A stretch of DNA of 64,000 nucleotides from Amphiura filiformis (lineage: Eukaryota; Echinodermata; Ophiuroidea; Amphilepidida; Amphiuridae): positions 24,615,393-24,679,392 of the forward strand of contig NC_092646.1 of assembly GCF_039555335.1 (NCBI RefSeq). The letters run 5' to 3'. Of this stretch, positions 1 through 64,000 are shown piece by piece. How positions within the stretch are numbered: position 1 is the first letter of the stretch; each line of letters begins with the position of its first letter. Below the pieces are notes generated by a model. It ran no database searches, was not told the DNA's origin, and saw only the letters and a list, made by a program, of their open reading frames with translations. The position numbers and the translations under genes were made by a program.

Positions 1-261
1 AACATCGGCATTTTAAGATTGTGTGATTACTTCCTATCCATATGTATCGGCACATGAATAACCTTCTTTAATGTTGTACTCTGAAGATCCGCTTGAGGAC
101 AGATATTTCATTAATTAATTAATGTCATTAAGTTATTTTCATTATATTCCATTTTTAGCGAGATGCTCACTCGCTTGATCCAAATTATATTTTTTGTTTT
201 AATTCAGATATTTTTGCAAATTAATTTGCTTCTTCTTTGTTAAGTAATATATTAAGTCTAT
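1..261. other. unassigned AT-rich sequence
   Basis: No coding exon or RNA gene is visible. It may include the 5' untranslated part of the LINE that follows, but the 5' boundary of that element cannot be placed from one copy. Confidence 0.4.
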
Positions 262-439
262 TTGTTTTGTATACTTGTTATGTCCGACTCCTTATCTAAC
301 TCTATTTTCCAACCCTTTGCCTTTGACAGCTCTCTGCACCCGTTTGATAAGTTTCTTGATAGCACCGATGTTACCAGCCCCAAAGATATTCCTTGCCAGT
401 ACTACACCAATGAAAATATAAATACTCACGATCCCCCTA

Positions 440-1164
440 TCAATACATGTACCCTGTCCTTGTTTCACCATAACGCATGCAGTCTCAACAAACATTCCAA
501 CGACATTGTTAACTATTTGGCCTCCTTGGACCATCACTTTAACATAATGGTTTTTCTGAAACCTGGTTTAACTCTGAAGATGAGGCTGCATTGATTGACA
601 TTGATAATTACTCAAGGGAGAACTGTGTTCGTCCAAACCGTCGTGGAGGTGGTGTCTCTTTTTTATCAACAATGATATAAATTATTGCCTTAGACCCGAC
701 CTTTCCCTTGACTGTGCAGATTGCGATTCTCTCTTCATTGAGGTGTCCCAAAATTCTACAAAAACCATCATCGGTATCCTTTACAAACCCGAGTACGTTA
801 TTCACAGTGATTTTGTAGATCAACTGAGCAATACCCTGAACACCATTTCCAATGAAAAAAACCCTGTTACCTGATGGGTGACTTCAACTTAGATTTGCTC
901 GTACATGATACCGATCCCAAAGTTAGTGACTTTCTTAACATACTTTATTCCCATGATTTTATCCCATCAATTGATCGACCAACCCGCATTAAAACCAACA
1001 TCCATGGACATACCAGCGCGACCTTGATTGACAACATTTTCACCAATGACATTTTATCCCAAATCAACTCCGGTATTATTGTCACCGACCTTTCAGACCA
1101 TTTCCTATTTTCCTCACCCAACAAAAAACATGTAGGCCTAACGCAGTACCACGCACACCTGTAA
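440..1164 (+). pseudogene. LINE endonuclease domain, frameshifted
   Basis: Segments in different frames show the usual order of LINE endonuclease motifs. There is an HNACSLNKH block near 470-500, an ETW-like block near 560, a GDFN block at 874-888, and an SDH near the end (about 1093-1101) preceded by an LIDNIF block. Frame changes near 555, 660 and 875 disrupt it, so no active endonuclease can be made from this copy. The family role would be nicking target DNA for target-primed reverse transcription. Confidence 0.75.
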
Positions 1165-1659
1165 TAAAGAAAACACGGCATATGAAACCTAACAATATCA
1201 AAGGTCTAAACAACGCATTGTCCCTTGTTGATTGGTATCAGTTAACCAACATACTAGATCCAGACGAGGCCTACAACAGATTTAATTCTAAATTATCTAC
1301 ACTTCTGAACATACATTGTCCAATTAAAACTAATATAATATCTAAACGTAACTCACCCAAAAACCTTGGGTAACTAAAGGACTAATTAAATCGCTCCAAA
1401 CAAAAGATAAGTTATATAAAGCTTACATTCTAAACCCATCAAATGATAATAAACTAAAATATAAAAACTATCGTAACCATCTAAACCTTCTACTTCGTCT
1501 TAGTAAAAATTACACATCACCTCAAAAATTGAAAACAATAAACATAATACTAAAGAAATGTGGAAAACTTTAAATAATTTACTTGGTCGTAATAAAAAAC
1601 TAAATTCCCTGATTTCTTTAACAATAATGAAGGTCAACGAATAACTGATAATCAAACTA

Positions 1660-3264
1660 TTGCTGAACACTTTAATAATTTTTTTTGCCAATATTGGCAT
1701 CAACCTTGCTAGTAAGATATCTGATCCACCTACTGACTTTAAACCTCCCCTGTCGTCTTATTCAAACCCCAATTCACTTTTTATGCATCCTACATCTCCA
1801 GAAGAACTTGTTAAATTAACATCTGATTTAAAAAATAGCAACAGTAGTGGAACTGATGACATAAGTAATAATCTTCTAAAACAAATAATTCCATCCATTT
1901 GTGGTGTCCTCTCCCATATCTTCAATTTATCTATTGCCTCAGGAACTGTCCCTACTGCACTAAAACATGCTAATGTAACACCCATTTTTAAAGCAGATAA
2001 TAAACATGATGTCACCAACTATAGGCCTATATCAATCCTTCCATCTATCTCCAAACTCCTTGAAAAAATTGTCTATGCACGGATCTTTAACTTCATTGAG
2101 CATCATAACATTCTAACTCCCCATCAGTTTGGCTTTAGGCCTAAGAGATCCACATACATGGCTATTAACGAACTTTATTGTAAAATAACGGACAACCTGG
2201 ACAACAAAATTCACACAATTGGCATATTCCTAGATCTTAGCAAGGCCTTTGACACCATAAACCATGACATTCTTCTTGACAAACTCAATAAATATGGTAT
2301 CAGAGGTCTTGCTAATGATTGGGTTAAGAGCTACCTATCTGGAAGACAACAACAGGTTTCCTTTAATAATGCCCTCTCTACTCCTGCAGATATCAATTGC
2401 GGAGTTCCTCAAGGATCGATTCTAGGACCGTTATTATTTCTTTTATATATTAATGATCTCCCACTTTGTTCTAAAGAACCCCATTTTATTTTGTTTGCCG
2501 ATGACACGAATATCCTTTTCTCACATCAAAACCCTAAGACACTAGAAATAATAGTTAATAATGAACTTAATCATATTTCAAATTGGTTTAAACTAAATAA
2601 ATTATCATTAAACATTAAAAAAACTAATTATATTATTTTCAAAAATAAACATAATAACAAACCTGATATTGAAATTGATATTAAAATTAATAATACACCC
2701 ATCCAAAAAGTTCAGACCACCAAATTCCTTGGAATACTCATTGATCATAATTTGTCATGGACCTCTCACACTAAACATGTTTCTAAAATTATTTCTAAAT
2801 ACAATGGAGTTATTAGAAAGGTCAGACCCTTCTTGCCTCAAGAGTCTCTTCTAACTCTGTACAATTCCCTTGTATTGCCATATTTGTCATATGGTGCAAT
2901 GATTTGGGCTGATCCCAATAATTCCAATATTGAACCACTCTTTCGATTGCAGAAAAGGGTAATTCGCACATGTACTAATTCTATTTGGTTAGCCCACACA
3001 GACCCACTCTTCGCATCCTTAAAAACCCTTAAAATTCATGATATTTATAAAATCCAACTTTCTTCATTTATGTTTCAATTTCACCATGACCTTTTACCTA
3101 CTGACCTCATTGAAAACAATTTTTTAAAGTTCAAACACTGTCCCACCATTATGACACTAGACACGCTCACGACCCATTTATTGAACCGTCCAATACTGTT
3201 CTGGCAAGCAATACATCCTGTTCACAAGGTCCGTTGGTTTGGAACAGTCTTACTTCAAACATAA
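1660..3264 (+). CDS. LINE reverse transcriptase ORF
   Basis: This is an open frame of 534 codons whose first Met is arbitrary. It carries the ordered RT blocks of non-LTR elements: NYRPISILPS, a QFGFR block, FLDLSKAFDTINH, GVPQGSILGPLLF and the catalytic FADD at residues 279-282. A thumb/C-terminal region follows with LGILIDHNLSW and an LVLPYLSYG block. In the family this enzyme copies the element's RNA into DNA at the target. The upstream endonuclease is broken, so the copy is probably dead as an autonomous element even though this domain is uninterrupted. Confidence 0.9.
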   Translation: MLNTLIIFFANIGINLASKISDPPTDFKPPLSSYSNPNSLFMHPTSPEELVKLTSDLKNSNSSGTDDISNNLLKQIIPSICGVLSHIFNLSIASGTVPTALKHANVTPIFKADNKHDVTNYRPISILPSISKLLEKIVYARIFNFIEHHNILTPHQFGFRPKRSTYMAINELYCKITDNLDNKIHTIGIFLDLSKAFDTINHDILLDKLNKYGIRGLANDWVKSYLSGRQQQVSFNNALSTPADINCGVPQGSILGPLLFLLYINDLPLCSKEPHFILFADDTNILFSHQNPKTLEIIVNNELNHISNWFKLNKLSLNIKKTNYIIFKNKHNNKPDIEIDIKINNTPIQKVQTTKFLGILIDHNLSWTSHTKHVSKIISKYNGVIRKVRPFLPQESLLTLYNSLVLPYLSYGAMIWADPNNSNIEPLFRLQKRVIRTCTNSIWLAHTDPLFASLKTLKIHDIYKIQLSSFMFQFHHDLLPTDLIENNFLKFKHCPTIMTLDTLTTHLLNRPILFWQAIHPVHKVRWFGTVLLQT

Positions 3265-3925
3265 AAAATTCCCGTTCTAGCCTCATTTAAATATTGTTTT
3301 AAAAAAACCCTCATCGGTTGTTATAGCCATGCTACTACCCCGTAATGTGTGCTCATAATCATTCAGCTGTCCCTATTCTGTTACGCTCAATTATCCTTAT
3401 TCTTTCTTCTTTCTTCTTCTTCCTTCTTTGCTTTCTATAATCTAGTCGGATAACTTGTATTGTATTGTTTTGTTTTGTCCCTATACCGTCACCAGTTTAT
3501 ACACATGATAAATTATATTTGATTAATTATTGAGGTCCCTGCAGCTCCACGCTATGCGTTTAGCAGGGTCCTCGTCAGTCAATATTATTTTAGCCACATT
3601 AATTATTATATTAACTAAGATAAATTATCTGATTTGTAAATTGCCTATATCCACATATAAACATATTATTATATATTGTATATTAACGTCATGAACAGTA
3701 ATATTATATATTACATAGATTATGTATTCAAGTTATATTAACCATCACAAATTATTATCAATATATCTTTTTGTTAATATTATTGCAATTTACTCTTATT
3801 ATTAATTGCTATTATATTTATTAAACTATATCTATTGTACTCAATGTTATTATTATATATGCTATGCTATGTATGATATTGATTGATAAAATAAATTTGA
3901 ACTTTGAACTTTGAAGACTTTGAAG

Positions 3926-5519
3926 ATACCGCTAAACTTCATCGATTTCAATATAAATTTCATATCTTCGGCTGAAACAATGGCTTGAAAGAACTACTTG
4001 AAAATAATTAGGACTTATTGAATTGAAGGCGCTATCATCATAATCATCCTGCATGCTAGGAATGTTTCGATATCATCTAATTTATTCTTGTTTAAGATCA
4101 TCTCTTAAATATATATCAGAAAATTAACTTTTGGGGAAATATAAGACACAGGTCCAATTTTTGGGAAATGTATCAGCTTAAATTTAAGAACGCGAATTTT
4201 TGAGAACATTATTTTACCTACAAGCAATGCAAGCTGTATCAAAATGATTGGTACCCATCGGTTTTTCGTTTGTAATAGTCGAATGTAGCAGAAAATATTT
4301 TTTTTTTGGGAAAATACATGGTACAAGAGAAAAATCCCGGGAGAAAAATGAATGTAAAATAATACAAATATTGATAAAATCATCAAACCCCGGTACCCGT
4401 TTGCGGGAAATGTGTTAATTTAAATTTAAGAAAGCGAATCCATCTTTTTGATAATTTACCTGTTCACTAATTTTAACACGTTTATAACGTCTTAAAAGAC
4501 GCTATAAACGTGTTATAAACGCTTTTTGGTGGAACGTTTTGATCAAATGTTGGGTTAATTTAAAATGTTTTATATGAAAAAACTCTGCAGCATTTTCATA
4601 ATGCTGTCAAAATGTTATTCCAGAATATTTTTGGCAAACATTTTTGCAAACCATTTTGTCAATGCTTACTAACATTATGTTAGGATGTTTTGCATCAAGT
4701 TTTCAATAATGTTTTCTGAATGTTATTAAAACCTTTTATAATCCGACATGTACACGTTTTCCGTGAAAAGTTTTGTGTTTGCTGGGTAGATTACGAAGTT
4801 TCCATTTTGGGCCCGGGGGAGGGGGGGCACTTCAATATGAAATGGATATAGGTGTATAGGGCTGGCACTTTCGCACTAAGGGGCATTCGGTGAGAGCAAA
4901 CTGTAAAAAATATGGGGTCATTGGGTGAGAACATGACTTTTTTTTTTAATGGAATCTTTGGGTGAGAGCCGAAACAGCGTCGCAAAAACCTCGGAAGTCG
5001 AATTTCTAGTTCTAAATGGCTTCAAATTTCATTGTTTTTTCAAAATAAGTAACAAAATCAGTGATAAATTAAAGTTGCTGTTCAAATTGAACTTGTAAGT
5101 CTTTGGGTGATAGATCAAATGGAAAAATAGGGGTCTTCGGGTGACAGAGCATGTGTTCGTAAAAAAAATATGGGGTCTTTGGGTGACAGCGATGATAAAA
5201 AAAAGGGGGTCTTAACAGCCCTACATACGGGTCACCTCCAAAGTTGGAGTGCCCCCCGGATTTTAGGGCCTATAAATAAATGATGGATCTTAACTTCTTG
5301 CTAATATCAGGATATATTTGTAAGAACAGGTACAAAATGTAACAGTTCCAGTTATAGCTCCCAGTTAAACATTGCTGTGATTCGACGAGGCCACTTGATA
5401 ATGCCAGTTTTATTTACCTAAAATTGCTTAGGCTTTACATGTACTTTGATGGTCAGGTCATTTTTAAGGTTCTAAATTATCGATCGGTTGCACCAAGAAT
5501 AATGTTTCAACTTTAAACC
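3926..5519. repeat. copy 1 of a roughly 1-kb low-copy repeat unit, with insertions
   Basis: From the LINE end onward the sequence (ATACCGCTAAACTTCATCG, then the CTTCGGCTGAAACAATGG block) matches copies starting near 9509, 10427, 11683 and 12751. The unit includes an AT-rich segment ending in TTTGTGTTTGCTGGG (about 4480-4790), present at the same place in copies 3 and 4. This copy is interrupted by a separate inverted-repeat element at 4813-5259. No coding potential is seen. Confidence 0.8.
4813..5259. mobile_element. CCGGGG-ended inverted-repeat element (motif array)
   Basis: The ends are imperfect inverted repeats of about 50 bp starting CCGGGGG...GCACT. The interior holds about six degenerate copies of GGGGTCWTTGGGTGASAG separated by A-rich spacers. 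The flanks are ATTTTGGG and ATTTTAGG, an imperfect 8-bp target duplication. Paralogous copies of the host unit at about 11313 and 12564 lack the insert and read straight through ATTTTAGGGCC. There is no ORF, so the element is non-autonomous. Confidence 0.8.
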
Positions 5520-5935
5520 GTGTACCCACGGCGTGGTGAATTCTCAAAGTGGTCTGCCAAAAATCGCTTGCCCCCCCTCCTTTTGACGTGCCAAAAAACC
5601 TTTGCCCCCCCCCTTTACACACTAAGATTTTGAGGAACCCGAATTTAAAACTTTAAATTGTCTTAAATAATGCGAGCGCAGCAAGCAGGAAATTGTGCAT
5701 ATTAGAACGTGTTCCTAATGTTTTCCTATAGGCCTACGCCTTTTTAGCTAGGGTGTAATATAGAAACGGTGCCCAAAATATCTGTGCCAAAAATCACTTG
5801 CCCCCCTTTCGACCTGCCAAAAATCGCTTGACCCCGCCCCCTTTCGACCTGCCAAAAAATGCTTTCCCCCTCCCCTCTTTTGGCCTGCCAAAAAGCTCCC
5901 CCCCCCATAATTCACCACCCGGGCACGGGGTACAC
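5520..5935. mobile_element. inverted-repeat element with GCCAAAAATCGCTTGCCCC motif array
   Basis: The ends are inverted: GTGTACCC...GGTGAATT on the left and AATTCACCACCC...GGGTACAC on the right. The interior contains about six copies of a C-rich motif (CCTGCCAAAAATCGCTTG plus a C run). No clear target duplication is visible and there is no transposase. Confidence 0.65.
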
Positions 5936-6825
5936 ATAATTATTGCACCACCCCTTAGTTTAAAACCACTAATTCAACTCGGTTAGCTATACAATAACAG
6001 AAAATTATTTTATTTGGTATTTTATTTCAACAACATAGAAAAATATAACATTCATATATATCAATAAAATTATAGAAATTATACGTCCCAGAAATCATAA
6101 AACTTTTTTTTTTATATTAGCATTATTAAAACGTTGACAGAAAACTTGTAAATGTCGGGTTATAATAAAGAGTATAAAACGTTTTTATAAAAATCAAAAA
6201 CATTTTACTTGCTCCCAAACATCCTCCCATAATGTTCTTTAAATGTTGACACGGTATTTTGCAAAATATTTCACAAAAACATTTTGTCAAGATTTAAAAA
6301 ATGTTTTTGCAGTGTTTTTTTCATTCAAAACGTTTTCATGACCCTTATATAACCTGACACTTGAAGATTTGTGTTTGCTAGTATTTAAAACAATAAATAA
6401 TGACACTACACGGTCAATATTTGCAAATAATGATTTACAAAAATCTAATTACATTTGCCTCTGCCCCTTGCTTGTTATGTACTTTTTTCAATTCAATATA
6501 TTTCAATAACTGAGAAACTGAACGTGTATAAAGATATGCACGCACAAACATGGGCAGTAACCATAGCACTAAGTGTTTAGCACTTTCCCTTTCGTATAAT
6601 TAAGTGTTTTTTCCCGATTATAAGATTCCGTCTTACAGAGGGTCCGTCACATGTGTCGTAGAAGTTGTGTTGTATATGGGAGAAGTCCCGTGAAGATTAT
6701 TTGTGGAAACCTGCTTCAACAAAAGATATAGGGCGACATTATGTTTCCTTCATTGATTGTCTTTGTTCTTGAGTCCTCACTATTCATTATATTGCACTTA
6801 TTAAAATTATATGGGTTGAGCCTTT
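5936..6825. other. non-coding downstream region with repeat remnants
   Basis: About 6180-6375 is a degraded member of the ...GTGTTTGCTAG family seen at 4480-4790. The rest is AT-rich with no exon I can support. On the minus strand it would be the 3' flank or 3' UTR of the gene ending at 6826. No convincing AATAAA is placed. Confidence 0.4.
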
Positions 6826-6909
6826 TCATGAGCAGTCATCGCGTGATTCTGGAAATAGCTGCCTGGCACATGAAGGTCTGCGACGGTGTGGCCTCTGAGA
6901 ATACAAAGT
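6826..6909 (-). CDS. unknown gene, likely terminal exon 4
   Basis: A strong polypyrimidine tract and CCAG acceptor precede 28 in-frame codons ending in TGA. The encoded tail is Arg-rich with an RQLF motif, which resembles the cyclin-docking RxLF signature; that reading is inference only. Start phase 0 matches exon 3. Transcript evidence would decide. Confidence 0.45.
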   Translation of the reverse strand, partial: TLYSQRPHRRRPSCARQLFPESRDDCS

Positions 6910-9194
6910 CTGGAAAAAAGAAAAGGATAAAGAACACAGAGTTAACGTAATTGTAGAACAATAATTCAGGCAGTTTCGTTAGCTTACATCATTGGCATCG
7001 TGCTGGTGCATCCTTTGAATTTTAGCGTCAATGGCTCGGGTAGCAACGTTAATTTTTGTACAGTATTTTTTCTGGGACATGAGAGCAGCATAATGACATA
7101 TCGAATTGCATTCTGATTTCTGAATAATTATGAGGGATGTCCTTCTGATATCAAATAATTTTGACCATTCGTACTATTGAAGATACACATTTGTTCCCAA
7201 AAAGGTCTTGTGGTCCTTGAGTTATGATGCAGAGAGTGTCGAAACGAAACACCTTCATTAAGCAATTTGTAAAAGTGCGTTTTTGCATTCAAAACTTCAA
7301 GGTGTACCATCATCAATCCTCTAATCTAGACAATGAAAATATATTTTTGGGGTTGAAGGACCATTACAACTCCGACATAAAAATGTCACAGTTATTAAGA
7401 AATCCTCACAATTGTCTAGGTTTGTTTTTTATAACTTATTGGACTAGGCCTACTCCCTTTTACATTTAGAGCTATTTAGCTTCATTCAACAAAATGTTAA
7501 CAACACATTCTTACATTTTAATACCATCTAAATAGTGTATTTATGAACTCACCTGGTTTGGCGTAGGCCTACTTGTTGGGGATGACGTGACATCGTCAAA
7601 GTCTTCGTCACTGCCGTAACCTCCATCGGTAGACGTTAACGGGATTCTGTTGCAGAGCGGCGTCGATGGTGATGGAACCCTCACTTGATGAGACTGGAAG
7701 GAGAAGACGGGCGTCGTCGGCAATGGAGAGACGATGGGAGGGATAGTGATGAATTTGTCTGAAATAGAGCAAATAGAATAATGTTTCAAATGCACTGATT
7801 AAAATCTGGTGTAACCATGTTAACCGGATACAGACAAATAAGGCACGAAAATTTTGTTTTTCCAATAAACATGGTTAATGTAATAAAACCAGCAGTAAAA
7901 AAACCCACCAGAAAACATATACCAGCAAACACACAAATATTTTTAAAACGTTGTTGTTGTATATGAAAACATACAATAATAATTTAACAATGTTATCAAA
8001 TTTGTTATTGTAAAATATTTTTTGTTTTGTAAAATATTGAATAACCTTACCGTATGTCAATACGTTTTCAAATTTTCAAAAGTGTTTTCTGAACTTTATC
8101 AAAACGTCTTATCCCTTTATAAATCATATAACCCGACATTTAAACGTCATTTGTTTGCTGGAGTAACAATAATCACGAAAAATATCAGTACATGTAGTAG
8201 TCCCGAATCATCAGAAATGAGAATATGCCATAAGCACGTAACTTCATGAAATAAAGTATTAAACAACACGAAACCTGTGTAATTAATCTCTAACTAGAGA
8301 CAAAATCAAGCTTCGTCTATTCATCTTATTTTGTTACTCGATTCAAATTCTTCTATAATTAATTTAAACCATAGATTTGTTTAAACTCGCATTTAAAATG
8401 TTCATAAATACAAGACAATCAACACTTACAAGCCCCGGGGGTAAAGACGGACAGGAGATCGTCTACTTCCATGTCAAAGATGAGCTGCTCTTCGTCTTCA
8501 TCTGGAGATGAGGTCGATTTAGATGATGCCACGGGTGTGCTTGGACTTGATGGCAGAGAACTCCCCTGGTCGTGATGAAGATCTGCAAAAGTAAAATGGG
8601 AAATAAATGTTAAAGCTACATTTTTAGCGAAATCCGAATAACCTAAAGCATCTGCATGATCAAATCATTTATTCATTAAAATCTTGTTTATCGTAACGTA
8701 CAAACCTCACAATGATACATGCAGCCCGACATGTAACTCGATTTATTTCGTTTGGTATAGTTTTTCTACAAAGCCGACAAAAACATTTCATTAAAATATT
8801 TCCAGAAAAAAAAAGCATTTTTAGCTTATCGTACAAATCTCACAATGAAAATGCCCCGGGAAAATGCAGCCCGGCATGTAGCTCGATTTCTTTCTTTTTG
8901 TACAGTTTTTCTACAAAACCGACAAAGGCCTTTCATTAAAATATTTAAAGAAAAATTAAATTAACCAATGCCGATACAAAATAGTTAAAATATTTAGCAA
9001 ATATGCTATAAAGTAAAAAGAGACTTACCATTTCTGTCTAACCGCAGCTCTTCCTTGAGTTCAAGCCAAACATCATCTGTCGTTTTACTTTCCATCTCGA
9101 ATGAAGATGAGTTGAAGTCTGCCTCGAAAGCTTGTCTGTTGAACCACACCAGATCGTAGGAGATATCGTAACGGTCAGCAATGGCAAAATCCAT
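6826..9194 (-). CDS. unrecognised four-exon gene, acidic Ser/Pro-rich protein
   Basis: Exons on the minus strand are 9194-9029, 8582-8430, 7758-7553 and 6909-6826. All have AG/GT borders (donors GTAAGT, GTAAGT, GTGAGT), and phases 1, 1, 0 join into one frame of 202 codons plus TGA. The protein starts MDFAIADRYD, has an acidic amphipathic stretch DDVWLELKEELRL (about residues 40-52), then a Ser/Pro/Asp-rich segment with DEDEEQ and FDMEVDDLL. Proline-rich SPLPTTPVF and GYGSDEDFDD follow, and the C-terminus is basic with RRRPSCARQLF. It is probably mostly disordered, in the style of a transcription-activation or cell-cycle regulator, but I do not recognise the family. Exons 1-3 are firmer than exon 4. 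Confidence 0.65.
7028..7216. repeat. fragment of a foldback element in intron 3
   Basis: Matches one arm of the foldback elements at 15626-16275 and 57918-58583: ACAGTATTTTTTCTGGGACA, then GATGTCCTTCTGATATCAAA. It is truncated and lacks the opposite arm. Confidence 0.7.
7553..7758 (-). CDS. unknown gene, exon 3
   Basis: The acceptor is CTCTATTTCAG and the donor CAG before GTGAGT. It is 206 bases and ends in phase 0. It encodes proline-rich repeats (VSPLPTTPVF, PSPSTPLC) and GGYGSDEDFDD. Its reading frame is the continuation of exons 1 and 2. Confidence 0.7.
7919..8161. mobile_element. CCAGCAAACA-ended MITE in intron 2
   Basis: Begins with CCAGCAAACACACAAAT and ends with CATTTGTTTGCTGG, which are inverted copies. 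The interior is AT-rich with AAAACG/CGTTTT words, as in the related segments at 4480-4790, 10985-11300 and 12235-12545. No coding. Confidence 0.6.
8430..8582 (-). CDS. unknown gene, exon 2
   Basis: The acceptor is CTTTTGCAG and the donor GTAAGTG. It is 153 bases, phase 1 in and phase 1 out. It encodes a Ser/Pro-rich stretch followed by a DEDEEQ acidic cluster and FDMEVDDLLSVF. Confidence 0.75.
8695..8950. repeat. tandem duplication in intron 1 of the unknown gene
   Basis: Two copies of about 125 bp share CGTACAAA, CTCACAATGA, GCAGCCC and a TTTCATTAAAATATTT block, about 8695-8805 and 8830-8950. No function is visible. Confidence 0.65.
9029..9194 (-). CDS. unknown gene, exon 1
   Basis: Begins with ATG at 9194 and ends AGAAATG before a consensus GTAAGT donor. 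It encodes residues 1-55 plus one base (phase 1). Codon 56 is completed by exon 2 as Asp. Confidence 0.7.
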
Positions 9195-9508
9195 GATGAG
9201 TTGTTATAACGATGCAAGTTTGTAGAACTAGTAAATTAGACGATTGTAAAATGCGATTTTCAAAATTAGAAGCCAAATATTTTTACGTGGTGAACTGAAC
9301 GGAATGCAAATGCGAAGTGTCACTACTGCGAAAATAATACTTCTTATATTCTTATTAGTTAAGTTCAAGGGTAGTGGCACAATCGATAAACCCACCAATC
9401 AAATAACACCAGCATTAATTTGCATAATTTGTGACTCCACTTCAGATTCGCCGACCAATGAAAATCTTCGTCCATCGAAGGCCTAATCCTCCACTCTTGG
9501 AAGTCTAA
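9195..9508. promoter_or_regulatory. probable promoter side of the unknown minus-strand gene
   Basis: This is unique, non-repetitive sequence between the start codon at 9194 and the repeated units beginning near 9509. No clear TATA box is placed. It is assigned only by position and by being free of recognised repeats. Confidence 0.3.
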
Positions 9509-12500
9509 TCCGCCTAATCGACTGCGGCATGCCGGGTAATTGACCCGCCATACTTCAAAAGATACCGCTAAACTTCATTGATTTCAATATAAATTTAGTT
9601 TCTTCGGCTGAAACAATGGCTTGAAAGAACAACTTGAAAATAATTAGGAGTTATTGAAATGAAGGTGCTATCATCATGATCATCATCAAACAATGATCTC
9701 CTATATCCATGTATGTACCAGAAAATTAACTTTCTGGGAAATATAAGGCACAAGAGTAAAATGAAGAAGTTTTTAAGAATTTTCAAATCTGAGACGAAAA
9801 TACCTATTCAGAAATATATTGGTTTATATTTAAGAAAGCAAATCCTTTGAGAAAACTCATTTACGAATCATTGTTTGACACGCAGTTTAAATTAAAATGA
9901 GGTTTCAATTTTAGGGCCTACGATTACTTATATATTTATAACAATAGATCTTAACTTCTTAATAAGAAAAGGATAAAAAATGTCGCAGTTATGATCCGAG
10001 TCGACGAAGCGACATGGAAATACCTCAAAATTTGAGTCAAATTGACGATAATTTGATGATCATGTCATTTTTATAAGTTTTATAAATATTAAAATTATTA
10101 TAAGTTCGTGCAGTACTCTATGTTGATTTTGTATTTCAAATAAATGAAATCATTTTTCATGTAGGTTTTTTTTTGCATGAATATAACCATTTTACTGGAC
10201 TTTTCAAATTGAAAAAAAACTTATAAATATAAACGCTATATTATTGCTCGAAAATTAATGCGCGTTGTCGATTTGTCTACTGAAAAAAAATCCCCCAAAC
10301 GCCAAAAACAAAAAAAAACAAAAACAAAAAACCCTAAAACTAATCAGTCTGATCCTGAGACTAGTATACCTAAATACCTTTAGGTATACTAGTCTCAGGT
10401 CTGATCTAACTGAAAACCTAAGCCCAATCTGTCTAATCGTCTGGTGGATAATTGACAGCAATTCTTCAAAAGATTTAACAATAAATCCCACATTTTCGGA
10501 TGAAACAATGGCTTGAAAGAAGGCGCTATCATCATGATCATCCTGCTAGGACTACTTCGATATCATCAAATTTATCCGTCTTTAAAATGATCTGTTAAAT
10601 ATATACCAGAAAATTCACTTTTGGGGAAATATTATGAGACACAAGAGCAAAATGAATTAGTTTGATAAGCTTTGATATACGAAAATTCGTAGTATTTTCG
10701 AACCCCGGTACAAATTTGTGGGAAATGTATCAGCTTAAATTTAAGAAAGCGAATTTCTGAGAACATTATTTTACCTACAAGCTGTATCAAAATGATTTCA
10801 TTTCTAATGGATGAATGTAGCAGAAAATATTTTTTTGGGAAAATACATGGTACAAGAGAAAAATGAATGTAAATACAAATCAGTGATAAAATCTTCAAAC
10901 CCCGGTACACGTTTACGGGAAATGTGTTAATTTAAATTTAAGAAAGCAAATCCATCTTTTTGAAAATTTACCTGTTTACAAATTTTAACACGTTTATAAC
11001 GTTTTAAAAGACGTTATAAACGCTTTTTGGTGGAACGTTTTGATAACATTCAAATGTTGAGTTATATTTAAAACGTTTTATATGAAACAAACTCTGCAGC
11101 ATTTTCATAATGCTGTCAAAATGTTATTCCAGAATATTTTGGGCAAACATTTTTTGTAAACGCTATACTTATATACATTATGTTAGGATGTTTTGCATCA
11201 AGTTTTCAATCATGTTTTCTGAATGTTATTAAAACCTTTTATACCCTTTTAACCTGCATGCAAACGTTTTCTGTAGAACGTTTTGTGTTTGCTGGGTAGT
11301 TTAAATTTACAAGGTTTCCATTTTAGGGCCTATAAATAAATGATGGATCTTAACTTCTTGCTAATATCAGGATATATTTGTAAGAACAGGTACAAAATAT
11401 CGCAGTTCCAGTTATGCTCCCAGTTAAACGTTGCTGTGATTCGACGAGGCCACTTGATAAATGCCAGTTTTATTTACCTAAAATTGCTTATAATTTGATG
11501 GTCAGGTCATTTATAAAATAGGATCTAAATTATCTTAGTAAGTTTGTCCAGCACGCAGGGTTGATTTTGTATTATAGGCCCTATAATGAAATCAACTTTG
11601 CATGAATTAAAAAATTTCTTTAAAAAAAAGCGATATTATATCTCAAAAACGATATTTACTTATATCAATTTTCTATCTTTTAATCCTAATCCGCCTAATC
11701 GTCTGCCGGGTTTTGATTGACACGTCATACTTCAAAAGATACCGCTAAACTTCACCGATTTCAATATAAATTTCATATCTTCGGCTGAAACAATGACTTG
11801 AAAGAACTACTTGAAAATAATTAGGACTTATTGAATTGAAGGCGCTATCATCATAATCATCCTGCTAGGACTGTTTCGATATCATCAAATTTATTCTTGT
11901 TCAAGATGATCTCTGAAATATATATCAGAAAATTAACTTTTGGGAAAATATAAGACACAAGAGCAAAATGAATTAGTTTGATAAGCTTTGATATACACAA
12001 ATTCGTAGTATTTTCGAACCCCGGTACAAATGTGTGGGAAATGTATCAGCTTAAATTTAAGAAAGCGAATTTCTAAGAACATTATTTTACCTACAAGCTG
12101 TATCAAAATGATTTCATTTGTAATGGATGAATGTAGCAGAAAATATTTTGTTTGGAAAATACATGGTACAAGAGAAAAATTTAAGAAAGCGAATCCATCT
12201 TTTTGAGAATTTACCTGTTTACTAATTTTAACACGTTTATAACGTCTTAAAGGACGTGTTATAAACGCTTTTTGGTGGAACGTTTTGATAACATTCAAAT
12301 GTTGGGTTATATTTAAAACGTTTTATATAAAAAAACTCTGCAGCATTTTCATAATGCTGTCAAAATGTTATTCCAGAATATTTTTGGCAAACACTTTTGC
12401 AAACCATTTTGTCAATGCTTGCTAACATGATGTTTTGCATCAAGTTTTCAATAATGTTTTCTGAATGTTATTAAAACCATTTATACCCTTAATATAATAC

Positions 12501-13250
12501 GACATGTAAACGTTTTCCGTGGAAAGTTTTGTGTTTGCTGGGTAGTTTAAATTTACAAGGTTTCCATTTTATGGCCTATAAATAAAGTATGGATAAACTT
12601 CTTGCTAATATCAGGATATAGGCCTATTTGTATAAGAACAGGTACAAAATGTCGCAGTTCCAGTTATGCTCCCAGTTAAACGTTGCTGTGATTCGACGAG
12701 GCCACTTGATAATGTCAGTTTTATTTACCTAAAATTGCTTACTGATAATTATAATCCTAATCCGCCTAATGATTGACACGCCATACTTCAAAAGATACCG
12801 CTAAACTTCATCGATTTCAATATAAATTTCATATCTTCGGCTGAAACAATGACTTGAAAGAATTACTTGAAAATAATTAGGACTTATTGAATTGAAGGTG
12901 CTATCATCATGATCATCCTGCTAAGAATGTTTCGATATCATCATATTTATCCGTCTTCAAAATGATCTCTTAAATATGTACCAGAAAATTAACTTTGGGG
13001 GAAATATAAGACACAAGAGCAAAATGAATTAGTTTGATATAAATACAAATTATTATAAAAGTTATTGACTTGAAGGTGTATTATCATATAAATCATCCTG
13101 CTAGGAATGTTTTGATACCATCAAATTTATCAATTCAAAATGTTCTCCTTATGTATACCATTAAATATAAATATATTTGGGTAAACATTTAAAATGAATA
13201 ATACAAATTGATAAAATCTTCAAATATCAGTACAAATTGTGGGCAAGGTA
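9509..13250. repeat. array of four degenerate copies of a roughly 1-kb unit
   Basis: Copies begin with variants of TAATCCGCCTAATCG, a GCCGGGT block and CTTCAAAAGATACCGCTAAA, near 9509, 10427, 11683 and 12751. Spacing is about 0.92, 1.26 and 1.07 kb. They share the CTTCGGCTGAAACAATG, TGAAGGCGCTATCATCAT and TACCAGAAAATT blocks. Copies 3 and 4 also share the AT-rich MITE-like segment and the sequence through TCGACGAGGCCACTTGATAA. Copies 1, 2 and 5 are more decayed or truncated. The short open frames here differ between copies and are not coding. Confidence 0.8.
10354..10399. repeat. perfect 21-bp hairpin
   Basis: The left arm at 10354-10374 reads CCTGAGACTAGTATACCTAA plus one A. Its exact reverse complement is at 10379-10399, with a 4-base loop. 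It is specific to this copy of the array. Confidence 0.85.
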
Positions 13251-14169
13251 TGATCCGAGTTAAATTGCTGAGATACTCAAAATGTCATTTCCCCTGGTAT
13301 TTTCTACAGCATGTAAAGTACGGGGGAAAAATTTGGAAGGGGTGTGCGGCAAACTTTGGGAACTAAGAACTGAAACTAGGGGCTTTTTTTGATGAAATGA
13401 AATTAAGGCCAAATTATAGGCTGTGGAGCTAATAAGTTCCAAATATTTTACAAATTTGAGCTTTAAGAGCTACAATTGTCAGAATTTGAGGCATGCACTG
13501 GTGACCTGAAAACCAAAAATGTATGTATTTTTTGTTATTGATATACCAATGGCCGAAAAAGCAACCCATTTGTGGCACGTCCCCGTCACATTGTTATATT
13601 TTGTACTGAGTACCCCATCCCAGTCCAAAGGCAAGTTACTGTATCTCCTTTCCAAATTGAGTTTTGTACTAATATTCAACCTCCCTTTTTAGTAGTATCA
13701 TCAGGTGAACAAAATATAACTTCAAAAGAAATCAAAGACAATCATTTCAATTCTCAATAATTTTTTATTATTTATATCAGTTAAGTTATAAACCAATAAT
13801 CCAAAACACCAGTCATCTTTAAACACATGAAATGACCTCAAGCAAAAGATGAATGCCAATTGGTTGGGAAAATAGATTTTGAGATATGACCAAACAAGTA
13901 TGCACATCTTGTTGTAATTGTTCAGGCAATTTTACACAAACATTGATGTTAATATCCACCAACTGAAATGAGGAATTGAAAAATATAGACAAGTATATTT
14001 TGTCAGTCATCAGTGGATATCAACATCAATGTTTATGAGTTATTGAACTAAGTTGGAATAAAATCACAAAACTTGCTACATGCAAGTGTCATTTACTTTT
14101 GGATACTGAAATTCAAGCTTTTATTATCTGTTTACGGCAGATTAATGCTTGTCAATGTTTTACTGTATT
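13251..14169. other. unassigned intergenic sequence
   Basis: No exon, RNA gene or clear transposon is seen. A short inverted repeat pairs AACATTGATGTT near 13940 with AACATCAATGTT near 14023. Open frames here lack splice signals or recognisable motifs. Confidence 0.4.
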
Positions 14170-14417
14170 CGTTCCATTAACACCCCCCCTCCCCGAACCG
14201 CCCATGCCCTAGAAGCACCCGCCCAGTGACTTTACGACAAGCAAACTGATAGTATATTATCTGCCCATGCAAATCCGAATCATGGTCTGAAACATATGAC
14301 ACACTGATGATGATGGATGAATATTTTGTGCCTTTTTTACCTATTGTAGGCTTAAACAATGTAAAAAATAAGCGCCCACCTAAAATGACTTTGTTAAGCA
14401 CCCTGGGCGGTTAATGG
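14170..14417. mobile_element. GTTCCATTAAC-ended inverted-repeat element
   Basis: Begins GTTCCATTAACACCCC and ends GGGCGGTTAATGGAAC. The interior repeats AGCACCCGCCC-like words. It is non-coding and probably a MITE. Confidence 0.55.
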
Positions 14418-14651
14418 AACTAATAAGGTAATAGTGGTCAGGTTTCACTAATCTGGATTTGCAGTGGTCATCTTCGCAAATCACTGAGGAATCAGCGATG
14501 TCCAATTATAGCATAGCCAAAGCATTCTGATGGGCGAAAAGCAATTGAATGGTGGATTACACAAGCTTAACATTATATTACTCTCTGATAAAGTGAAAAG
14601 TCTTCCGATGATAAAAAGAATTCTTTTACAGGCTAACATTCTATCTGAATT

Positions 14652-14847
14652 GGGTTATTCTAGTTGAAATCCATACACACCCTATGGAAGACATGATCTT
14701 ATATCTTCCACACACAGGAGCGTAAAATCCATATGGGGTTACCGGAATGGGGCAATGGGCTAATCCATTTGGAATCTACACCCCCTGTGTGAGAGATTAA
14801 GGCCATGTCTTTCATAGGGGGTGTATGAATTTCAACTGGAATAGCTC
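14652..14847. mobile_element. GGGCTATTCCAGTTGAAAT-type palindromic MITE
   Basis: About 195 bp. The ends are complementary (GGTTATTCTAGTTGAAATCC and its inverse), and the interior has CTATGGAAGACATGA, CTTCCACACA and CCCCCTGTGTG blocks in both orientations. Relatives lie at 21676-21870, 27789-27835, 28082-28411, 56310-56412, 59286-59535, 59739-60013 and 60097-60255. Confidence 0.75.
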
Positions 14848-15039
14848 ATTACTAGTACATACCAAAATATACAAACATGTCTGAAGCCTGATAACTTAAA
14901 AGTAGCTCCCATTTTAAGCAAGTTGCAGAAGGCAATTCAAAGTATCATCAGCAGCTTAAATGAAGTGTTGCCAAACATACAATGGATCTACAAATTGAGA
15001 GGTTTTCTAAAACTTGCTTAGTCCACCAGCACATGTTGT

Positions 15040-15370
15040 CATTTGAAATAAATGTTGGCATTTATACAACACCTTTTACATGTATCAAAGCGCTTTACAT
15101 TTATTCCGCTGTCTTTAGAATATGTCAGCTGACAATAAATGCTCAAGTCTTGCTCATACCTTTGGGCGGCGCTCAGTCAAAGGACAATATGCATAACAGC
15201 TCCTTATTTCACCCCTGGGTAGAAAGAGGCAAGTGGTGTAAAGCGCCTTGCCCAAGTGCACAACACGATAGCGCCGCCTGGGCTCCAACTCGTAATTCTT
15301 CAATTTCGAGGCTGAGTCTGTACCGCTGTGCAACCATGCCCTTTTTACTTACAACCAATATTTCCCCAAT
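15040..15370 (-). mobile_element. probable SINE, minus strand
   Basis: On the minus strand a promoter-like head (GGTTGCACAGCGGTACAGAC and GAGTTGGAGCCC) is followed by CAAGGCGCTTTACACC and an AAAGCGCTTTGATACATG tail. The tail resembles the 3' end of the LINE at 40200-40265, as expected of a SINE that borrows a LINE tail. The open frame across it (plus strand, 14982-15404) is not a gene. Confidence 0.45.
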
Positions 15371-15625
15371 AAAATGCATGTTTTTTTTACATGATTACAA
15401 CTAATTTTATGATCCACATGTAACTGAAATCAATATTACATTTTGGACAAAATATTGCCTTGTTGATTCATAACCCACTAATTATGTGTGCTGCTAGACT
15501 ACGCAAGTTTTGGAAAAAGCACTCTTCCAATTATGCAGGTATAGAAGTTCATTCACATATTTCTTGTGTTGCATGGTAATAAACCACGTCATGGACGGAA
15601 ATTAGAAAAAATGTAAATGTCTCTT

Positions 15626-16275
15626 TTAAGGGATCTGGAATGAGCGTTTTGACAGTATTTTTTGTGGGACATGAGAGCAATTAGACATATCGGATTACAT
15701 TCTGAATACGAAGAATGTCCTTCTGATATCAAATAATTGATTTTTTGAAATTCACGATATAATACAAATTTTATGACAAATTATTAAAATTTGATATTTT
15801 TCACATTTTTGATATATAACAGTCCTTGGAAGTAAATTTTATAAATCTAATGATATATTCATGTATGTAGCTGGGAGGAAAAGCGATCAATTGAAAATTT
15901 TGACCTTTCATATTGAAGATATGGAATTTTTTCCCAAAAAGACCTAATTTTTATGTGTGTTTTGGGAAAAAAATCCATATCTTCAATACGAAAGGTCAAA
16001 ATTTTCAATTGATCGTCGGCTTTTCATCCCACCTACATACACTTTAAATATAAATCATCAGATTTATACAGTTTACTTCGAGTACTGTTAAATATCAAAA
16101 ATATCAATTTTTAATGATTTGTCATAAAATGTGTATTACATTGTGAATTTCAAAAAATCAAAATTATTTGATATCAGAAGGACATTCTTCGTATTCAGAA
16201 TGCAATTTGATATGTCTGATGCGCTCTAATGTCCCACAATAAATACTGTCCAAGCGTTCATACCCCATCCCTTAA
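15626..16275. mobile_element. 650-bp foldback element bounded by TTAA
   Basis: TTAAGGGATCTGGAATGAGC at the left is mirrored by CCCTTAA at the right. Almost the whole element is two long arms that pair (GATATCAAATAATT, CAATTGAAAATTTTGACC and their inverses). Complementarity continues about 9 bp into the flanks. A second copy is at 57918-58583 and a fragment at 7028-7216. No ORF. Confidence 0.8.
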
Positions 16276-16382
16276 GAGACATTCTGTGGAAGGTCTCCAA
16301 GCCATAGTTCATACTTTCTTAAATGCGCAAACACCCACTGCACAGTAGTCACAAGTTGAGGGCCAGAGAAAAAGGTCAAAGG

Positions 16383-16454
16383 TCAGAGATATATTTGTCT
16401 AAGCTGGTTTGGTGATGTAATCATATTGCACTGTGGACATAACTTCTTGGCACC
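16383..16454 (-). CDS. RNF220: RNF220-like, last coding exon
   Basis: The acceptor is TGTTCACAG. It encodes GAKKLCPQCNMITSPNQLRQ then IYL and TGA. It supplies the last two zinc-binding cysteines of the RING and the conserved extreme C-terminus. Confidence 0.95.
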   Translation of the reverse strand, partial: GAKKLCPQCNMITSPNQLRQIYL

Positions 16455-19400
16455 CTGTGAACAGATGAATACAAAGAACAGTACATTAAGCATTAAGGGT
16501 AGACTAGGTATTTGTTGGTCAAAGCAGCAAAAAAAAACCAACCCTCTTTTAAAACATAACTCAAGAACCACAGGACCTACAAAAGTATATCTGTAATATT
16601 TGAATTCTTCTACCGGTACACCTCGCTATGAAATGATCAATCCAAGTTTTGCCAAAGCTCACTACCATTCACAAGATGTTGTGAACTACCAAATGGCAAC
16701 AGTTTAAAATAAACTGAGCTCAAAAAGAAACTTATAATTTTTCACAAGGTCATATCTTGAAATCCTGTCCATCAAATTGAACCAAAATTACACACAGATT
16801 TACTTCAATACTCTACTCTTAACACATGCCAGTAACCAAGCAGTTATCCAACTGACACAACAGCAAAATGCACTGACATGGGACAGCTTCTTGGACCACG
16901 TTCACAGCCCAGCCCTGTTTCATGAAAAAAGTGTATGAAAAGCAGAAAGCAGCACCGTTTTATCATCTGTGCAAGGATCTTGTGTACATTCTTACAGATT
17001 TTTTGTCCTGGGTGCCAAATGTTGGGCTGTGAAAGTGAAGGAAGTCCAGGAAGCTGTCCCATGACAGTGCATTTTGCTGTTGTGTCAGTTGGACAACTGC
17101 TTGGTTACTGACATGTCTTTTGAGTAGAGTATTAAGGTTATCCTGTGTGTAATTTTGGTTCATTTTGATTGAAAGTATTTTAAGATATGACCTTGTGATT
17201 TACAAGTTCCAATTTCACAAATTCACATGTGTGGAAAAATAATTTGTGGGCATTTTATTAGCTTTGAGAATATAATGTAAATTGTGGAATTGCAAAATTC
17301 AGTGGAATGATAATATATAGCATGCACAGAAGTTGAATAATGAGGTTAATAATGATTAAAGCTATATTACTATTATCAGTTCGTAATAGGCGAATGATTC
17401 ACTTTTTGTTACTGCTCGTATCAGTAAAGTCCCAACTTATGGCTGCGATAATTCTTTTAAGTTTGTGTCAGTCAATGCAAATCGCAGTGCACTGCTGTGC
17501 CCTGTTATGTGTACACAATTCAATGTAAATCCACAATATTATGAGTCCTGCTTACTACGAGCTGATCATAGTATAGGTATAGTTCCATGGGGGTGGGGGT
17601 GGGGTACACAAGTCTGGATTGGGTAGGGGTGTGCCACTAAGAATTTCAAAGTAGACCCATCAATATATCAATTTTTCAAGAAATATGGACCCATATACCA
17701 AAAGTCCAAATTTTCAGCCAACTTTAACACAAATTTTCTTAGCTTTTACAACTCTCTCCCCATATTTTGTAAAAATTTCCAAAATTTTGGCTACAGTAAG
17801 GCATAATTGGGCTATTTTCCACACAAAAAATCGAGCCCGAAATATTTTGAAAAAAAAAAGGGAACCATCCAAATATATCATAATTGGTCTAGAAAAGGGG
17901 GTCATTGATATACCAAACGGCCCATTACGTTTCACTACCTGGAGAGAATTGATCAAAAATTGAATTCCCTCCAGAGGTTCGTATCTGTCAATGAGTTGAC
18001 CAGATCACAAGGATGTTATTGTAGCCATGCAGAGGCAGTATGTGACACAAATGGGTCAATGAGTTACATAGATGGTATTTGGTTCCCAGGAAATGAGTTT
18101 TGTCTGAGGTAATTTGTGATTAAATGTTGATCCCTCACTACAAGAGTTATTACCGTCGATTTGGTTGAAAAAGGAAGTGAGACATGACCAAATCTCTCCA
18201 GGTAATAAAACCGGCCCCCTGGCCCCCCCCACTGGCTACGCCACTGCGTCCCCGTATTGGTCATGTGTACAGTACCCCCCTGGGAGTTGCATAGAAGTTA
18301 CTTACCAATGTTCGTAACCAACACTCCTTACAATGGACATGCCAGCACTGGACAGACACTGTTGGAGTCTTGTAAGATTCCTATAGGAAATAATGATATT
18401 GATTGAGTTAGTCCAAATAACCATTTTCCTTCATTTAAGTGAACAGTTTATGGCTGTATAGCAGCGTGTAGGCCACTTTATTATAATAGTAAATACTTAT
18501 TCAAAAGTTGCCACAATTGGGCTACCAAATTGTGCAACCCTAGACACAAATATGAAAAATCTGTGGGTAACCCTAAATGCACTGGACCCGAGGAATTCAA
18601 AGGTTCTTAAACAGCATTTTTAGATGTCCATGGTAAGGCGAAAAACTAACTCTTGTTGTTTGTGTTAAGTCCTTGATTGCTATTGGATATTTATAGATTC
18701 AACTCACCATACATATTAAACATCTGACAGAGTTTTGTTTATTCACTAAATCTTCCAATTCTTCAATTCTGGCTCGTAAACTTTGAAGTACTGTCCTTGA
18801 CTGGCCCGGATACAATGGATTGCTGAAAAAGAAAAGAAAAAAAAGCTTCCAATTATTCCTCTCATTTACAGTCTTGGTGATATATCCAAAAGGCAAATTT
18901 ACCATTTTCGTCCCAAAATTACACCATATTGTCTGTTATATGGTCCAATCCAATTGGTTAATCCAATATGGTGGCGCCCAGGCAACAAAATATTATCGCT
19001 GTAAATACAACAAAGTTGCATCTGTTAAGCAAGAATGTGATTTACTTAGTGAAATTCCGCCATAATTAGGCAATGAACTCGATGGAAGTTTAAATTGCTA
19101 TAGGTTTTGTCCATGTGATTTAGAGATTGTGACAGCCAGCACTGATATGCTGGTCTAACCTTACTCAATGATATAAAGCATGAAAATATTTGCATATCGG
19201 TCACTTTTTCATTGAAAAAAATATGGGGGGGGGGAGGCATTTATTACGGACAACACGGTATGGATGATATGCCTTGATATTACGTATACATATCACTGGC
19301 GTAACTTCATACAGAAAGGGGCGAGACATGAATGATGAGTCTGAACGGAATATCCAGTCCTCATATAATTATTCAATTTGATGGATTGTGTCACATATGT

Positions 19401-22400
19401 TGAGCCCCTCTTTAGGACAACAACATATAACATTAATTGTATTTCTACCTTTGATATGGCGAGGACTCAGCTGTAGTTTCTTGATGATTTTGTTTGCTGG
19501 AGGCTGCATCACAATTATCTGAAGAGTACAAAAATATTCAATTCAATTAAAAGATTAAAAAGAACAGAAAACAAAAGCAAAAAAACAAACAAAAACACTT
19601 TTATTACAATATCATATCAACAAGTTGTCATTGGGCAGGAAAAACATCCTATGTGTCATCGGCCCCTGAACATGTTTAAAGCAAAACCTCCTTTGTAACA
19701 TTTTGGCAGTTTTGTTTTAAATATGTTCAATAAAGGGCCACAAGTACATTCCTGCCCAACGATTATGTTATTTTAGCATAATTTCATGTACATATTCATC
19801 TTAACCCTAGCACCCAACCCTGCTTTTTGCTATCGGAAGCTTAAGAAGAAACGAAAAAGGAGAGAAGATGAAGAAAGAGGTCACTTGGCACCCCGGGATT
19901 CAAACCTTAGACTCCCCGCATGCCAAGCACACGGTCACCGGTAGCCACACGGGTAACACTGCCCCGAGCAGCGATTCCGTGAGCATATACACTTAAGGTG
20001 ATTGCGTCATCGCAGACCCTTGGAATGGGATTCATGCATGCACAGTGGTTTTCATTGTGGTATTTATGGGTGTTAGGGTTAGTGGTCCCAGGCGCTTACA
20101 GGTCAGTCACTTTTGGTTTAAAATAGTAACATCTGACAGAACTTATTTGTGCAGGTGCACTGGGTGCTTTTAGATTGTTGTCTGTGATTATTTAGGGAAG
20201 AGCACTGATTAGTTTAAATACAGTACAACATTATACTCATACAAAGGCCCTCTTGTGATGTGCCCATACCATTAAGGGGGTACTACACCCCTCGATAAAT
20301 CTATTTTTGCATTTTTCTCAACAACTAATAACACAGTGGTAATAAAAGTTATGTATATTATAGGGGCAAGGAATCCAATTACTACACTGGAATTTCAGTG
20401 ACCCAAGACAAGCGATTTGTTATTTATGATCAGAAATAAGGTACCGCTAGGATGTACCTCGTTTCCTATCATATATACTGAACCGTTTGTCTTGAGTCAC
20501 TGAAATTTCAGTGTATATTGGATTCCTTGCCCCAATAATATACATAATTTTTGTTACCAGTGTGTAATTATTTTTTGAGAAAAATGCAAAAATAGTCACA
20601 AATTTACCACATGGGTGTAGTACCCCCGTAAGTATCTATATAGCACCTTTCATACAAGCAACAACATCATTTATACTTACTGGTATAATTTGAATCTTCC
20701 TGGTGAAGAGGTGGCACTCTATCTTGAGACCTGTAAAACAGACAAGAAGATGTTACTGATACATCTGACGTTAATGTACTGTTCTGGGCAAAAAGGTGGG
20801 AACCAGTCCCAAACCTGTGTCTGACAGTCTGGGAATGGCACCAAGTCAGGGGCAGTGGCTTAGCCAAAGGAGGAGGTGGGTGGTGGACAGGGAGGAACTT
20901 GAGCTTCTCCCCTGTGAGAAGTCTTGCACCCTGTGGGATGCTGGTCACACAAATATTTAATATTTTTATGCCTTTTTTGTACTTTTTAGCCTATTTTCGA
21001 CAATTGTTAAATTTTGGCCCCCTTGAGAATGTTGCCTTGTCCCCCCCCCCCGCCCGAAGTAGTCCTGGCACTTGAGGTTTTTATTATAATTTCATGTCAA
21101 TTTCTACCCACTTTGGCTTCAGTTGGAAATTGGATTAACCCCATGAGAACTACTTGCCTATTGGTCAAAAAGGAATTTTCATAATTTCCCCACACAAAAA
21201 AATTCGGGTGAATTATTTGCAAAACTCTGATTGGTGATTAAAATGAAGATATCATGTAATTGACCAATCAGAGGCAATGTTAGATCGGCAGGTAGTGCTC
21301 AGGGGGTTAATAACTCACCCTTCAAGTACAGCATTCCTCAGGGTCTGCATCTGTTCGTCCATCTCATCGGATGCACATGGAATGATGTCGGCTTCACCAA
21401 ACTGAGCGGGACCAAACTCTGCACTCTCGTCATCACTCTCTATGTTCAGCTCTGTGTCGACATCATTGCTTTGATTTCCCACTTCAAAACCAAGACCTGC
21501 AGTTAGTTAACCATTAAAAAAAGTTACACAAAATGGGAAATTTCAAAGATTTACAACGTCCAACAAAACAACTACACACACACACAAGTTAAACAAGCAA
21601 GATCTTCAGTAAATTGCAATCAATTGAAAGACTTCTGGCACTATAGTATATATATATGCGCCGCCAATCCTAATTAGGTTATTCCAGTGGAAACCACATA
21701 CATCTAACCCTATGGAAGACATGACCTTAATCATCCACACAGGGCGTGTGAATTTCAAATGGGGTTACCTGAATATGGGCATCTCCATTTGAAATCCACA
21801 CTCCCTGTGTAGGAGATTAAAGGTCATGTCTTTAAGACATGGATTTCAATTGGAATAGCCCATACTGACTCAAAACAATGGTATCTCTGAATCCAATCTT
21901 AGCATATTAACCATGCTCTGGGGAGCTACCTTAGGCCCAGTTTTAGTCATTTTTTAAGCCTCTTCATTAGTCTCCCCAAGACAAACTTTGACAAGAATTT
22001 GACAGAACTATTTTGATCCCCTCAAAAGCACCACCCTAAGCTGACAAATAGTAACTCACCTTTATAGCCCGTTTCTAAGAGAGATGCCACCCTGACACGG
22101 GTTTGACCACACCATGTATACTCCTCAAAAGTGTCTCCTTCTATATCAACATCTTCCTCCTCCTCAGTACCACCTGATGACTACAATAATAAAGAAGAAA
22201 CAAAAATTTGTGCATCACACAGAAATAGGTATAACACAGAAGCGGAACTTGACACCATTTTTGTGCAGGCATGGAAAAAAAGTTAGGGTATATACATAGA
22301 TGCCAACATTAACATCCAGAAAATAGGGAGGATTCAAACAAAAAATAGGGAGGTTTTCAAAATTACATGCAACTTCAACGACATAAAACTTGCCAGAAAT

Positions 22401-25400
22401 AGGGAGGTTGCCAAATTCGGGTGCCAAAATGGACAAAAATGTTCACAAAAATAGGGAGCTTCCCTATTAAATGTTGAGGCTTGGCATCTCTGTAATATAT
22501 TTTCCGCCCCCCCCCCCCCCGAGTATCAAGAAACACTTTATTTTGAAGAAAATGTAAACTTGCTCAAAAATGACTGACGACTAATATTTCTGATAAGTCA
22601 TGACATCATTGAGGGCTCGTGAGCTACCTCTAAATCATATTCAATATTTCTGAAAATTTCAGAGAATAAGTTTTTCATCCATCTTCACATTTGAAGGGGT
22701 GGGACTGTGGGAGCATGGTATTTCAGACACGAGAGCATATTACTAGGCATGTCCACTAAAAATTGAAGTACTTTTAAATTGATTCAGACCTAACTTATTG
22801 GCTGGGAATTGATGAAAGAAACATTTTGGCGTTAAATAATCTTAATCGGACGTTTCATTCCAGAGATATGGCCTTTTGAGTGTCACGGTTTTATATAGGG
22901 CTGCTAGAACATGTTAAAAAGTTAAAGTCCAAAAACGAATATTTACAGAAAGTGCAATTTTAAGGTACTTTTTCTTAATGTATATTAACTAGCGTTATCT
23001 GGAACATTATATTTGCTTATAACAACATGAAAATAAGATCATCCTGAAAATTTAATCGATTTTGTTGACATACAACAAAAAATATTAGACCTCAAAACCC
23101 ATGGTTTGTTTGGTGAAACCGCAAGCATGATCATAGATGGCCGCCATGGAAAATATCTCCATAGAGGAGATGAGCAATAAGTGCATTATTTCAAATGAAT
23201 AGCGGTAGTCTTAAACATTGTTCAATCTTTTACGGTCAGCACATTTTATCTTCAAAAATTATTATATTTCATCATGGCATAAGTTTGGTAACATTAATCA
23301 CTACCAATTTTGATAAATTTGCTCCAACTCAAAGGTTCTCTTTACTACATTGAGCAATACACTGTGTGTGAGTCTTGTGTGCATGGAAGCCATGATGGAT
23401 AGCATATGAAATGGACATGGTAGTGAGAAGTGCATGATTTGAGATGGGCCGCGGTAGGCTTAAACATTCTTAAATTGCTTAACATCCTGTACATTTTGTC
23501 TTCAAAAATAGTTACATTTTATGACTATGTAAGTTTGCTTGTCTGATTCACTCCAAATTCGGATATAATTGTGTTTGAACACCTGATGCACGGAATGGTG
23601 TCACTTCAACCTGTTGTAGTTCTCATCTCATTAAATTTGTCATTAAAAAAAGTTGATCTCTTCATGAAGGAAGGTCCTCTCTATTTACTGACCAATCAGG
23701 AAAAAGTTTGGTTAATGTTTTCTGGTGGAATCAGAAATTTCTTGAAACACCCTGATATAGGCCTACATTTGGATAAAAACAAGTATGTACGCCATTTAAC
23801 AGGCCTGGGATTTCTTGTATCGATCAGTTTCTCCATAGACAATACGTGTGTGAGTGCACGCACACAGTAAATGAAAAATCGTTCTAGTGGAAACTGTATT
23901 GACAGTGGGCATCCCTAATATTACACCACTGCCGGGGTTAGAACCCACAACTACTCACACCATAGTCGAACACCTTATCGATTGAGCTAACTTGACTGCT
24001 TAGCTAACTTGACTGCTTGCAACAGCTAACTTGATTGCAGGCAACAACATGTGTCAACAAAAAGTAAGTTCTAGATTTTAACTCAAGTCATGAAAATGTA
24101 TAATTCTGAAGAAAAAAAAATTTTTGAAAGAAAATTTGAAATTTGCCGTCTGCAGTCTACACATGGAGACGGTTGATTTGTCTTGCAACTTTCTTACCTT
24201 AGCAATAAGACATGCTTCAGCATGGCTATTTCTCTCATCAGCAGTCCCTGTTAATACAATCTGACAGATAGGACATGTAGTTGTGTCATCAGCATTTGTA
24301 CTGCTGGTAGATGGTCTATCATCGTCTACACCGGCCCTCATGGATTTCCTTACACGGGCTGAAAAATAACGAATATGACACCAATTCTTTAATACATGCT
24401 TTTACATAGATAAACGACATGAGTTGACTATGACAGTTTAAAAATTACATTTCAAATTTATAAAGCTCATGCACATTTAAAAGGGCATTTCGTGATCCAC
24501 AGCCTCATCCCCCACTTTTCTCAAAAAAAGTTGAGATTTTTATATCACTGGAAACCTCTGGCTACATAATGTTTATGTACAAAATATTTCTAGCAGATTA
24601 ATTCGTTTTGCAAAGATATTGTGAAATTTGAATTTCGTTCTGGTGCACCAGAACAAAATTACAACGCATTGTCTATGGAGCAGTGTAATACACATAATCA
24701 TGCATAACTCGCAAAGCGCAAAATCAGAATCAACTGAAATTTTGGGAATAGGCTTTTTTCGTGGATATGTACTGAAAAATGTCATAAAAAGAGGATGCTA
24801 GGATCACGAAACACTCCTTTAACAATAATAGATACATCATGCACCAGGTTCATGTTGGGAACAGTTTCAATGATAGTTAGTGTCAACAGCTAAATTTTGT
24901 TCCATAAGTCAAAATTTATAAAGTTCACTTGCTTCTTTGAAGTCATTGTTACATTATGAATGAAAACATGCTTCTAAGACAGCATTGTGACAGAGAAGAC
25001 ATCTTATACTTCCCACAATGCATTTCCTCCCTGTGCTGATTTGCTATTCAGTGCACAATGGGTCAATGTGACATTCAGTGATCCCAGCGTAAGTGTTAAA
25101 AATTCAAATTGTCATTGGGTATTTTTTAAATGAAAATTTGGCAAAAAACAAAAACAGCAGCATTGACAAAGTTGAAGCCCCATTCAAATGCATGTAGCTA
25201 ATTTCTCTACTTAAGTATAGAAATTACAGATTTGTGTAAAATGTCTTCTATTGTCTTTAATACACTGCTTCTGAATACAAGCCAGAATAGATTGCTTCAA
25301 GTACTCCTTCTTCCCGTGGACAGTGGTGGACTGGAACAGTCTTCCATATAACATAATCTCAACAGACAAGAAAGCAACCTTCATATCCAAACTTCACAAG

Positions 25401-28400
25401 CACCTAAGAGAGTAATATAGCATTGCGCACTCACAAACCTGTCCGGCTTACTTCTACCATTGCCAAGCAACAAAGGAGTGTTGGACAGTACCAAATCAGA
25501 TTCAGATTCAGCTTTCCACTTAACTACTAGCAGGCTATGTTAGCACATCTATGACACTAACAAGGTGCCAAAACCTGACTTTTGGTAATTTTTACGATCC
25601 TCCCAATGAGCAAATCACTGAATTGTGGGCCTTTAATTACAATATTGTAAACTTACAATATAACCTTTCTTGCCTCTTGCTCTTGACTTTTTCAAATTCC
25701 TGTAAAGAGAAAATGGAAAAATTAAAAAATTTCAGTAGAAACACTATGTGAAGCTATACAAACCAGCAAATTTTGAGTTTAAATTTCAGAACTTGTGATG
25801 ATATAATCTATAAACTACTGCTAAGAAATAATTAATACATGTTGCATCTCTACACTGCTGTAACTGTTAGTTCTTTGTAGTTTAGTTCAGAGTTACAACC
25901 TCCTTGGTGTTGTGGCGTGTATGCCGTTCCAATCTGGGATGGCATTTTGTGGTTTGTGCACATTTTATTATTGTTGTTAAATTTTGATGCTTTGTACTTG
26001 ATGTCTTACCATTTTTCTGTATTTTTGTATATGTTGCAAAGCTAAATAAAAACTAAACTAAACTAATCCCCCAGGATCAAAAATGTGCCACAACATTGTC
26101 TTGACATCATCACACCTGTAACGTCATCTGAGGTATCTAAACATCACTAACAACAACAAATCTCCAGAGCTATAATATCTGCTGAAGAAAACACCTGTGA
26201 AAGTGCTCCGATGGGTGTACCTAATTTTGGTAGCATAGAAGTTTTGCTTTTTTGCTTTTTAACCCTGGTTTAATTTACCTTTTGTCTTTCTTCTGGATCT
26301 AGCGGTTTATCATCCTCATCTTCTTCCTCTGGGGAGTCTTTCCTTCTCTTTGTACTTGACGATGTCTGTATAAAACATAAATTACATTCTGTGAGAAATT
26401 ATTTTATTGCATATAAGTTTCTAAAAACTCACTAATTTGATTTAAAAAAACTTATAAGTTCAATCATTTGATATGACAATGGATCATTGCAATTAGCGTT
26501 GGAAATAGCTGGTATCGCGTACCAAAATGCTACACAATTTTATCAATTTGCTACACAATTTTGGAGTTGAGTAGCATTTTTATGCCATAGACTTACACAC
26601 TGAAGTACGCGAATGTACCAAGAGAAAAGTAATGAAAGCAAATTTTGCTACGCATAAAAAAATGCTTAATTCCAACACTGATTGCAATCCATGATGAGGA
26701 GTTATCACTGACTTTACTTTTTTCCTTTTAAATTTGAATAAAAATTAAATTTATATTCATCAAAATGCAATGTCAATTTACTTGAAGTTAGGAGTCAAAG
26801 TTCAATAAGCCTGGGTCTTTTTGTAGAAGGCTCACATTTTTATCTTTGGTAAAGGAGTAAAGGAACAACTATAATAATATTAGTTATCAAGATATTTTGT
26901 TACCTTTCTTCTTTCCTTGTAGTCAGCTTTTTGCTCTCTGTAGCGACTTCCATCAGGCCTGTACACATATCAGATAAAAAAAGAAGAAACATCATTCAAC
27001 TGCAAAGACCTTTCATCAATTTTTAAATGACTGTCCCCAGAAAATATCAACCCTGCGGGCTATGTCAAAAATATAGGAAAATATGGAATATATGGCTGCT
27101 TGAAGCCCTGTTATCACTTACCACAGTACAACAAATTATCTTTAAATGACTCATTAACAACTGAACCACTGTTTATTTTGAAAATCAAAATCAGGGACTG
27201 CCTTTTGAGGAGAGCGAGAGCAATCACTCTCTACTGCCCTCCTTAAATAGGAGAGTGATCCTTAGTTGACCATTCTCTCCTTACATTCTCTAATATAAAT
27301 GTTCTAAACAGCTCTCCTTGAAGGCTCTAGGAGAGCTATTTAATGTTCTCCTGCAAATTCCAAAAGACAGTCAATGCAAAATTGAAATTTAGAACTTGGA
27401 CCCACCTTGGGAATTTAAAATGAACCCATATTGTGACCATCCATATTAAAAAGGATGCACTTGTTGGCTGCTACAAATTTGTCTCTTTTTACAGGAATAA
27501 ATACCAGACTCATCCCAAGTGCAGGTCATTTCAAATCATCCCAAGTCACATGGCATGGAATGTTCTCTGTATTTTGTAAACTATGTGACTTGGGGATAAT
27601 TTGAAGTGACCTCCACCTGAGATGAGTCTAGTATTTATTTCTCGCTGTTGTGTGAAAAGAGACACATGTAGCAGCCAACAAGTGCATCCTTTTGATATGG
27701 ATGTACACATTAACAAACCTTTGTTTTTAAATTATTCAACAAAAGGATATCCATCCATGTTGCTGTTTGAATCCATAAACCCTGATAATGGGCTATTCCA
27801 GTCAAAATACATACACCCCATATGGAAGACATTTCCCCCTTGTTAATTCTGTCCTACTCACCTTAGCAGTTTGTTAAGTTTGTCTACTTCCCATTCATAA
27901 TGGTTTTGTAGTTCACTAGGTCGTACTGTTACTCCACACACTGTGCAGGTGGGGCTGGCTGCGTCTGATGCAGTACTCTTACGCTTCTCTGAAAATATTA
28001 AGATATTTATTAAGAAAAGTCATAAAACTATTCAGTTGAAGACTAGCATCTCAAAAAAAAAAAAATAATAATAATAATGGAAAACATTCTTCCACACAGG
28101 GAGTGTGAATTTCAAATGGGGTTACCTCAACTTACATGTACATGGGTAACTCCATTTGAAATCTAGATTTAGGTCATGGCTTCCATAGGGGTGTATTGTT
28201 TCGAATGGAACACAGGCCTTGTCTTTTGAAAATTGCTGGCGAGTGACAAATCACTCTCTTCCAAAACTTGTCAGGTGAGCTGTAGGCGAGTGATTTTAAT
28301 CACTTGTATTACACCAAATGTAGGCGAGTGATAAAAAGCTCTCCTCAGCTTCATTTTAGGCGAGTGATCGCACTCACTCGCCTCAAAAGACTAGGCCTGG

Positions 28401-28937
28401 GAACAGCCCAGCAACCACAAGTTCTTATTTAGAGTTTCAATGCTGATAGCCCAGACACTTGCATCAGAGAATTGTGCCACTTAAAAAATCAAAGTTAGAA
28501 AATTGACTCAATGAAACTGACAAATTTTTAACTTTTAACTTTTTTTTTTAAAAACTTTAAAAGTTCTAAAAACTTACTTCTTAATACTCTTCCTCCCTGA
28601 GCATAGGGATGATCAGAGCTACTATTCTGCTGTGCATCAGATGATGGTACTTCTGTTGTCTTCTCATCTCCCTTCTCGGATGGTACAGATGGTGATCTCA
28701 ACTTACGCGACCTTGTGTTAGCTATGCGTACCTCAGGGGCCACTCCTTGGTCCACAACTGGATGCTTGATTGAGGTGCTTTTCTCATCTCCTCCAACCGA
28801 TTGATTTGTTGTTAACATTTCGGTGTTCAGGTTTTCAAGGTTGATTGTAGAAGAGTTCTTTGGGAAGTTAAACATTAATTCCTCTCCTGCTAAGTTTTCA
28901 TGTCTGTGATCATTGACAAAGGGGTACTGATTGGCTT
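16383..28937 (-). CDS. RNF220: RNF220-like E3 ubiquitin-protein ligase (13 exons, 5' incomplete)
   Basis: Thirteen minus-strand exons join in phase into 503 codons plus stop: 28937-28578, 27988-27862, 26958-26904, 26365-26279, 25699-25657, 24358-24198, 22180-22060, 21496-21319, 20730-20681, 19518-19449, 18822-18708, 18380-18306, 16454-16383. Numbered from the first full codon, there is a zinc motif at C134/C137/H149 (TVCGVTVRPSELQNH) and a second at C252/C255/H269/C273. RNF220 middle-domain blocks FEEYTWCGQTRVR and FGEADIIPC follow, then a coiled coil at about 425-445. The C-terminal C3HC4 RING is C451, C454, C467, H469, C472, C475, C486, C489, ending NQLRQIYL. RNF220 proteins are RING-type ubiquitin ligases acting on nuclear and signalling substrates. 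The N-terminal coding exon(s) upstream of 28937 are not identified. Confidence 0.93.
16455..16743. other. last intron, unique part
   Basis: No recognised repeat, second gene or RNA gene. Ordinary AT-rich intron sequence of the RNF220-like gene. Confidence 0.5.
16744..17205. mobile_element. 460-bp foldback element in last intron
   Basis: Two long arms pair: CACAAGGTCATATCTTGAAA at the left against its inverse near 17200, and CAACTGACACAACAGCAAAA against its inverse near 17090. The centre is unpaired (about 16915-17020). The minus open frame 16963-17163 is a by-product. Confidence 0.75.
17206..18305. other. intron sequence with a G-rich dispersed repeat and a hAT end
   Basis: About 17590-17960 has a GGGGGTGGGGGTGGGGTACA start and recurring GACCCATATACCA-like words; no matching right end was found. 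At 18236-18246 a solitary CTACGCCACTG looks like one terminus of a hAT-type MITE. No gene. Confidence 0.4.
18306..18380 (-). CDS. RNF220: RNF220-like, RING core exon
   Basis: 75 bases, phase 0 at both ends, with acceptor TTCCTATAG and donor GTAAGT. It encodes the RING core with QCWHVHCKECWLRTL, that is, Cys, His, Cys and Cys ligands. Confidence 0.95.
18708..18822 (-). CDS. RNF220: RNF220-like, coiled-coil and first RING cysteines
   Basis: Acceptor CTTTTTCAG and donor GTGAGT. It encodes LRARIEELEDLVNKQ, a short coiled coil, directly followed by VRCLICM, the first CxxC of the RING. Confidence 0.95.
18823..19448. other. intron, no recognised feature
   Basis: Contains a G-run and an isolated CACTGGCGTAAC (about 19290) that resembles a hAT terminus without a partner. 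Nothing else is supported. Confidence 0.4.
19449..19518 (-). CDS. RNF220: RNF220-like, linker exon
   Basis: 70 bases, entered in phase 1 and left in phase 2. Acceptor CTCTTCAG, donor GTAGAA (a weaker donor). It encodes a polar Ser/Gln/Thr linker before the coiled coil. Confidence 0.85.
19780..20100 (-). mobile_element. tRNA-derived SINE copy, minus strand
   Basis: The minus strand shows a B-box-like GGTTTGAATCCCGGG about 50 bases after GTGGCTACCGGTG. A body follows whose plus-strand form (GGTGATTGCGTCATC, ATGCATGC, GTGTTAGGGTTAG) recurs at 29815-29965. Part of the RNF220-like intron. Confidence 0.5.
20273..20627. mobile_element. 355-bp foldback MITE (GGGGGTACTACACCC ends)
   Basis: TTAAGGGGGTACTACACCC at the left pairs with GGGTGTAGTACCCCCGTAA at the right. 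The arms continue through TATTTTTGCATTTTTCTCAA and GGGGCAAGGAATCCAAT. Remnants occur near 41503-41595 and 54965-55080. Confidence 0.8.
20681..20730 (-). CDS. RNF220: RNF220-like, short linker exon
   Basis: A 50-base exon with acceptor TTTTACAG and donor GTAAGT. It encodes SQDRVPPLHQEDSNYT. Recognised by phase continuity with both neighbours. Confidence 0.85.
20735..21318. other. intron, no recognised feature
   Basis: Contains a C-run near 21045. No exon with correct phase, RNA gene or clear inverted repeat is seen. Confidence 0.4.
21319..21496 (-). CDS. RNF220: RNF220-like, conserved acidic middle-domain exon
   Basis: 178 bases, acceptor ACTGCAG, donor GTGAGT. It encodes an acidic segment then FGPAQFGEADIIPCASDEMD and LRNAVLEG, which match the conserved middle region of RNF220. 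Confidence 0.92.
21676..21870. mobile_element. GGGCTATTCCA-type palindromic MITE
   Basis: Ends AGGTTATTCCAGTGG and TTGGAATAGCCC, with inner CTATGGAAGACATGACC and CACACTCCCTGTGTAGG blocks. Same family as 14652-14847. Confidence 0.7.
22060..22180 (-). CDS. RNF220: RNF220-like, middle-domain exon with EEYTWCGQ
   Basis: 121 bases, acceptor TTATTGTAG, donor GTGAGT. It encodes a Glu-rich stretch then FEEYTWCGQTRVRVASLLET, the most recognisable RNF220-specific block. Confidence 0.95.
22298..22492. mobile_element. inverted-repeat element with AAAATAGGGAGG motif array
   Basis: Begins AGATGCCAACATT and ends GGCTTGGCATCTCTG. Five copies of AAATAGGGAG(G/C) occur inside. Related to the element at 63549-63739, whose interior repeats TCTCCCT. 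Confidence 0.65.
22500..23150. other. intron, no recognised feature
   Basis: C-run at 22507-22520, otherwise unremarkable AT-rich sequence. The intron 22181-24197 carries no exon with matching phase here. Confidence 0.4.
23160..23580. repeat. imperfect tandem duplication in intron
   Basis: A segment with GCGGTAGTCTTAAACATT, TTACGGTCAGCACATTTTAT and TTCAAAAAT recurs about 245 bp later as GCGGTAGGCTTAAACATT, TCCTGTACATTTTGT and TTCAAAAAT. Diverged and non-coding. Confidence 0.6.
23936..24055 (-). mobile_element. tRNA-like SINE head fragment, minus strand
   Basis: The minus strand reads AAGTTAGCTCAATCGATAAG, a tRNA A-box, and a GGGTTCTAACCC B-box. The same head starts the full SINE at 55706-56095. 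Truncated, without a tail. Confidence 0.65.
24198..24358 (-). CDS. RNF220: RNF220-like, second zinc-motif exon
   Basis: 161 bases, acceptor TTTTTCAG, donor GTAAGA. It encodes a basic start (RVRKSMRAG) then a Cys-x2-Cys-x13-His-x3-Cys motif (CPICQIVLTG, SHAEAC), like a C2HC or UBZ-type ubiquitin-binding finger. Confidence 0.92.
24479..24822. mobile_element. MITE with GGGCATTTCGTGATCC ends and TTAA flanks
   Basis: Left AAGGGCATTTCGTGATCC and right GGATCACGAAACACTCCT are inverted. TTAA flanks both sides, a piggyBac/Kolobok-type target. An internal fragment matches 55085-55240. Confidence 0.65.
24830..25264. other. intron, no recognised feature
   Basis: AT-rich, with no repeat family or exon identified. 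Confidence 0.4.
25265..26068 (+). mobile_element. 3' fragment of a LINE, plus strand
   Basis: About 25291-25422 in one frame encodes a LINE C-terminal tail (FFPWTVVDWNSLP, then ISKLHKHLRE and stop). A 3' UTR follows, ending in a CTAAA-type microsatellite at about 26042-26068. It overlaps the 43-base RNF220-like exon at 25657-25699 on the opposite strand, so either the repeat boundary lies elsewhere or the exon sits within old LINE-derived sequence. Confidence 0.6.
25657..25699 (-). CDS. RNF220: RNF220-like, 43-base micro-exon
   Basis: Acceptor TTTACAG, donor GTAAGT. It encodes EFEKVKSKRQERLY. Joined to the next exon it gives RLYSRVRKSMR, which parallels the RLNARIGKMKR block that I recall from vertebrate RNF220. 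Confidence 0.85.
26279..26365 (-). CDS. RNF220: RNF220-like, charged linker exon
   Basis: 87 bases, phase 0 at both ends, acceptor TTTATACAG, donor GTAAAT. It encodes KRRKDSPEEEDEDDKPLDPE, a highly charged linker. The basic KRRK could serve as a nuclear signal (inference). Confidence 0.85.
26494..26680. mobile_element. hAT-type MITE with 8-bp duplication ATTGCAAT
   Basis: Left TAGCGTTGGAAATAGCTGG and right TTCCAACACTG, flanked by ATTGCAAT at 26486-26493 and 26681-26688. A second copy is at 54805-54964 with its own duplication. Confidence 0.85.
26904..26958 (-). CDS. RNF220: RNF220-like, basic linker exon
   Basis: 55 bases, acceptor TGTGTACAG, donor GTAACA. It encodes PDGSRYREQKADYKERRK. Phase 2 entry completes an Arg codon begun in the upstream exon. 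Confidence 0.85.
27190..27370. mobile_element. inverted-repeat element with AGGAGAG motif array
   Basis: Left GACTGCCTTTTGAGGAGAG and right CCAAAAGACAGTC are inverted. The interior repeats AGGAGAGTGAT, TCTCTCC and AGGAGAGCT. Related in end sequence to 28213-28400. Confidence 0.6.
27457..27710. mobile_element. foldback element
   Basis: GGATGCACTTGTTGGCTGCT at the left pairs with AGCAGCCAACAAGTGCATCC at the right. Inner arms CCAGACTCATC and ATCATCCCAAGTCAC also pair. A relative is at 56180-56290. Confidence 0.75.
27789..27835. repeat. half of a GGGCTATTCCA MITE
   Basis: Only the left arm (GGGCTATTCCAGTCAAAAT, CATATGGAAGACATT) remains, 26 bases from the donor of the exon at 27862. Confidence 0.6.
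27862..27988 (-). CDS. RNF220: RNF220-like, first zinc-motif exon
   Basis: 127 bases, acceptor ATTTTCAG, donor GTGAGT. It encodes KRKSTASDAASPTCTVCGVT and then VRPSELQNHYEWEVDKL, matching the CxxC-x-RPSELQ-x-H block of RNF220. Confidence 0.93.
28082..28411. mobile_element. GGGCTATT MITE copy interrupted by another element
   Basis: The MITE body (CCACACAGGGAGTGTGAATT and beyond) runs to about 28211 and resumes at 28401 with GGAACAGCCC. The interruption is the element 28213-28400. Confidence 0.6.
28213..28400. mobile_element. inverted-repeat element with TAGGCGAGTGAT motif array
   Basis: Left CAGGCCTTGTCTTTTGA and right TCAAAAGACTAGGCCTG are inverted, with flanking GGAACA on each side. Four copies of (T)AGGCGAGTGAT lie inside. 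Nested in a GGGCTATT MITE. Confidence 0.7.
28578..28937 (-). CDS. RNF220: RNF220-like, most upstream exon found
   Basis: 360 bases entered in phase 1 after a TTTTTTTCAG acceptor, donor GTAAGT. It encodes a low-complexity Ser/Glu/Asn-rich segment with RSRKLRSPS. It contains no initiator, so at least one coding exon lies upstream. Confidence 0.8.
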
Positions 28938-29796
28938 CTGAAAAAAAAAAGATCATAATTCAAATGTCAAATTAAAAAAACCATATTGTAACATTTGCTG
29001 AGGCGGACACCATCAATATTTTTCAAATTTCTGTTTTTTACATGTTTGTAATGTACTTCATTAAAAACTAAGTCTAATATAGTCAAACCCTGCAAAAATC
29101 AAGACTTGCTGTACATAGTTTGGTCAAAATCCGAGATTTTGAATAAATTTAGCGCAGGAACCATCCGTTTTACTTCTATATTTTTTGGACTGGGGTGTGA
29201 GGCTCCAAGGGCAATATGACGATAATGACCGTGTACAGGTACCGGGATTTTTAAGGATTTCCTCAAAAAATATAGACCATGTCTAAGGATTTCTTTTGAA
29301 ATTAGACCCATTTTCCCTGAAAAGATCAAGATTACTTGTCAATAAGATGATTCGCAATTCCAGAATCATGATGCATTGTGGGTAATATTTGCCGATTTTT
29401 TTTGTTGAGATAAACATGAGGAGCCTGCAGTGCATTTCCAAATGGCGGCGAACTTTGCACTTCTTTCAAAAACATATTTTGGTAAAACATTTTTTATTCA
29501 TTCCTACATTATGTTAATATTTCCTGTGAAATACAAATTCATATTTCCTGTGAAGACCAAACTGTCAGCGAAATTCTAGTACAAAACATTTTTATGCAAA
29601 CGTCAAAGTTCACCCCATTGAAAATGTACAGTAGCCTCGTCGTGTTTATCTCTAATTTTATTTGGCGACTTCGTTTCTGCACATGCGCAGTTGTAATTGC
29701 GAAAGGGCTTATGCTTGTGGAAAAAGGGTTTAATGTCAAAAACAACCAATGTCTAAAACCAAGGATTTTCCAGCAAAAAATAGAGACTCATGTCTA
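28938..29796. other. upstream intron or flank of RNF220-like gene
   Basis: No exon with a compatible donor phase found. Recurring AAGGATTT words near 29260-29300 and 29755-29800 suggest a decayed repeat. Open frames here are not supported as genes. Confidence 0.4.
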
Positions 29797-29965
29797 AGGA
29801 TATTTTGCAAGAGAGCAACACCAAGCACACGATCACAACTGGCTACAGGGGCTGCGCTGGCAGGCCAGCGATTCACCGAGGGTGATTGCGTAATCTCATG
29901 CATGCGCTGTGGTTATCATCTGATCGCGGTATTTTGTGGCGTCTATAGGTGTTAGGTAGGACTGT
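29797..29965 (-). repeat. SINE-related fragment
   Basis: Shares AGCGATTC, GGTGATTGCGT, CATGCATGC and GGTGTTAGG with 19970-20090. Confidence 0.5.
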
Positions 29966-29967
29966 TA

Positions 29968-30330
29968 GGGGGGGCTCCCATACAAAAGGCATACAGGGAT
30001 GTGCCGCTCAAATGCATGCGAGGGGTCTAAAAAAATGCTTACCTCCTTTTTAGTCTTGCCAAAGAATATTTGCCCCCAGGAGGGCCACTCAATTTTCAGT
30101 GTACACATGCATGACCAGAGATATTCAAAACATACCCTAACAGGATTTGCCCTTTTGAGAAAATACACCCCTAAAGTGGCTAAACAGCAATTTAGCGTTA
30201 TTTCGTATCAAATTTTACCCCTAAACAGGATTGTATACCGAAAGATGCCCCGAATCAGGATTTTATCTGAAAGGTACATGTACCACCATTTGAGGTTTTT
30301 GATCAAATTAACCCTTAATATTATAGTACA
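29968..30330. mobile_element. partial CCGGGG-family element
   Basis: Starts GGGGGGCTCCCATACAAAAG and ACAGGGATGTGCCGCTC, matching the terminus of the element ending at 40773. Motifs resembling CCCTAAACAGGATTTG recur inside. No matching right end. Confidence 0.5.
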
Positions 30331-30403
30331 TATTTTTGTTTAATTTTATAAGGCCAAGAAACAAAAATGTATATTGTCCGAACTTTTTCAAAAATCGGTG
30401 ATA

Positions 30404-30741
30404 CCGTATTTCAGTCAAATAGTCGCCCCCCCTCAAATAAACGCCCCCACCACTTTTTTTCAATCAAGATGTTTCAAAATTCAGATATTTCCATGCTATC
30501 TTGTGTGGTAAGCTTACCAAGTTCCCCACATGGTCAATAATAGCGTCAATAATTGGCGAAAATCTGCATCGTAACACCGGAAGTGAACCAAAAGTCAGTG
30601 TCAAAAGTTCATAGTTCGTCATTTTAGCGTGACTTTTAAGCTTACCTAATGATTTTAACGGGAATTGTCGTATACAAATGACCTCTAATAAACGCCCCTT
30701 GGGAAAATGTAACGCCCGAGGCGTTTAATCGACAAATACGG
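30404..30741. mobile_element. Tc1/mariner-type MITE with AAATAAACGCCCC motif
   Basis: Ends CCGTATTTCAGTC and GTTTAATCGACAAATACGG are inverted and flanked by TA (30402-30403 and 30742-30743). AATAAACGCCCC occurs near both ends. Confidence 0.75.
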
Positions 30742-31336
30742 TATTTATTATTTTTTACCATTCATCTGTGTATTAAAAATGGCAATTGCAAAATGTTTGT
30801 CAACACATCATAAAATTGGGGAGGCCCCCTAATATTTTTGTTATTTTCCCAAAGCCCTACCCCTAGCTTGAAGAAAGTGTTTAGCTGTTTGCAATTTGTT
30901 TGTAAATGATAAGGAAGAACTTCTTACAATGTAACATGTCTTTTCATCACAACAATTTTAGAAACAAAGCAAATCTAGGAAAAATAAAAAAAATATTTGA
31001 AAATCTCCAAAAATCGGTGAGGCCGGGGACGATATACATGTTAATTATTTTACTTGGCCTAGCCCTAGGCTACTGTTGATGATGCAAAATATGCCAGGAA
31101 AACACGCTTTGTGGAATAGCTGGATCATTTATGACCCCTAAATGCTCGCGCTCCCAACTAGAAGCTTATTATATAAATTTATAACCCTTTTTCTATCTTG
31201 AAAACGGGCGTTTATGACCCCGCCCCCAAATGGGATTCGCGTTCATTCTCTGAAAAGGACCCTTAATTCCTGTTTTTCTGGTCACACATGTGTGCACTGT
31301 GAAACTTGAGTAGCCCCCGGGTATTTGCCCCCCTCC

Positions 31337-31688
31337 CCGGGGGGGGGGGGGGTCACTCCCATTGACATTGTGGCCTGTACACCATCCGCGATGAAAATGC
31401 GTCAAAAGGGTAGTTTTTCGTGGGTAGGCACGATACGCGCGTAACACCTTTAGGGTGTCAAAAACATGAAATATTGGAAAAAAGGGTAGCAAAATTGCAA
31501 TTGCTAATACGCGGAAATGAAATTAAGGGTATGAAATTTGATGCAAGGAATAAAATCCCTGTTTCATGTGTTTAGGGTGTGAAAACACCTGTTTAGGGTA
31601 CCTAGCCAAGGGTTAAATCCTTGTTTAGGGTGCTTTTCAAAAGTTGATTACCGCGCTAGGCTAGGCCACAATGGGAGTGACCCCCCGG
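31337..31688. mobile_element. CCGGGG-family element with TTTAGGGTG motif array
   Basis: Left CCGGGG...GTCACTCCCATTG...TGTGGCC and right GGCCACAATGGGAGTGACCC plus CCCGG are inverted. About six copies of TTTAGGGTG/TTAGGGTA lie inside. Confidence 0.8.
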
Positions 31689-31980
31689 ATTTTCCCCCTT
31701 AAATTTACGTCACCAAACAGGAGAACACACCTAAAAATCAAACAACCAATGATCCAACAATTATCAATTCATGAATTCAATTCACGTCCATATTTAACAA
31801 GCAGATACAGAACATCATGAACATGAGAATAGGAGGGCAGGGTGCAAGCAATTTTGAGAAAAGTGGTGGGGGGGGGTGATGATAATCATGGCATGCTGCT
31901 GTGCATCACGAAATGCCATTATAACTAGATGGACCGCGGTTCTCGGATGTCGCGGTTTTCGACGCACAGCGTCGACCGTG

Positions 31981-33038
31981 ATGCCTCCACCAAAGGGAGT
32001 GATGTGGAATTCACAAGTTGATACAAAGCGTCAAGCCTAAAAGAGGAGACTGAATTTGACCTTAGATGACACCTGGATGACCCCAAAACAACCTTTCAAT
32101 GACTCCTGGGTGACCCCAAAATGATCACCCAAAAGTTTGGCTCTAAATGTTGACTGTACCCACCAAGTTTCATGCCCATATAGTAATTATACTAATTTGA
32201 CCTCAGATGACCCCTGGTGACCCCAAAATGACCTTCCAAAATTTGGTTCTAAATGTTGACTGTACCCACCAAGTTTCATGCCCATACGACAGCTAATTTG
32301 ACCTCAGATGACCCTGGATGACCTCAGATGACCCTGAAATGACCTCCCAAAAATTTGGCTCTGAATATTGACTGTACCCACCAAATTTCATGCCCATACA
32401 ACAGTTTATACTAATTTGACCTCAGATGACCCCTGGGTGACCCTGGATGACCCCAAAATGACCTTCAAAAAATTAGGCTCTGAATGTTGACTGTACCCTC
32501 CAAGTTTTATGCCCATACGACAGTTTGTACTAACTTGACCTCAGATGACCCTGGGTGACCCCAGATGACCCCAAAATGACCTTCCAAAAATTTGGCTCTA
32601 AATGTCGACTGTACCTACCAAGTTTCATGGCCATATGACTATTTTTGATAATTTGACCTCAGATGACCCTGCATGACCTCAGGAGACCTTGACCCACTAA
32701 CCAATATAAACTTGTTCTGTCTGGGGTCAAGATGCACCCAGCCACCAAGTTTGAGGAACGTATGCACCCCAGTCTCCGAGAAAAGAGGTAAATAAGAAAA
32801 ATGGGCCCTCTGACCTCAAATGACCTTTTACCTCAGTATATGACCTTGAACCTCCCCCAAAAAAAAGTAGCCAGAGTTTTTGACCATGACCCACCTATCC
32901 TGAAAATCTGAAGTCAATCCGCCCATCCATGCCCGAGATATCGCATCCGGACGGAAGCACGGAAGGACGGAAAGACGGAAGGACGGAAGCACGGAAGCAC
33001 GGACATTGCAAAAACAGTATGCCTCGCGGTGGAGGCAT
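31981..33038. repeat. inverted-end element with 120-bp tandem repeats
   Basis: Bounded by ATGCCTCCACC and GGTGGAGGCAT. From about 32050 to 32690, six variants of a unit beginning TTTGACCTCAGATGACC recur at 92-142 bp intervals. Each contains words such as TGACCCCAAAATGACC, TGACTGTACCCACCAAGTTT and CATGCCCATA. A GGACGGAAGCAC simple repeat fills about 32950-33004. Confidence 0.75.
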
Positions 33039-33450
33039 AAAAATCAATAACTTTTTCAATAAGTTTTTTCTGATCTGTGACAGATGTTAATTATAGCTGC
33101 TCTAAGTCATGATCGTGCCCATTCGTGTGTGCACAAGGCAACAATTCTACTGTCATCATACAAAAATTACAATAGCAGTACAAAACTGTACATTGTACAC
33201 ACAAGGATTTTTACAACATGGGACTTCGGCAGGGTTTTTGTTGTGTAGATTTTACAATTAAAATACCACTAATTCACAACAAAATTCAGGTGACAGGTGT
33301 GCTAGACTAAAATGCACGCTACACTAATTAAGTTTTCTCTTACAAACAAAGGATGGGTGTGATTTCAGATGGATTTCCACTTCAAGTTCTCCTACATGTA
33401 CTTTCCAGTCAGCTTGACAGCGCCAAAAGGTCAATGACCTTTTTTTCCAG

Positions 33451-33546
33451 ACCGTTTGTTTATGTGTTATAGCGCCATCTGTTGATATATTGATAACTTC
33501 CAAGGCTAATGAATATAGATGGCGCTCTAACATGTAAACAAACGGT
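33451..33546. repeat. near-perfect 30-bp hairpin arms
   Basis: ACCGTTTGTTTATGTGTTAT at 33451 and its near-exact inverse ending 33546, each including the AGCGCCATCT word. Probably a small foldback element. Confidence 0.75.
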
Positions 33547-33929
33547 CCAGCCAGACTGGGTCCAGCCTGAAACGGTAGCAAACGGTCCACAAAAATGCCA
33601 ACCGTTTCAGGTTCTCACGGTCCAGCGCGGCGGTCACCCTCCTTGGGAACAGTAGGCCTATTGACATTGAAGTTAACAAAATACAAAACGAAACTTGCTG
33701 TCAAGCTGACTGTGGATTCATGATGTAAATTTATAAGGCCGGTGAAGTTGATTGTCAAAATGATTTTCTCATCAAATGAGACGGAAAACTGATTTCTGAT
33801 TAGGTCTCAGTGAGTTTTACCTGCTTGATCCCTAAAAAAACCCATATTGTAACAAATAGACAATTTTTGCCAGGCTTATTGATAATAATTGTATATTATG
33901 GTATTGCATTTCGTATGGATTCCCCATCT

Positions 33930-33978
33930 CTCTGCTCCTCCTCTCCCTCTCTCCCCCCCTCTCTCTGCCCCCCTGTAT
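33930..33978. repeat. CT-rich microsatellite
   Basis: Low-complexity CTCTCC/CCTCTC sequence next to the minisatellite. Confidence 0.8.
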
Positions 33979-33983
33979 GCCAC

Positions 33984-36900
33984 TGGAAGTAGTTTGCAAA
34001 GCAGCAGTAGATAGTTGATGATGAAGTAGTTTGCTATCAGCAGTACCGTAAAATGCGGTAACTTTGGGCACTTTTCAGAGTTTTTTTAACCACTGCTTCC
34101 AAACAAAACCAATTATATTTCTGATTAACTCTTTTTCATGACATTAGGGTTCCCTTCTATACCTTGAAGTTGAAAAAGATTTTTTTAATAATTTTGTAAG
34201 GGTGCCCTAGGGGTTAAAAATAGCCTGACCAAAGTTACCCCACATTTGGGGCAACTTTGGTCAGAGTATTACATTCCATGAAGAAAAAAAAATCAAAAAA
34301 ATTGATCTTCGCTGTGTGGGCAAGTTGTTGTTTTTAATGACATTTGACCCCTTGCAAAATTAATCAATCACACATCCTTGCTCACAATTATCGATTTAAA
34401 AATTCTGATTTTTTAGTAAATGTCGAGGAAAGTGGACATGAGCGACTACTATTTCTTCTAATTATATTTCTTAACAAATTGACACCAAATATAACTAAAA
34501 ACAATATTGCTGTACTAAAATATGACCATTTCAAAAAATATATTTGACCGACCAAAGTTACCCCGCTGACCGAAGTTACCCCATTTTACGGTAGAGAGTT
34601 GATGAAGTAGTTTGCTACCAGCAGTAGATAGTTGATGAAGTAGTTAGTTTGCTATCAGTGGTAGATAGTTGATGAAGTATCAGCAGTAGATAGTTGATGA
34701 AGTAGTTTGCTATCAGCAGTTAGATAGTTGATGAAGTAGTTTGCTATCAGCAGTAGTTTGCTATCAGCAATAGATAGGTGATGAAGTAGTTTGCTATCAG
34801 CGGTAGATAGGTGATGAAGTAGTTTGCTATCAGCAGTTGATAATTGATGAAGTAGTTCGCTATCAACAGTAGATAGGTGATGAAGTAGTTTGCTATCAGC
34901 AGTAGATAATTGATGAAGTAGTTTACTAGTTTGCTATCAGCAATATAGGTGATGAAGTAGTTTGCTATCAGCAGTAGATAGTTGATGAAGTAGTTTGCTA
35001 TCAGCAGTAGATAGGTGATGAAGTAGTTTGCTATCAGCAGTAGATAATTGATGAAGTAGTTTACTAGTTTGCTATCAGCAGTAGATAGGTGATGAAGTAG
35101 TTTGCTATCAGCAGTAGATAGTTGATGAAGTAGTTTGCTATCAGCAGTAGATAGGTGATGAAGTAGATTGCTATCAGCGGTAGATAGGTGATGAAGTAGT
35201 TTGCTATCAGTGGTAGATAGTTGATGAAGTAGTTTGCTATCAGCAGTAGATAGGTGATGAAGTAGTTTAATGCTATCAGCACTAGATAGGCGATGAAGTA
35301 TAGTTTGCTATCAGCAGTAGATGAAGTAGTTTGCTATCAGCAGTAGATAGTTGATGAAGTAGTTTGCTATCAGCAGTAGATAGGTGATGAAGTAGTTTGC
35401 TATCAGCGGTAGATAGGTGATGAAGTAATTTGCTATCAGCGGTAGATATGGTGATGAAGTAGTTTGCTATCAGTGGTAGATAGTTGATGAAGTAGTTTGC
35501 TATCAGCAGTAGAAAGGTGATGAAGTAGTTTGCTATCAGCAGTAGATAGGTGATGAAGTAGATTGCTATCAGCGATAGATAGGTGATGAAGTAGTTTGCT
35601 ATCAGTGGTAGATAGTTGATGAAGTAGTTTGCTATCAGCAGTAGATAGGTGATGAAGTAGTTTAATGCTATCAGCACTAGATAGGCGATGAAGTATAGTT
35701 TGCTATCAGCAGTTGATAATTGATGAAGTAGTTTGCTATCAGCAGTAGAAAGGTGATGAAGCAGTTTGCTATCAGCAGTAGATAGGTGATGCAGTAGTTT
35801 GCTATCAGCAGTAGATAGTTGATGAAGTAGTTTGCTATCAGAAAGTTGATGAGAAGTAGTTTGTTATCAGCAGTAGATAGGTGATGAAGTACTGTTGCTG
35901 CTATCAGCAGTAGCTAGATAGTTGATGAAGTAGTTTGCTATCAGCGGTAGATGGGTGATGAAGTAGTTTGCTATCAGTGGTAGATAGGTGATGAAGTAGT
36001 TTGCTATCAGCAGTAGATAGGTGATGAAGTAATTTGCTATCAGCGGTAGATAGGTGATGAAGTAGTTTGCTATCAGTGGTAGATAGTTGATGAAGTAGTT
36101 TGCTATCAGAAGTAGATAGGTGATGAAGTAGTTTGCTATCAGCACTAGATAGGCGATGAAGTAGTTTGCTATCAGCAGTTGATAATTGATGAAGTAGTTT
36201 GCTATCAGCAGTAGGCCTAGATAGGTGATGAAGTAGTTTGCTATCAGCAGTAGATAATTGATGAAGTAGTTTTGCTATCAGCAGTAGATAGGTGATGAAG
36301 TAGTTTGCTATCAGCAGTAGATAGTTGATGAAGTAGTTTGCTATCAGCAGTAGATAGGTGATGAAGTAGTTTGCTATCAGCAGTAGATAGGTGATGAAGT
36401 AGTTTAATGCTATCAGCACTAGATAGGCGATGAAGTATAGTTTGCTATCAGCAGTAGATGAAGTAGTTTGCTATCAGCAGTAGATAGTTGATGAAGTAGT
36501 TTGCTATCAGCAGTAGATAGGTGATGAAGTAGTTTGCTATCAGCGGTAGATAGGTGATGAAGTAATTTGCTATCAGCGGTAGATATGGTGATGAAGTAGT
36601 TTGCTATCAGTGGTAGATAGTTGATGAAGTAGTTTGCTATCAGCAGTAGAAAGGTGATGAAGTAGTTTGCTATCAGCAGTAGATAGGTGATGAAGTAGAT
36701 TGCTATCAGCGATAGATAGGTGATGAAGTAGTTTGCTATCAGTGGTAGATAGTTGATGAAGTAGTTTGCTATCAGCAGTAGATAGGTGATGAAGTAGTTT
36801 AATGCTATCAGCACTAGATAGGCGATGAAGTATAGTTTGCTATCAGCAGTTGATAATTGATGAAGTAGTTTGCTATCAGCAGTAGAAAGGTGATGAAGCA

Positions 36901-37545
36901 GTTTGCTATCAGCAGTAGATAGGTGATGAAGTAGTTTGCTATCAGCAGTAGATAGTTGATGAAGTAGTTTGCTATCAGAAAGTTGATGAGAAGTAGTTTG
37001 TTATCAGCAGTAGATAGGTGATGAAGTACTGTTGCTGCTATCAGCAGTAGCTAGATAGTTGATGAAGTAGTTTGCTATCAGCGGTAGATGGGTGATGAAG
37101 TAGTTTGCTATCAGTGGTAGATGGGTGATGAAGTAGTTTGCTATCAGCAGTAGATAGGTGATGAAGTAATTTGCTATCAGCGGTAGATAGGTGATGAAGT
37201 AGTTTGCTATCAGTGGTAGATAGTTGATGAAGTAGTTTGCTATCAGAAGTAGATAGGTGATGAAGTAGTTTGCTATCAGCACTAGATAGGCGATGAAGCA
37301 GTTTGCTATCAGCAGTTGATAATTGATGAAGTAGTTTGCTATCAGCAGTAGGCCTAGATAGGTGATGAAGTAGTTTGCTATCAGCAGTAGATAATTGATG
37401 AAGTAGTTTTGCTATCAGCAGTAGATAGGTGATGAAGTAGTTTGCTATCAGCAGTAGATAGTTGATGAAGTAGTTTGCTATCAGCAGTAGATAGGTGATG
37501 AAGTAGTTTGCTATCAGCAGTAGATAGGTGATGAAGTAATTTAGC
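33984..37545. repeat. 33-bp minisatellite with 1137-bp higher-order duplication
   Basis: The unit is GATGAAGTAGTTTGCTATCA followed by GCAGTAGATAGGT, about 33 bp, repeated for roughly 3 kb (around 90 units) after a short start at 33984. Variants (ATAATTGATGAAG, GGCGATGAAGTATAG, CAGTAGGCCTAGATAGG) recur in the same order 1137 bp apart, starting at 35281 and 36418, with only a few differences. Because 33 is divisible by 3, long minus-strand open frames appear; they are not evidence of a gene. Confidence 0.95.
34046..34591. mobile_element. Tc1/mariner-type element inserted in the minisatellite
   Basis: Ends CCGTAAAATGCGGTAACTTT and AAGTTACCCCATTTTACGG are inverted. TA flanks both sides (34044-34045 and 34592-34593), and removing the insert restores the unit phrase CAGCAGTAGA. 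GACCAAAGTTACCCC and its inverse recur inside. No transposase. Confidence 0.85.
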
Positions 37546-37621
37546 AAGCCGGGGGGGGGGGGGGGGGTTGGCACAAACTCATGGGGCATCTTATAAAACG
37601 CGCTAGTCGGGGAAAACAGTA
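37546..37621. other. junction with G-run
   Basis: A run of sixteen or so G separates the minisatellite from the next element. Confidence 0.6.
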
Positions 37622-38593
37622 GGGGAGACCGGGGCGTGTCCGCCCTATTTTCTTCAATCTCGCCTAGAGAGGGCAATTCTCATGTTAGAAGGCTATAGTT
37701 TTTAAAGCTGTATACTATAGCTAAATACTACCACATTTGTAAGGACATTGAGCTTTCAGTAACGGTAGGAGAAGGGAAAATAAAAATCACGATGACAGGG
37801 CGGACTTGCCCCATGCTGGGGCAAGTCCACCCCTATGGTGGGGTAAGTTCGCCCTGATAAAAAGAAAAAGGTTATAATATTGCAAAACAATTATAAATTT
37901 AATGCAAACGTTTAGTAAAGGGTATATTAGGCACCCACTCTCTTCCAAAGAGTCTACTAAATTTATCGGAGGGGTATAATGTAAGCTAATAAATGTAGGG
38001 GTCCAAAATGAGCAAAACCTTTATTTACAACTTCGGCATTTATGGTTTTAGGGCATAAACGGTGGTATGAGTAATACTGATACCACTTAACTTGTAGTTT
38101 TACCCTTCTTAAAGGTATTATTATCAATATTTTGCATAATACGCCGATGGGGCGAATCCGCCCCGGGAGTCCTCCTGGGGAAAACACAGGGCGGACTTGC
38201 CCCTTCACATACAGGGCGGACTTGCCCCAACGGTACTTTTTTTGTTTACCTCGTGTTATGCCTACTAAACACAATATGTCGATCTTTTAATTGCATAATA
38301 TGTTGGGCAAAACGTTCACCTTCCAAATAAATATAAGAACGAAAACCATATCTGCAAGGTCTTGAGATTATTACAATATTACTAATTTTAAAAATGTAAA
38401 CTTCCTTGACTCAAAAACGTTTTTTGACGATAATTTCTGTGGCGAGATGTGTCGGACTGTCTTGTTTTCTTGGGTACTTAGCTAGGACGTGTGCCACCTA
38501 ATTACATCATCATTGTACTTTTCCAGCAGTCACAAGATCAGAAACATGGGGTGGGCGGACTTGCCCCGAGGGCGGACTTGCCCCGGTCTCCCC
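37622..38593. mobile_element. Tc1/mariner-type element with GGGCGGACTTGCCCC array
   Basis: Left GGGGAGACCGGGGCGTGTCC and right CTTGCCCCGGTCTCCCC are inverted with TA on both flanks (37620-37621 and 38594-38595). About nine copies of GGGCGGACTTGCCCC or its inverse occur at the ends and inside (about 37797, 37815, 37840, 38148, 38190, 38212, 38555, 38571). Non-coding. Confidence 0.85.
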
Positions 38594-38831
38594 TACCCGG
38601 GACGAAATCACATATGCAAATTGGAAGGTACGTGGGGCAAGCGATTTTGACAGACCGTTTGAAAATTTTACAACCCCCCCCACCCTGCGGGTTCATAACT
38701 GTGGCACAGTGCCTACGTGAGCAATCCTGGCGAGAATCCTTGCTATGCAGAGGATGTTTAAAGACATTCCCACAACCCAATGGGGTTTCTGACCCGGGGG
38801 GGGGGGGGCACTTCCATAACAGATATGCATC

Positions 38832-40265
38832 TAATCGCGCAAGTGCCTTGGCTAAGCTCGAGAAGTGCATTGAGGACATACGTAAGTGGATGGCTGCCAA
38901 CAAGCTAATGTTAAATGACACTAAAACCGAGCTGTTGCACGTCACCTCTCGGTTTTCCAAGAGAGTATCCAACGTTGCCATTACAATTGGAACTTCTTCA
39001 ATTACTCCATCTGAGGAAGTTCGCAACCTCGGTGTCATTCTGGACAGCAGTCTCACCATGAGTAGTCATGTCAACAACATCTGTAGGAACGCTTCTTATG
39101 CCATTCATAGAATTGCAGTGGCGTAGATTTCTTTTCGCCATTGGGGGGGTAGAAAAAAGCACCTTTTGGCGACAAAATAAGGTTATGGTACAAATGCGCG
39201 CGAAGCTCGCGGAAAATTTTGCAATATTAAAGCTAAACTGGTGAAATATTGTACAAAAGTTGAATAAATTTAGCACTTTTTAGGTTGAAATGGCCAAATA
39301 TGGGGTTAATTTGATTGGAAACCCATATACAGGCGTCAACATTGGGGGATGATTGTATGGATCATCCCCCCCTGGCAAAATATTGGGGGGGGGGGATAAA
39401 TCCCCCCCTCCCCCCGGGATCTACGCCTATGTAGAATTGGAAAGTTACGCCGTTACCTCGACGCTGCAAATACCGAAAAGCTTGTTCACGCTTTCATAAC
39501 TTCTAGATTAGACAATTGTAACAGCATCCTGTATGGTCTACCGGACAAAGATCTTAACAAGCTTCAAAGAATTCAGAATGCCGCGGCAAGACTCATTACA
39601 CTCAGCAAACGGGACCACATTACACCTATCATGTTCCATTTGCACTGGCTGCCAATCCATCAGTGGATCATATTCAAACTGTTGCTTCTGACGTACAAAG
39701 CTTTGAACGAGCAGTCGCCATCTTACATCTCCGAACTTGTCCATTCATATAGCTTCATATCACCCTCCAAGGACTTTGCGTTCTTCTTCTCAGTACCTCC
39801 TCCAGGAATCCGCGTGGAAAACAAAAACGTACGGCAGAAGCTTCTCACGCGTAGCGCCAGTTCTGTGGAATAACCTCCCTCTTGCTCTTCGATCTCCTCA
39901 GACTGTTTCTCAATTCAAATCGCGCCTCAAGACACACCTGTTCAGCCATACGACTCATAAACTTTGTGCTTTCCTTGTGTGCAATTACGTGTTTTTTCCG
40001 TTTTGTATATTTGCTGACGGAATTTTACTCAGTTGCTTATGTAATGCATTGTTGTTTGATTGCCTTTTCACTTATGCTTTTTATCTGTTTTGATAACTTT
40101 TATCATGTTCTTTTGCATAGGCCTACTTTTAAGGTAGTGTAAGTTATGTAGATACAGTAGCATACTTTTTTAAGGTATATTTTATTCTTCAGTGTTCTGT
40201 AAAGCGCCTTGATGCCTTTGCTCTGGCGCTATACAAGTCTGGTTTATTATTATTATTATTATTAT
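38832..40265 (+). mobile_element. 5'-truncated LINE (Rex/CR1-like), plus strand
   Basis: Encodes the reverse-transcriptase C-terminal part in pieces: RASALAKLEKCIEDIRKWMA, NLGVILDSSLTMSSHV, then after an insertion KLRRYLD, FITSRLDNCNSILYGLP, LQRIQNAAARLIT and VLWNNLPLALR. The end is GCGCTATACAAGTCTGGTTT and a TTA microsatellite (40243-40265). A frameshift near 39755 and the insertion make it inactive. Confidence 0.85.
39116..39431. mobile_element. hAT-type MITE inside the LINE
   Basis: Ends CAGTGGCGTAGATTTC and GGGATCTACGCCTATG, with target duplication TAGAATTG at 39108-39115 and 39432-39439. It splits the LINE reading frame between IHRI and GKLRRY. Confidence 0.9.
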
Positions 40266-40781
40266 CATGTGCCTCGGGATAGACCCCCTTTTTCAAACCG
40301 GCTTGTACCCAATGACCCCCTTTTTTGTGTTATGGTCCTACCTATTACCCAATGACCCCCTTTAAAAAAATTCATGTACTCAATGACCCCCTTTTTCTAT
40401 TTCCTGCTACCCAATGACCCCCCTTTTTAATTCCCCAATTTAGGTGGTATTTGTGTTCTCCTCCAGAAATAATGAGATTTCTCAAATTTCCAAGGTGGCC
40501 AAGTTGTTTTTTCGCAGTTTGGCACTTATTTATGTGTACGGTACTTAATGATACTCTTTTGGCAATGTACCCAATGACTCCCATTTTACAATTTGTTACC
40601 CCAATGACCATCCTTTTTTCTAAGTTTCATACCGAATGACCCCATTTTTTTAGGCTGTGTACTGAATGACCCCATATTTTTGTAATTGTACATTTGACCT
40701 GAATGCCCCCTACTTTTAACATGGCCGAGGCACATCCCTGCCATTTCAGATAGGGAGTGCCCCCCCCCCCCGGTTTCTGAC

Positions 40782-41219
40782 CTTGTATGTCTGGCTTTTG
40801 TGACACATGTGGTACAGTTGATCATGCCTTGCATTGGAATTGTGTGCAAATATCTGGTGTTTTCATCCTATTATTTATTTATTTAACATTCATAACAACA
40901 AGACTTATGAATAAAATTAATGCAGTGGGACGATATGAATGTTTCCTGTAAGAAAATCAAATATCAGTCCTAAGTCTCAACTATTAGCTTGTTGGCTGCA
41001 GTTTTAAAATTACCATTTTGTGTGTGTGGCAATGGGGACTTTGCCTTTAAAATTAGGTTATATTGATCAAATTTCCCAATCATAGTGCATTGTAGGAATG
41101 CCTTTAAGTTTAAGCCTCCTCTGCTTGCTATGATAGCATTGGGTATTGAATATCGCCCTCTGTGTATGATAGTATTGGGTATTGAATATCGCCCGTTCCT
41201 AATTTTGATACTTTCCAAA
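40782..41219. promoter_or_regulatory. upstream region of NDUFA7
   Basis: Unique sequence before the start codon. A direct duplication of ATAGTATTGGGTATTGAATA plus TCGCCC (about 41133-41154 and 41167-41192) lies 30-90 bp upstream of the ATG. The start context CCAAAATGGCG also matches a YY1-type site, common at starts of nuclear genes for mitochondrial proteins. No TATA box. Confidence 0.45.
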
Positions 41220-41270
41220 ATGGCGACGGCCAGTCCATGGATTGTCAGGATGCGGAATTTCTTCGTTGGT
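41220..41270 (+). CDS. NDUFA7: NDUFA7 exon 1
   Basis: 17 codons from ATG (A at -3, G at +4) to GGT before a GTAAGT donor, phase 0. The sequence MATASPWIVRMRNFFVG parallels the known NDUFA7 start (Met-Ala-rich, then RLRN/FRNF). Confidence 0.85.
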
Positions 41271-44200
41271 GTAAGTTTATAAAGCAACATAAATACGCAA
41301 TACATGCAGAAAACTGTTGCATAAACAACACTTTATGCTCTGAGCCAAATTATTATCATCAATATTTTGTGAAACCGCTCGTAAATGGCGTCCAATCGCA
41401 CTGAATTTCTGTTGTTGACAACACATGCAATGAACAGCTAATTTTCTCCGCACAGAAAACACCAGTTTGCTTTTCATTTTGTATTTATTTGGAAGATTAA
41501 GGTGGTACTACACTACTACACTACTACACCGGTACACCCCCTGATAAATTTTGTGACTAATTCTGCACTACTCAAAAAATAACTACACACCAGTGCCGTA
41601 CTATAACTATTTATTACGCTGACTTTCGTATTCGGCGAGGAGGACGATTTCAACCTCCTGTTGCTCGAGAACTCTAGCCAAGAATTTGCACACCGATAGC
41701 TTCACATTCTAGGCTAGAGACCATTGCATTCAAAATCTAGTCGTAGTTCGCAACGCAAGTTACTTAAAAAACTGGGCAAAACAGACACGTCATTTATCGG
41801 TATGACATTTTCGTATTGGTGTATACTGCGGAAAATGGTATCAATTAACAATCCACATGGAAACTAGGAAATCATGATTTCCATGACATGGCCATGTGCA
41901 GCCGTTTTTTTTACAACAAGTTACTCACCAATGGGCAATGTCTTTTGTTGCTAAACTTGATAAGGAGAAGTCCTTCTGTAAGAATATCCTTTTAAAATAA
42001 CAATTTGGTTGAAATTTGTTGCCAAAAATGATGTATAAATGTTTTAATTCCACAACATAAATTCTTCTGATCAAACTTGCCACCATTTTCATTTGGCAAA
42101 CTACAGCCTGTAGGCCTTTAGGTACAGCATGTTGCCTAATAGTCTGTATCAAGTCTTTAAAAAACAATTTATTTCTTTGATGCACTTCACCGAACATGTG
42201 CTTTTCAATACACTGGTAACAGAGATTTCATACTCACTGAAAGAGCTTGGCTTAGGTCTGCCATGTGTATCACATGTTTGGTGTTGGCCAATTAAAACAT
42301 GACATGCTGTCATCTACATACATGTAGCTTTGAGTAGATTAAAGGTGTTGCTGGGTCATGCTTCAAAACATCATTATGGATGGGGAAGAACAGCCTAATC
42401 TATAATGTGGTTGGTCAAATTGACTTCTTGTAATATCATTTGCTCCACATGAGGGGTTTAGCACTGACACTTGGGTGCAATATATGGAAACATTTATCAG
42501 TCTACAAAATATAAACATTCTGAGACATGAATTTGACAAACTGGAATTTGGTTTTGCTGAACAAAAGTAAGTAAACATTAGGGATCATATTTTTCAAAAA
42601 TGGAATATAGGGTTTCAGTGTATTTTGAAAATGATGGGTTTGTGTAAATTTTCATAATGGGCGCAGTTATCCTGGTTTTGAAATATGTAATTTTGACAGC
42701 TCCTCCATGGATCTCCATGTACACTGTCTTTGTATACTGCTTATTCGTACCCATGCTGTGCATGGGTACGAAGTCATTTGTATAGTATTGGTGCTGCCCT
42801 ATTATATCTGGTTCCATACAGCAATACGCAGTATTGCTGTCTGGTAAGCAGGTACGAATTGAGACGTCGGAGCCGGTCAAACACAGAGGACTAGCCTACA
42901 TCCCGTATCCTACTATCACTCAAACAAGCAAATCTCTTCACGAATTCACTCACCTTGCGATCCTACATCATCAGTTGAAACCAACATCTAAGTTTCCAAA
43001 AACAACTTTGTCATTCCTCAAAACTACAAGTAACTTCATTAATAAAAAATTGAAATCATACTATTACCCGTTATTGAAAATTTTGTTCGATTTATGTCAA
43101 CCAAAAGAACGCATACGAGTCGAGTTCAGTTTACCAAAATGGTAGCTCCTGCCTCCTGGTCACCTCAGATATGACGTCAGTATCAAGCTGCTTATTAAAC
43201 TGTGGATCGGATTGGTTGAAATCAACGCCACGGTTTTGACCTTACAGGGGTCAGAGATATGCATATATTCATGTATGAAAACAGCGATGCGGATATAGTA
43301 TCATCACCGGAACTGATAATTGCGACATTTTCGATGTTTGTACCGGGGAATTTCAGACACGGAGACTCCGCGGAGATTTCGACAAATTCGTCCAAAGGTA
43401 ACCAAAGGGTTGGGGATCGCATTTTTAACTATCACTAAATGTTTCGGAATTGAGGTCGGCTAAAAAGTAGACAGTTTCTGGGACTGTAATTGGTGTAGAT
43501 GTCACATTTTGAACAGTGAGCGATAAGTGACCAATTTGATGCTCAGCACAAGTGACTATCTTTACTCAGGGTACTGCCCTATTTTAATTTGGCACTGAAG
43601 TGCCATCTCAATTTGGGTGCGCCGATTTGGCTCATGTGCTAATGAATTTTTATTTATTCCGGATAAATAATAAAGTATTACAGTGGAAACTCATTATAAC
43701 GAAGTTGTCAGGGACAGAGAAATTAGTTCTTTATATCCAAATTTCGTTATATCAGTGTTGTAAAACAATAAATAACAAAAGAATTTTGTATCTTGGTTCT
43801 GGAAAAATACTTCTTTATAACAGGGTTTTTCTTGTATCAGATTTCGTTATAATGAGGTTTTACTGTAATTACAATTTCAAGCATAGGTATTTAGGCAAGA
43901 AGTACAAGAAGCTGTGTAATTAATATTATGACAAACATGCAACTATTTAAGCCACAGGAGCCTTGTATTTTTTAGTGCAAACTCTAATTGAAATCATGCA
44001 ATGACGTTGCACTAGCTTTTTGTATACCCATACCGTACTAGCAGAGCTTAGTACGGTATGGGTTCCTCGTACTAATCTAGTCGGATTCGCTGAAGCATGA
44101 CACCGTGTAAACTAAAAAGCAATGGAAGTTCAGAAGTAAACACAGCCGATCACGACAGGCGATTGCATCAAAAATGTTGCTAAAATTACACTTCAGCAAA

Positions 44201-47200
44201 ATTTTAGACTGTCCAAAATACGCAAATCTTGCTCAAAAGATACAGTTGACTCATCGAAATAACTTTCATCCAAATTTCAATATTGAAACGGAGAGCCAAA
44301 ATGCGATTTCAGATTTTTGGCCTGTTTTTAAGCTTACCTCCCGTGTGTTGTCAATGGCCGAATTTAGCTCTTGTCAAATTCATATTTAGAGAAAAGTCAC
44401 GATGCTCACGTGTTCGTGGTAGTTTTTGATAGTTATTATACATTTAAAAATGATTGCATGGCTCTGCACAAGGTATATTTTTGTAAATATTTGGATTTGT
44501 TTACCTGTCGATCGTCAGTTTTTGCCGTGGGTTGAAAATACGGCAGAGAAATTTGTCATGTCGACGTGCGAATTTGGCTTCAAAATTTCACTATTCTGCT
44601 AGAAGTTGTACAGAGATCTTATAATATTGTGTAAATAATTTTGTCAGGAACAAAATAAGGTATTACATACCGCCTATGAGTAAATATTGAGGACAAAATT
44701 CAGGTTTTTCATGTGTTGTTTCAAAGAATTTTAGATTTGTCATTTTGAAATTCCCGCCAGCAATCGTCTGAACGTAAACAAGTTTTTCCTAAAAATTGTA
44801 AATTTCCTTAAAAACGACTTTTGTTGATCAAACTTTGGATTATTTAAGATGTAATTGTTTAAGGATGTAGAATTTTAAGATAATTTTGAGTATTTTCACG
44901 TTTTACATGGTCAAAAGGGGTCATCAGTTTGATTCCTGATTTTAAAACACTAGCAGTTCTAGTTATTAAATTTCGTCATGTTCAAAATCTGTTCGAAAAT
45001 GGGCGCCTGACGCGGAGTGATTGCGCGATATCCATAGTAACGGAGCTTACGCTTTGAACGCAGCCGCCAAAAGGTTCCATGAACGCGTTCAGGAGAGTAT
45101 ATAAAGGCCGTGCACGACGCGAATTAATCAGATTGCTTGGTGGACAATAGTCCACCCACGAACCCTGAAAGGGAAACCACAGGGTAAGCACTGCCAACCA
45201 AAGCAAATACGCCCTACTCAGGAGCTCAGATTGAGCTAGGGGCAGCTTGGCTACCACAATAGTGGCAACACCAGGGTGGTTATGCACTCAGGTGTTTTGG
45301 CCTAGCGCCTATGCCTAATTTGGGCAAGTGACTTGCCGCACACACGCACAAGTCCAATGGAAAATTATGCACTGTATTCATGTGCATTCACTGTTGCATG
45401 GCAAGCTCGCATTTGGTGTATAGGCATGGATACCCTGAAGTAGGCCTAGGCCTTGGCCTAGCCTACGACTATGTCATGTGATGACAGATTCTGTTGATTA
45501 AATTGTATTTTTATGCTTCCTCGATTATTCAAGCAGATAGTATATGTACTTTTCGGCAGCATTTATTGGTAATTTATTTAGATTTAAAAGAGAGAAATAA
45601 GGAAATATCGTCATGATCATCAACAAAGATTGTGTATTTACCTGTATTAACTTGTAGGGCCTATTTATGTTGTGATGTGAAAAGACAAATATGAAAGCAA
45701 AATAACAATACAAGATATAACAAAAGAAGCAAATATAAAACAGAATTGTCAAGTCTCATTTTTACCTGTTACTTCTCCTTTCATGCATCACTGATTCAAC
45801 ATGTCTTGGGGAGAATTCTGGTCTTTGATACTACGCTACCACTTGTATGTTTAGAAGGCTAGTCTTCTCCACCAGTGGTTTATAATAGTATTAGGGCAAG
45901 CTCGGTCCCGTTACAACTGGTGTCTGGCGGTAGGATAATTCAAAATCTTAACAGATTTTGGCTCACGATTTATTATGGCAGCGACTGAAGACAGTGTTGA
46001 TACTTCTCCAACCGATACCAGCTCAGAAATTTTAGCTGGTGATGAATTTAATGTTCATGAAAGTGATGAGTCAGTGAGAAGTAGGCCTAAACTTTCTAGC
46101 AATGACACTCAGCCTGGAGTAAAAATAAAGCCTCAAACTTACGATGGGACCACTTCCTGGTCAGACTATTTGATACAATTCAAATTGTTGCTGAATGGAA
46201 TAAATGGAATGATTATACCAAAGCCATTTGTTTAGCAACTAGTCTAAGAGGTGTTGCTCAGAGTGTACTGGGATATTTGGATCCGACTGAGCGGCGTGAT
46301 TACCACTCACTTGTGGCCTGTTTGAACCTGAGGTTTGGAACCGAAAATCAGGAAGAGCTATTCTGGGTGAAACTCAATAACAGAGTAAGGCACCCAAAAG
46401 AGTCATTGCCTGACCTAGCTCACAACATCAGGAAGTTAGTCAAGCTAGCTTTACCAACAATACCAAGTCCTTTCTCACAGGAGATAGCAAAGAAATACTT
46501 CATAAGTGCTATCAGAGAAAGCGAGTTGCGGTTAAACATCCTGCGTGCAAAACCTGCTACTTTTGATGATGCAATCAAGTTTGCAGTGGAAACAGAAGCT
46601 GTTTACAAAGCTGAGAAGTACAGAAAGCATCAATATGATGTATCTGCAGATGGTGCAGATGGAATTGCTGAAGGGCAATTTATAGACATGGAAAAGAAGA
46701 CTGGGCGATCATTCAGAAAGAACCGGAAGTCTCCCTCATCACAAATGCGAACCAGGAGAAGGTTAGCTTTCTTAAAGATCCAGAAAAAGTTAACCAGGCC
46801 GCATGCTCCCTTAATTGGGAAAGACTGTGATGATTTACCCTGCCAAATGGCATGCTCAAGCAGTTTCAAGAAGAAAGGGAGAAAGACACGAAAGTCTCCA
46901 TCATCTAGAAGGCGAGCCAGGAGACGATTAGCTGTAAGGAGACAGTTAACTGGTGGTCAGGACACTCCCTTGATAAATGGGGAAGACTGCCAACCAGCAG
47001 GTACCCAGTGATAATCAGACGGTATTAGTTGACAGTATAGGCGTGGTGAATGGAATTCATCTGGTCAATACGCCGACACTCTGAGAAAGTTGTCATCTCA
47101 GATGAGTCTTTGGAAGAAGTCAGCTATGCTACTTGATGACGGTCATGATGGTATAGGCACACGATCAGGCCTATGCACCAACTCATTGGCACCAGGAGAC

Positions 47201-50200
47201 TTGCCATCATCAGAATGAGTCTGGAAGAGTGACCAGTTATCATGCACACAGGCAGTGATAATGTCTGATTGTATATAATTTGTAAATAGCTTTACGAGGA
47301 AGATTCAAGGAGACGGAAGTTATCGTGTTTATGGGATAATGATATGCGGAAAAGCCCTAGCCGCATAGTCACTGATCCTTGTGGTGTATGAAGTCCGGAA
47401 AAGGGCTCACCGACGTCTTGCACTGCATACTGATAACTCCTTGCCGCTAAAATATGAAATTACTGTTTTATGAAGTTGAAGTCAGGTATAGGCCTTGCCG
47501 ACATCATCATCATATAAACGTGTTTTATAGCGGATTGTCTACTCGACATGTAGGCCCTGTATATAAAAATTGTTTTCATTATTGTTATGTAATCATAATA
47601 ACTCGACTCTGAGAGGAGCAGCCTCCAATAAAAAGAACTTCATGAATGAAATTTTATTTCTGGCAAAACGTGATTAGAAGTTTGATATGACTTTACTGAC
47701 TGCAGCGGTATTGTCATGCCAATCTGTTGACCAAGTTTTGTCTCTGGGAAATTCTTGTTCTTTTAAAAAGAACAATATTCTTGATTTCTTAATTTAGATA
47801 AAGTGAAAGACACCTCACTTTATTTCGACACAACTCTTCTTACAATCATTTGGAATGATGGATATGCATGGAGACATCACCATAAAAAAAAGGACAGTGT
47901 TGACTGTCGGGCACTCATGTTGTTTTACATGAGATTTCATGCCTTAATTCTGAATTGAATGTCAGATATTGCAGATTACGAAGACAGATGAAGAAAAACA
48001 AAATGGAGACAGAGATAGCTACAGTTAAATAACAGACATCAAAGCCTACAATAAGGGTTGCTTCACTGAATGGCTAATTAGATCTGTACGTGCTATCTAC
48101 TGAAGATAGCAATAAAGTTTCGTCGTATACGGCATGTGCTCTTAAGAAGATTAACAAATGAAAATCAACTAGATCTCATCATGTGTTCTCTTACTGATAC
48201 TGTTGAGGCATCACCACGGGCCGTTATGCAGATCTTATGATTTTGGAACTCTGGTTGGTGCGACGGTGACTCACTGATTGCAGTCATGATGTTTTCAGAG
48301 CAATGTCAGGCTATGTAGGCTCATCGGCAACAGAAAATCAAGTTTCGCTCTTGGGTGGATTACCAACTGAGAAAGTCTTCAAGGACTTTTTAGAACTCAG
48401 GTGCAAGAGTGAATGGCAAAAGTGATATTTGACTAGTCAATGGTTATTCTTTACCAGGTCAAATGTTTTATTGGATGATGTATGGGGGCTATTTCATTAT
48501 AAATGACAACATTGAGTCCCAAAAGGGGTCAAAATTCAAACTCATTTATTTCATGCAAATTCATTATCATTTCAAAGTTCAGATGGTGTGTCAATAATTC
48601 TCAAAATATTAGAGCGTCAAACCCTCAGGAACCATTAAAAAAATTAAATTGAATTTTTGCTGTGTAAAACATAGCTGCCGTCTGGAGGGACATTTTTTAA
48701 ACAATTTAATACACAACTTTGAAAGAGTATATGTAACCAACATTGGGTTCATACTTATTCATATTTAGTCTGTAATAATTGTTGTATGTTCCTTTACACT
48801 TCAGTGTCTTAAATATGCCAGTTTCAATATAAAACAATTAGTAAATTGATACTAATCCAGATAAATGGTGCAAAATTACTACATATTTTAAGGATAAACT
48901 TTATCTTCACATGAAAAATTCATGAAATAGTCATTTTGTCCTGCCCAATAGCTACACTGATGCATAAGTGAGTATTCTGCGTCAATCTGTTGTACTAGTC
49001 ATGGAAAACCTCAAATAAAAGACCCCTCCTGTGTCATTTGTTCTGGATAGGACACATTTTTTAACACATAATAAAGCATACTTTAACTTTAGAAATAGCT
49101 GCATCAATATTATTGCATCAATATTATTGCATAAAAGATCCCCAGCATTTAAAATCCACTACAAACAGGGTTAATATTCTGGTTAAATTAGGAATATTGC
49201 AATTTTTAGCTAACCGACGTTCAATGCAGAATAATATCATATGTGTTCTCAACAACTGGACAATAATTTGAACACTAAAGTGGTTTGTAAGCATAATTTG
49301 CAATAAAATGCAAAAATTTCTTGTGGGTTTGGCTCTTTGAAATTTTTATTTTTTAGTTTGTTTACCAATTCATGGAAATGACATAATTGTGCTGGAGAGG
49401 ACATTTGTTAAATTGCAAACAGAATCGTGGATACAGGCTTGCAAAATGCAACAAATACCAAATCATGTGCCACCTTGGTAGAAGGAAGACCACTCTTCCT
49501 CTACAAATTTCACATTCTATGATATAATCCTTCTTATTTCAACAATTAGTAATTAACTTCAGTTCTGGAGAGGACAAATTTTTAACGCGAAACTGTGGTA
49601 TCAAGAACAAGTGGTCTACTGTATGTAAAATAAATGAATTCCTCAATCAGTGCCCTGTCCCATCAATTGGTAATATAACACAGATTATACAGGTAGGGTA
49701 AGGGTTTATATTTCCTCTTTAATGTTAACAAAAATGGAGGCATGAATTGGAGAGGACACTCATTTTTTATTTAACGAAAATGCCAATTTTGCAAGAATCT
49801 ACGGAATTTTAACATTTTTACACCAATTTTCACCATTCAACTTGCATGATGTTCCACACATATCATATTTTCATTGCAACAAGCACATTGCCATAGAATG
49901 TACCTAATTTTTCAAAGAATTAATTCAGAATACATGGGCAAAATGAAATGGGACTCCAAAATTGGGTTAAAATGTACCTTTTGGCAATTTTTTTATACAA
50001 AAAATAGACAGAATTCTGTAAAAATGCTCATGTAGCTTGTAGTTTGTGGCATACTTTAATAATTAAGTTAATAACACTGCATTATCACCCTAATTATATC
50101 AACCAGATATGATAAAAGCCATTTTTGTGAACGTGTCATTTATAATGAAATAGCCCATGGTTTCTTTACACCTTGCATAATTGATGTAAGGGCGGCGCAG

Positions 50201-53200
50201 TCAACATTTCCTCTCATGATCGACGGTGAACCAATCTGGCAGTTTCTCATGAGAGTTGCGAAAGAGGTATGATAATGTAGATTCTCAGATGTTGAAGATA
50301 TCGAACTGAAGACAAGGTCCATCGGAAGAAAGGACGCTGAGGAATATAGAACTTTTATAATATCTGAACTTAAATAAATTGATCGTTAATTGTTGGAAAA
50401 ATTTAAAATGTTGAACTGATGTTTTGTGTAACTTGATGCAGAGACAGACTTCTGTTCGTTAGCTCTAAAGTCAAGATTAAAACTGGTATTGTGCATTTGA
50501 AAATGAAATTGATGGAAATGTGCACCAAGGTGAATTAAAGAGTGTGATCGGAAATTGGGTAACATTTGGTGAAAAAATTGGATTTATTCAAATTTCCATA
50601 AAAAATGGTTTTAATTTGGTGGAAAGGTTTATATTTTAATAATCTAAAAGAAAAAAGAAAATTTGTCGCAATGTTGTGTTTTCCGTGCCGCTAAAGTTAT
50701 GCGTGCATTATTTGTAGTGTGAGGGACGGACACTATGTTGCATTATTATGAAAATACTTCTCTTAGAAAGAGATTATATGCTATTGTCAATTTTTGTTTA
50801 CAGATTATTAGTACAACCCTTGCTACAGGAAATATCAATGAGATTTTTAATTGGATGTCTTCCAGAAGATAGGAGGGGTCATGGAAGGTGAACCCTAAAA
50901 ATTTTGTCCGTCCCTCACGGATAAAAATCCAAAAAAGTTTTTTCTCTGAGAAACATTTCAAGGAATTAAATTAGCATATACCCTATCTATCAATATTAGT
51001 GCTCACCTTACAAGAGATAAAAAACTGAAATTCCCAATCTTTAAATCTAAGAGTTATTAGTCCTTAATTAATGTGAGGGACGGACATGTCCGTCCCTCAC
51101 ACTAACTTATTTTGGATCTACAGGTACCAATGTATGTTGAGTGAAAATATTTTTGTTTACATATCAATAGTGCAACCCCTGCCACATGAAATATCAATGA
51201 GATTTTTAATTAGATGTCTTTCAGAAGAGAGTTGGAGGTCATGGAAGGTGAATGCTAGAAATTTTGTCCGTCCCTCACGGATAAAAATCCAAAAAGTTGT
51301 TTCTCTGAGAAATATTCTAAGGAATTAAAATAGCATACACCCTATCTATCAATATTAGTGCTCATCTTACTAGAGATAGAGAAACTAAAATTACCAATCT
51401 TTAAATCTAAGAGTTATTAGTCCTTAATTAATAAAGGGACCAACATGTCCGTCCCTCACACCAACTTATTTTGGATGTACAGGTACCAATGTATGTTGAG
51501 TGAAAATATTTGGCCACTAAATATTAAACCCAAATCTTCTACCAAGTCAGAGAGTCTGTCTAAAACAAATTCAGGCCAATCCCAGAAGGTCATGCTCCCA
51601 AATATTTGGAATTGAAGGTCCTGTTGCTAAAAAAAAAAAAGAGGGTCTGTCCGTCCCTCACACCAACTTATTAAAATTAATATTATTGTAAATTACTGCT
51701 TCTTTATCAGTAACACTACAATTGGGTATTGAAAACAAACAGCATGAAGTAAAACTTATGTGTAATTTGAAATTAAAGTGAAATACACACTGAATAAGCT
51801 ATTTAGGCCATCATATGTCCGTCCCTCACAGACAAGCTGTCCGTCCCTCACACAAGTATTTAGGGGTTATAATCATATGATATTTCCACTTAACTTGAAT
51901 TATTTTGACAACTGCATTTCATTTAGATGTCAAGGATAGCATTAGTGGTGGATTTGGAGAAATCTTGCCAAATTTGAAATTTTGTAACATTTTGTCCGTC
52001 CCTCACATAGAAAATGTCCGTCCCTCACATAAACTTTGGACCCACTTCATAGATGCCTTGAAAACAAACTGAGTCAAATTTCTTAATTTTTGGAGAGATG
52101 GAACATTACTCTTTCATGAAAAGTATATATTGATTAAACATGTGTATAAGTTTCAATAGAAAACTTGAAGATGTAACTAATGGTAGTGATTGCTTATTCT
52201 ATTGATTTCCGTCCCTCACACGTGAAAATTTTGTATAGTGAAATAATTGATGCACATGTGGCAACATTTTCATGCATGAAATAACTATTGGTTGAAGGGT
52301 TATATATTTACCTAACTTAAAGGAATAAATTTTAACAAGGGTTAATTAAACACAGCAATTAATCTATTGATGTCCGTCCCTCACGTGAGGGACGGATTCC
52401 GATCACACTCTAAATGGTTCTTGTAAATTTATATTTTATTGGTGAAGAAGAGTATGCATAAAAAACAGATGCTTAAATGATTAATATGCTAGAGATACTG
52501 TGAAATAATTGTATAAAACTTGTAAACATAATATTATAATTTGCATGTGAAATAGAGTTGCTTTTATAATGTAAAGTTGTAAATCTGCCGAATAGCCAAT
52601 CAAATTTTGGAAAACTTTTTGAGGTCACGAGGTCACGACAATGTTATTGTCAGCCTGTCACCAAACAATGATTGAGTGAATTTACCGTTGTTACTACTAA
52701 AGTTTGTCAAGAAAATGCTCTGATTTTTTTTTGTACCGTAATTAAGTTAAATAATTATACATGTTACATTTCGGGACGAAATAGTCTCGAAGAGGGGGTA
52801 GTGAAACGGAGAGCCAAAATGCGATTTCAGATTTTTGGCCTGTTTTTAAGCTTACCTCCAGTGTGTTGTCAATGGCCGAATTTAGCTCTTGTCAAATTCA
52901 TATTTAGAGAAAAGTCACGATGCTCACGTGTTCGTGGTAGTTTTTGATAGTTATTATACATTTAAAAATGATTGCATGGCTCTGCACAAGGTATATTTTT
53001 GTAAATATTTGGATTTGTTTACCTGTCGATCGTCAGTTTTTGCCGTGGGTTGAAAATACGGCAGAGAAATTTGTCATGTCGCATGCGTGCGAATTTGGCT
53101 TCAAAATTTCACTATTCTGCTAGAAGTTGTACAGAGATCTTATAATATTGTGTAAATAATTTTGTCAGGAACAAAATAAGGTATTACATACCGTCTATGA

Positions 53201-56200
53201 GTAAATATTGAGGACAAAATTCAGGTTTTTCATGTGTTGTTTCAAAGAATTTTAGATTTGTCATTTTGAAATTCCCGCCAGCAATCGTCTGAACGTAAAC
53301 AAGTTTTTCCTAAAATTGTAAATTTCCTTAAAAACGACTTTTGTTGATCAAACTTTGGATTATTTAAGATGTAATTGTTAAAGGATGTAGAATTTTAAGA
53401 TAATTTTGAGTATTTTCACGTTTTACATGGTCAAAAAGGGGTCATCAGTTTGATTCCTGATTTTAAAACACTAGCAGTTCTAGTTATTAAATTTCGTCAT
53501 GTTCAAAATCTTTTTCGAAGTGAGCGCCTGGCGCGGAGTGATTCGCCGATATCCATAGTAACGAGCTTACGCTTTGAACGCAGCCGCCAAAAGGTTCCAT
53601 GAACGCGTTCAGGAGAGTATATAAAGGCCGTGCACGACGCGAATTAATCAGATTGCTTGGTGGACAATAGTCCACCCACGAACCCTGAAAGGGAAACCAC
53701 AGGGTAAGCACTGCCAACCAAAGCAAATACACCCTACTCAGGAGCTCAGATTGAGCTAGGGGCAGCTTGGCTACCACAATAGTGGCAACACCAGGGTGGT
53801 TATACACTCAGGTGTTTTGGCCTAGCGCCTATGCCTAATTTGGGCAAGTGACTTGCCGCACACACGCACAAGTCCAATGGAAAATTATGCACTGTATTCA
53901 TGTGCATTCACTGTTGCATGGCAAGCTTCGCATTTGGTGTATAGGCAGCATGGATACCCTGAAGTAGGCCTAGGCCTTGGCCTAGCCTACGACTATGTCA
54001 TGTGATGACAGATTCTGTTGATTAAATTGTATTTTTATGCTTCTTGATTATTCAAGCAGATAGTATATTCGGCAGCATTTATTGGTAATTTATTTAGATT
54101 TAAAAGAGAGAAATAAGGAAATATCGTCATGATCATCAACAAAGATTGTGTATTTACCTGTATTAACTTGTAGGGCCTATTTATGTTGTGATGTGAAAAG
54201 ACAAATATGAAAGCAAAATAACAATACAAGATATAACAAAAGAAGCAAATATAAAACAGAATTGTCAAGTCTCATTTTTACCTGTTACTTCTCCTTTCAT
54301 GCATCACTGATTCAACATGTCTTGGGGAGAATTCTAGTCTTTGATACTACGCTACCACTTGTATGTTTAGAAGGCTAGTCTTCTCCACCAGTCGTTTATA
54401 AAAGTATTAGGGGCAAGCTCGGTCCCGTTACAATATTAACAGAATAAATAACCTCCGGTGTAAAAAATTGCACCGCTGTCCGACCGAAAAACCATAGTAA
54501 AGTACTCTAGCATCGAATGCGTAACTATCGTGTGCAAATTCGAAGCTAGAGTTCTCGAGTAAACCTCAAAAGACCGTTCCGCTTGTCCAAACACTCAAGT
54601 ATCAGAAGGATGGTCCACAATAGCGTGATTCACGTAACATGAATAGGGATTAAAAAGCTGTCAAGTAGAACCATGTGCTTCTTTTGTCCTATTAAGCTAT
54701 TTGCCATCAAGATTTCATATATGGAAACAGTTCAGACCCAGAACAGGATCATTTCAGAAATTAATATTTCGTTCTGGGTCTGATTATTCGGACTAACTGG
54801 TAACCAGCGTTGGAAAAAGCTGGTATCGCGTAGCAAAATGGTACACAATTTTATCAATTTGCTTCACAATTTTGGACTTACACACTGAAGTACGTGAATG
54901 TACCAAGAGAAAAGTAATGAAAGCAAATTTTGCTACGCATAAAAAATGCTTAATTCCAATACTGCTGGTAACAAAAGTTATGTATAGGAGCAAAGAATCC
55001 AATTAATCCACTGAAATTTCAGTGATTCAAGACAAGTTGTTCAATATGTTAAGAAATGAGGTACATTCTAGCAGTAATTACAAGAAATTACAACACATTA
55101 CTTTACTATGTATGGATGGAGCAGTGCAATACAAATAATCATGCTTAACTCGCAAACACAAAATAGGAATCAACTGACATTTTGGGAATAAGCTTTTATC
55201 GTGGATATCTACTGAAAAATGTCATAAAAAGAGGATGCTACATATGAACAAAATCCAAGAGGTATGGTAATGTGGCTGGTTGTTTCTGAATTGGGGCTTG
55301 AATTGAATGGTCCTTTTTACAGTTCTTATCTTCATTTAAGCAAACTGCCCATACATTTTGCTTCATATTTTTACTGGGGTATTTACCTACTTTCTGCAAT
55401 ATTTTCACAGTGATGTTTCAGTTCAAGGCTACTGAAATTTACCAGACATTTTCAAAATATCTAACATTTTCCAAGCTAAGTGGATGTATGGAAGGGCATA
55501 ATTAAATTAATAGAATTTGTGTCGCAGTGGCAGAATGTAGACGTGTTCATCTGTAAAAAGAATATACCGTAGCCTAATAATGCATGTATTAATATAATAT
55601 ACCTTTGTCATTTTCACATCACAGCGAAATCTCGCGGTGAGTTACAACAACAGACTACCTGAGAATCAATCACCAAGGTAAGCAACTGACATTTTGGGAA
55701 TAAGCAGTCAAGTTAGCTCAATCGAGCTATTAGCAGTCAAGTTAGCTCAATCGATAAGGCATTCGACTATGGTGCAAGAGGTTGCGTGTTCGAACCCTGG
55801 TGGTGCCTAGTACACTCTTGTGGAAAATTGAGTTAGCTTGAAATTCCCTTGGACAAGGAACGTACTGCTAATTGTCTTGTTGTAACCCGTACTAACTCGG
55901 GGAGCTGATCCTGGTTGCGATGGCTATTTGTGGAATGTCTAGGGTGTGCGCTCTTGAAGCAGCAAAGTCCCTGATTTGTTGTTAAATGGTTTATGGAATG
56001 ATGTGGGGCCGTAGTGAGGCTTGTGGATCAATGTCTAGGCGTTGTGCCTGTGCGTAGCGCAAGTCCCTATAAATCACTGCGCTTAAAAAAAAAAATTTAA
56101 GCATATATTGTGAAATGTAACTCTCAAAATACATTTAATATGTCCAGTCTATGATTTTTGTCTATCCTTTGTGAACACCTGGACCAAGTCACTTCAAATC

Positions 56201-57434
56201 ATCCCCAAGTCACATGGTTTAGGAATACAGAGAACATTCCTAAACCAGTGACTTGGGGATGATTTGAATTGACCCCCACATGACATGAGTCTGGTATTGG
56301 AGTCACACATTCAGGTAATCCCATTTGAAATTCACACTCACTGTGTGGAATATTAAGGTCATTAACGAAAGGTCCATAGGGGTGTATGGATTTAAATTGG
56401 AATAGCACATTTTTCAGGTGTTTCAAAATTGTCCACATTGTTTCCAGTATTGCCATGTGAGTGCAAAATTTGACCATGCAATCTATTGTGTGTTTTCCAT
56501 TCAGGTCAATCCCTACTCCTAATCTCCCAGATGGTGTGTCGCATAGAATAAATAACAACCCCTACTGTCTTAGGGATGGAAGGAGATTTTCCCAACCACC
56601 AACGATGGTTTACTCGACTACGAAGCAGTTGGCAGAGCCTAAAGGTGCTGAGGGAGACAAGTAAGTAGTGGTCTGTGACAGTGTGGGGGTGTGTGTGGGA
56701 GGGGTGGGGGTAATTGTATCAGCATTCATACCATGGAGGTGTGCATATGTGACCAGATCTGATCCAATCGGGCTAAAGTTTGCAATAATGAAACTGAGAT
56801 ATAGGCAAAAAATGAGGAGAAAAAACAAACAATGAAAAACTTTAACAAATTATGGACATATAAAAGGTTCATAACTTTGCAACGAAGTATTCAAGAAACT
56901 TGGGGATTCAACATCAGTAAGTGTAGGTACTGAGCAAGTTAGTAATTGTAGTAACTGGGGTTGAACAACTCTTCCTACATTTGTATACCTTTGTAACATT
57001 GTTAATCGGTGATGGATCCACACTTGTCCACGTGAACACAAGTTAATGGAAGCGCGCATAAAAACTATGCATTACTTGTGTGCGCGTAAAATTCGTCATG
57101 CCATGCCTGGAACTTGGTTTTGAATTCAGTTGGAATAGTCGCTAAACATTGCCGTTTTATTTTGTAGTTTTATTGCTGATATCAACAGAGAAACCATCAA
57201 ATCTTGTTGTCGTTGTTGAAAAGGATTCAATCATGTTTCACCGTTGTTCCTCACCATGGTGATGAACAATGGTGAAACATGATTGAATCCTAAATAACTA
57301 ATAGTATTACTTACCTGACATACACTATATGTTCTGTTGTTCACAGATCTGTAGCAACCAGCAAGAAGCCCCCTGTACTTGGCATATTGCCAGAATGCCA
57401 CCTATCTAAGGATGAACCATATCTTCATTTGTGA
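41220..57434 (+). CDS. NDUFA7: NADH dehydrogenase (ubiquinone) 1 alpha subcomplex subunit 7
   Basis: Four plus-strand exons, 41220-41270, 55625-55677, 56505-56660 and 57347-57434, join in phase 0, 2, 2 to a 115-residue protein, close to the family length of about 113. Diagnostic blocks are MATASPWIVRMRNFFVG at the N-terminus, then NLPDGVSHRINNNPYCLRDG and RRFSQPP. The protein ends LSKDEPYLHL, matching the family's DQPYL end. NDUFA7 is a small accessory subunit on the matrix side of mitochondrial complex I. Intron 1 is 14,354 bp because a 10.1-kb LTR retrotransposon sits in it in the same orientation. Confidence 0.93.
42744..42772. repeat. perfect 13-bp hairpin
   Basis: TTCGTACCCATGC and its inverse, with a 3-base loop. 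Confidence 0.85.
42819..42841. repeat. perfect 10-bp hairpin
   Basis: ACAGCAATAC and GTATTGCTGT around GCA, 46 bp downstream of the preceding hairpin. Confidence 0.75.
43681..43865. mobile_element. Tigger/pogo-type MITE
   Basis: CAGTGGAAACTCATTATAAC...TTATAATGAGGTTTTACTG, 185 bp, with TA on both flanks (43679-43680 and 43866-43867) and an inner TTCGTTATA word in both orientations. Typical of pogo-clade mariner MITEs. Confidence 0.85.
44027..44062. repeat. perfect 14-bp hairpin
   Basis: CCCATACCGTACTA and its exact inverse, with an 8-base loop. Confidence 0.85.
44284..45915 (+). repeat. 5' LTR
   Basis: 1632 bp, TG...CA ends. It contains a TATATAAA box at 45098-45105, about 190 bp before an ACCAGGGTGG block, and a TAGGCCTAGGCC palindromic cluster near 45441-45470. 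The minus frame 44982-45287 is a by-product. Confidence 0.93.
45098..45105 (+). promoter_or_regulatory. LTR TATA box
   Basis: TATATAAA within AGGAGAGTATATAAAGGCCG. The identical sequence is at 53618-53625 in the 3' LTR. Likely core promoter of the element. Confidence 0.7.
45918..45935 (+). promoter_or_regulatory. primer-binding site
   Basis: TGGTGTCTGGCGGTAGGA lies just inside the 5' LTR. Its complement ends GACACCA, as expected for a tRNA 3' end; tRNA-Leu is the likeliest match from memory, unverified. Confidence 0.65.
45975..47011 (+). pseudogene. retrotransposon Gag-like frame with one frameshift
   Basis: Opens with an acidic Ser/Thr-rich leader, then a GVKIKPQTYDGTTSWSDYL block typical of Ty3/Gypsy Gag. 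A one-base shift near 46190-46240 moves the frame to 46277-47011, which continues with LGYLDPTERRDYHSLVACLN, LRFGTENQEELFWVKL and a FVETEAVYKAE tail. The C-terminus lacks a CCHC zinc knuckle. Instead it carries a duplicated basic module (RKSPSSxxRxRRRLA, near residues 155-170 and 210-225 of the second frame). Gag forms the particle that packages the RNA; this copy is probably non-functional because of the shift. Confidence 0.85.
47012..48485. other. LTR-element interior without coding
   Basis: Where pol would be expected, no catalytic motif is visible in any frame. Two related stretches around 47345 and 47390 share GCGGAAAAGCCCT/CCGGAAAAGGGCT words. Possibly filler or packaging sequence. Confidence 0.55.
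48486..50156. mobile_element. nested DNA element with CTGGAGAGGACA motif array
   Basis: Ends GGGCTATTTCATTATAAATG plus ACA and the inverse, flanked by ATGG at 48482-48485 and 50157-50160. Five variants of CTGGAGAGGACA followed by TTTTTAA lie at about 48674, 49042, 49391, 49564 and 49748, all in the same direction. 1671 bp, no ORF over 70 codons. Confidence 0.85.
50157..50539. other. LTR-element interior between nested elements
   Basis: Unique stretch, no motif recognised. The minus frame 50140-50322 starts inside the nested element and is not credible. Confidence 0.4.
50540..52410. mobile_element. nested DNA element with GTCCGTCCCTCACA motif array
   Basis: Ends GAGTGTGATCGGAA and TTCCGATCACACTC, flanked by TAAA at 50536-50539 and 52411-52414. 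About fourteen copies of TGTCCGTCCCTCAC or its inverse occur (near 50717, 50906, 51064, 51076, 51267, 51445, 51648, 51816, 51838, 51994, 52016, 52208, 52373 and 52384). Two of these pairs form palindromes. A 361-bp internal duplication (about 50820-51080 and 51181-51445) is also present. No transposase. Confidence 0.88.
52415..52801 (+). other. 3' interior and polypurine tract
   Basis: Short non-coding stretch ending in GAAGAGGGGGTAG immediately before the 3' LTR. The polypurine tract primes plus-strand DNA synthesis in LTR elements. Confidence 0.7.
52802..54432 (+). repeat. 3' LTR
   Basis: 1631 bp and nearly identical to the 5' LTR, with TATATAAA at 53618-53625. It could act as a sense promoter toward NDUFA7 exon 2 (inference). 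Confidence 0.93.
54437..54796. other. NDUFA7 intron 1 after the LTR element
   Basis: A short inverted repeat pairs CAGACCCAGAAC (about 54732) with GTTCTGGGTCTG (about 54771). Nothing else supported. Confidence 0.45.
54805..54964. mobile_element. hAT-type MITE with duplication CTGGTAAC
   Basis: CAGCGTTGGAAAAAGCTGG...AATTCCAATACTG flanked by CTGGTAAC at 54797-54804 and 54965-54972. Same family as 26494-26680. It lies in a remnant of the 20273-20627 foldback family. Confidence 0.88.
54973..55624. other. intron 1 distal part with MITE remnants
   Basis: 54973-55080 matches the inner arm of 20273-20627. 55085-55240 matches part of the element at 24479-24822 (CATGCTTAACTCGCAAA, GAATCAACTGA, GTGGATAT). 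The remainder up to exon 2 is unique. Confidence 0.55.
55625..55677 (+). CDS. NDUFA7: NDUFA7 exon 2
   Basis: 53 bases, acceptor TTCACATCACAG, donor GTAAGC. It encodes RNLAVSYNNRLPENQSP and two bases of an Arg codon. Confidence 0.88.
55706..56095 (+). mobile_element. tRNA-derived SINE with duplicated A-box and poly(A) tail
   Basis: AGTTAGCTCAATCGATAAGG (A-box) and GTGTTCGAACCC (B-box) head a 300-bp body ending in a 17-base A-rich tail at about 56083-56095. The A-box segment GCAGTCAAGTTAGCTCAATC occurs twice, at 55706 and 55731. In NDUFA7 intron 2, sense orientation. Confidence 0.8.
56180..56412. repeat. foldback and GGGCTATT MITE remnants
   Basis: 56180-56290 is related to the foldback at 27457-27710 (CAAATCATCCCCAAGTCACA and inverse). 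56310-56412 is a GGGCTATT MITE remnant ending TTGGAATAGCAC. Both lie 90-320 bp before NDUFA7 exon 3. Confidence 0.65.
56505..56660 (+). CDS. NDUFA7: NDUFA7 exon 3
   Basis: 156 bases, acceptor TTTCCATTCAG, donor GTAAGT. It encodes the conserved core NLPDGVSHRINNN and CLRDGRRFSQPP. Confidence 0.95.
56661..57346. other. NDUFA7 intron 3
   Basis: 686 bases. Contains a GT-rich stretch after the donor and the hairpin 57222-57291. No other feature. Confidence 0.5.
57222..57291. ncRNA. pre-miRNA-like hairpin in NDUFA7 intron 3
   Basis: 28-base arms at 57222-57249 and 57264-57291 pair with a single mismatch (AGGATTCAATCATGTTTCAC on the left), around a 14-base loop. Size and shape fit a miRNA precursor, but a tiny foldback transposon is equally possible. 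Confidence 0.35.
57347..57434 (+). CDS. NDUFA7: NDUFA7 exon 4
   Basis: 88 bases, acceptor TTGTTCACAG. It encodes SVATSKKPPVLGILPE, then SKDEPYLHL and TGA. Confidence 0.93.
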
Positions 57435-57917
57435 TGAACATAAAGATGCACTAGAAAAATATCACCTGTATATAATAGTAACTTTACTGATTGACTGACT
57501 ATATGGAATGTTTCTGCTACCTGTTCATGATGATTAGAATACTATCCCTCCACTGAGAACAAGTCCAACAGACATCACCTTATGAATGCAGTGAGAAATT
57601 GGCTACAAAGTATTATATGTAAAATCAGATATGAATATTAAAACTTGAGAGAATGAAAAGTATTGTCGGTATTGAAATGGTCCATTTGGGTTCCTCGAGA
57701 TAGTGAGGTCAGTGTGTGCTCCACTGGGCGTAGTATTATATTACATGTGTTGACTCAAAGAACTGGCATCTTTTCCTGTGCAATCAAAGAAGGTACACCT
57801 GTAACTGAAGTAAATGGCAAAAAAGCACTGCCATCATTGTCTCGAGGAAGCCAAATGGACTAGAGTAAGAAAGTTTAAACAACAATACAGCCAAGACCAG
57901 CATGTTTTGTAACATAT
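57435..57917. other. 3' UTR and downstream flank of NDUFA7
   Basis: The 3' UTR probably ends around 57640-57660, where ATATTAAAACTTGAG is the nearest AATAAA-like signal. The rest is unassigned. Confidence 0.4.
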
Positions 57918-58583
57918 TTAAGGGATCTAAAATGAGCGTTTATTGCGTTTCGACAGTATTTTTTGTGGGACATGAGAGCACCCCAGACCTATCGAATTGC
58001 ATTCTGAATACGAAGCATGTCTTTCTGATATCAAATAATTTACATTTTTGAAAATCACAATATAATACAAATTTTATGACAAATTATAAAAATTTGATAT
58101 TTTTCAAATTTTTGATATATAACAGTCCTCGAAGTAAATTATATAAATCTAATGATATATTCTTAAAGTATATGTAGCAGGGAGGAAAAGCCGACGGTCA
58201 ATTGAAAATTTTGACCTTTCATATTGAAGATATGGATTTTTTCCCAAAAAGACCTAATTTTTTTTGGTGTTTTGGGAAAAAAAATCCATATCTTCAATAC
58301 GAAAGGTCAAAATTTTCAATTGATCGTCGGCTTTTCATCCCACCTACATACACTTTAAGTATAAATCATCAGATTTATTAAGTTTACTTCAAGTACTGTT
58401 AAATATCAAAATATCAATTTTAATGATTTGCCATAAAATGTGTATTAAATTGCGAATTTCAAAAATCAAAATTATTTGATATCAGAATGACATTCTTCGT
58501 ATTCAGAATGCAATTCGATATGTCTGATGTGCTCTAATGTCCCAAAATAAATACTGTCCGAACGTTCATACCCCAGCCCTTAA
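57918..58583. mobile_element. second copy of the 650-bp foldback element
   Basis: TTAAGGGATCTAAAATGAGC at the left, CAGCCCTTAA at the right, TTAA at each end. Arms as in 15626-16275. Its flanks do not extend the pairing, so TTAA looks like the true target. Confidence 0.82.
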
Positions 58584-59285
58584 TACAACTACTATACCAT
58601 TTTTCATCCTGATATGGCAGTGATGTGAACGTGTTGAGGCAGCTATTTTTGCGTGCATCTATGCAACGTCTTTAACCATGTGTGTGTATACGCCAGCACA
58701 TTGAGAGAACACTAGCGATTTATAGCTGCACTCATTGACATATATGCACTGACGTCACTGCGCCACATCAGGGTGAAAAGTGGTATGTTTTGAAATGTTT
58801 TGACATCATTGAATGCTGGGTTATTAAAAGAATGTACGATTGTAAACCATTTTGCATCAAAATTTACTGCATTAATGATTTTAAATTGTTGACAAATTTT
58901 TTCAAATTTTCGGCAAAAATGGTAAAGAAATATTCAGTGAATATGGTAAATAATACTATGATACAAATATGCTTATGGCAACATTTGAAATGTTGCTGGG
59001 CTTTTTAGAGTCCAACAGATAAAGTTTGTGGTAACACAGATGCATCCTTTCAAAACATTTTGCATTCTTCTGATGCTTTATTTGAATGCTGGTTTCATCA
59101 AAACGATTTTAGTAACAAATGTGTTTATCAAAAATTTAAAAAAATGGAAAAACAATGATGCACAACTTACAAGGGATGCTAAAATTTAATTAGTTTGTAT
59201 AGGTCTCAATTAGCAATAAGCATGAAAACCCATTTATTTATTTGGACAAAATGAAAAACATGGTACATATTTGTAAGTGTCCATT
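58584..59285. other. unassigned intergenic sequence
   Basis: AT-rich, no gene or repeat family recognised. Confidence 0.4.
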
Positions 59286-60255
59286 GGGCTATTACATTTA
59301 AAATTCACACTACCCCTGTGGAAGATTTTGGAAATATCTTCCACAGGGGGAGTATGAATTTTAAATGGGATGAAAACAGCTCCATTTGTAACTCGCCCTC
59401 CCTCAGTGGAAGATCCAGGTTGAATCTTTCTCAGAGGGTGTATGAAATTCAAATGGAGCTGCCTAATGTGTTCATTCCATTTGAAATTCATACTTCTACA
59501 GGGGTAGTGTGGATTTAAATGGATTAGCATGTCCATTGCCACCTGGTGGGGGAATTTTAATACAAATTGGTTGGAAAAGGAAAAGGTAAGTTGATATGTT
59601 AAAATAATCAAAACAAACATAATTGTGTTTAGTATCCAGCATATCTTTTTAAATTTCAAATCTTTCCATTATGTATTGCTGTGTTCAGTTGCTTTTTGTA
59701 TCAACCTGTTGGACAATGATGCATGCAATATCTTAATGGGCTATTCCAGTTGAAATCCACACTACCCCTGTGGAAGATTTTGGTAATATCTTCCACAGGG
59801 GGAGTATGATTTTCAAATTTAAATGGTCAAGGTTAATCATTTTGTAACTCATACTCCCTCTGTATTATGGCTTGGCCTATATCTTCCACACCTGGAGTGA
59901 GGATTCAAATGGAAGTTCCCCAATTGTATATTTGATTCGAAACAAATACTCCCTCTGTGGAAGACTTTAACTTAATCTTCCACAGGGGTATTGTGGATCT
60001 TAAATGGAATAGTCCAATTCACTGTTTCAACCAATAAGAATCATTTTGAGGACTGTATAGTTCCTTTTACCAGATATGCATGTTTTAGCCTTTACAGGCT
60101 GTTCCAGTTAAAATCTATACACCGCCTATGGGAGACATGACCTTAATGTCCCACACAAAGGGTGTAGATTTCAATCGGGTGACTCTTTTGAAATTCACAC
60201 TCCCTGTGTGGAATATAAAGGTCATGTCTTCCAGGTGCATGGATATCAACTTGAA
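59286..60255. repeat. cluster of three GGGCTATT-type MITEs
   Basis: Copies at about 59286-59535, 59739-60013 and 60097-60255. The first two carry CTGTGGAAGATTTTGG and ATATCTTCCACAGGGG as inner hairpins, and are longer than the roughly 195-bp form because these inner blocks are multiplied. Confidence 0.7.
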
Positions 60256-61715
60256 CTGAAATTGCCTGATTGTGTGAACAAGGACCTGTTGGTTTCTTTG
60301 TGAAGTTGTGATTAACTAATAGCTTGCAATCACCATCATGGCAGGCATGCATATTGACTATAGTCTGTTCAGTATAAGGTTGGAACATGACCCACATGTA
60401 CACCAAAATGCATGGATGATACACAAATGGGGCAAAGCTCATGTTATCAACCTATGGTGAAGACACTTAATTTAAAGATCATTTAGAGAAATATGTAACC
60501 TGACTTAGGACAAAGGTGAATGGATGGGGTCATGTCCCAATTTATGCTGGACACACTATAGTAGGTTGCCATCATATGTTGATACCATCATTGTTCATTT
60601 TAAGTGAAAGGAAACTGTATTCTTGCTTTGGAGAACATTTGCAATAAAACCTATGTCGTATAGGAAGAAGTATACTCTTTTTGTGTCTTAAGATGGGGGT
60701 GTGTTTGGTTGAGTTGGCATGATTTCAGTTTGGGGGTTTAGGGTAAGAAGACCCTATCCACGGCTGTTTGATGTATATAGAATTGGCTTCATTATTAAGA
60801 AAATGAAAACTATAGGTGGCGCTATTTATCATAAATCATATTACTTAATTTGCAAGGGGTATGTAATCAATACTGCCATTAAAACAGGTGGAATAGGTGA
60901 AACAAGCAACAAATAAATTTTATAAACATATTTCATCAAAAAATAAAATGAATTATTTGTATTAAAAGCCTGAAAGAGTAATTTCCAGTATCTAAATAGC
61001 GCCACCAATCTTGTCATAAATATATACATTTTATATCTGAAAAAGCTTTAAAACATGCTGTGAAAGTGAATAATGTTGTAAATAAGGGGAAATTAAAGTT
61101 GAGAATGACTCAAAAGCATCTGTATACATTAGCTTGATATCACTTTTAGCTGTTTAAGCCTAAAATTTGGTTGTACATGATGTTTTGTTTGAAAAACTAA
61201 TAAATGGTCCCATCAAACAACCGTGAGATATCAGTAATAGCTGCTGGGTGTCGTATTTTCTGATTGTGTACAATATAAATTGCAGAAGTTGTCGTCAAAA
61301 TGTCTATAGGACAGCTATTGCAGATAGGGCCTTCAGAATTGATATGAATCTGGATAATTTTGATACCTGCAGTCCTGTTGCAAAATCCTTTTTCACATTT
61401 TTTCAAAAACCTTTTTTGATAACAGGGGCTATTTCTATAAAATGTAACCCTCTTGTATGTTTTGCTATTGACAACTATTTTTCACGGGAGATATTTTGTG
61501 AAATTTGAGGGCTATTGGTTTTCTTCGGATCTCCCCTGTATTTTGAGTCCATCCTGCAGTATCTCATCATAATCACACTATCTTGCATGTATGTGTGGAT
61601 GACCTCATATTTAGACTAAAACTCCTCAACAAAAGTTTGGAAAGTTTTTTTCAAGCACCTATATCCAATATGATTTGTAATATACATACAAACATACAAA
61701 CATACATACATACAT
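60256..61715. other. intergenic, with a small inverted repeat
   Basis: ATAGGTGGCGCTATTTA (about 60812) and TAAATAGCGCCACC (about 60994) are inverted, suggesting a 200-bp MITE. A CATA microsatellite lies at about 61681-61718. Open frames here are not recognised. Confidence 0.5.
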
Positions 61716-61718
61716 ACA

Positions 61719-63180
61719 ATGATCGCAAGTGAGGGTATTCCGTGAAACTTTAAGTAACGGTTGCCTTGCCAGAGGTCTACTTTGAATTTGTTTCTATAGC
61801 TCACCTGTAATGGGGTTGAGCACTCTAAATTCCAAAGTTAGTCACTTGTAAAGTATACTTGTTATAATACGCCCCCACTATTTTTAGTGGTTGAGCACTC
61901 ACGACTACTTTTGGAGTAGAGACTGTTCTGGTTGGCTTGGTTTGTCATTTTTTCGACACCACAGAATGTATATACTTGTATAAACATTCCTGTAAATTTG
62001 AAATCATGACAAATTATCCGTCTGATGATCGCTTTACCCAATGATCGTAAGTGAGGGTATTTCGTGAAACTTTAAGTAACGGTTGCCTTGCCAGAGGTCT
62101 ATACCAGGGGGATGACACTCACCTCATTTGCATGGCAAAATTACCCGTCTCCTCTGCAGCCAATTTGTTTTCGCTCCATCGAAATCAAGCTGGTCACGGA
62201 GGAGACTACCTTCCTTTGTGTTTGTTCATTTGTGTATGGAGAGCCTTTCTTGGAGTCCATGACTTAGGCTACTACGCTCTCAGCTAGAGTCCGACGCTGC
62301 ATTGTACTAGAAATACCTTTTCTGTGAAATCGCTATAGAGCCAATCAGGAACACGTATTCAATTTATAAATATAGCACTAAATTAGTATCACATAGTGGC
62401 CTCCGTGCAGTGGAAAACCTTAATTCTTTCATCAAAAAGAAATGAAAATGACCAAAAAACCGGATACACCTGTACGCCTATAAAATGGGCACAGAAATTT
62501 GTCTCAAATATGAATGAATTTTAAGAAACATACGGGATATGATGAACCAATGACCTGACGCCATGATAGCAGGATCTATTAGTTGTTTTATATACAATGC
62601 ATATACCGTGTTGTCATAATACCAATATTTGGCATAATATATAACGACTAATATTTAGTATTGTAAATATGCAGTTCATATGCACAAACGAACACTGATC
62701 TTTATGATATTCAGGTTGTTGTACATCTCATATAACATGTCATATAGGAGGTCATATGTGTTGACCTTCTCCTATTGTATTTGTTCATCTGTGTATGGAG
62801 AGGATTAGCGCCATTAAACGCCATTAAAACTCCATCAGTATTAGGGCGTAGTTCAGTGAACTCACCAGATTGCTATTCCAAGTACTTTGATAAATACAGA
62901 TAATATGTATTGATGGGTCGAGGCGATTGCATTGAAAACCTAATACATTATTCATAACAGTTACGTAATCAATCGATAGTGCGGACACTTTTCATTTGCA
63001 AACCACCAAAATTCGTGATCTTTTAGCGTTGGAAAAGAAACCACGTGAATAGAGTGCCCTCTCAAGAATATCAACTCTCTGTCTATACTTTGAATTTGTT
63101 TCTATAGCTCACCTGTAATGGGTTTGAGCACTCTAAATTCCAAAGTTAGTCACTTGTAAAGTATACTTGTTACCTACATA
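61719..63180. repeat. duplicated segment, second copy split by a 980-bp insertion
   Basis: 61719-61867 reads through ATGATCGCAAGTGAGGGTAT, CCAGAGGTCTA and CTTTGAATTTGTTTC. The second copy has its first half at 62040-62104 and its second half at 63086-63175. The inserted 62105-63083 is flanked by GTCTA on both sides and repeats TGTGTATGGAGAG internally. CATA microsatellites border both copies. Confidence 0.75.
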
Positions 63181-63299
63181 CATACATACATGAGAGCTTT
63201 TGTTACACGCCATTTCAAAAGATCACAGCGTGAAAAACCAACACATATGTAAAATATATACAAGAAACAATTGAAAAACAAAAGAAAAATGAATCATGA

Positions 63300-64000
63300 A
63301 GCAAGCAAAATTATGTTTGCGGAAACAGGTGGGTTTGAGGCCTTTTTTTAAAGGCAGAGACTGTTTGAACACTTCGCACAGATGTCGGTAAATTGTTCCA
63401 GATCAGAGGTGCATTGTAGGTAAATGCCTTGTCGGCAGCGGATTTAAAAGTCCAACTGGGTATGACCGGCACATTCAAACGTGTGCGATCTGAGGCGGAT
63501 CTAAGGCCCTCACGAGGATTCTTAAGTTTCAGACATGATGACAGGTATTCTGCAGAGCTGCCAACTCTCCCTCTTTTTGCAGGAGACTCCCTACTTTTAA
63601 ACCTTTAGAACCCTTAATTTTTGGTCATCTCCCTGAAAAGGAAATGGTTTCCTCCATTAAGATGTACACATTTTGACAAATCTCCCTGATTGCAACAGGA
63701 AATCTCCCTTTTTTCAAGATTCAAATGTTGGCAGCTCTGATTCTGGTCCAATGCCGGCAAGGCATTTAAAAACATACAGCATGGCTTTGAATGTTATTCT
63801 ATCCTCTACAGACAACCAGTGGAGGCTAAAGCGGTGATACATGGTCCCTTTTCTTTGCACAAAAGATGATTTTAGCAGCCCAGTTTTGAAGGGTCTAAAG
63901 GCGAGCGATATCAGTAGTGTTGGCACCCATGAGGAGAACATTGCCATAATCAAGCCTGGATAAGATAAGTGAGCGGATAATGTCATTACTAGTATCAAAG
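63300..64000 (-). mobile_element. LINE fragment, minus strand, running out of the window
   Basis: The minus strand encodes pieces of a reverse-transcriptase C-terminus: LSRLDYGNVLLMGAN, LQNWAAKIIFCAKKRD, LHWLSVEDRITFKAMLYVFK, then after an insertion YLSSCL, NPREGLRSASDRTRLNVP and WNNLPTSVRS. Stops and frame changes make it a pseudogene. It continues beyond 64000. Confidence 0.8.
63549..63739. mobile_element. inverted-repeat element with TCTCCCT motif array, inside the LINE
   Basis: CAGAGCTGCCAACTCTCCCT...AAATGTTGGCAGCTCTG, flanked by ATTCTG on both sides. It interrupts the LINE between the GP(E) and YLSSCL codons. Several TCTCCCTGA words lie inside. Same family as 22298-22492. Confidence 0.75.

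Follow-up and report, generated by a model that had tools for sequence, protein, structure and literature searches.

Short repeated words near the ends of DNA transposons are known from several systems. In the soybean CACTA elements (Tgm/Tgmt*), a short, palindrome-forming word occurs many times near the ends and is bound by a TNPA-like transposon protein; among the families of this one species, the ends are conserved but the word varies (PMC2613891). Muta1 of Aedes aegypti carries subterminal tandem repeats of 9-15 bp, generates target duplications of 8-9 bp, and has hundreds of non-autonomous derivatives with variable repeat number (PMC5225508). In the hAT element Hermes, many short subterminal sites, two of them quasi-palindromic, are bound by several BED domains of the octamer (PMC10368747). 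Galileo contains multiple transposase-binding (THAP) sites in internally repetitive ends, for which a role in binding specificity has been proposed (PMC3688188), and the Xenopus T2-MITEs Xmix and Xstir possess an amplified internal segment (PMC6004289). The accessible portion of PMC4938662 makes no mention of subterminal repeats. Each ingredient of the architecture described below is known, namely subterminal arrays in CACTA, hAT, and MULE elements, the THAP sites of Galileo, and the Muta1 derivatives with variable repeats. A literature search to which Repbase and subscription papers were external yielded no description of such an architecture for many families and duplication groups together at one locus, and no paper on the present families, six literal words matching one unrelated paper. 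The architecture is a known one that is unusually widespread within one locus.

The window, as the entire analyzed stretch of 64,000 nucleotides from Amphiura filiformis is termed here, resembles an invertebrate locus in its GC content of 32-42%, its many repeats, and its LINE with a reverse transcriptase. About 14 elements with inverted ends had been listed for it in a sequence-only reading. In 12 of these 14, the end-to-end local alignment scores above all 200 mononucleotide shuffles; element 4813 (elements are designated by their start positions) scores 23 against a null maximum of 24, and 27190 scores 19 against 22. These two have other support, 4813 in its paralogous empty sites and 27190 in its perfect 6-bp duplication. 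While the listed elements are real, the list was incomplete, lacking 33407-33711, 39116-39431, and a further word family located at 14.65k, 21.7k, 27.8-28.1k, 56.3k, and 59.3-60.2k. The set of 16 elements used below (Table 1) comprises 33407, 39116, and the earlier 14, only the right-hand 511 bp being used for 38794; start labels vary slightly for the same element (22293/22298, 27190/27192, 63549/63553, 38794/38795, and 14168/14170). The stretch 38794-40773 had been listed as one element; since it holds a LINE fragment (approximately 38827-40261, by eye) with the nested element 39116, the array is confined to 40262-40772.

Table 1. Coordinates, strands, ends, target duplications (TSD), and repeated words of the elements in the window.
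Element	Strand	Ends	TSD	Word	Remarks
4813..5259	+	G-run	ATTTTAGGGCC, left copy 1 base short	GGGGTCWTTGGGTGASAGC x6	
38795..40772	-		GTTTCTGACC (10-11 bp)	GGGGTCATTGGGTA x9	Relative of 4813; array at 40262-40772
31337..31688	+	G-run	~11 bp, imperfect, by eye	TGTTTAGGGTG x4	
5520..5935	+	GTGGTGAATT		TGCCAAAAATCGCTTGCCCCC x6	Word partly tandem
14168..14423	-	GTTCCATTAAC		TGGGCGG	Word chiefly at ends
22293..22494	+	AGATGCCAA		AAATAGGGAGGTT x4	
63553..63739	-	CAGAGCTGCCAAC	ATTCTG	AGGGAGATT x4	
27192..27376	+	CAGGGACTG..	CAAAAT	AGGAGAGY	Word in dyads
28213..28399	+	CAGGCCTTGTCTTTTG	GGAACA	TAGGCGAGTGAT	Word in dyads
30404..30741	+	CCGTATTT	TA	AATAAACGCCCC	Two word copies near each end
34046..34591	+	CCGTAAAATG	TA	GACCAAAGTTACCCC, total 5	In 33-bp minisatellite; word in both TIRs and internally
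37622..38593	+	GGGGAGACCGGGG	TA	GGGCGGACTTGCCCC x9	Both orientations
48486..50156	+	GGGCTATTTCATTATAAATGACA, TIR 23/23	ATGG	TGGAGAGGACA	Weak word
50540..52410	+	GAGTGTGATCGGAA	TAAA	TGTCCGTCCCTCAC, 15 sites, 12 exact	359-bp internal duplication
33407..33711	+	CAGTCAGCTTGACAGC, by eye		CAAACGGTCCAG x5	Absent from earlier list
39116..39431	+	CAGTGGCGTAGAT..	TAGAATTG (8 bp)		Nested, within LINE frame; absent from earlier list

A boundary search over the 16 elements finds a perfect duplication of at least 4 bp in seven (27192, 28213, 63553, 39116, 48486, 50540, and 38795) and settles no target duplication for 5520, 14168, 22293, 31337, and 33407. The TA duplication typical of Tc1/mariner-like elements fits 30404, 34046, and 37622; TA is weak by itself and not always the top-ranked option, the assignment resting on 2 bp in 30404 and 37622 and being confirmed by a minisatellite in 34046. 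The ends of the CAG group (27192, 28213, 63553, and 22293) recall hAT, and a hAT clade with 6-bp target duplications exists. In place of the 8-bp hAT duplication, three of the four members (27192, 28213, and 63553) show a perfect one of 6 bp. The sole 8-bp case is the nested element 39116, which has TAGAATTG on both sides and CAG...CTG-like ends, the right end reading ..TATG and not CTG. The G-run group has a duplication of 10-11 bp in 38795 (boundary search) and in 4813 (empty sites), as would suit the approximately 8-11 bp of Mutator-like elements; in 31337 it is imperfect and was seen by eye only. CACTA/CACTG ends with a 2-3 bp duplication were not found among the 16 elements. Of the duplication groups proposed earlier (TA, 4 bp, and about 8 bp), the last, with CAG ends, is a group of 6 bp, and the G-run group has 10-11 bp. 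From the lengths TA, 4, 6, and 10-11 bp it is plausible that unrelated transposases share the architecture. All candidates in the window combining TIR and duplication number 67, versus 3-16 in five shuffles; they are mostly foldback elements, so that finding a 4-bp duplication beside a 12-bp TIR does not by itself decide the matter.

In two elements, insertion is directly demonstrated. Element 4813 interrupts a repeat that is present elsewhere in the window, with two element-free copies near 11320 and 12566 reading ...TTTCCATTTTAGGGCCTATAAA... or that sequence with one change; the duplication amounts to 11 bp, minus one base in the left copy. The joined flanks of 34046 differ from the surrounding 33-bp minisatellite units by 1 mismatch in 40, compared with 14 at the best site elsewhere. 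Insertion of 39116 is supported by the open LINE frame obtained when the element is excised with one duplication. For the joined 40-base site of 28213, no paralogous empty site was found, the best match having 17 mismatches versus 13-18 for random chimeras. Compared with an expectation of 0.49, the 12-base end motif TGGAAYAGCCCA of the further word family matches 10 times, including once at the 28213 junction; this is suggestive only.

No long reading frame was seen in the 11 elements (of 16) that were tested; their longest open stretch is 61-107 aa, and no Pfam family was recognized in nine of these stretches. Among eight window ORFs scanned with Pfam, no MULE transposase was found, one ORF belonging to a LINE with an RVT_1 reverse transcriptase. 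Rfam returned no RNA gene at gathering scores. Single-strand structure was considered as a common feature and rejected, a folding z below -2 being reached by 6 of 16 elements and by 28% of 40 controls. It is probable that the elements are non-autonomous, MITE-like cut-and-paste DNA transposons of at least four target-duplication groups in which the word would act as a multiplied binding site for the transposase or a partner protein.

Compared with the systems introduced above, the likeness to CACTA elements (En/Spm, Tgm/Tgmt*) lies in repeated short words that form palindromes; the difference is that the elements of the window are mostly short and that their words reach through the interior. 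Head-to-head word pairs occur in several families, as they do in the soybean CACTA repeats and in STR1/STR2 of Hermes. Muta1 comes closest to the 10-11 bp group, but there the repeats form regular tandems within long TIRs, whereas the words of the window are irregularly spaced. The motif of Hermes measures about 4 bp, in contrast to words of 10-18 bp here, and 6 bp is the prevailing duplication length in the CAG group. Galileo and Foldback have long TIRs of 0.5-1.2 kb, while the arrays of the window lie between short TIRs. In Xmix/Xstir, a simple-sequence repeat is amplified in a TTAA-targeting family, as opposed to dispersed words in several groups.

In 14 of the 16 elements, word enrichment across the full length is higher than in any dinucleotide shuffle, the exceptions being 48486, matched by 1 of 20 shuffles, and 39116, matched by 12 of 60. 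When the interiors are trimmed by 30 bp per end, the word array remains above all dinucleotide shuffles in 12 of 15, albeit by little in 27192 (28 versus 27) and 63553 (27 versus 23). The claim of interior arrays thus holds for these 12 and fails for 14168, which has no word after trimming, and for 30404 and 34046, reached by 13 and 3 of 100 shuffles, respectively; in all three the word is mainly terminal. Under a looser seed filter 31337 is also reached by shuffles (44 versus a maximum of 56). Against same-length pieces from the rest of the window, eight of 14 elements surpass every control, while between 2 and 8% of controls (60 or 12 window pieces) attain the scores of 30404, 31337, 34046, 38794, 48486, and 63549. 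Among six other inverted-repeat elements or arms, three are without array, one is equalled by 1 of 60 shuffles, and two lie slightly above all 60 with three copies each. In a 500-bp scan, 30 of 255 windows exceed the largest shuffled score, though many of them are minisatellites; the high-scoring windows outside the listed elements correspond to two minisatellites and to 59.25-60.25k. That the pattern represents chance or low-complexity sequence picked out by eye would be in line with the marginal 48486 and 31337 and with the lack of a significant interior array in 39116, 14168, and 30404; it is contradicted by the trimmed interiors and the 500-bp scan, and for strong cases such as 37622, 50540, 4813, and 38795, and is highly improbable. 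Most arrays are real. The interiors had been described as made mostly of word copies; with a coverage of only 4-39%, the elements are studded with the word rather than made of it, the words being C/G-rich blocks of 10-25 bp and the spacers AT-rich.

Words stand near both ends more often than expected. In nine of 15 elements, compared with 4.1 expected, each of the two ends has a word within 45 bp (p=0.003), a count which for 34046 and 37622 partly follows from word-containing TIRs. At one end only, this is the case in 50540 and 33407; no counted word is that close to either end in 4813, 38795, 31337, and 48486. Closeness to both ends is left unexplained, as is the link of word to ends, if the arrays are seen as functionless by-products of copying, where slippage, hairpin template switching, or gap repair would have carried a terminal word inward. 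Traces of copying do exist. In 5520, tandem units of 32-35 bp are found and flank identity of the word copies is raised (9.1 of 24 versus 6.0); 50540 contains the 359-bp duplication, and among its 105 word pairs, 11 agree in 9 or more of the 12 flanking bases on one side; palindromic word pairs occur in 37622 (37801/37818), 34046 (34229/34249), and 50540 (51075/51087 and 52371/52387). Flank identity is clearly raised also in 22298 (10.0) and 28213 (9.7), where a longer word or dyad explains much of the excess, and slightly in 4813, 33407, and 50540. On the other side, five of the 11 arrays examined (38795, 63553, 27192, 31337, and 37622) have flanks of near-random identity, and word copies stand in both orientations in several arrays. 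Replication slippage, suggested earlier as a possible birth mechanism, is therefore improbable as the general cause, yet may contribute, as in the tandem of 5520 and the duplication of 50540, and copying as the sole explanation of the arrays is unlikely. Binding-site function and birth by copying are compatible: flank-carrying duplication is visible in 5520 and in some copies of 50540, which makes a contribution of copying plausible, and copying may explain how sites were multiplied.

The age of such duplications can be considered for 48486 and 50540, which are flanked by a pair of direct repeats of 1.6 kb (44281-45916 and 52799-54433) that are read as LTRs. Over 1624 aligned bases these repeats show 15 substitutions (0.92%), with a further 23 columns of gaps (97.6% identity by blastn), whereas the 359-bp duplication in 50540 is 9% diverged (32 of 361 columns). 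If both elements were inserted after the retrotransposon, internal differences such as this 9% would be older than the insertion and would stem from the source family. Of the 15 word sites of 50540, 12 are identical 14-mers, an identity inflated by the picking of sites for matching; within the 359-bp duplication, word columns have changed no less often than the others (4 of 41 versus 28 of 320).

The words, moreover, go with the ends. Elements 4813 and 38795 have matching ends and a common word core, GGGGTCATTGGGT, although only the ends and one word align by blastn and there is no alignable spacer between them. The word core is thus shared between copies of one family, as would not be expected of chance motifs or simple-sequence expansions. 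In a window-wide scan with the word matrix of 4813, 38794 accounts for ranks 1 to 3 among the outside hits and for four of the first eight; with the matrix of 38794, 4813 appears at ranks 1, 3, and 8. The word variants of the two differ consistently (GGGTGA versus GGGTA, p=0.0014), in a test for which sites were chosen per element, favouring a difference. Two other pairs appear to show this likeness of ends plus word more weakly: 22298/63553 have in common a stretch of 36 nt (78%) and 27192/28213 one of 28 nt (86%; blastn), and the within/between word test is weak for the former (p=0.031) and fails for the latter (p=0.11). In cross-scans, the matrix of 22298 places 63549 at rank 7, and that of 63549 places 22298 at ranks 5, 6, and 8. 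Terminal bases and duplication length are kept within groups while words differ, both in the group with G-run plus CACT and 10-11 bp and in the CAG group with 6 bp; GGGCTATTYCA is common to 48486 and the further word family. This pattern resembles that of CACTA elements, in which the ends are kept but the subterminal motif and the protein binding it are divergent. Binding of a host protein, i.e., a transcription factor, insulator, or silencer through which the elements were selected or tamed, would suit the specificity and repetition of the words and their tolerance of either orientation, features that regulatory sites can also have. One host factor predicts a common word, whereas each group has its own, tracking similar ends; many different host factors could be invoked, and this explanation is quite improbable.

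The closeness of words to both ends in nine of 15 elements and their association with similar ends make the multiplied-binding-site reading, already put forward from the sequence as one of two options, still the best one, even if no transposase was found among the ORFs and open stretches scanned. Each word would be a subterminal site bound by the transposase of its family or by a TNPA-like partner that the transposon encodes. The catalytic step would read the terminal bases, which are similar within a group, while the DNA-binding domain would read the word; several sites would enable a multimeric transposase to locate, through avidity, a short sequence that is otherwise common. Coding sequence could then be lost while copies with enough sites stay mobile, leaving little beyond sites and spacers, and with drifting binding specificity the words of one lineage would shift together. 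A much more tentative extension, rather doubtful at present, is that several unrelated groups converged on elements whose fitness is governed by the copy number of one recognition word, where the words of a lineage would change in concert and spread word by word via hairpin- or repair-templated copying, amounting to a site-copy arms race across superfamilies.

Searches outside the window were directed at collections other than animal genomes. Exact patterns (six words as pairs and two TIRs) gave no hits in viral contigs, and 50540 had no blastn match among phages; neither collection is animal, so that absence says little. In genome contigs, paired CAAAGTTRCCCC was found at 10 prokaryotic loci, where the 15-letter word occurs with at most 2 mismatches twice in four, three times in one, and not at all in five. 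At the locus with three copies, reading by eye placed them within a short stretch upstream in a gut-bacterial contig; they are taken as coincidence.

Subterminal repeated sites have been known one family at a time. With a locus holding at least ten such families from several duplication groups, one genome could serve for testing site number against copy number and for asking whether recognition words evolve with the DNA-binding domains of transposases. The words would supply short candidate recognition sequences for many uncharacterized transposases.

Elements 48486 and 50540, small non-autonomous DNA transposons named by their start positions, both sit within the region 44281-54433, which is likely an LTR retrotransposon; its direct repeats of 1.6 kb differ from each other by 0.92% substitutions, and it includes a gag-like ORF (46106-47011), for which a Pfam search gave no matches. 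The empty sites for element 4813, which are paralogous repeat copies without the insertion, come from a local cluster of diverged direct repeats. The TA element 34046, so called for its TA target duplication, interrupts the minisatellite with the 33-bp unit, for which self-similarity at long range within the sequence suggests a higher-order repeat. The stretch 17938-18202, with the ends CCTGGAGAGA, is possibly another TA element.

Minus-strand reading frames at 22100-28960 resemble RNF220 exons and may represent them; for two of them (ORFs 24078-24401 and 28528-28959), a Pfam search returned no matches. In the half arm of the foldback copy starting at 15616, no word array was found. A further, dispersed family of the word TTCCACAGGGGGAGTATGAATTTCAAATGG, with the ends TGGGCTATTCCA, is present in the window; when up to 11 mismatches are allowed, 26 sites are obtained versus 0-4 in shuffled sequence, and their orientation alternates in most.

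Repeat features of the window
Feature	Positions	Remarks
TTCCACAGGGGGAGTATGAATTTCAAATGG word family	14660-14840, 21733-21815, 27798-28120, 56321-56400, 59294-60213	
Diverged direct repeats, local cluster	3923-13130	
Long foldback element, two copies	15616-16283, 57917-58583	90% identical
Minisatellite, 33-bp unit	34591-37545	~83 copies
Tandem repeat, 118-bp unit	32099-32692	many TGACCCC words
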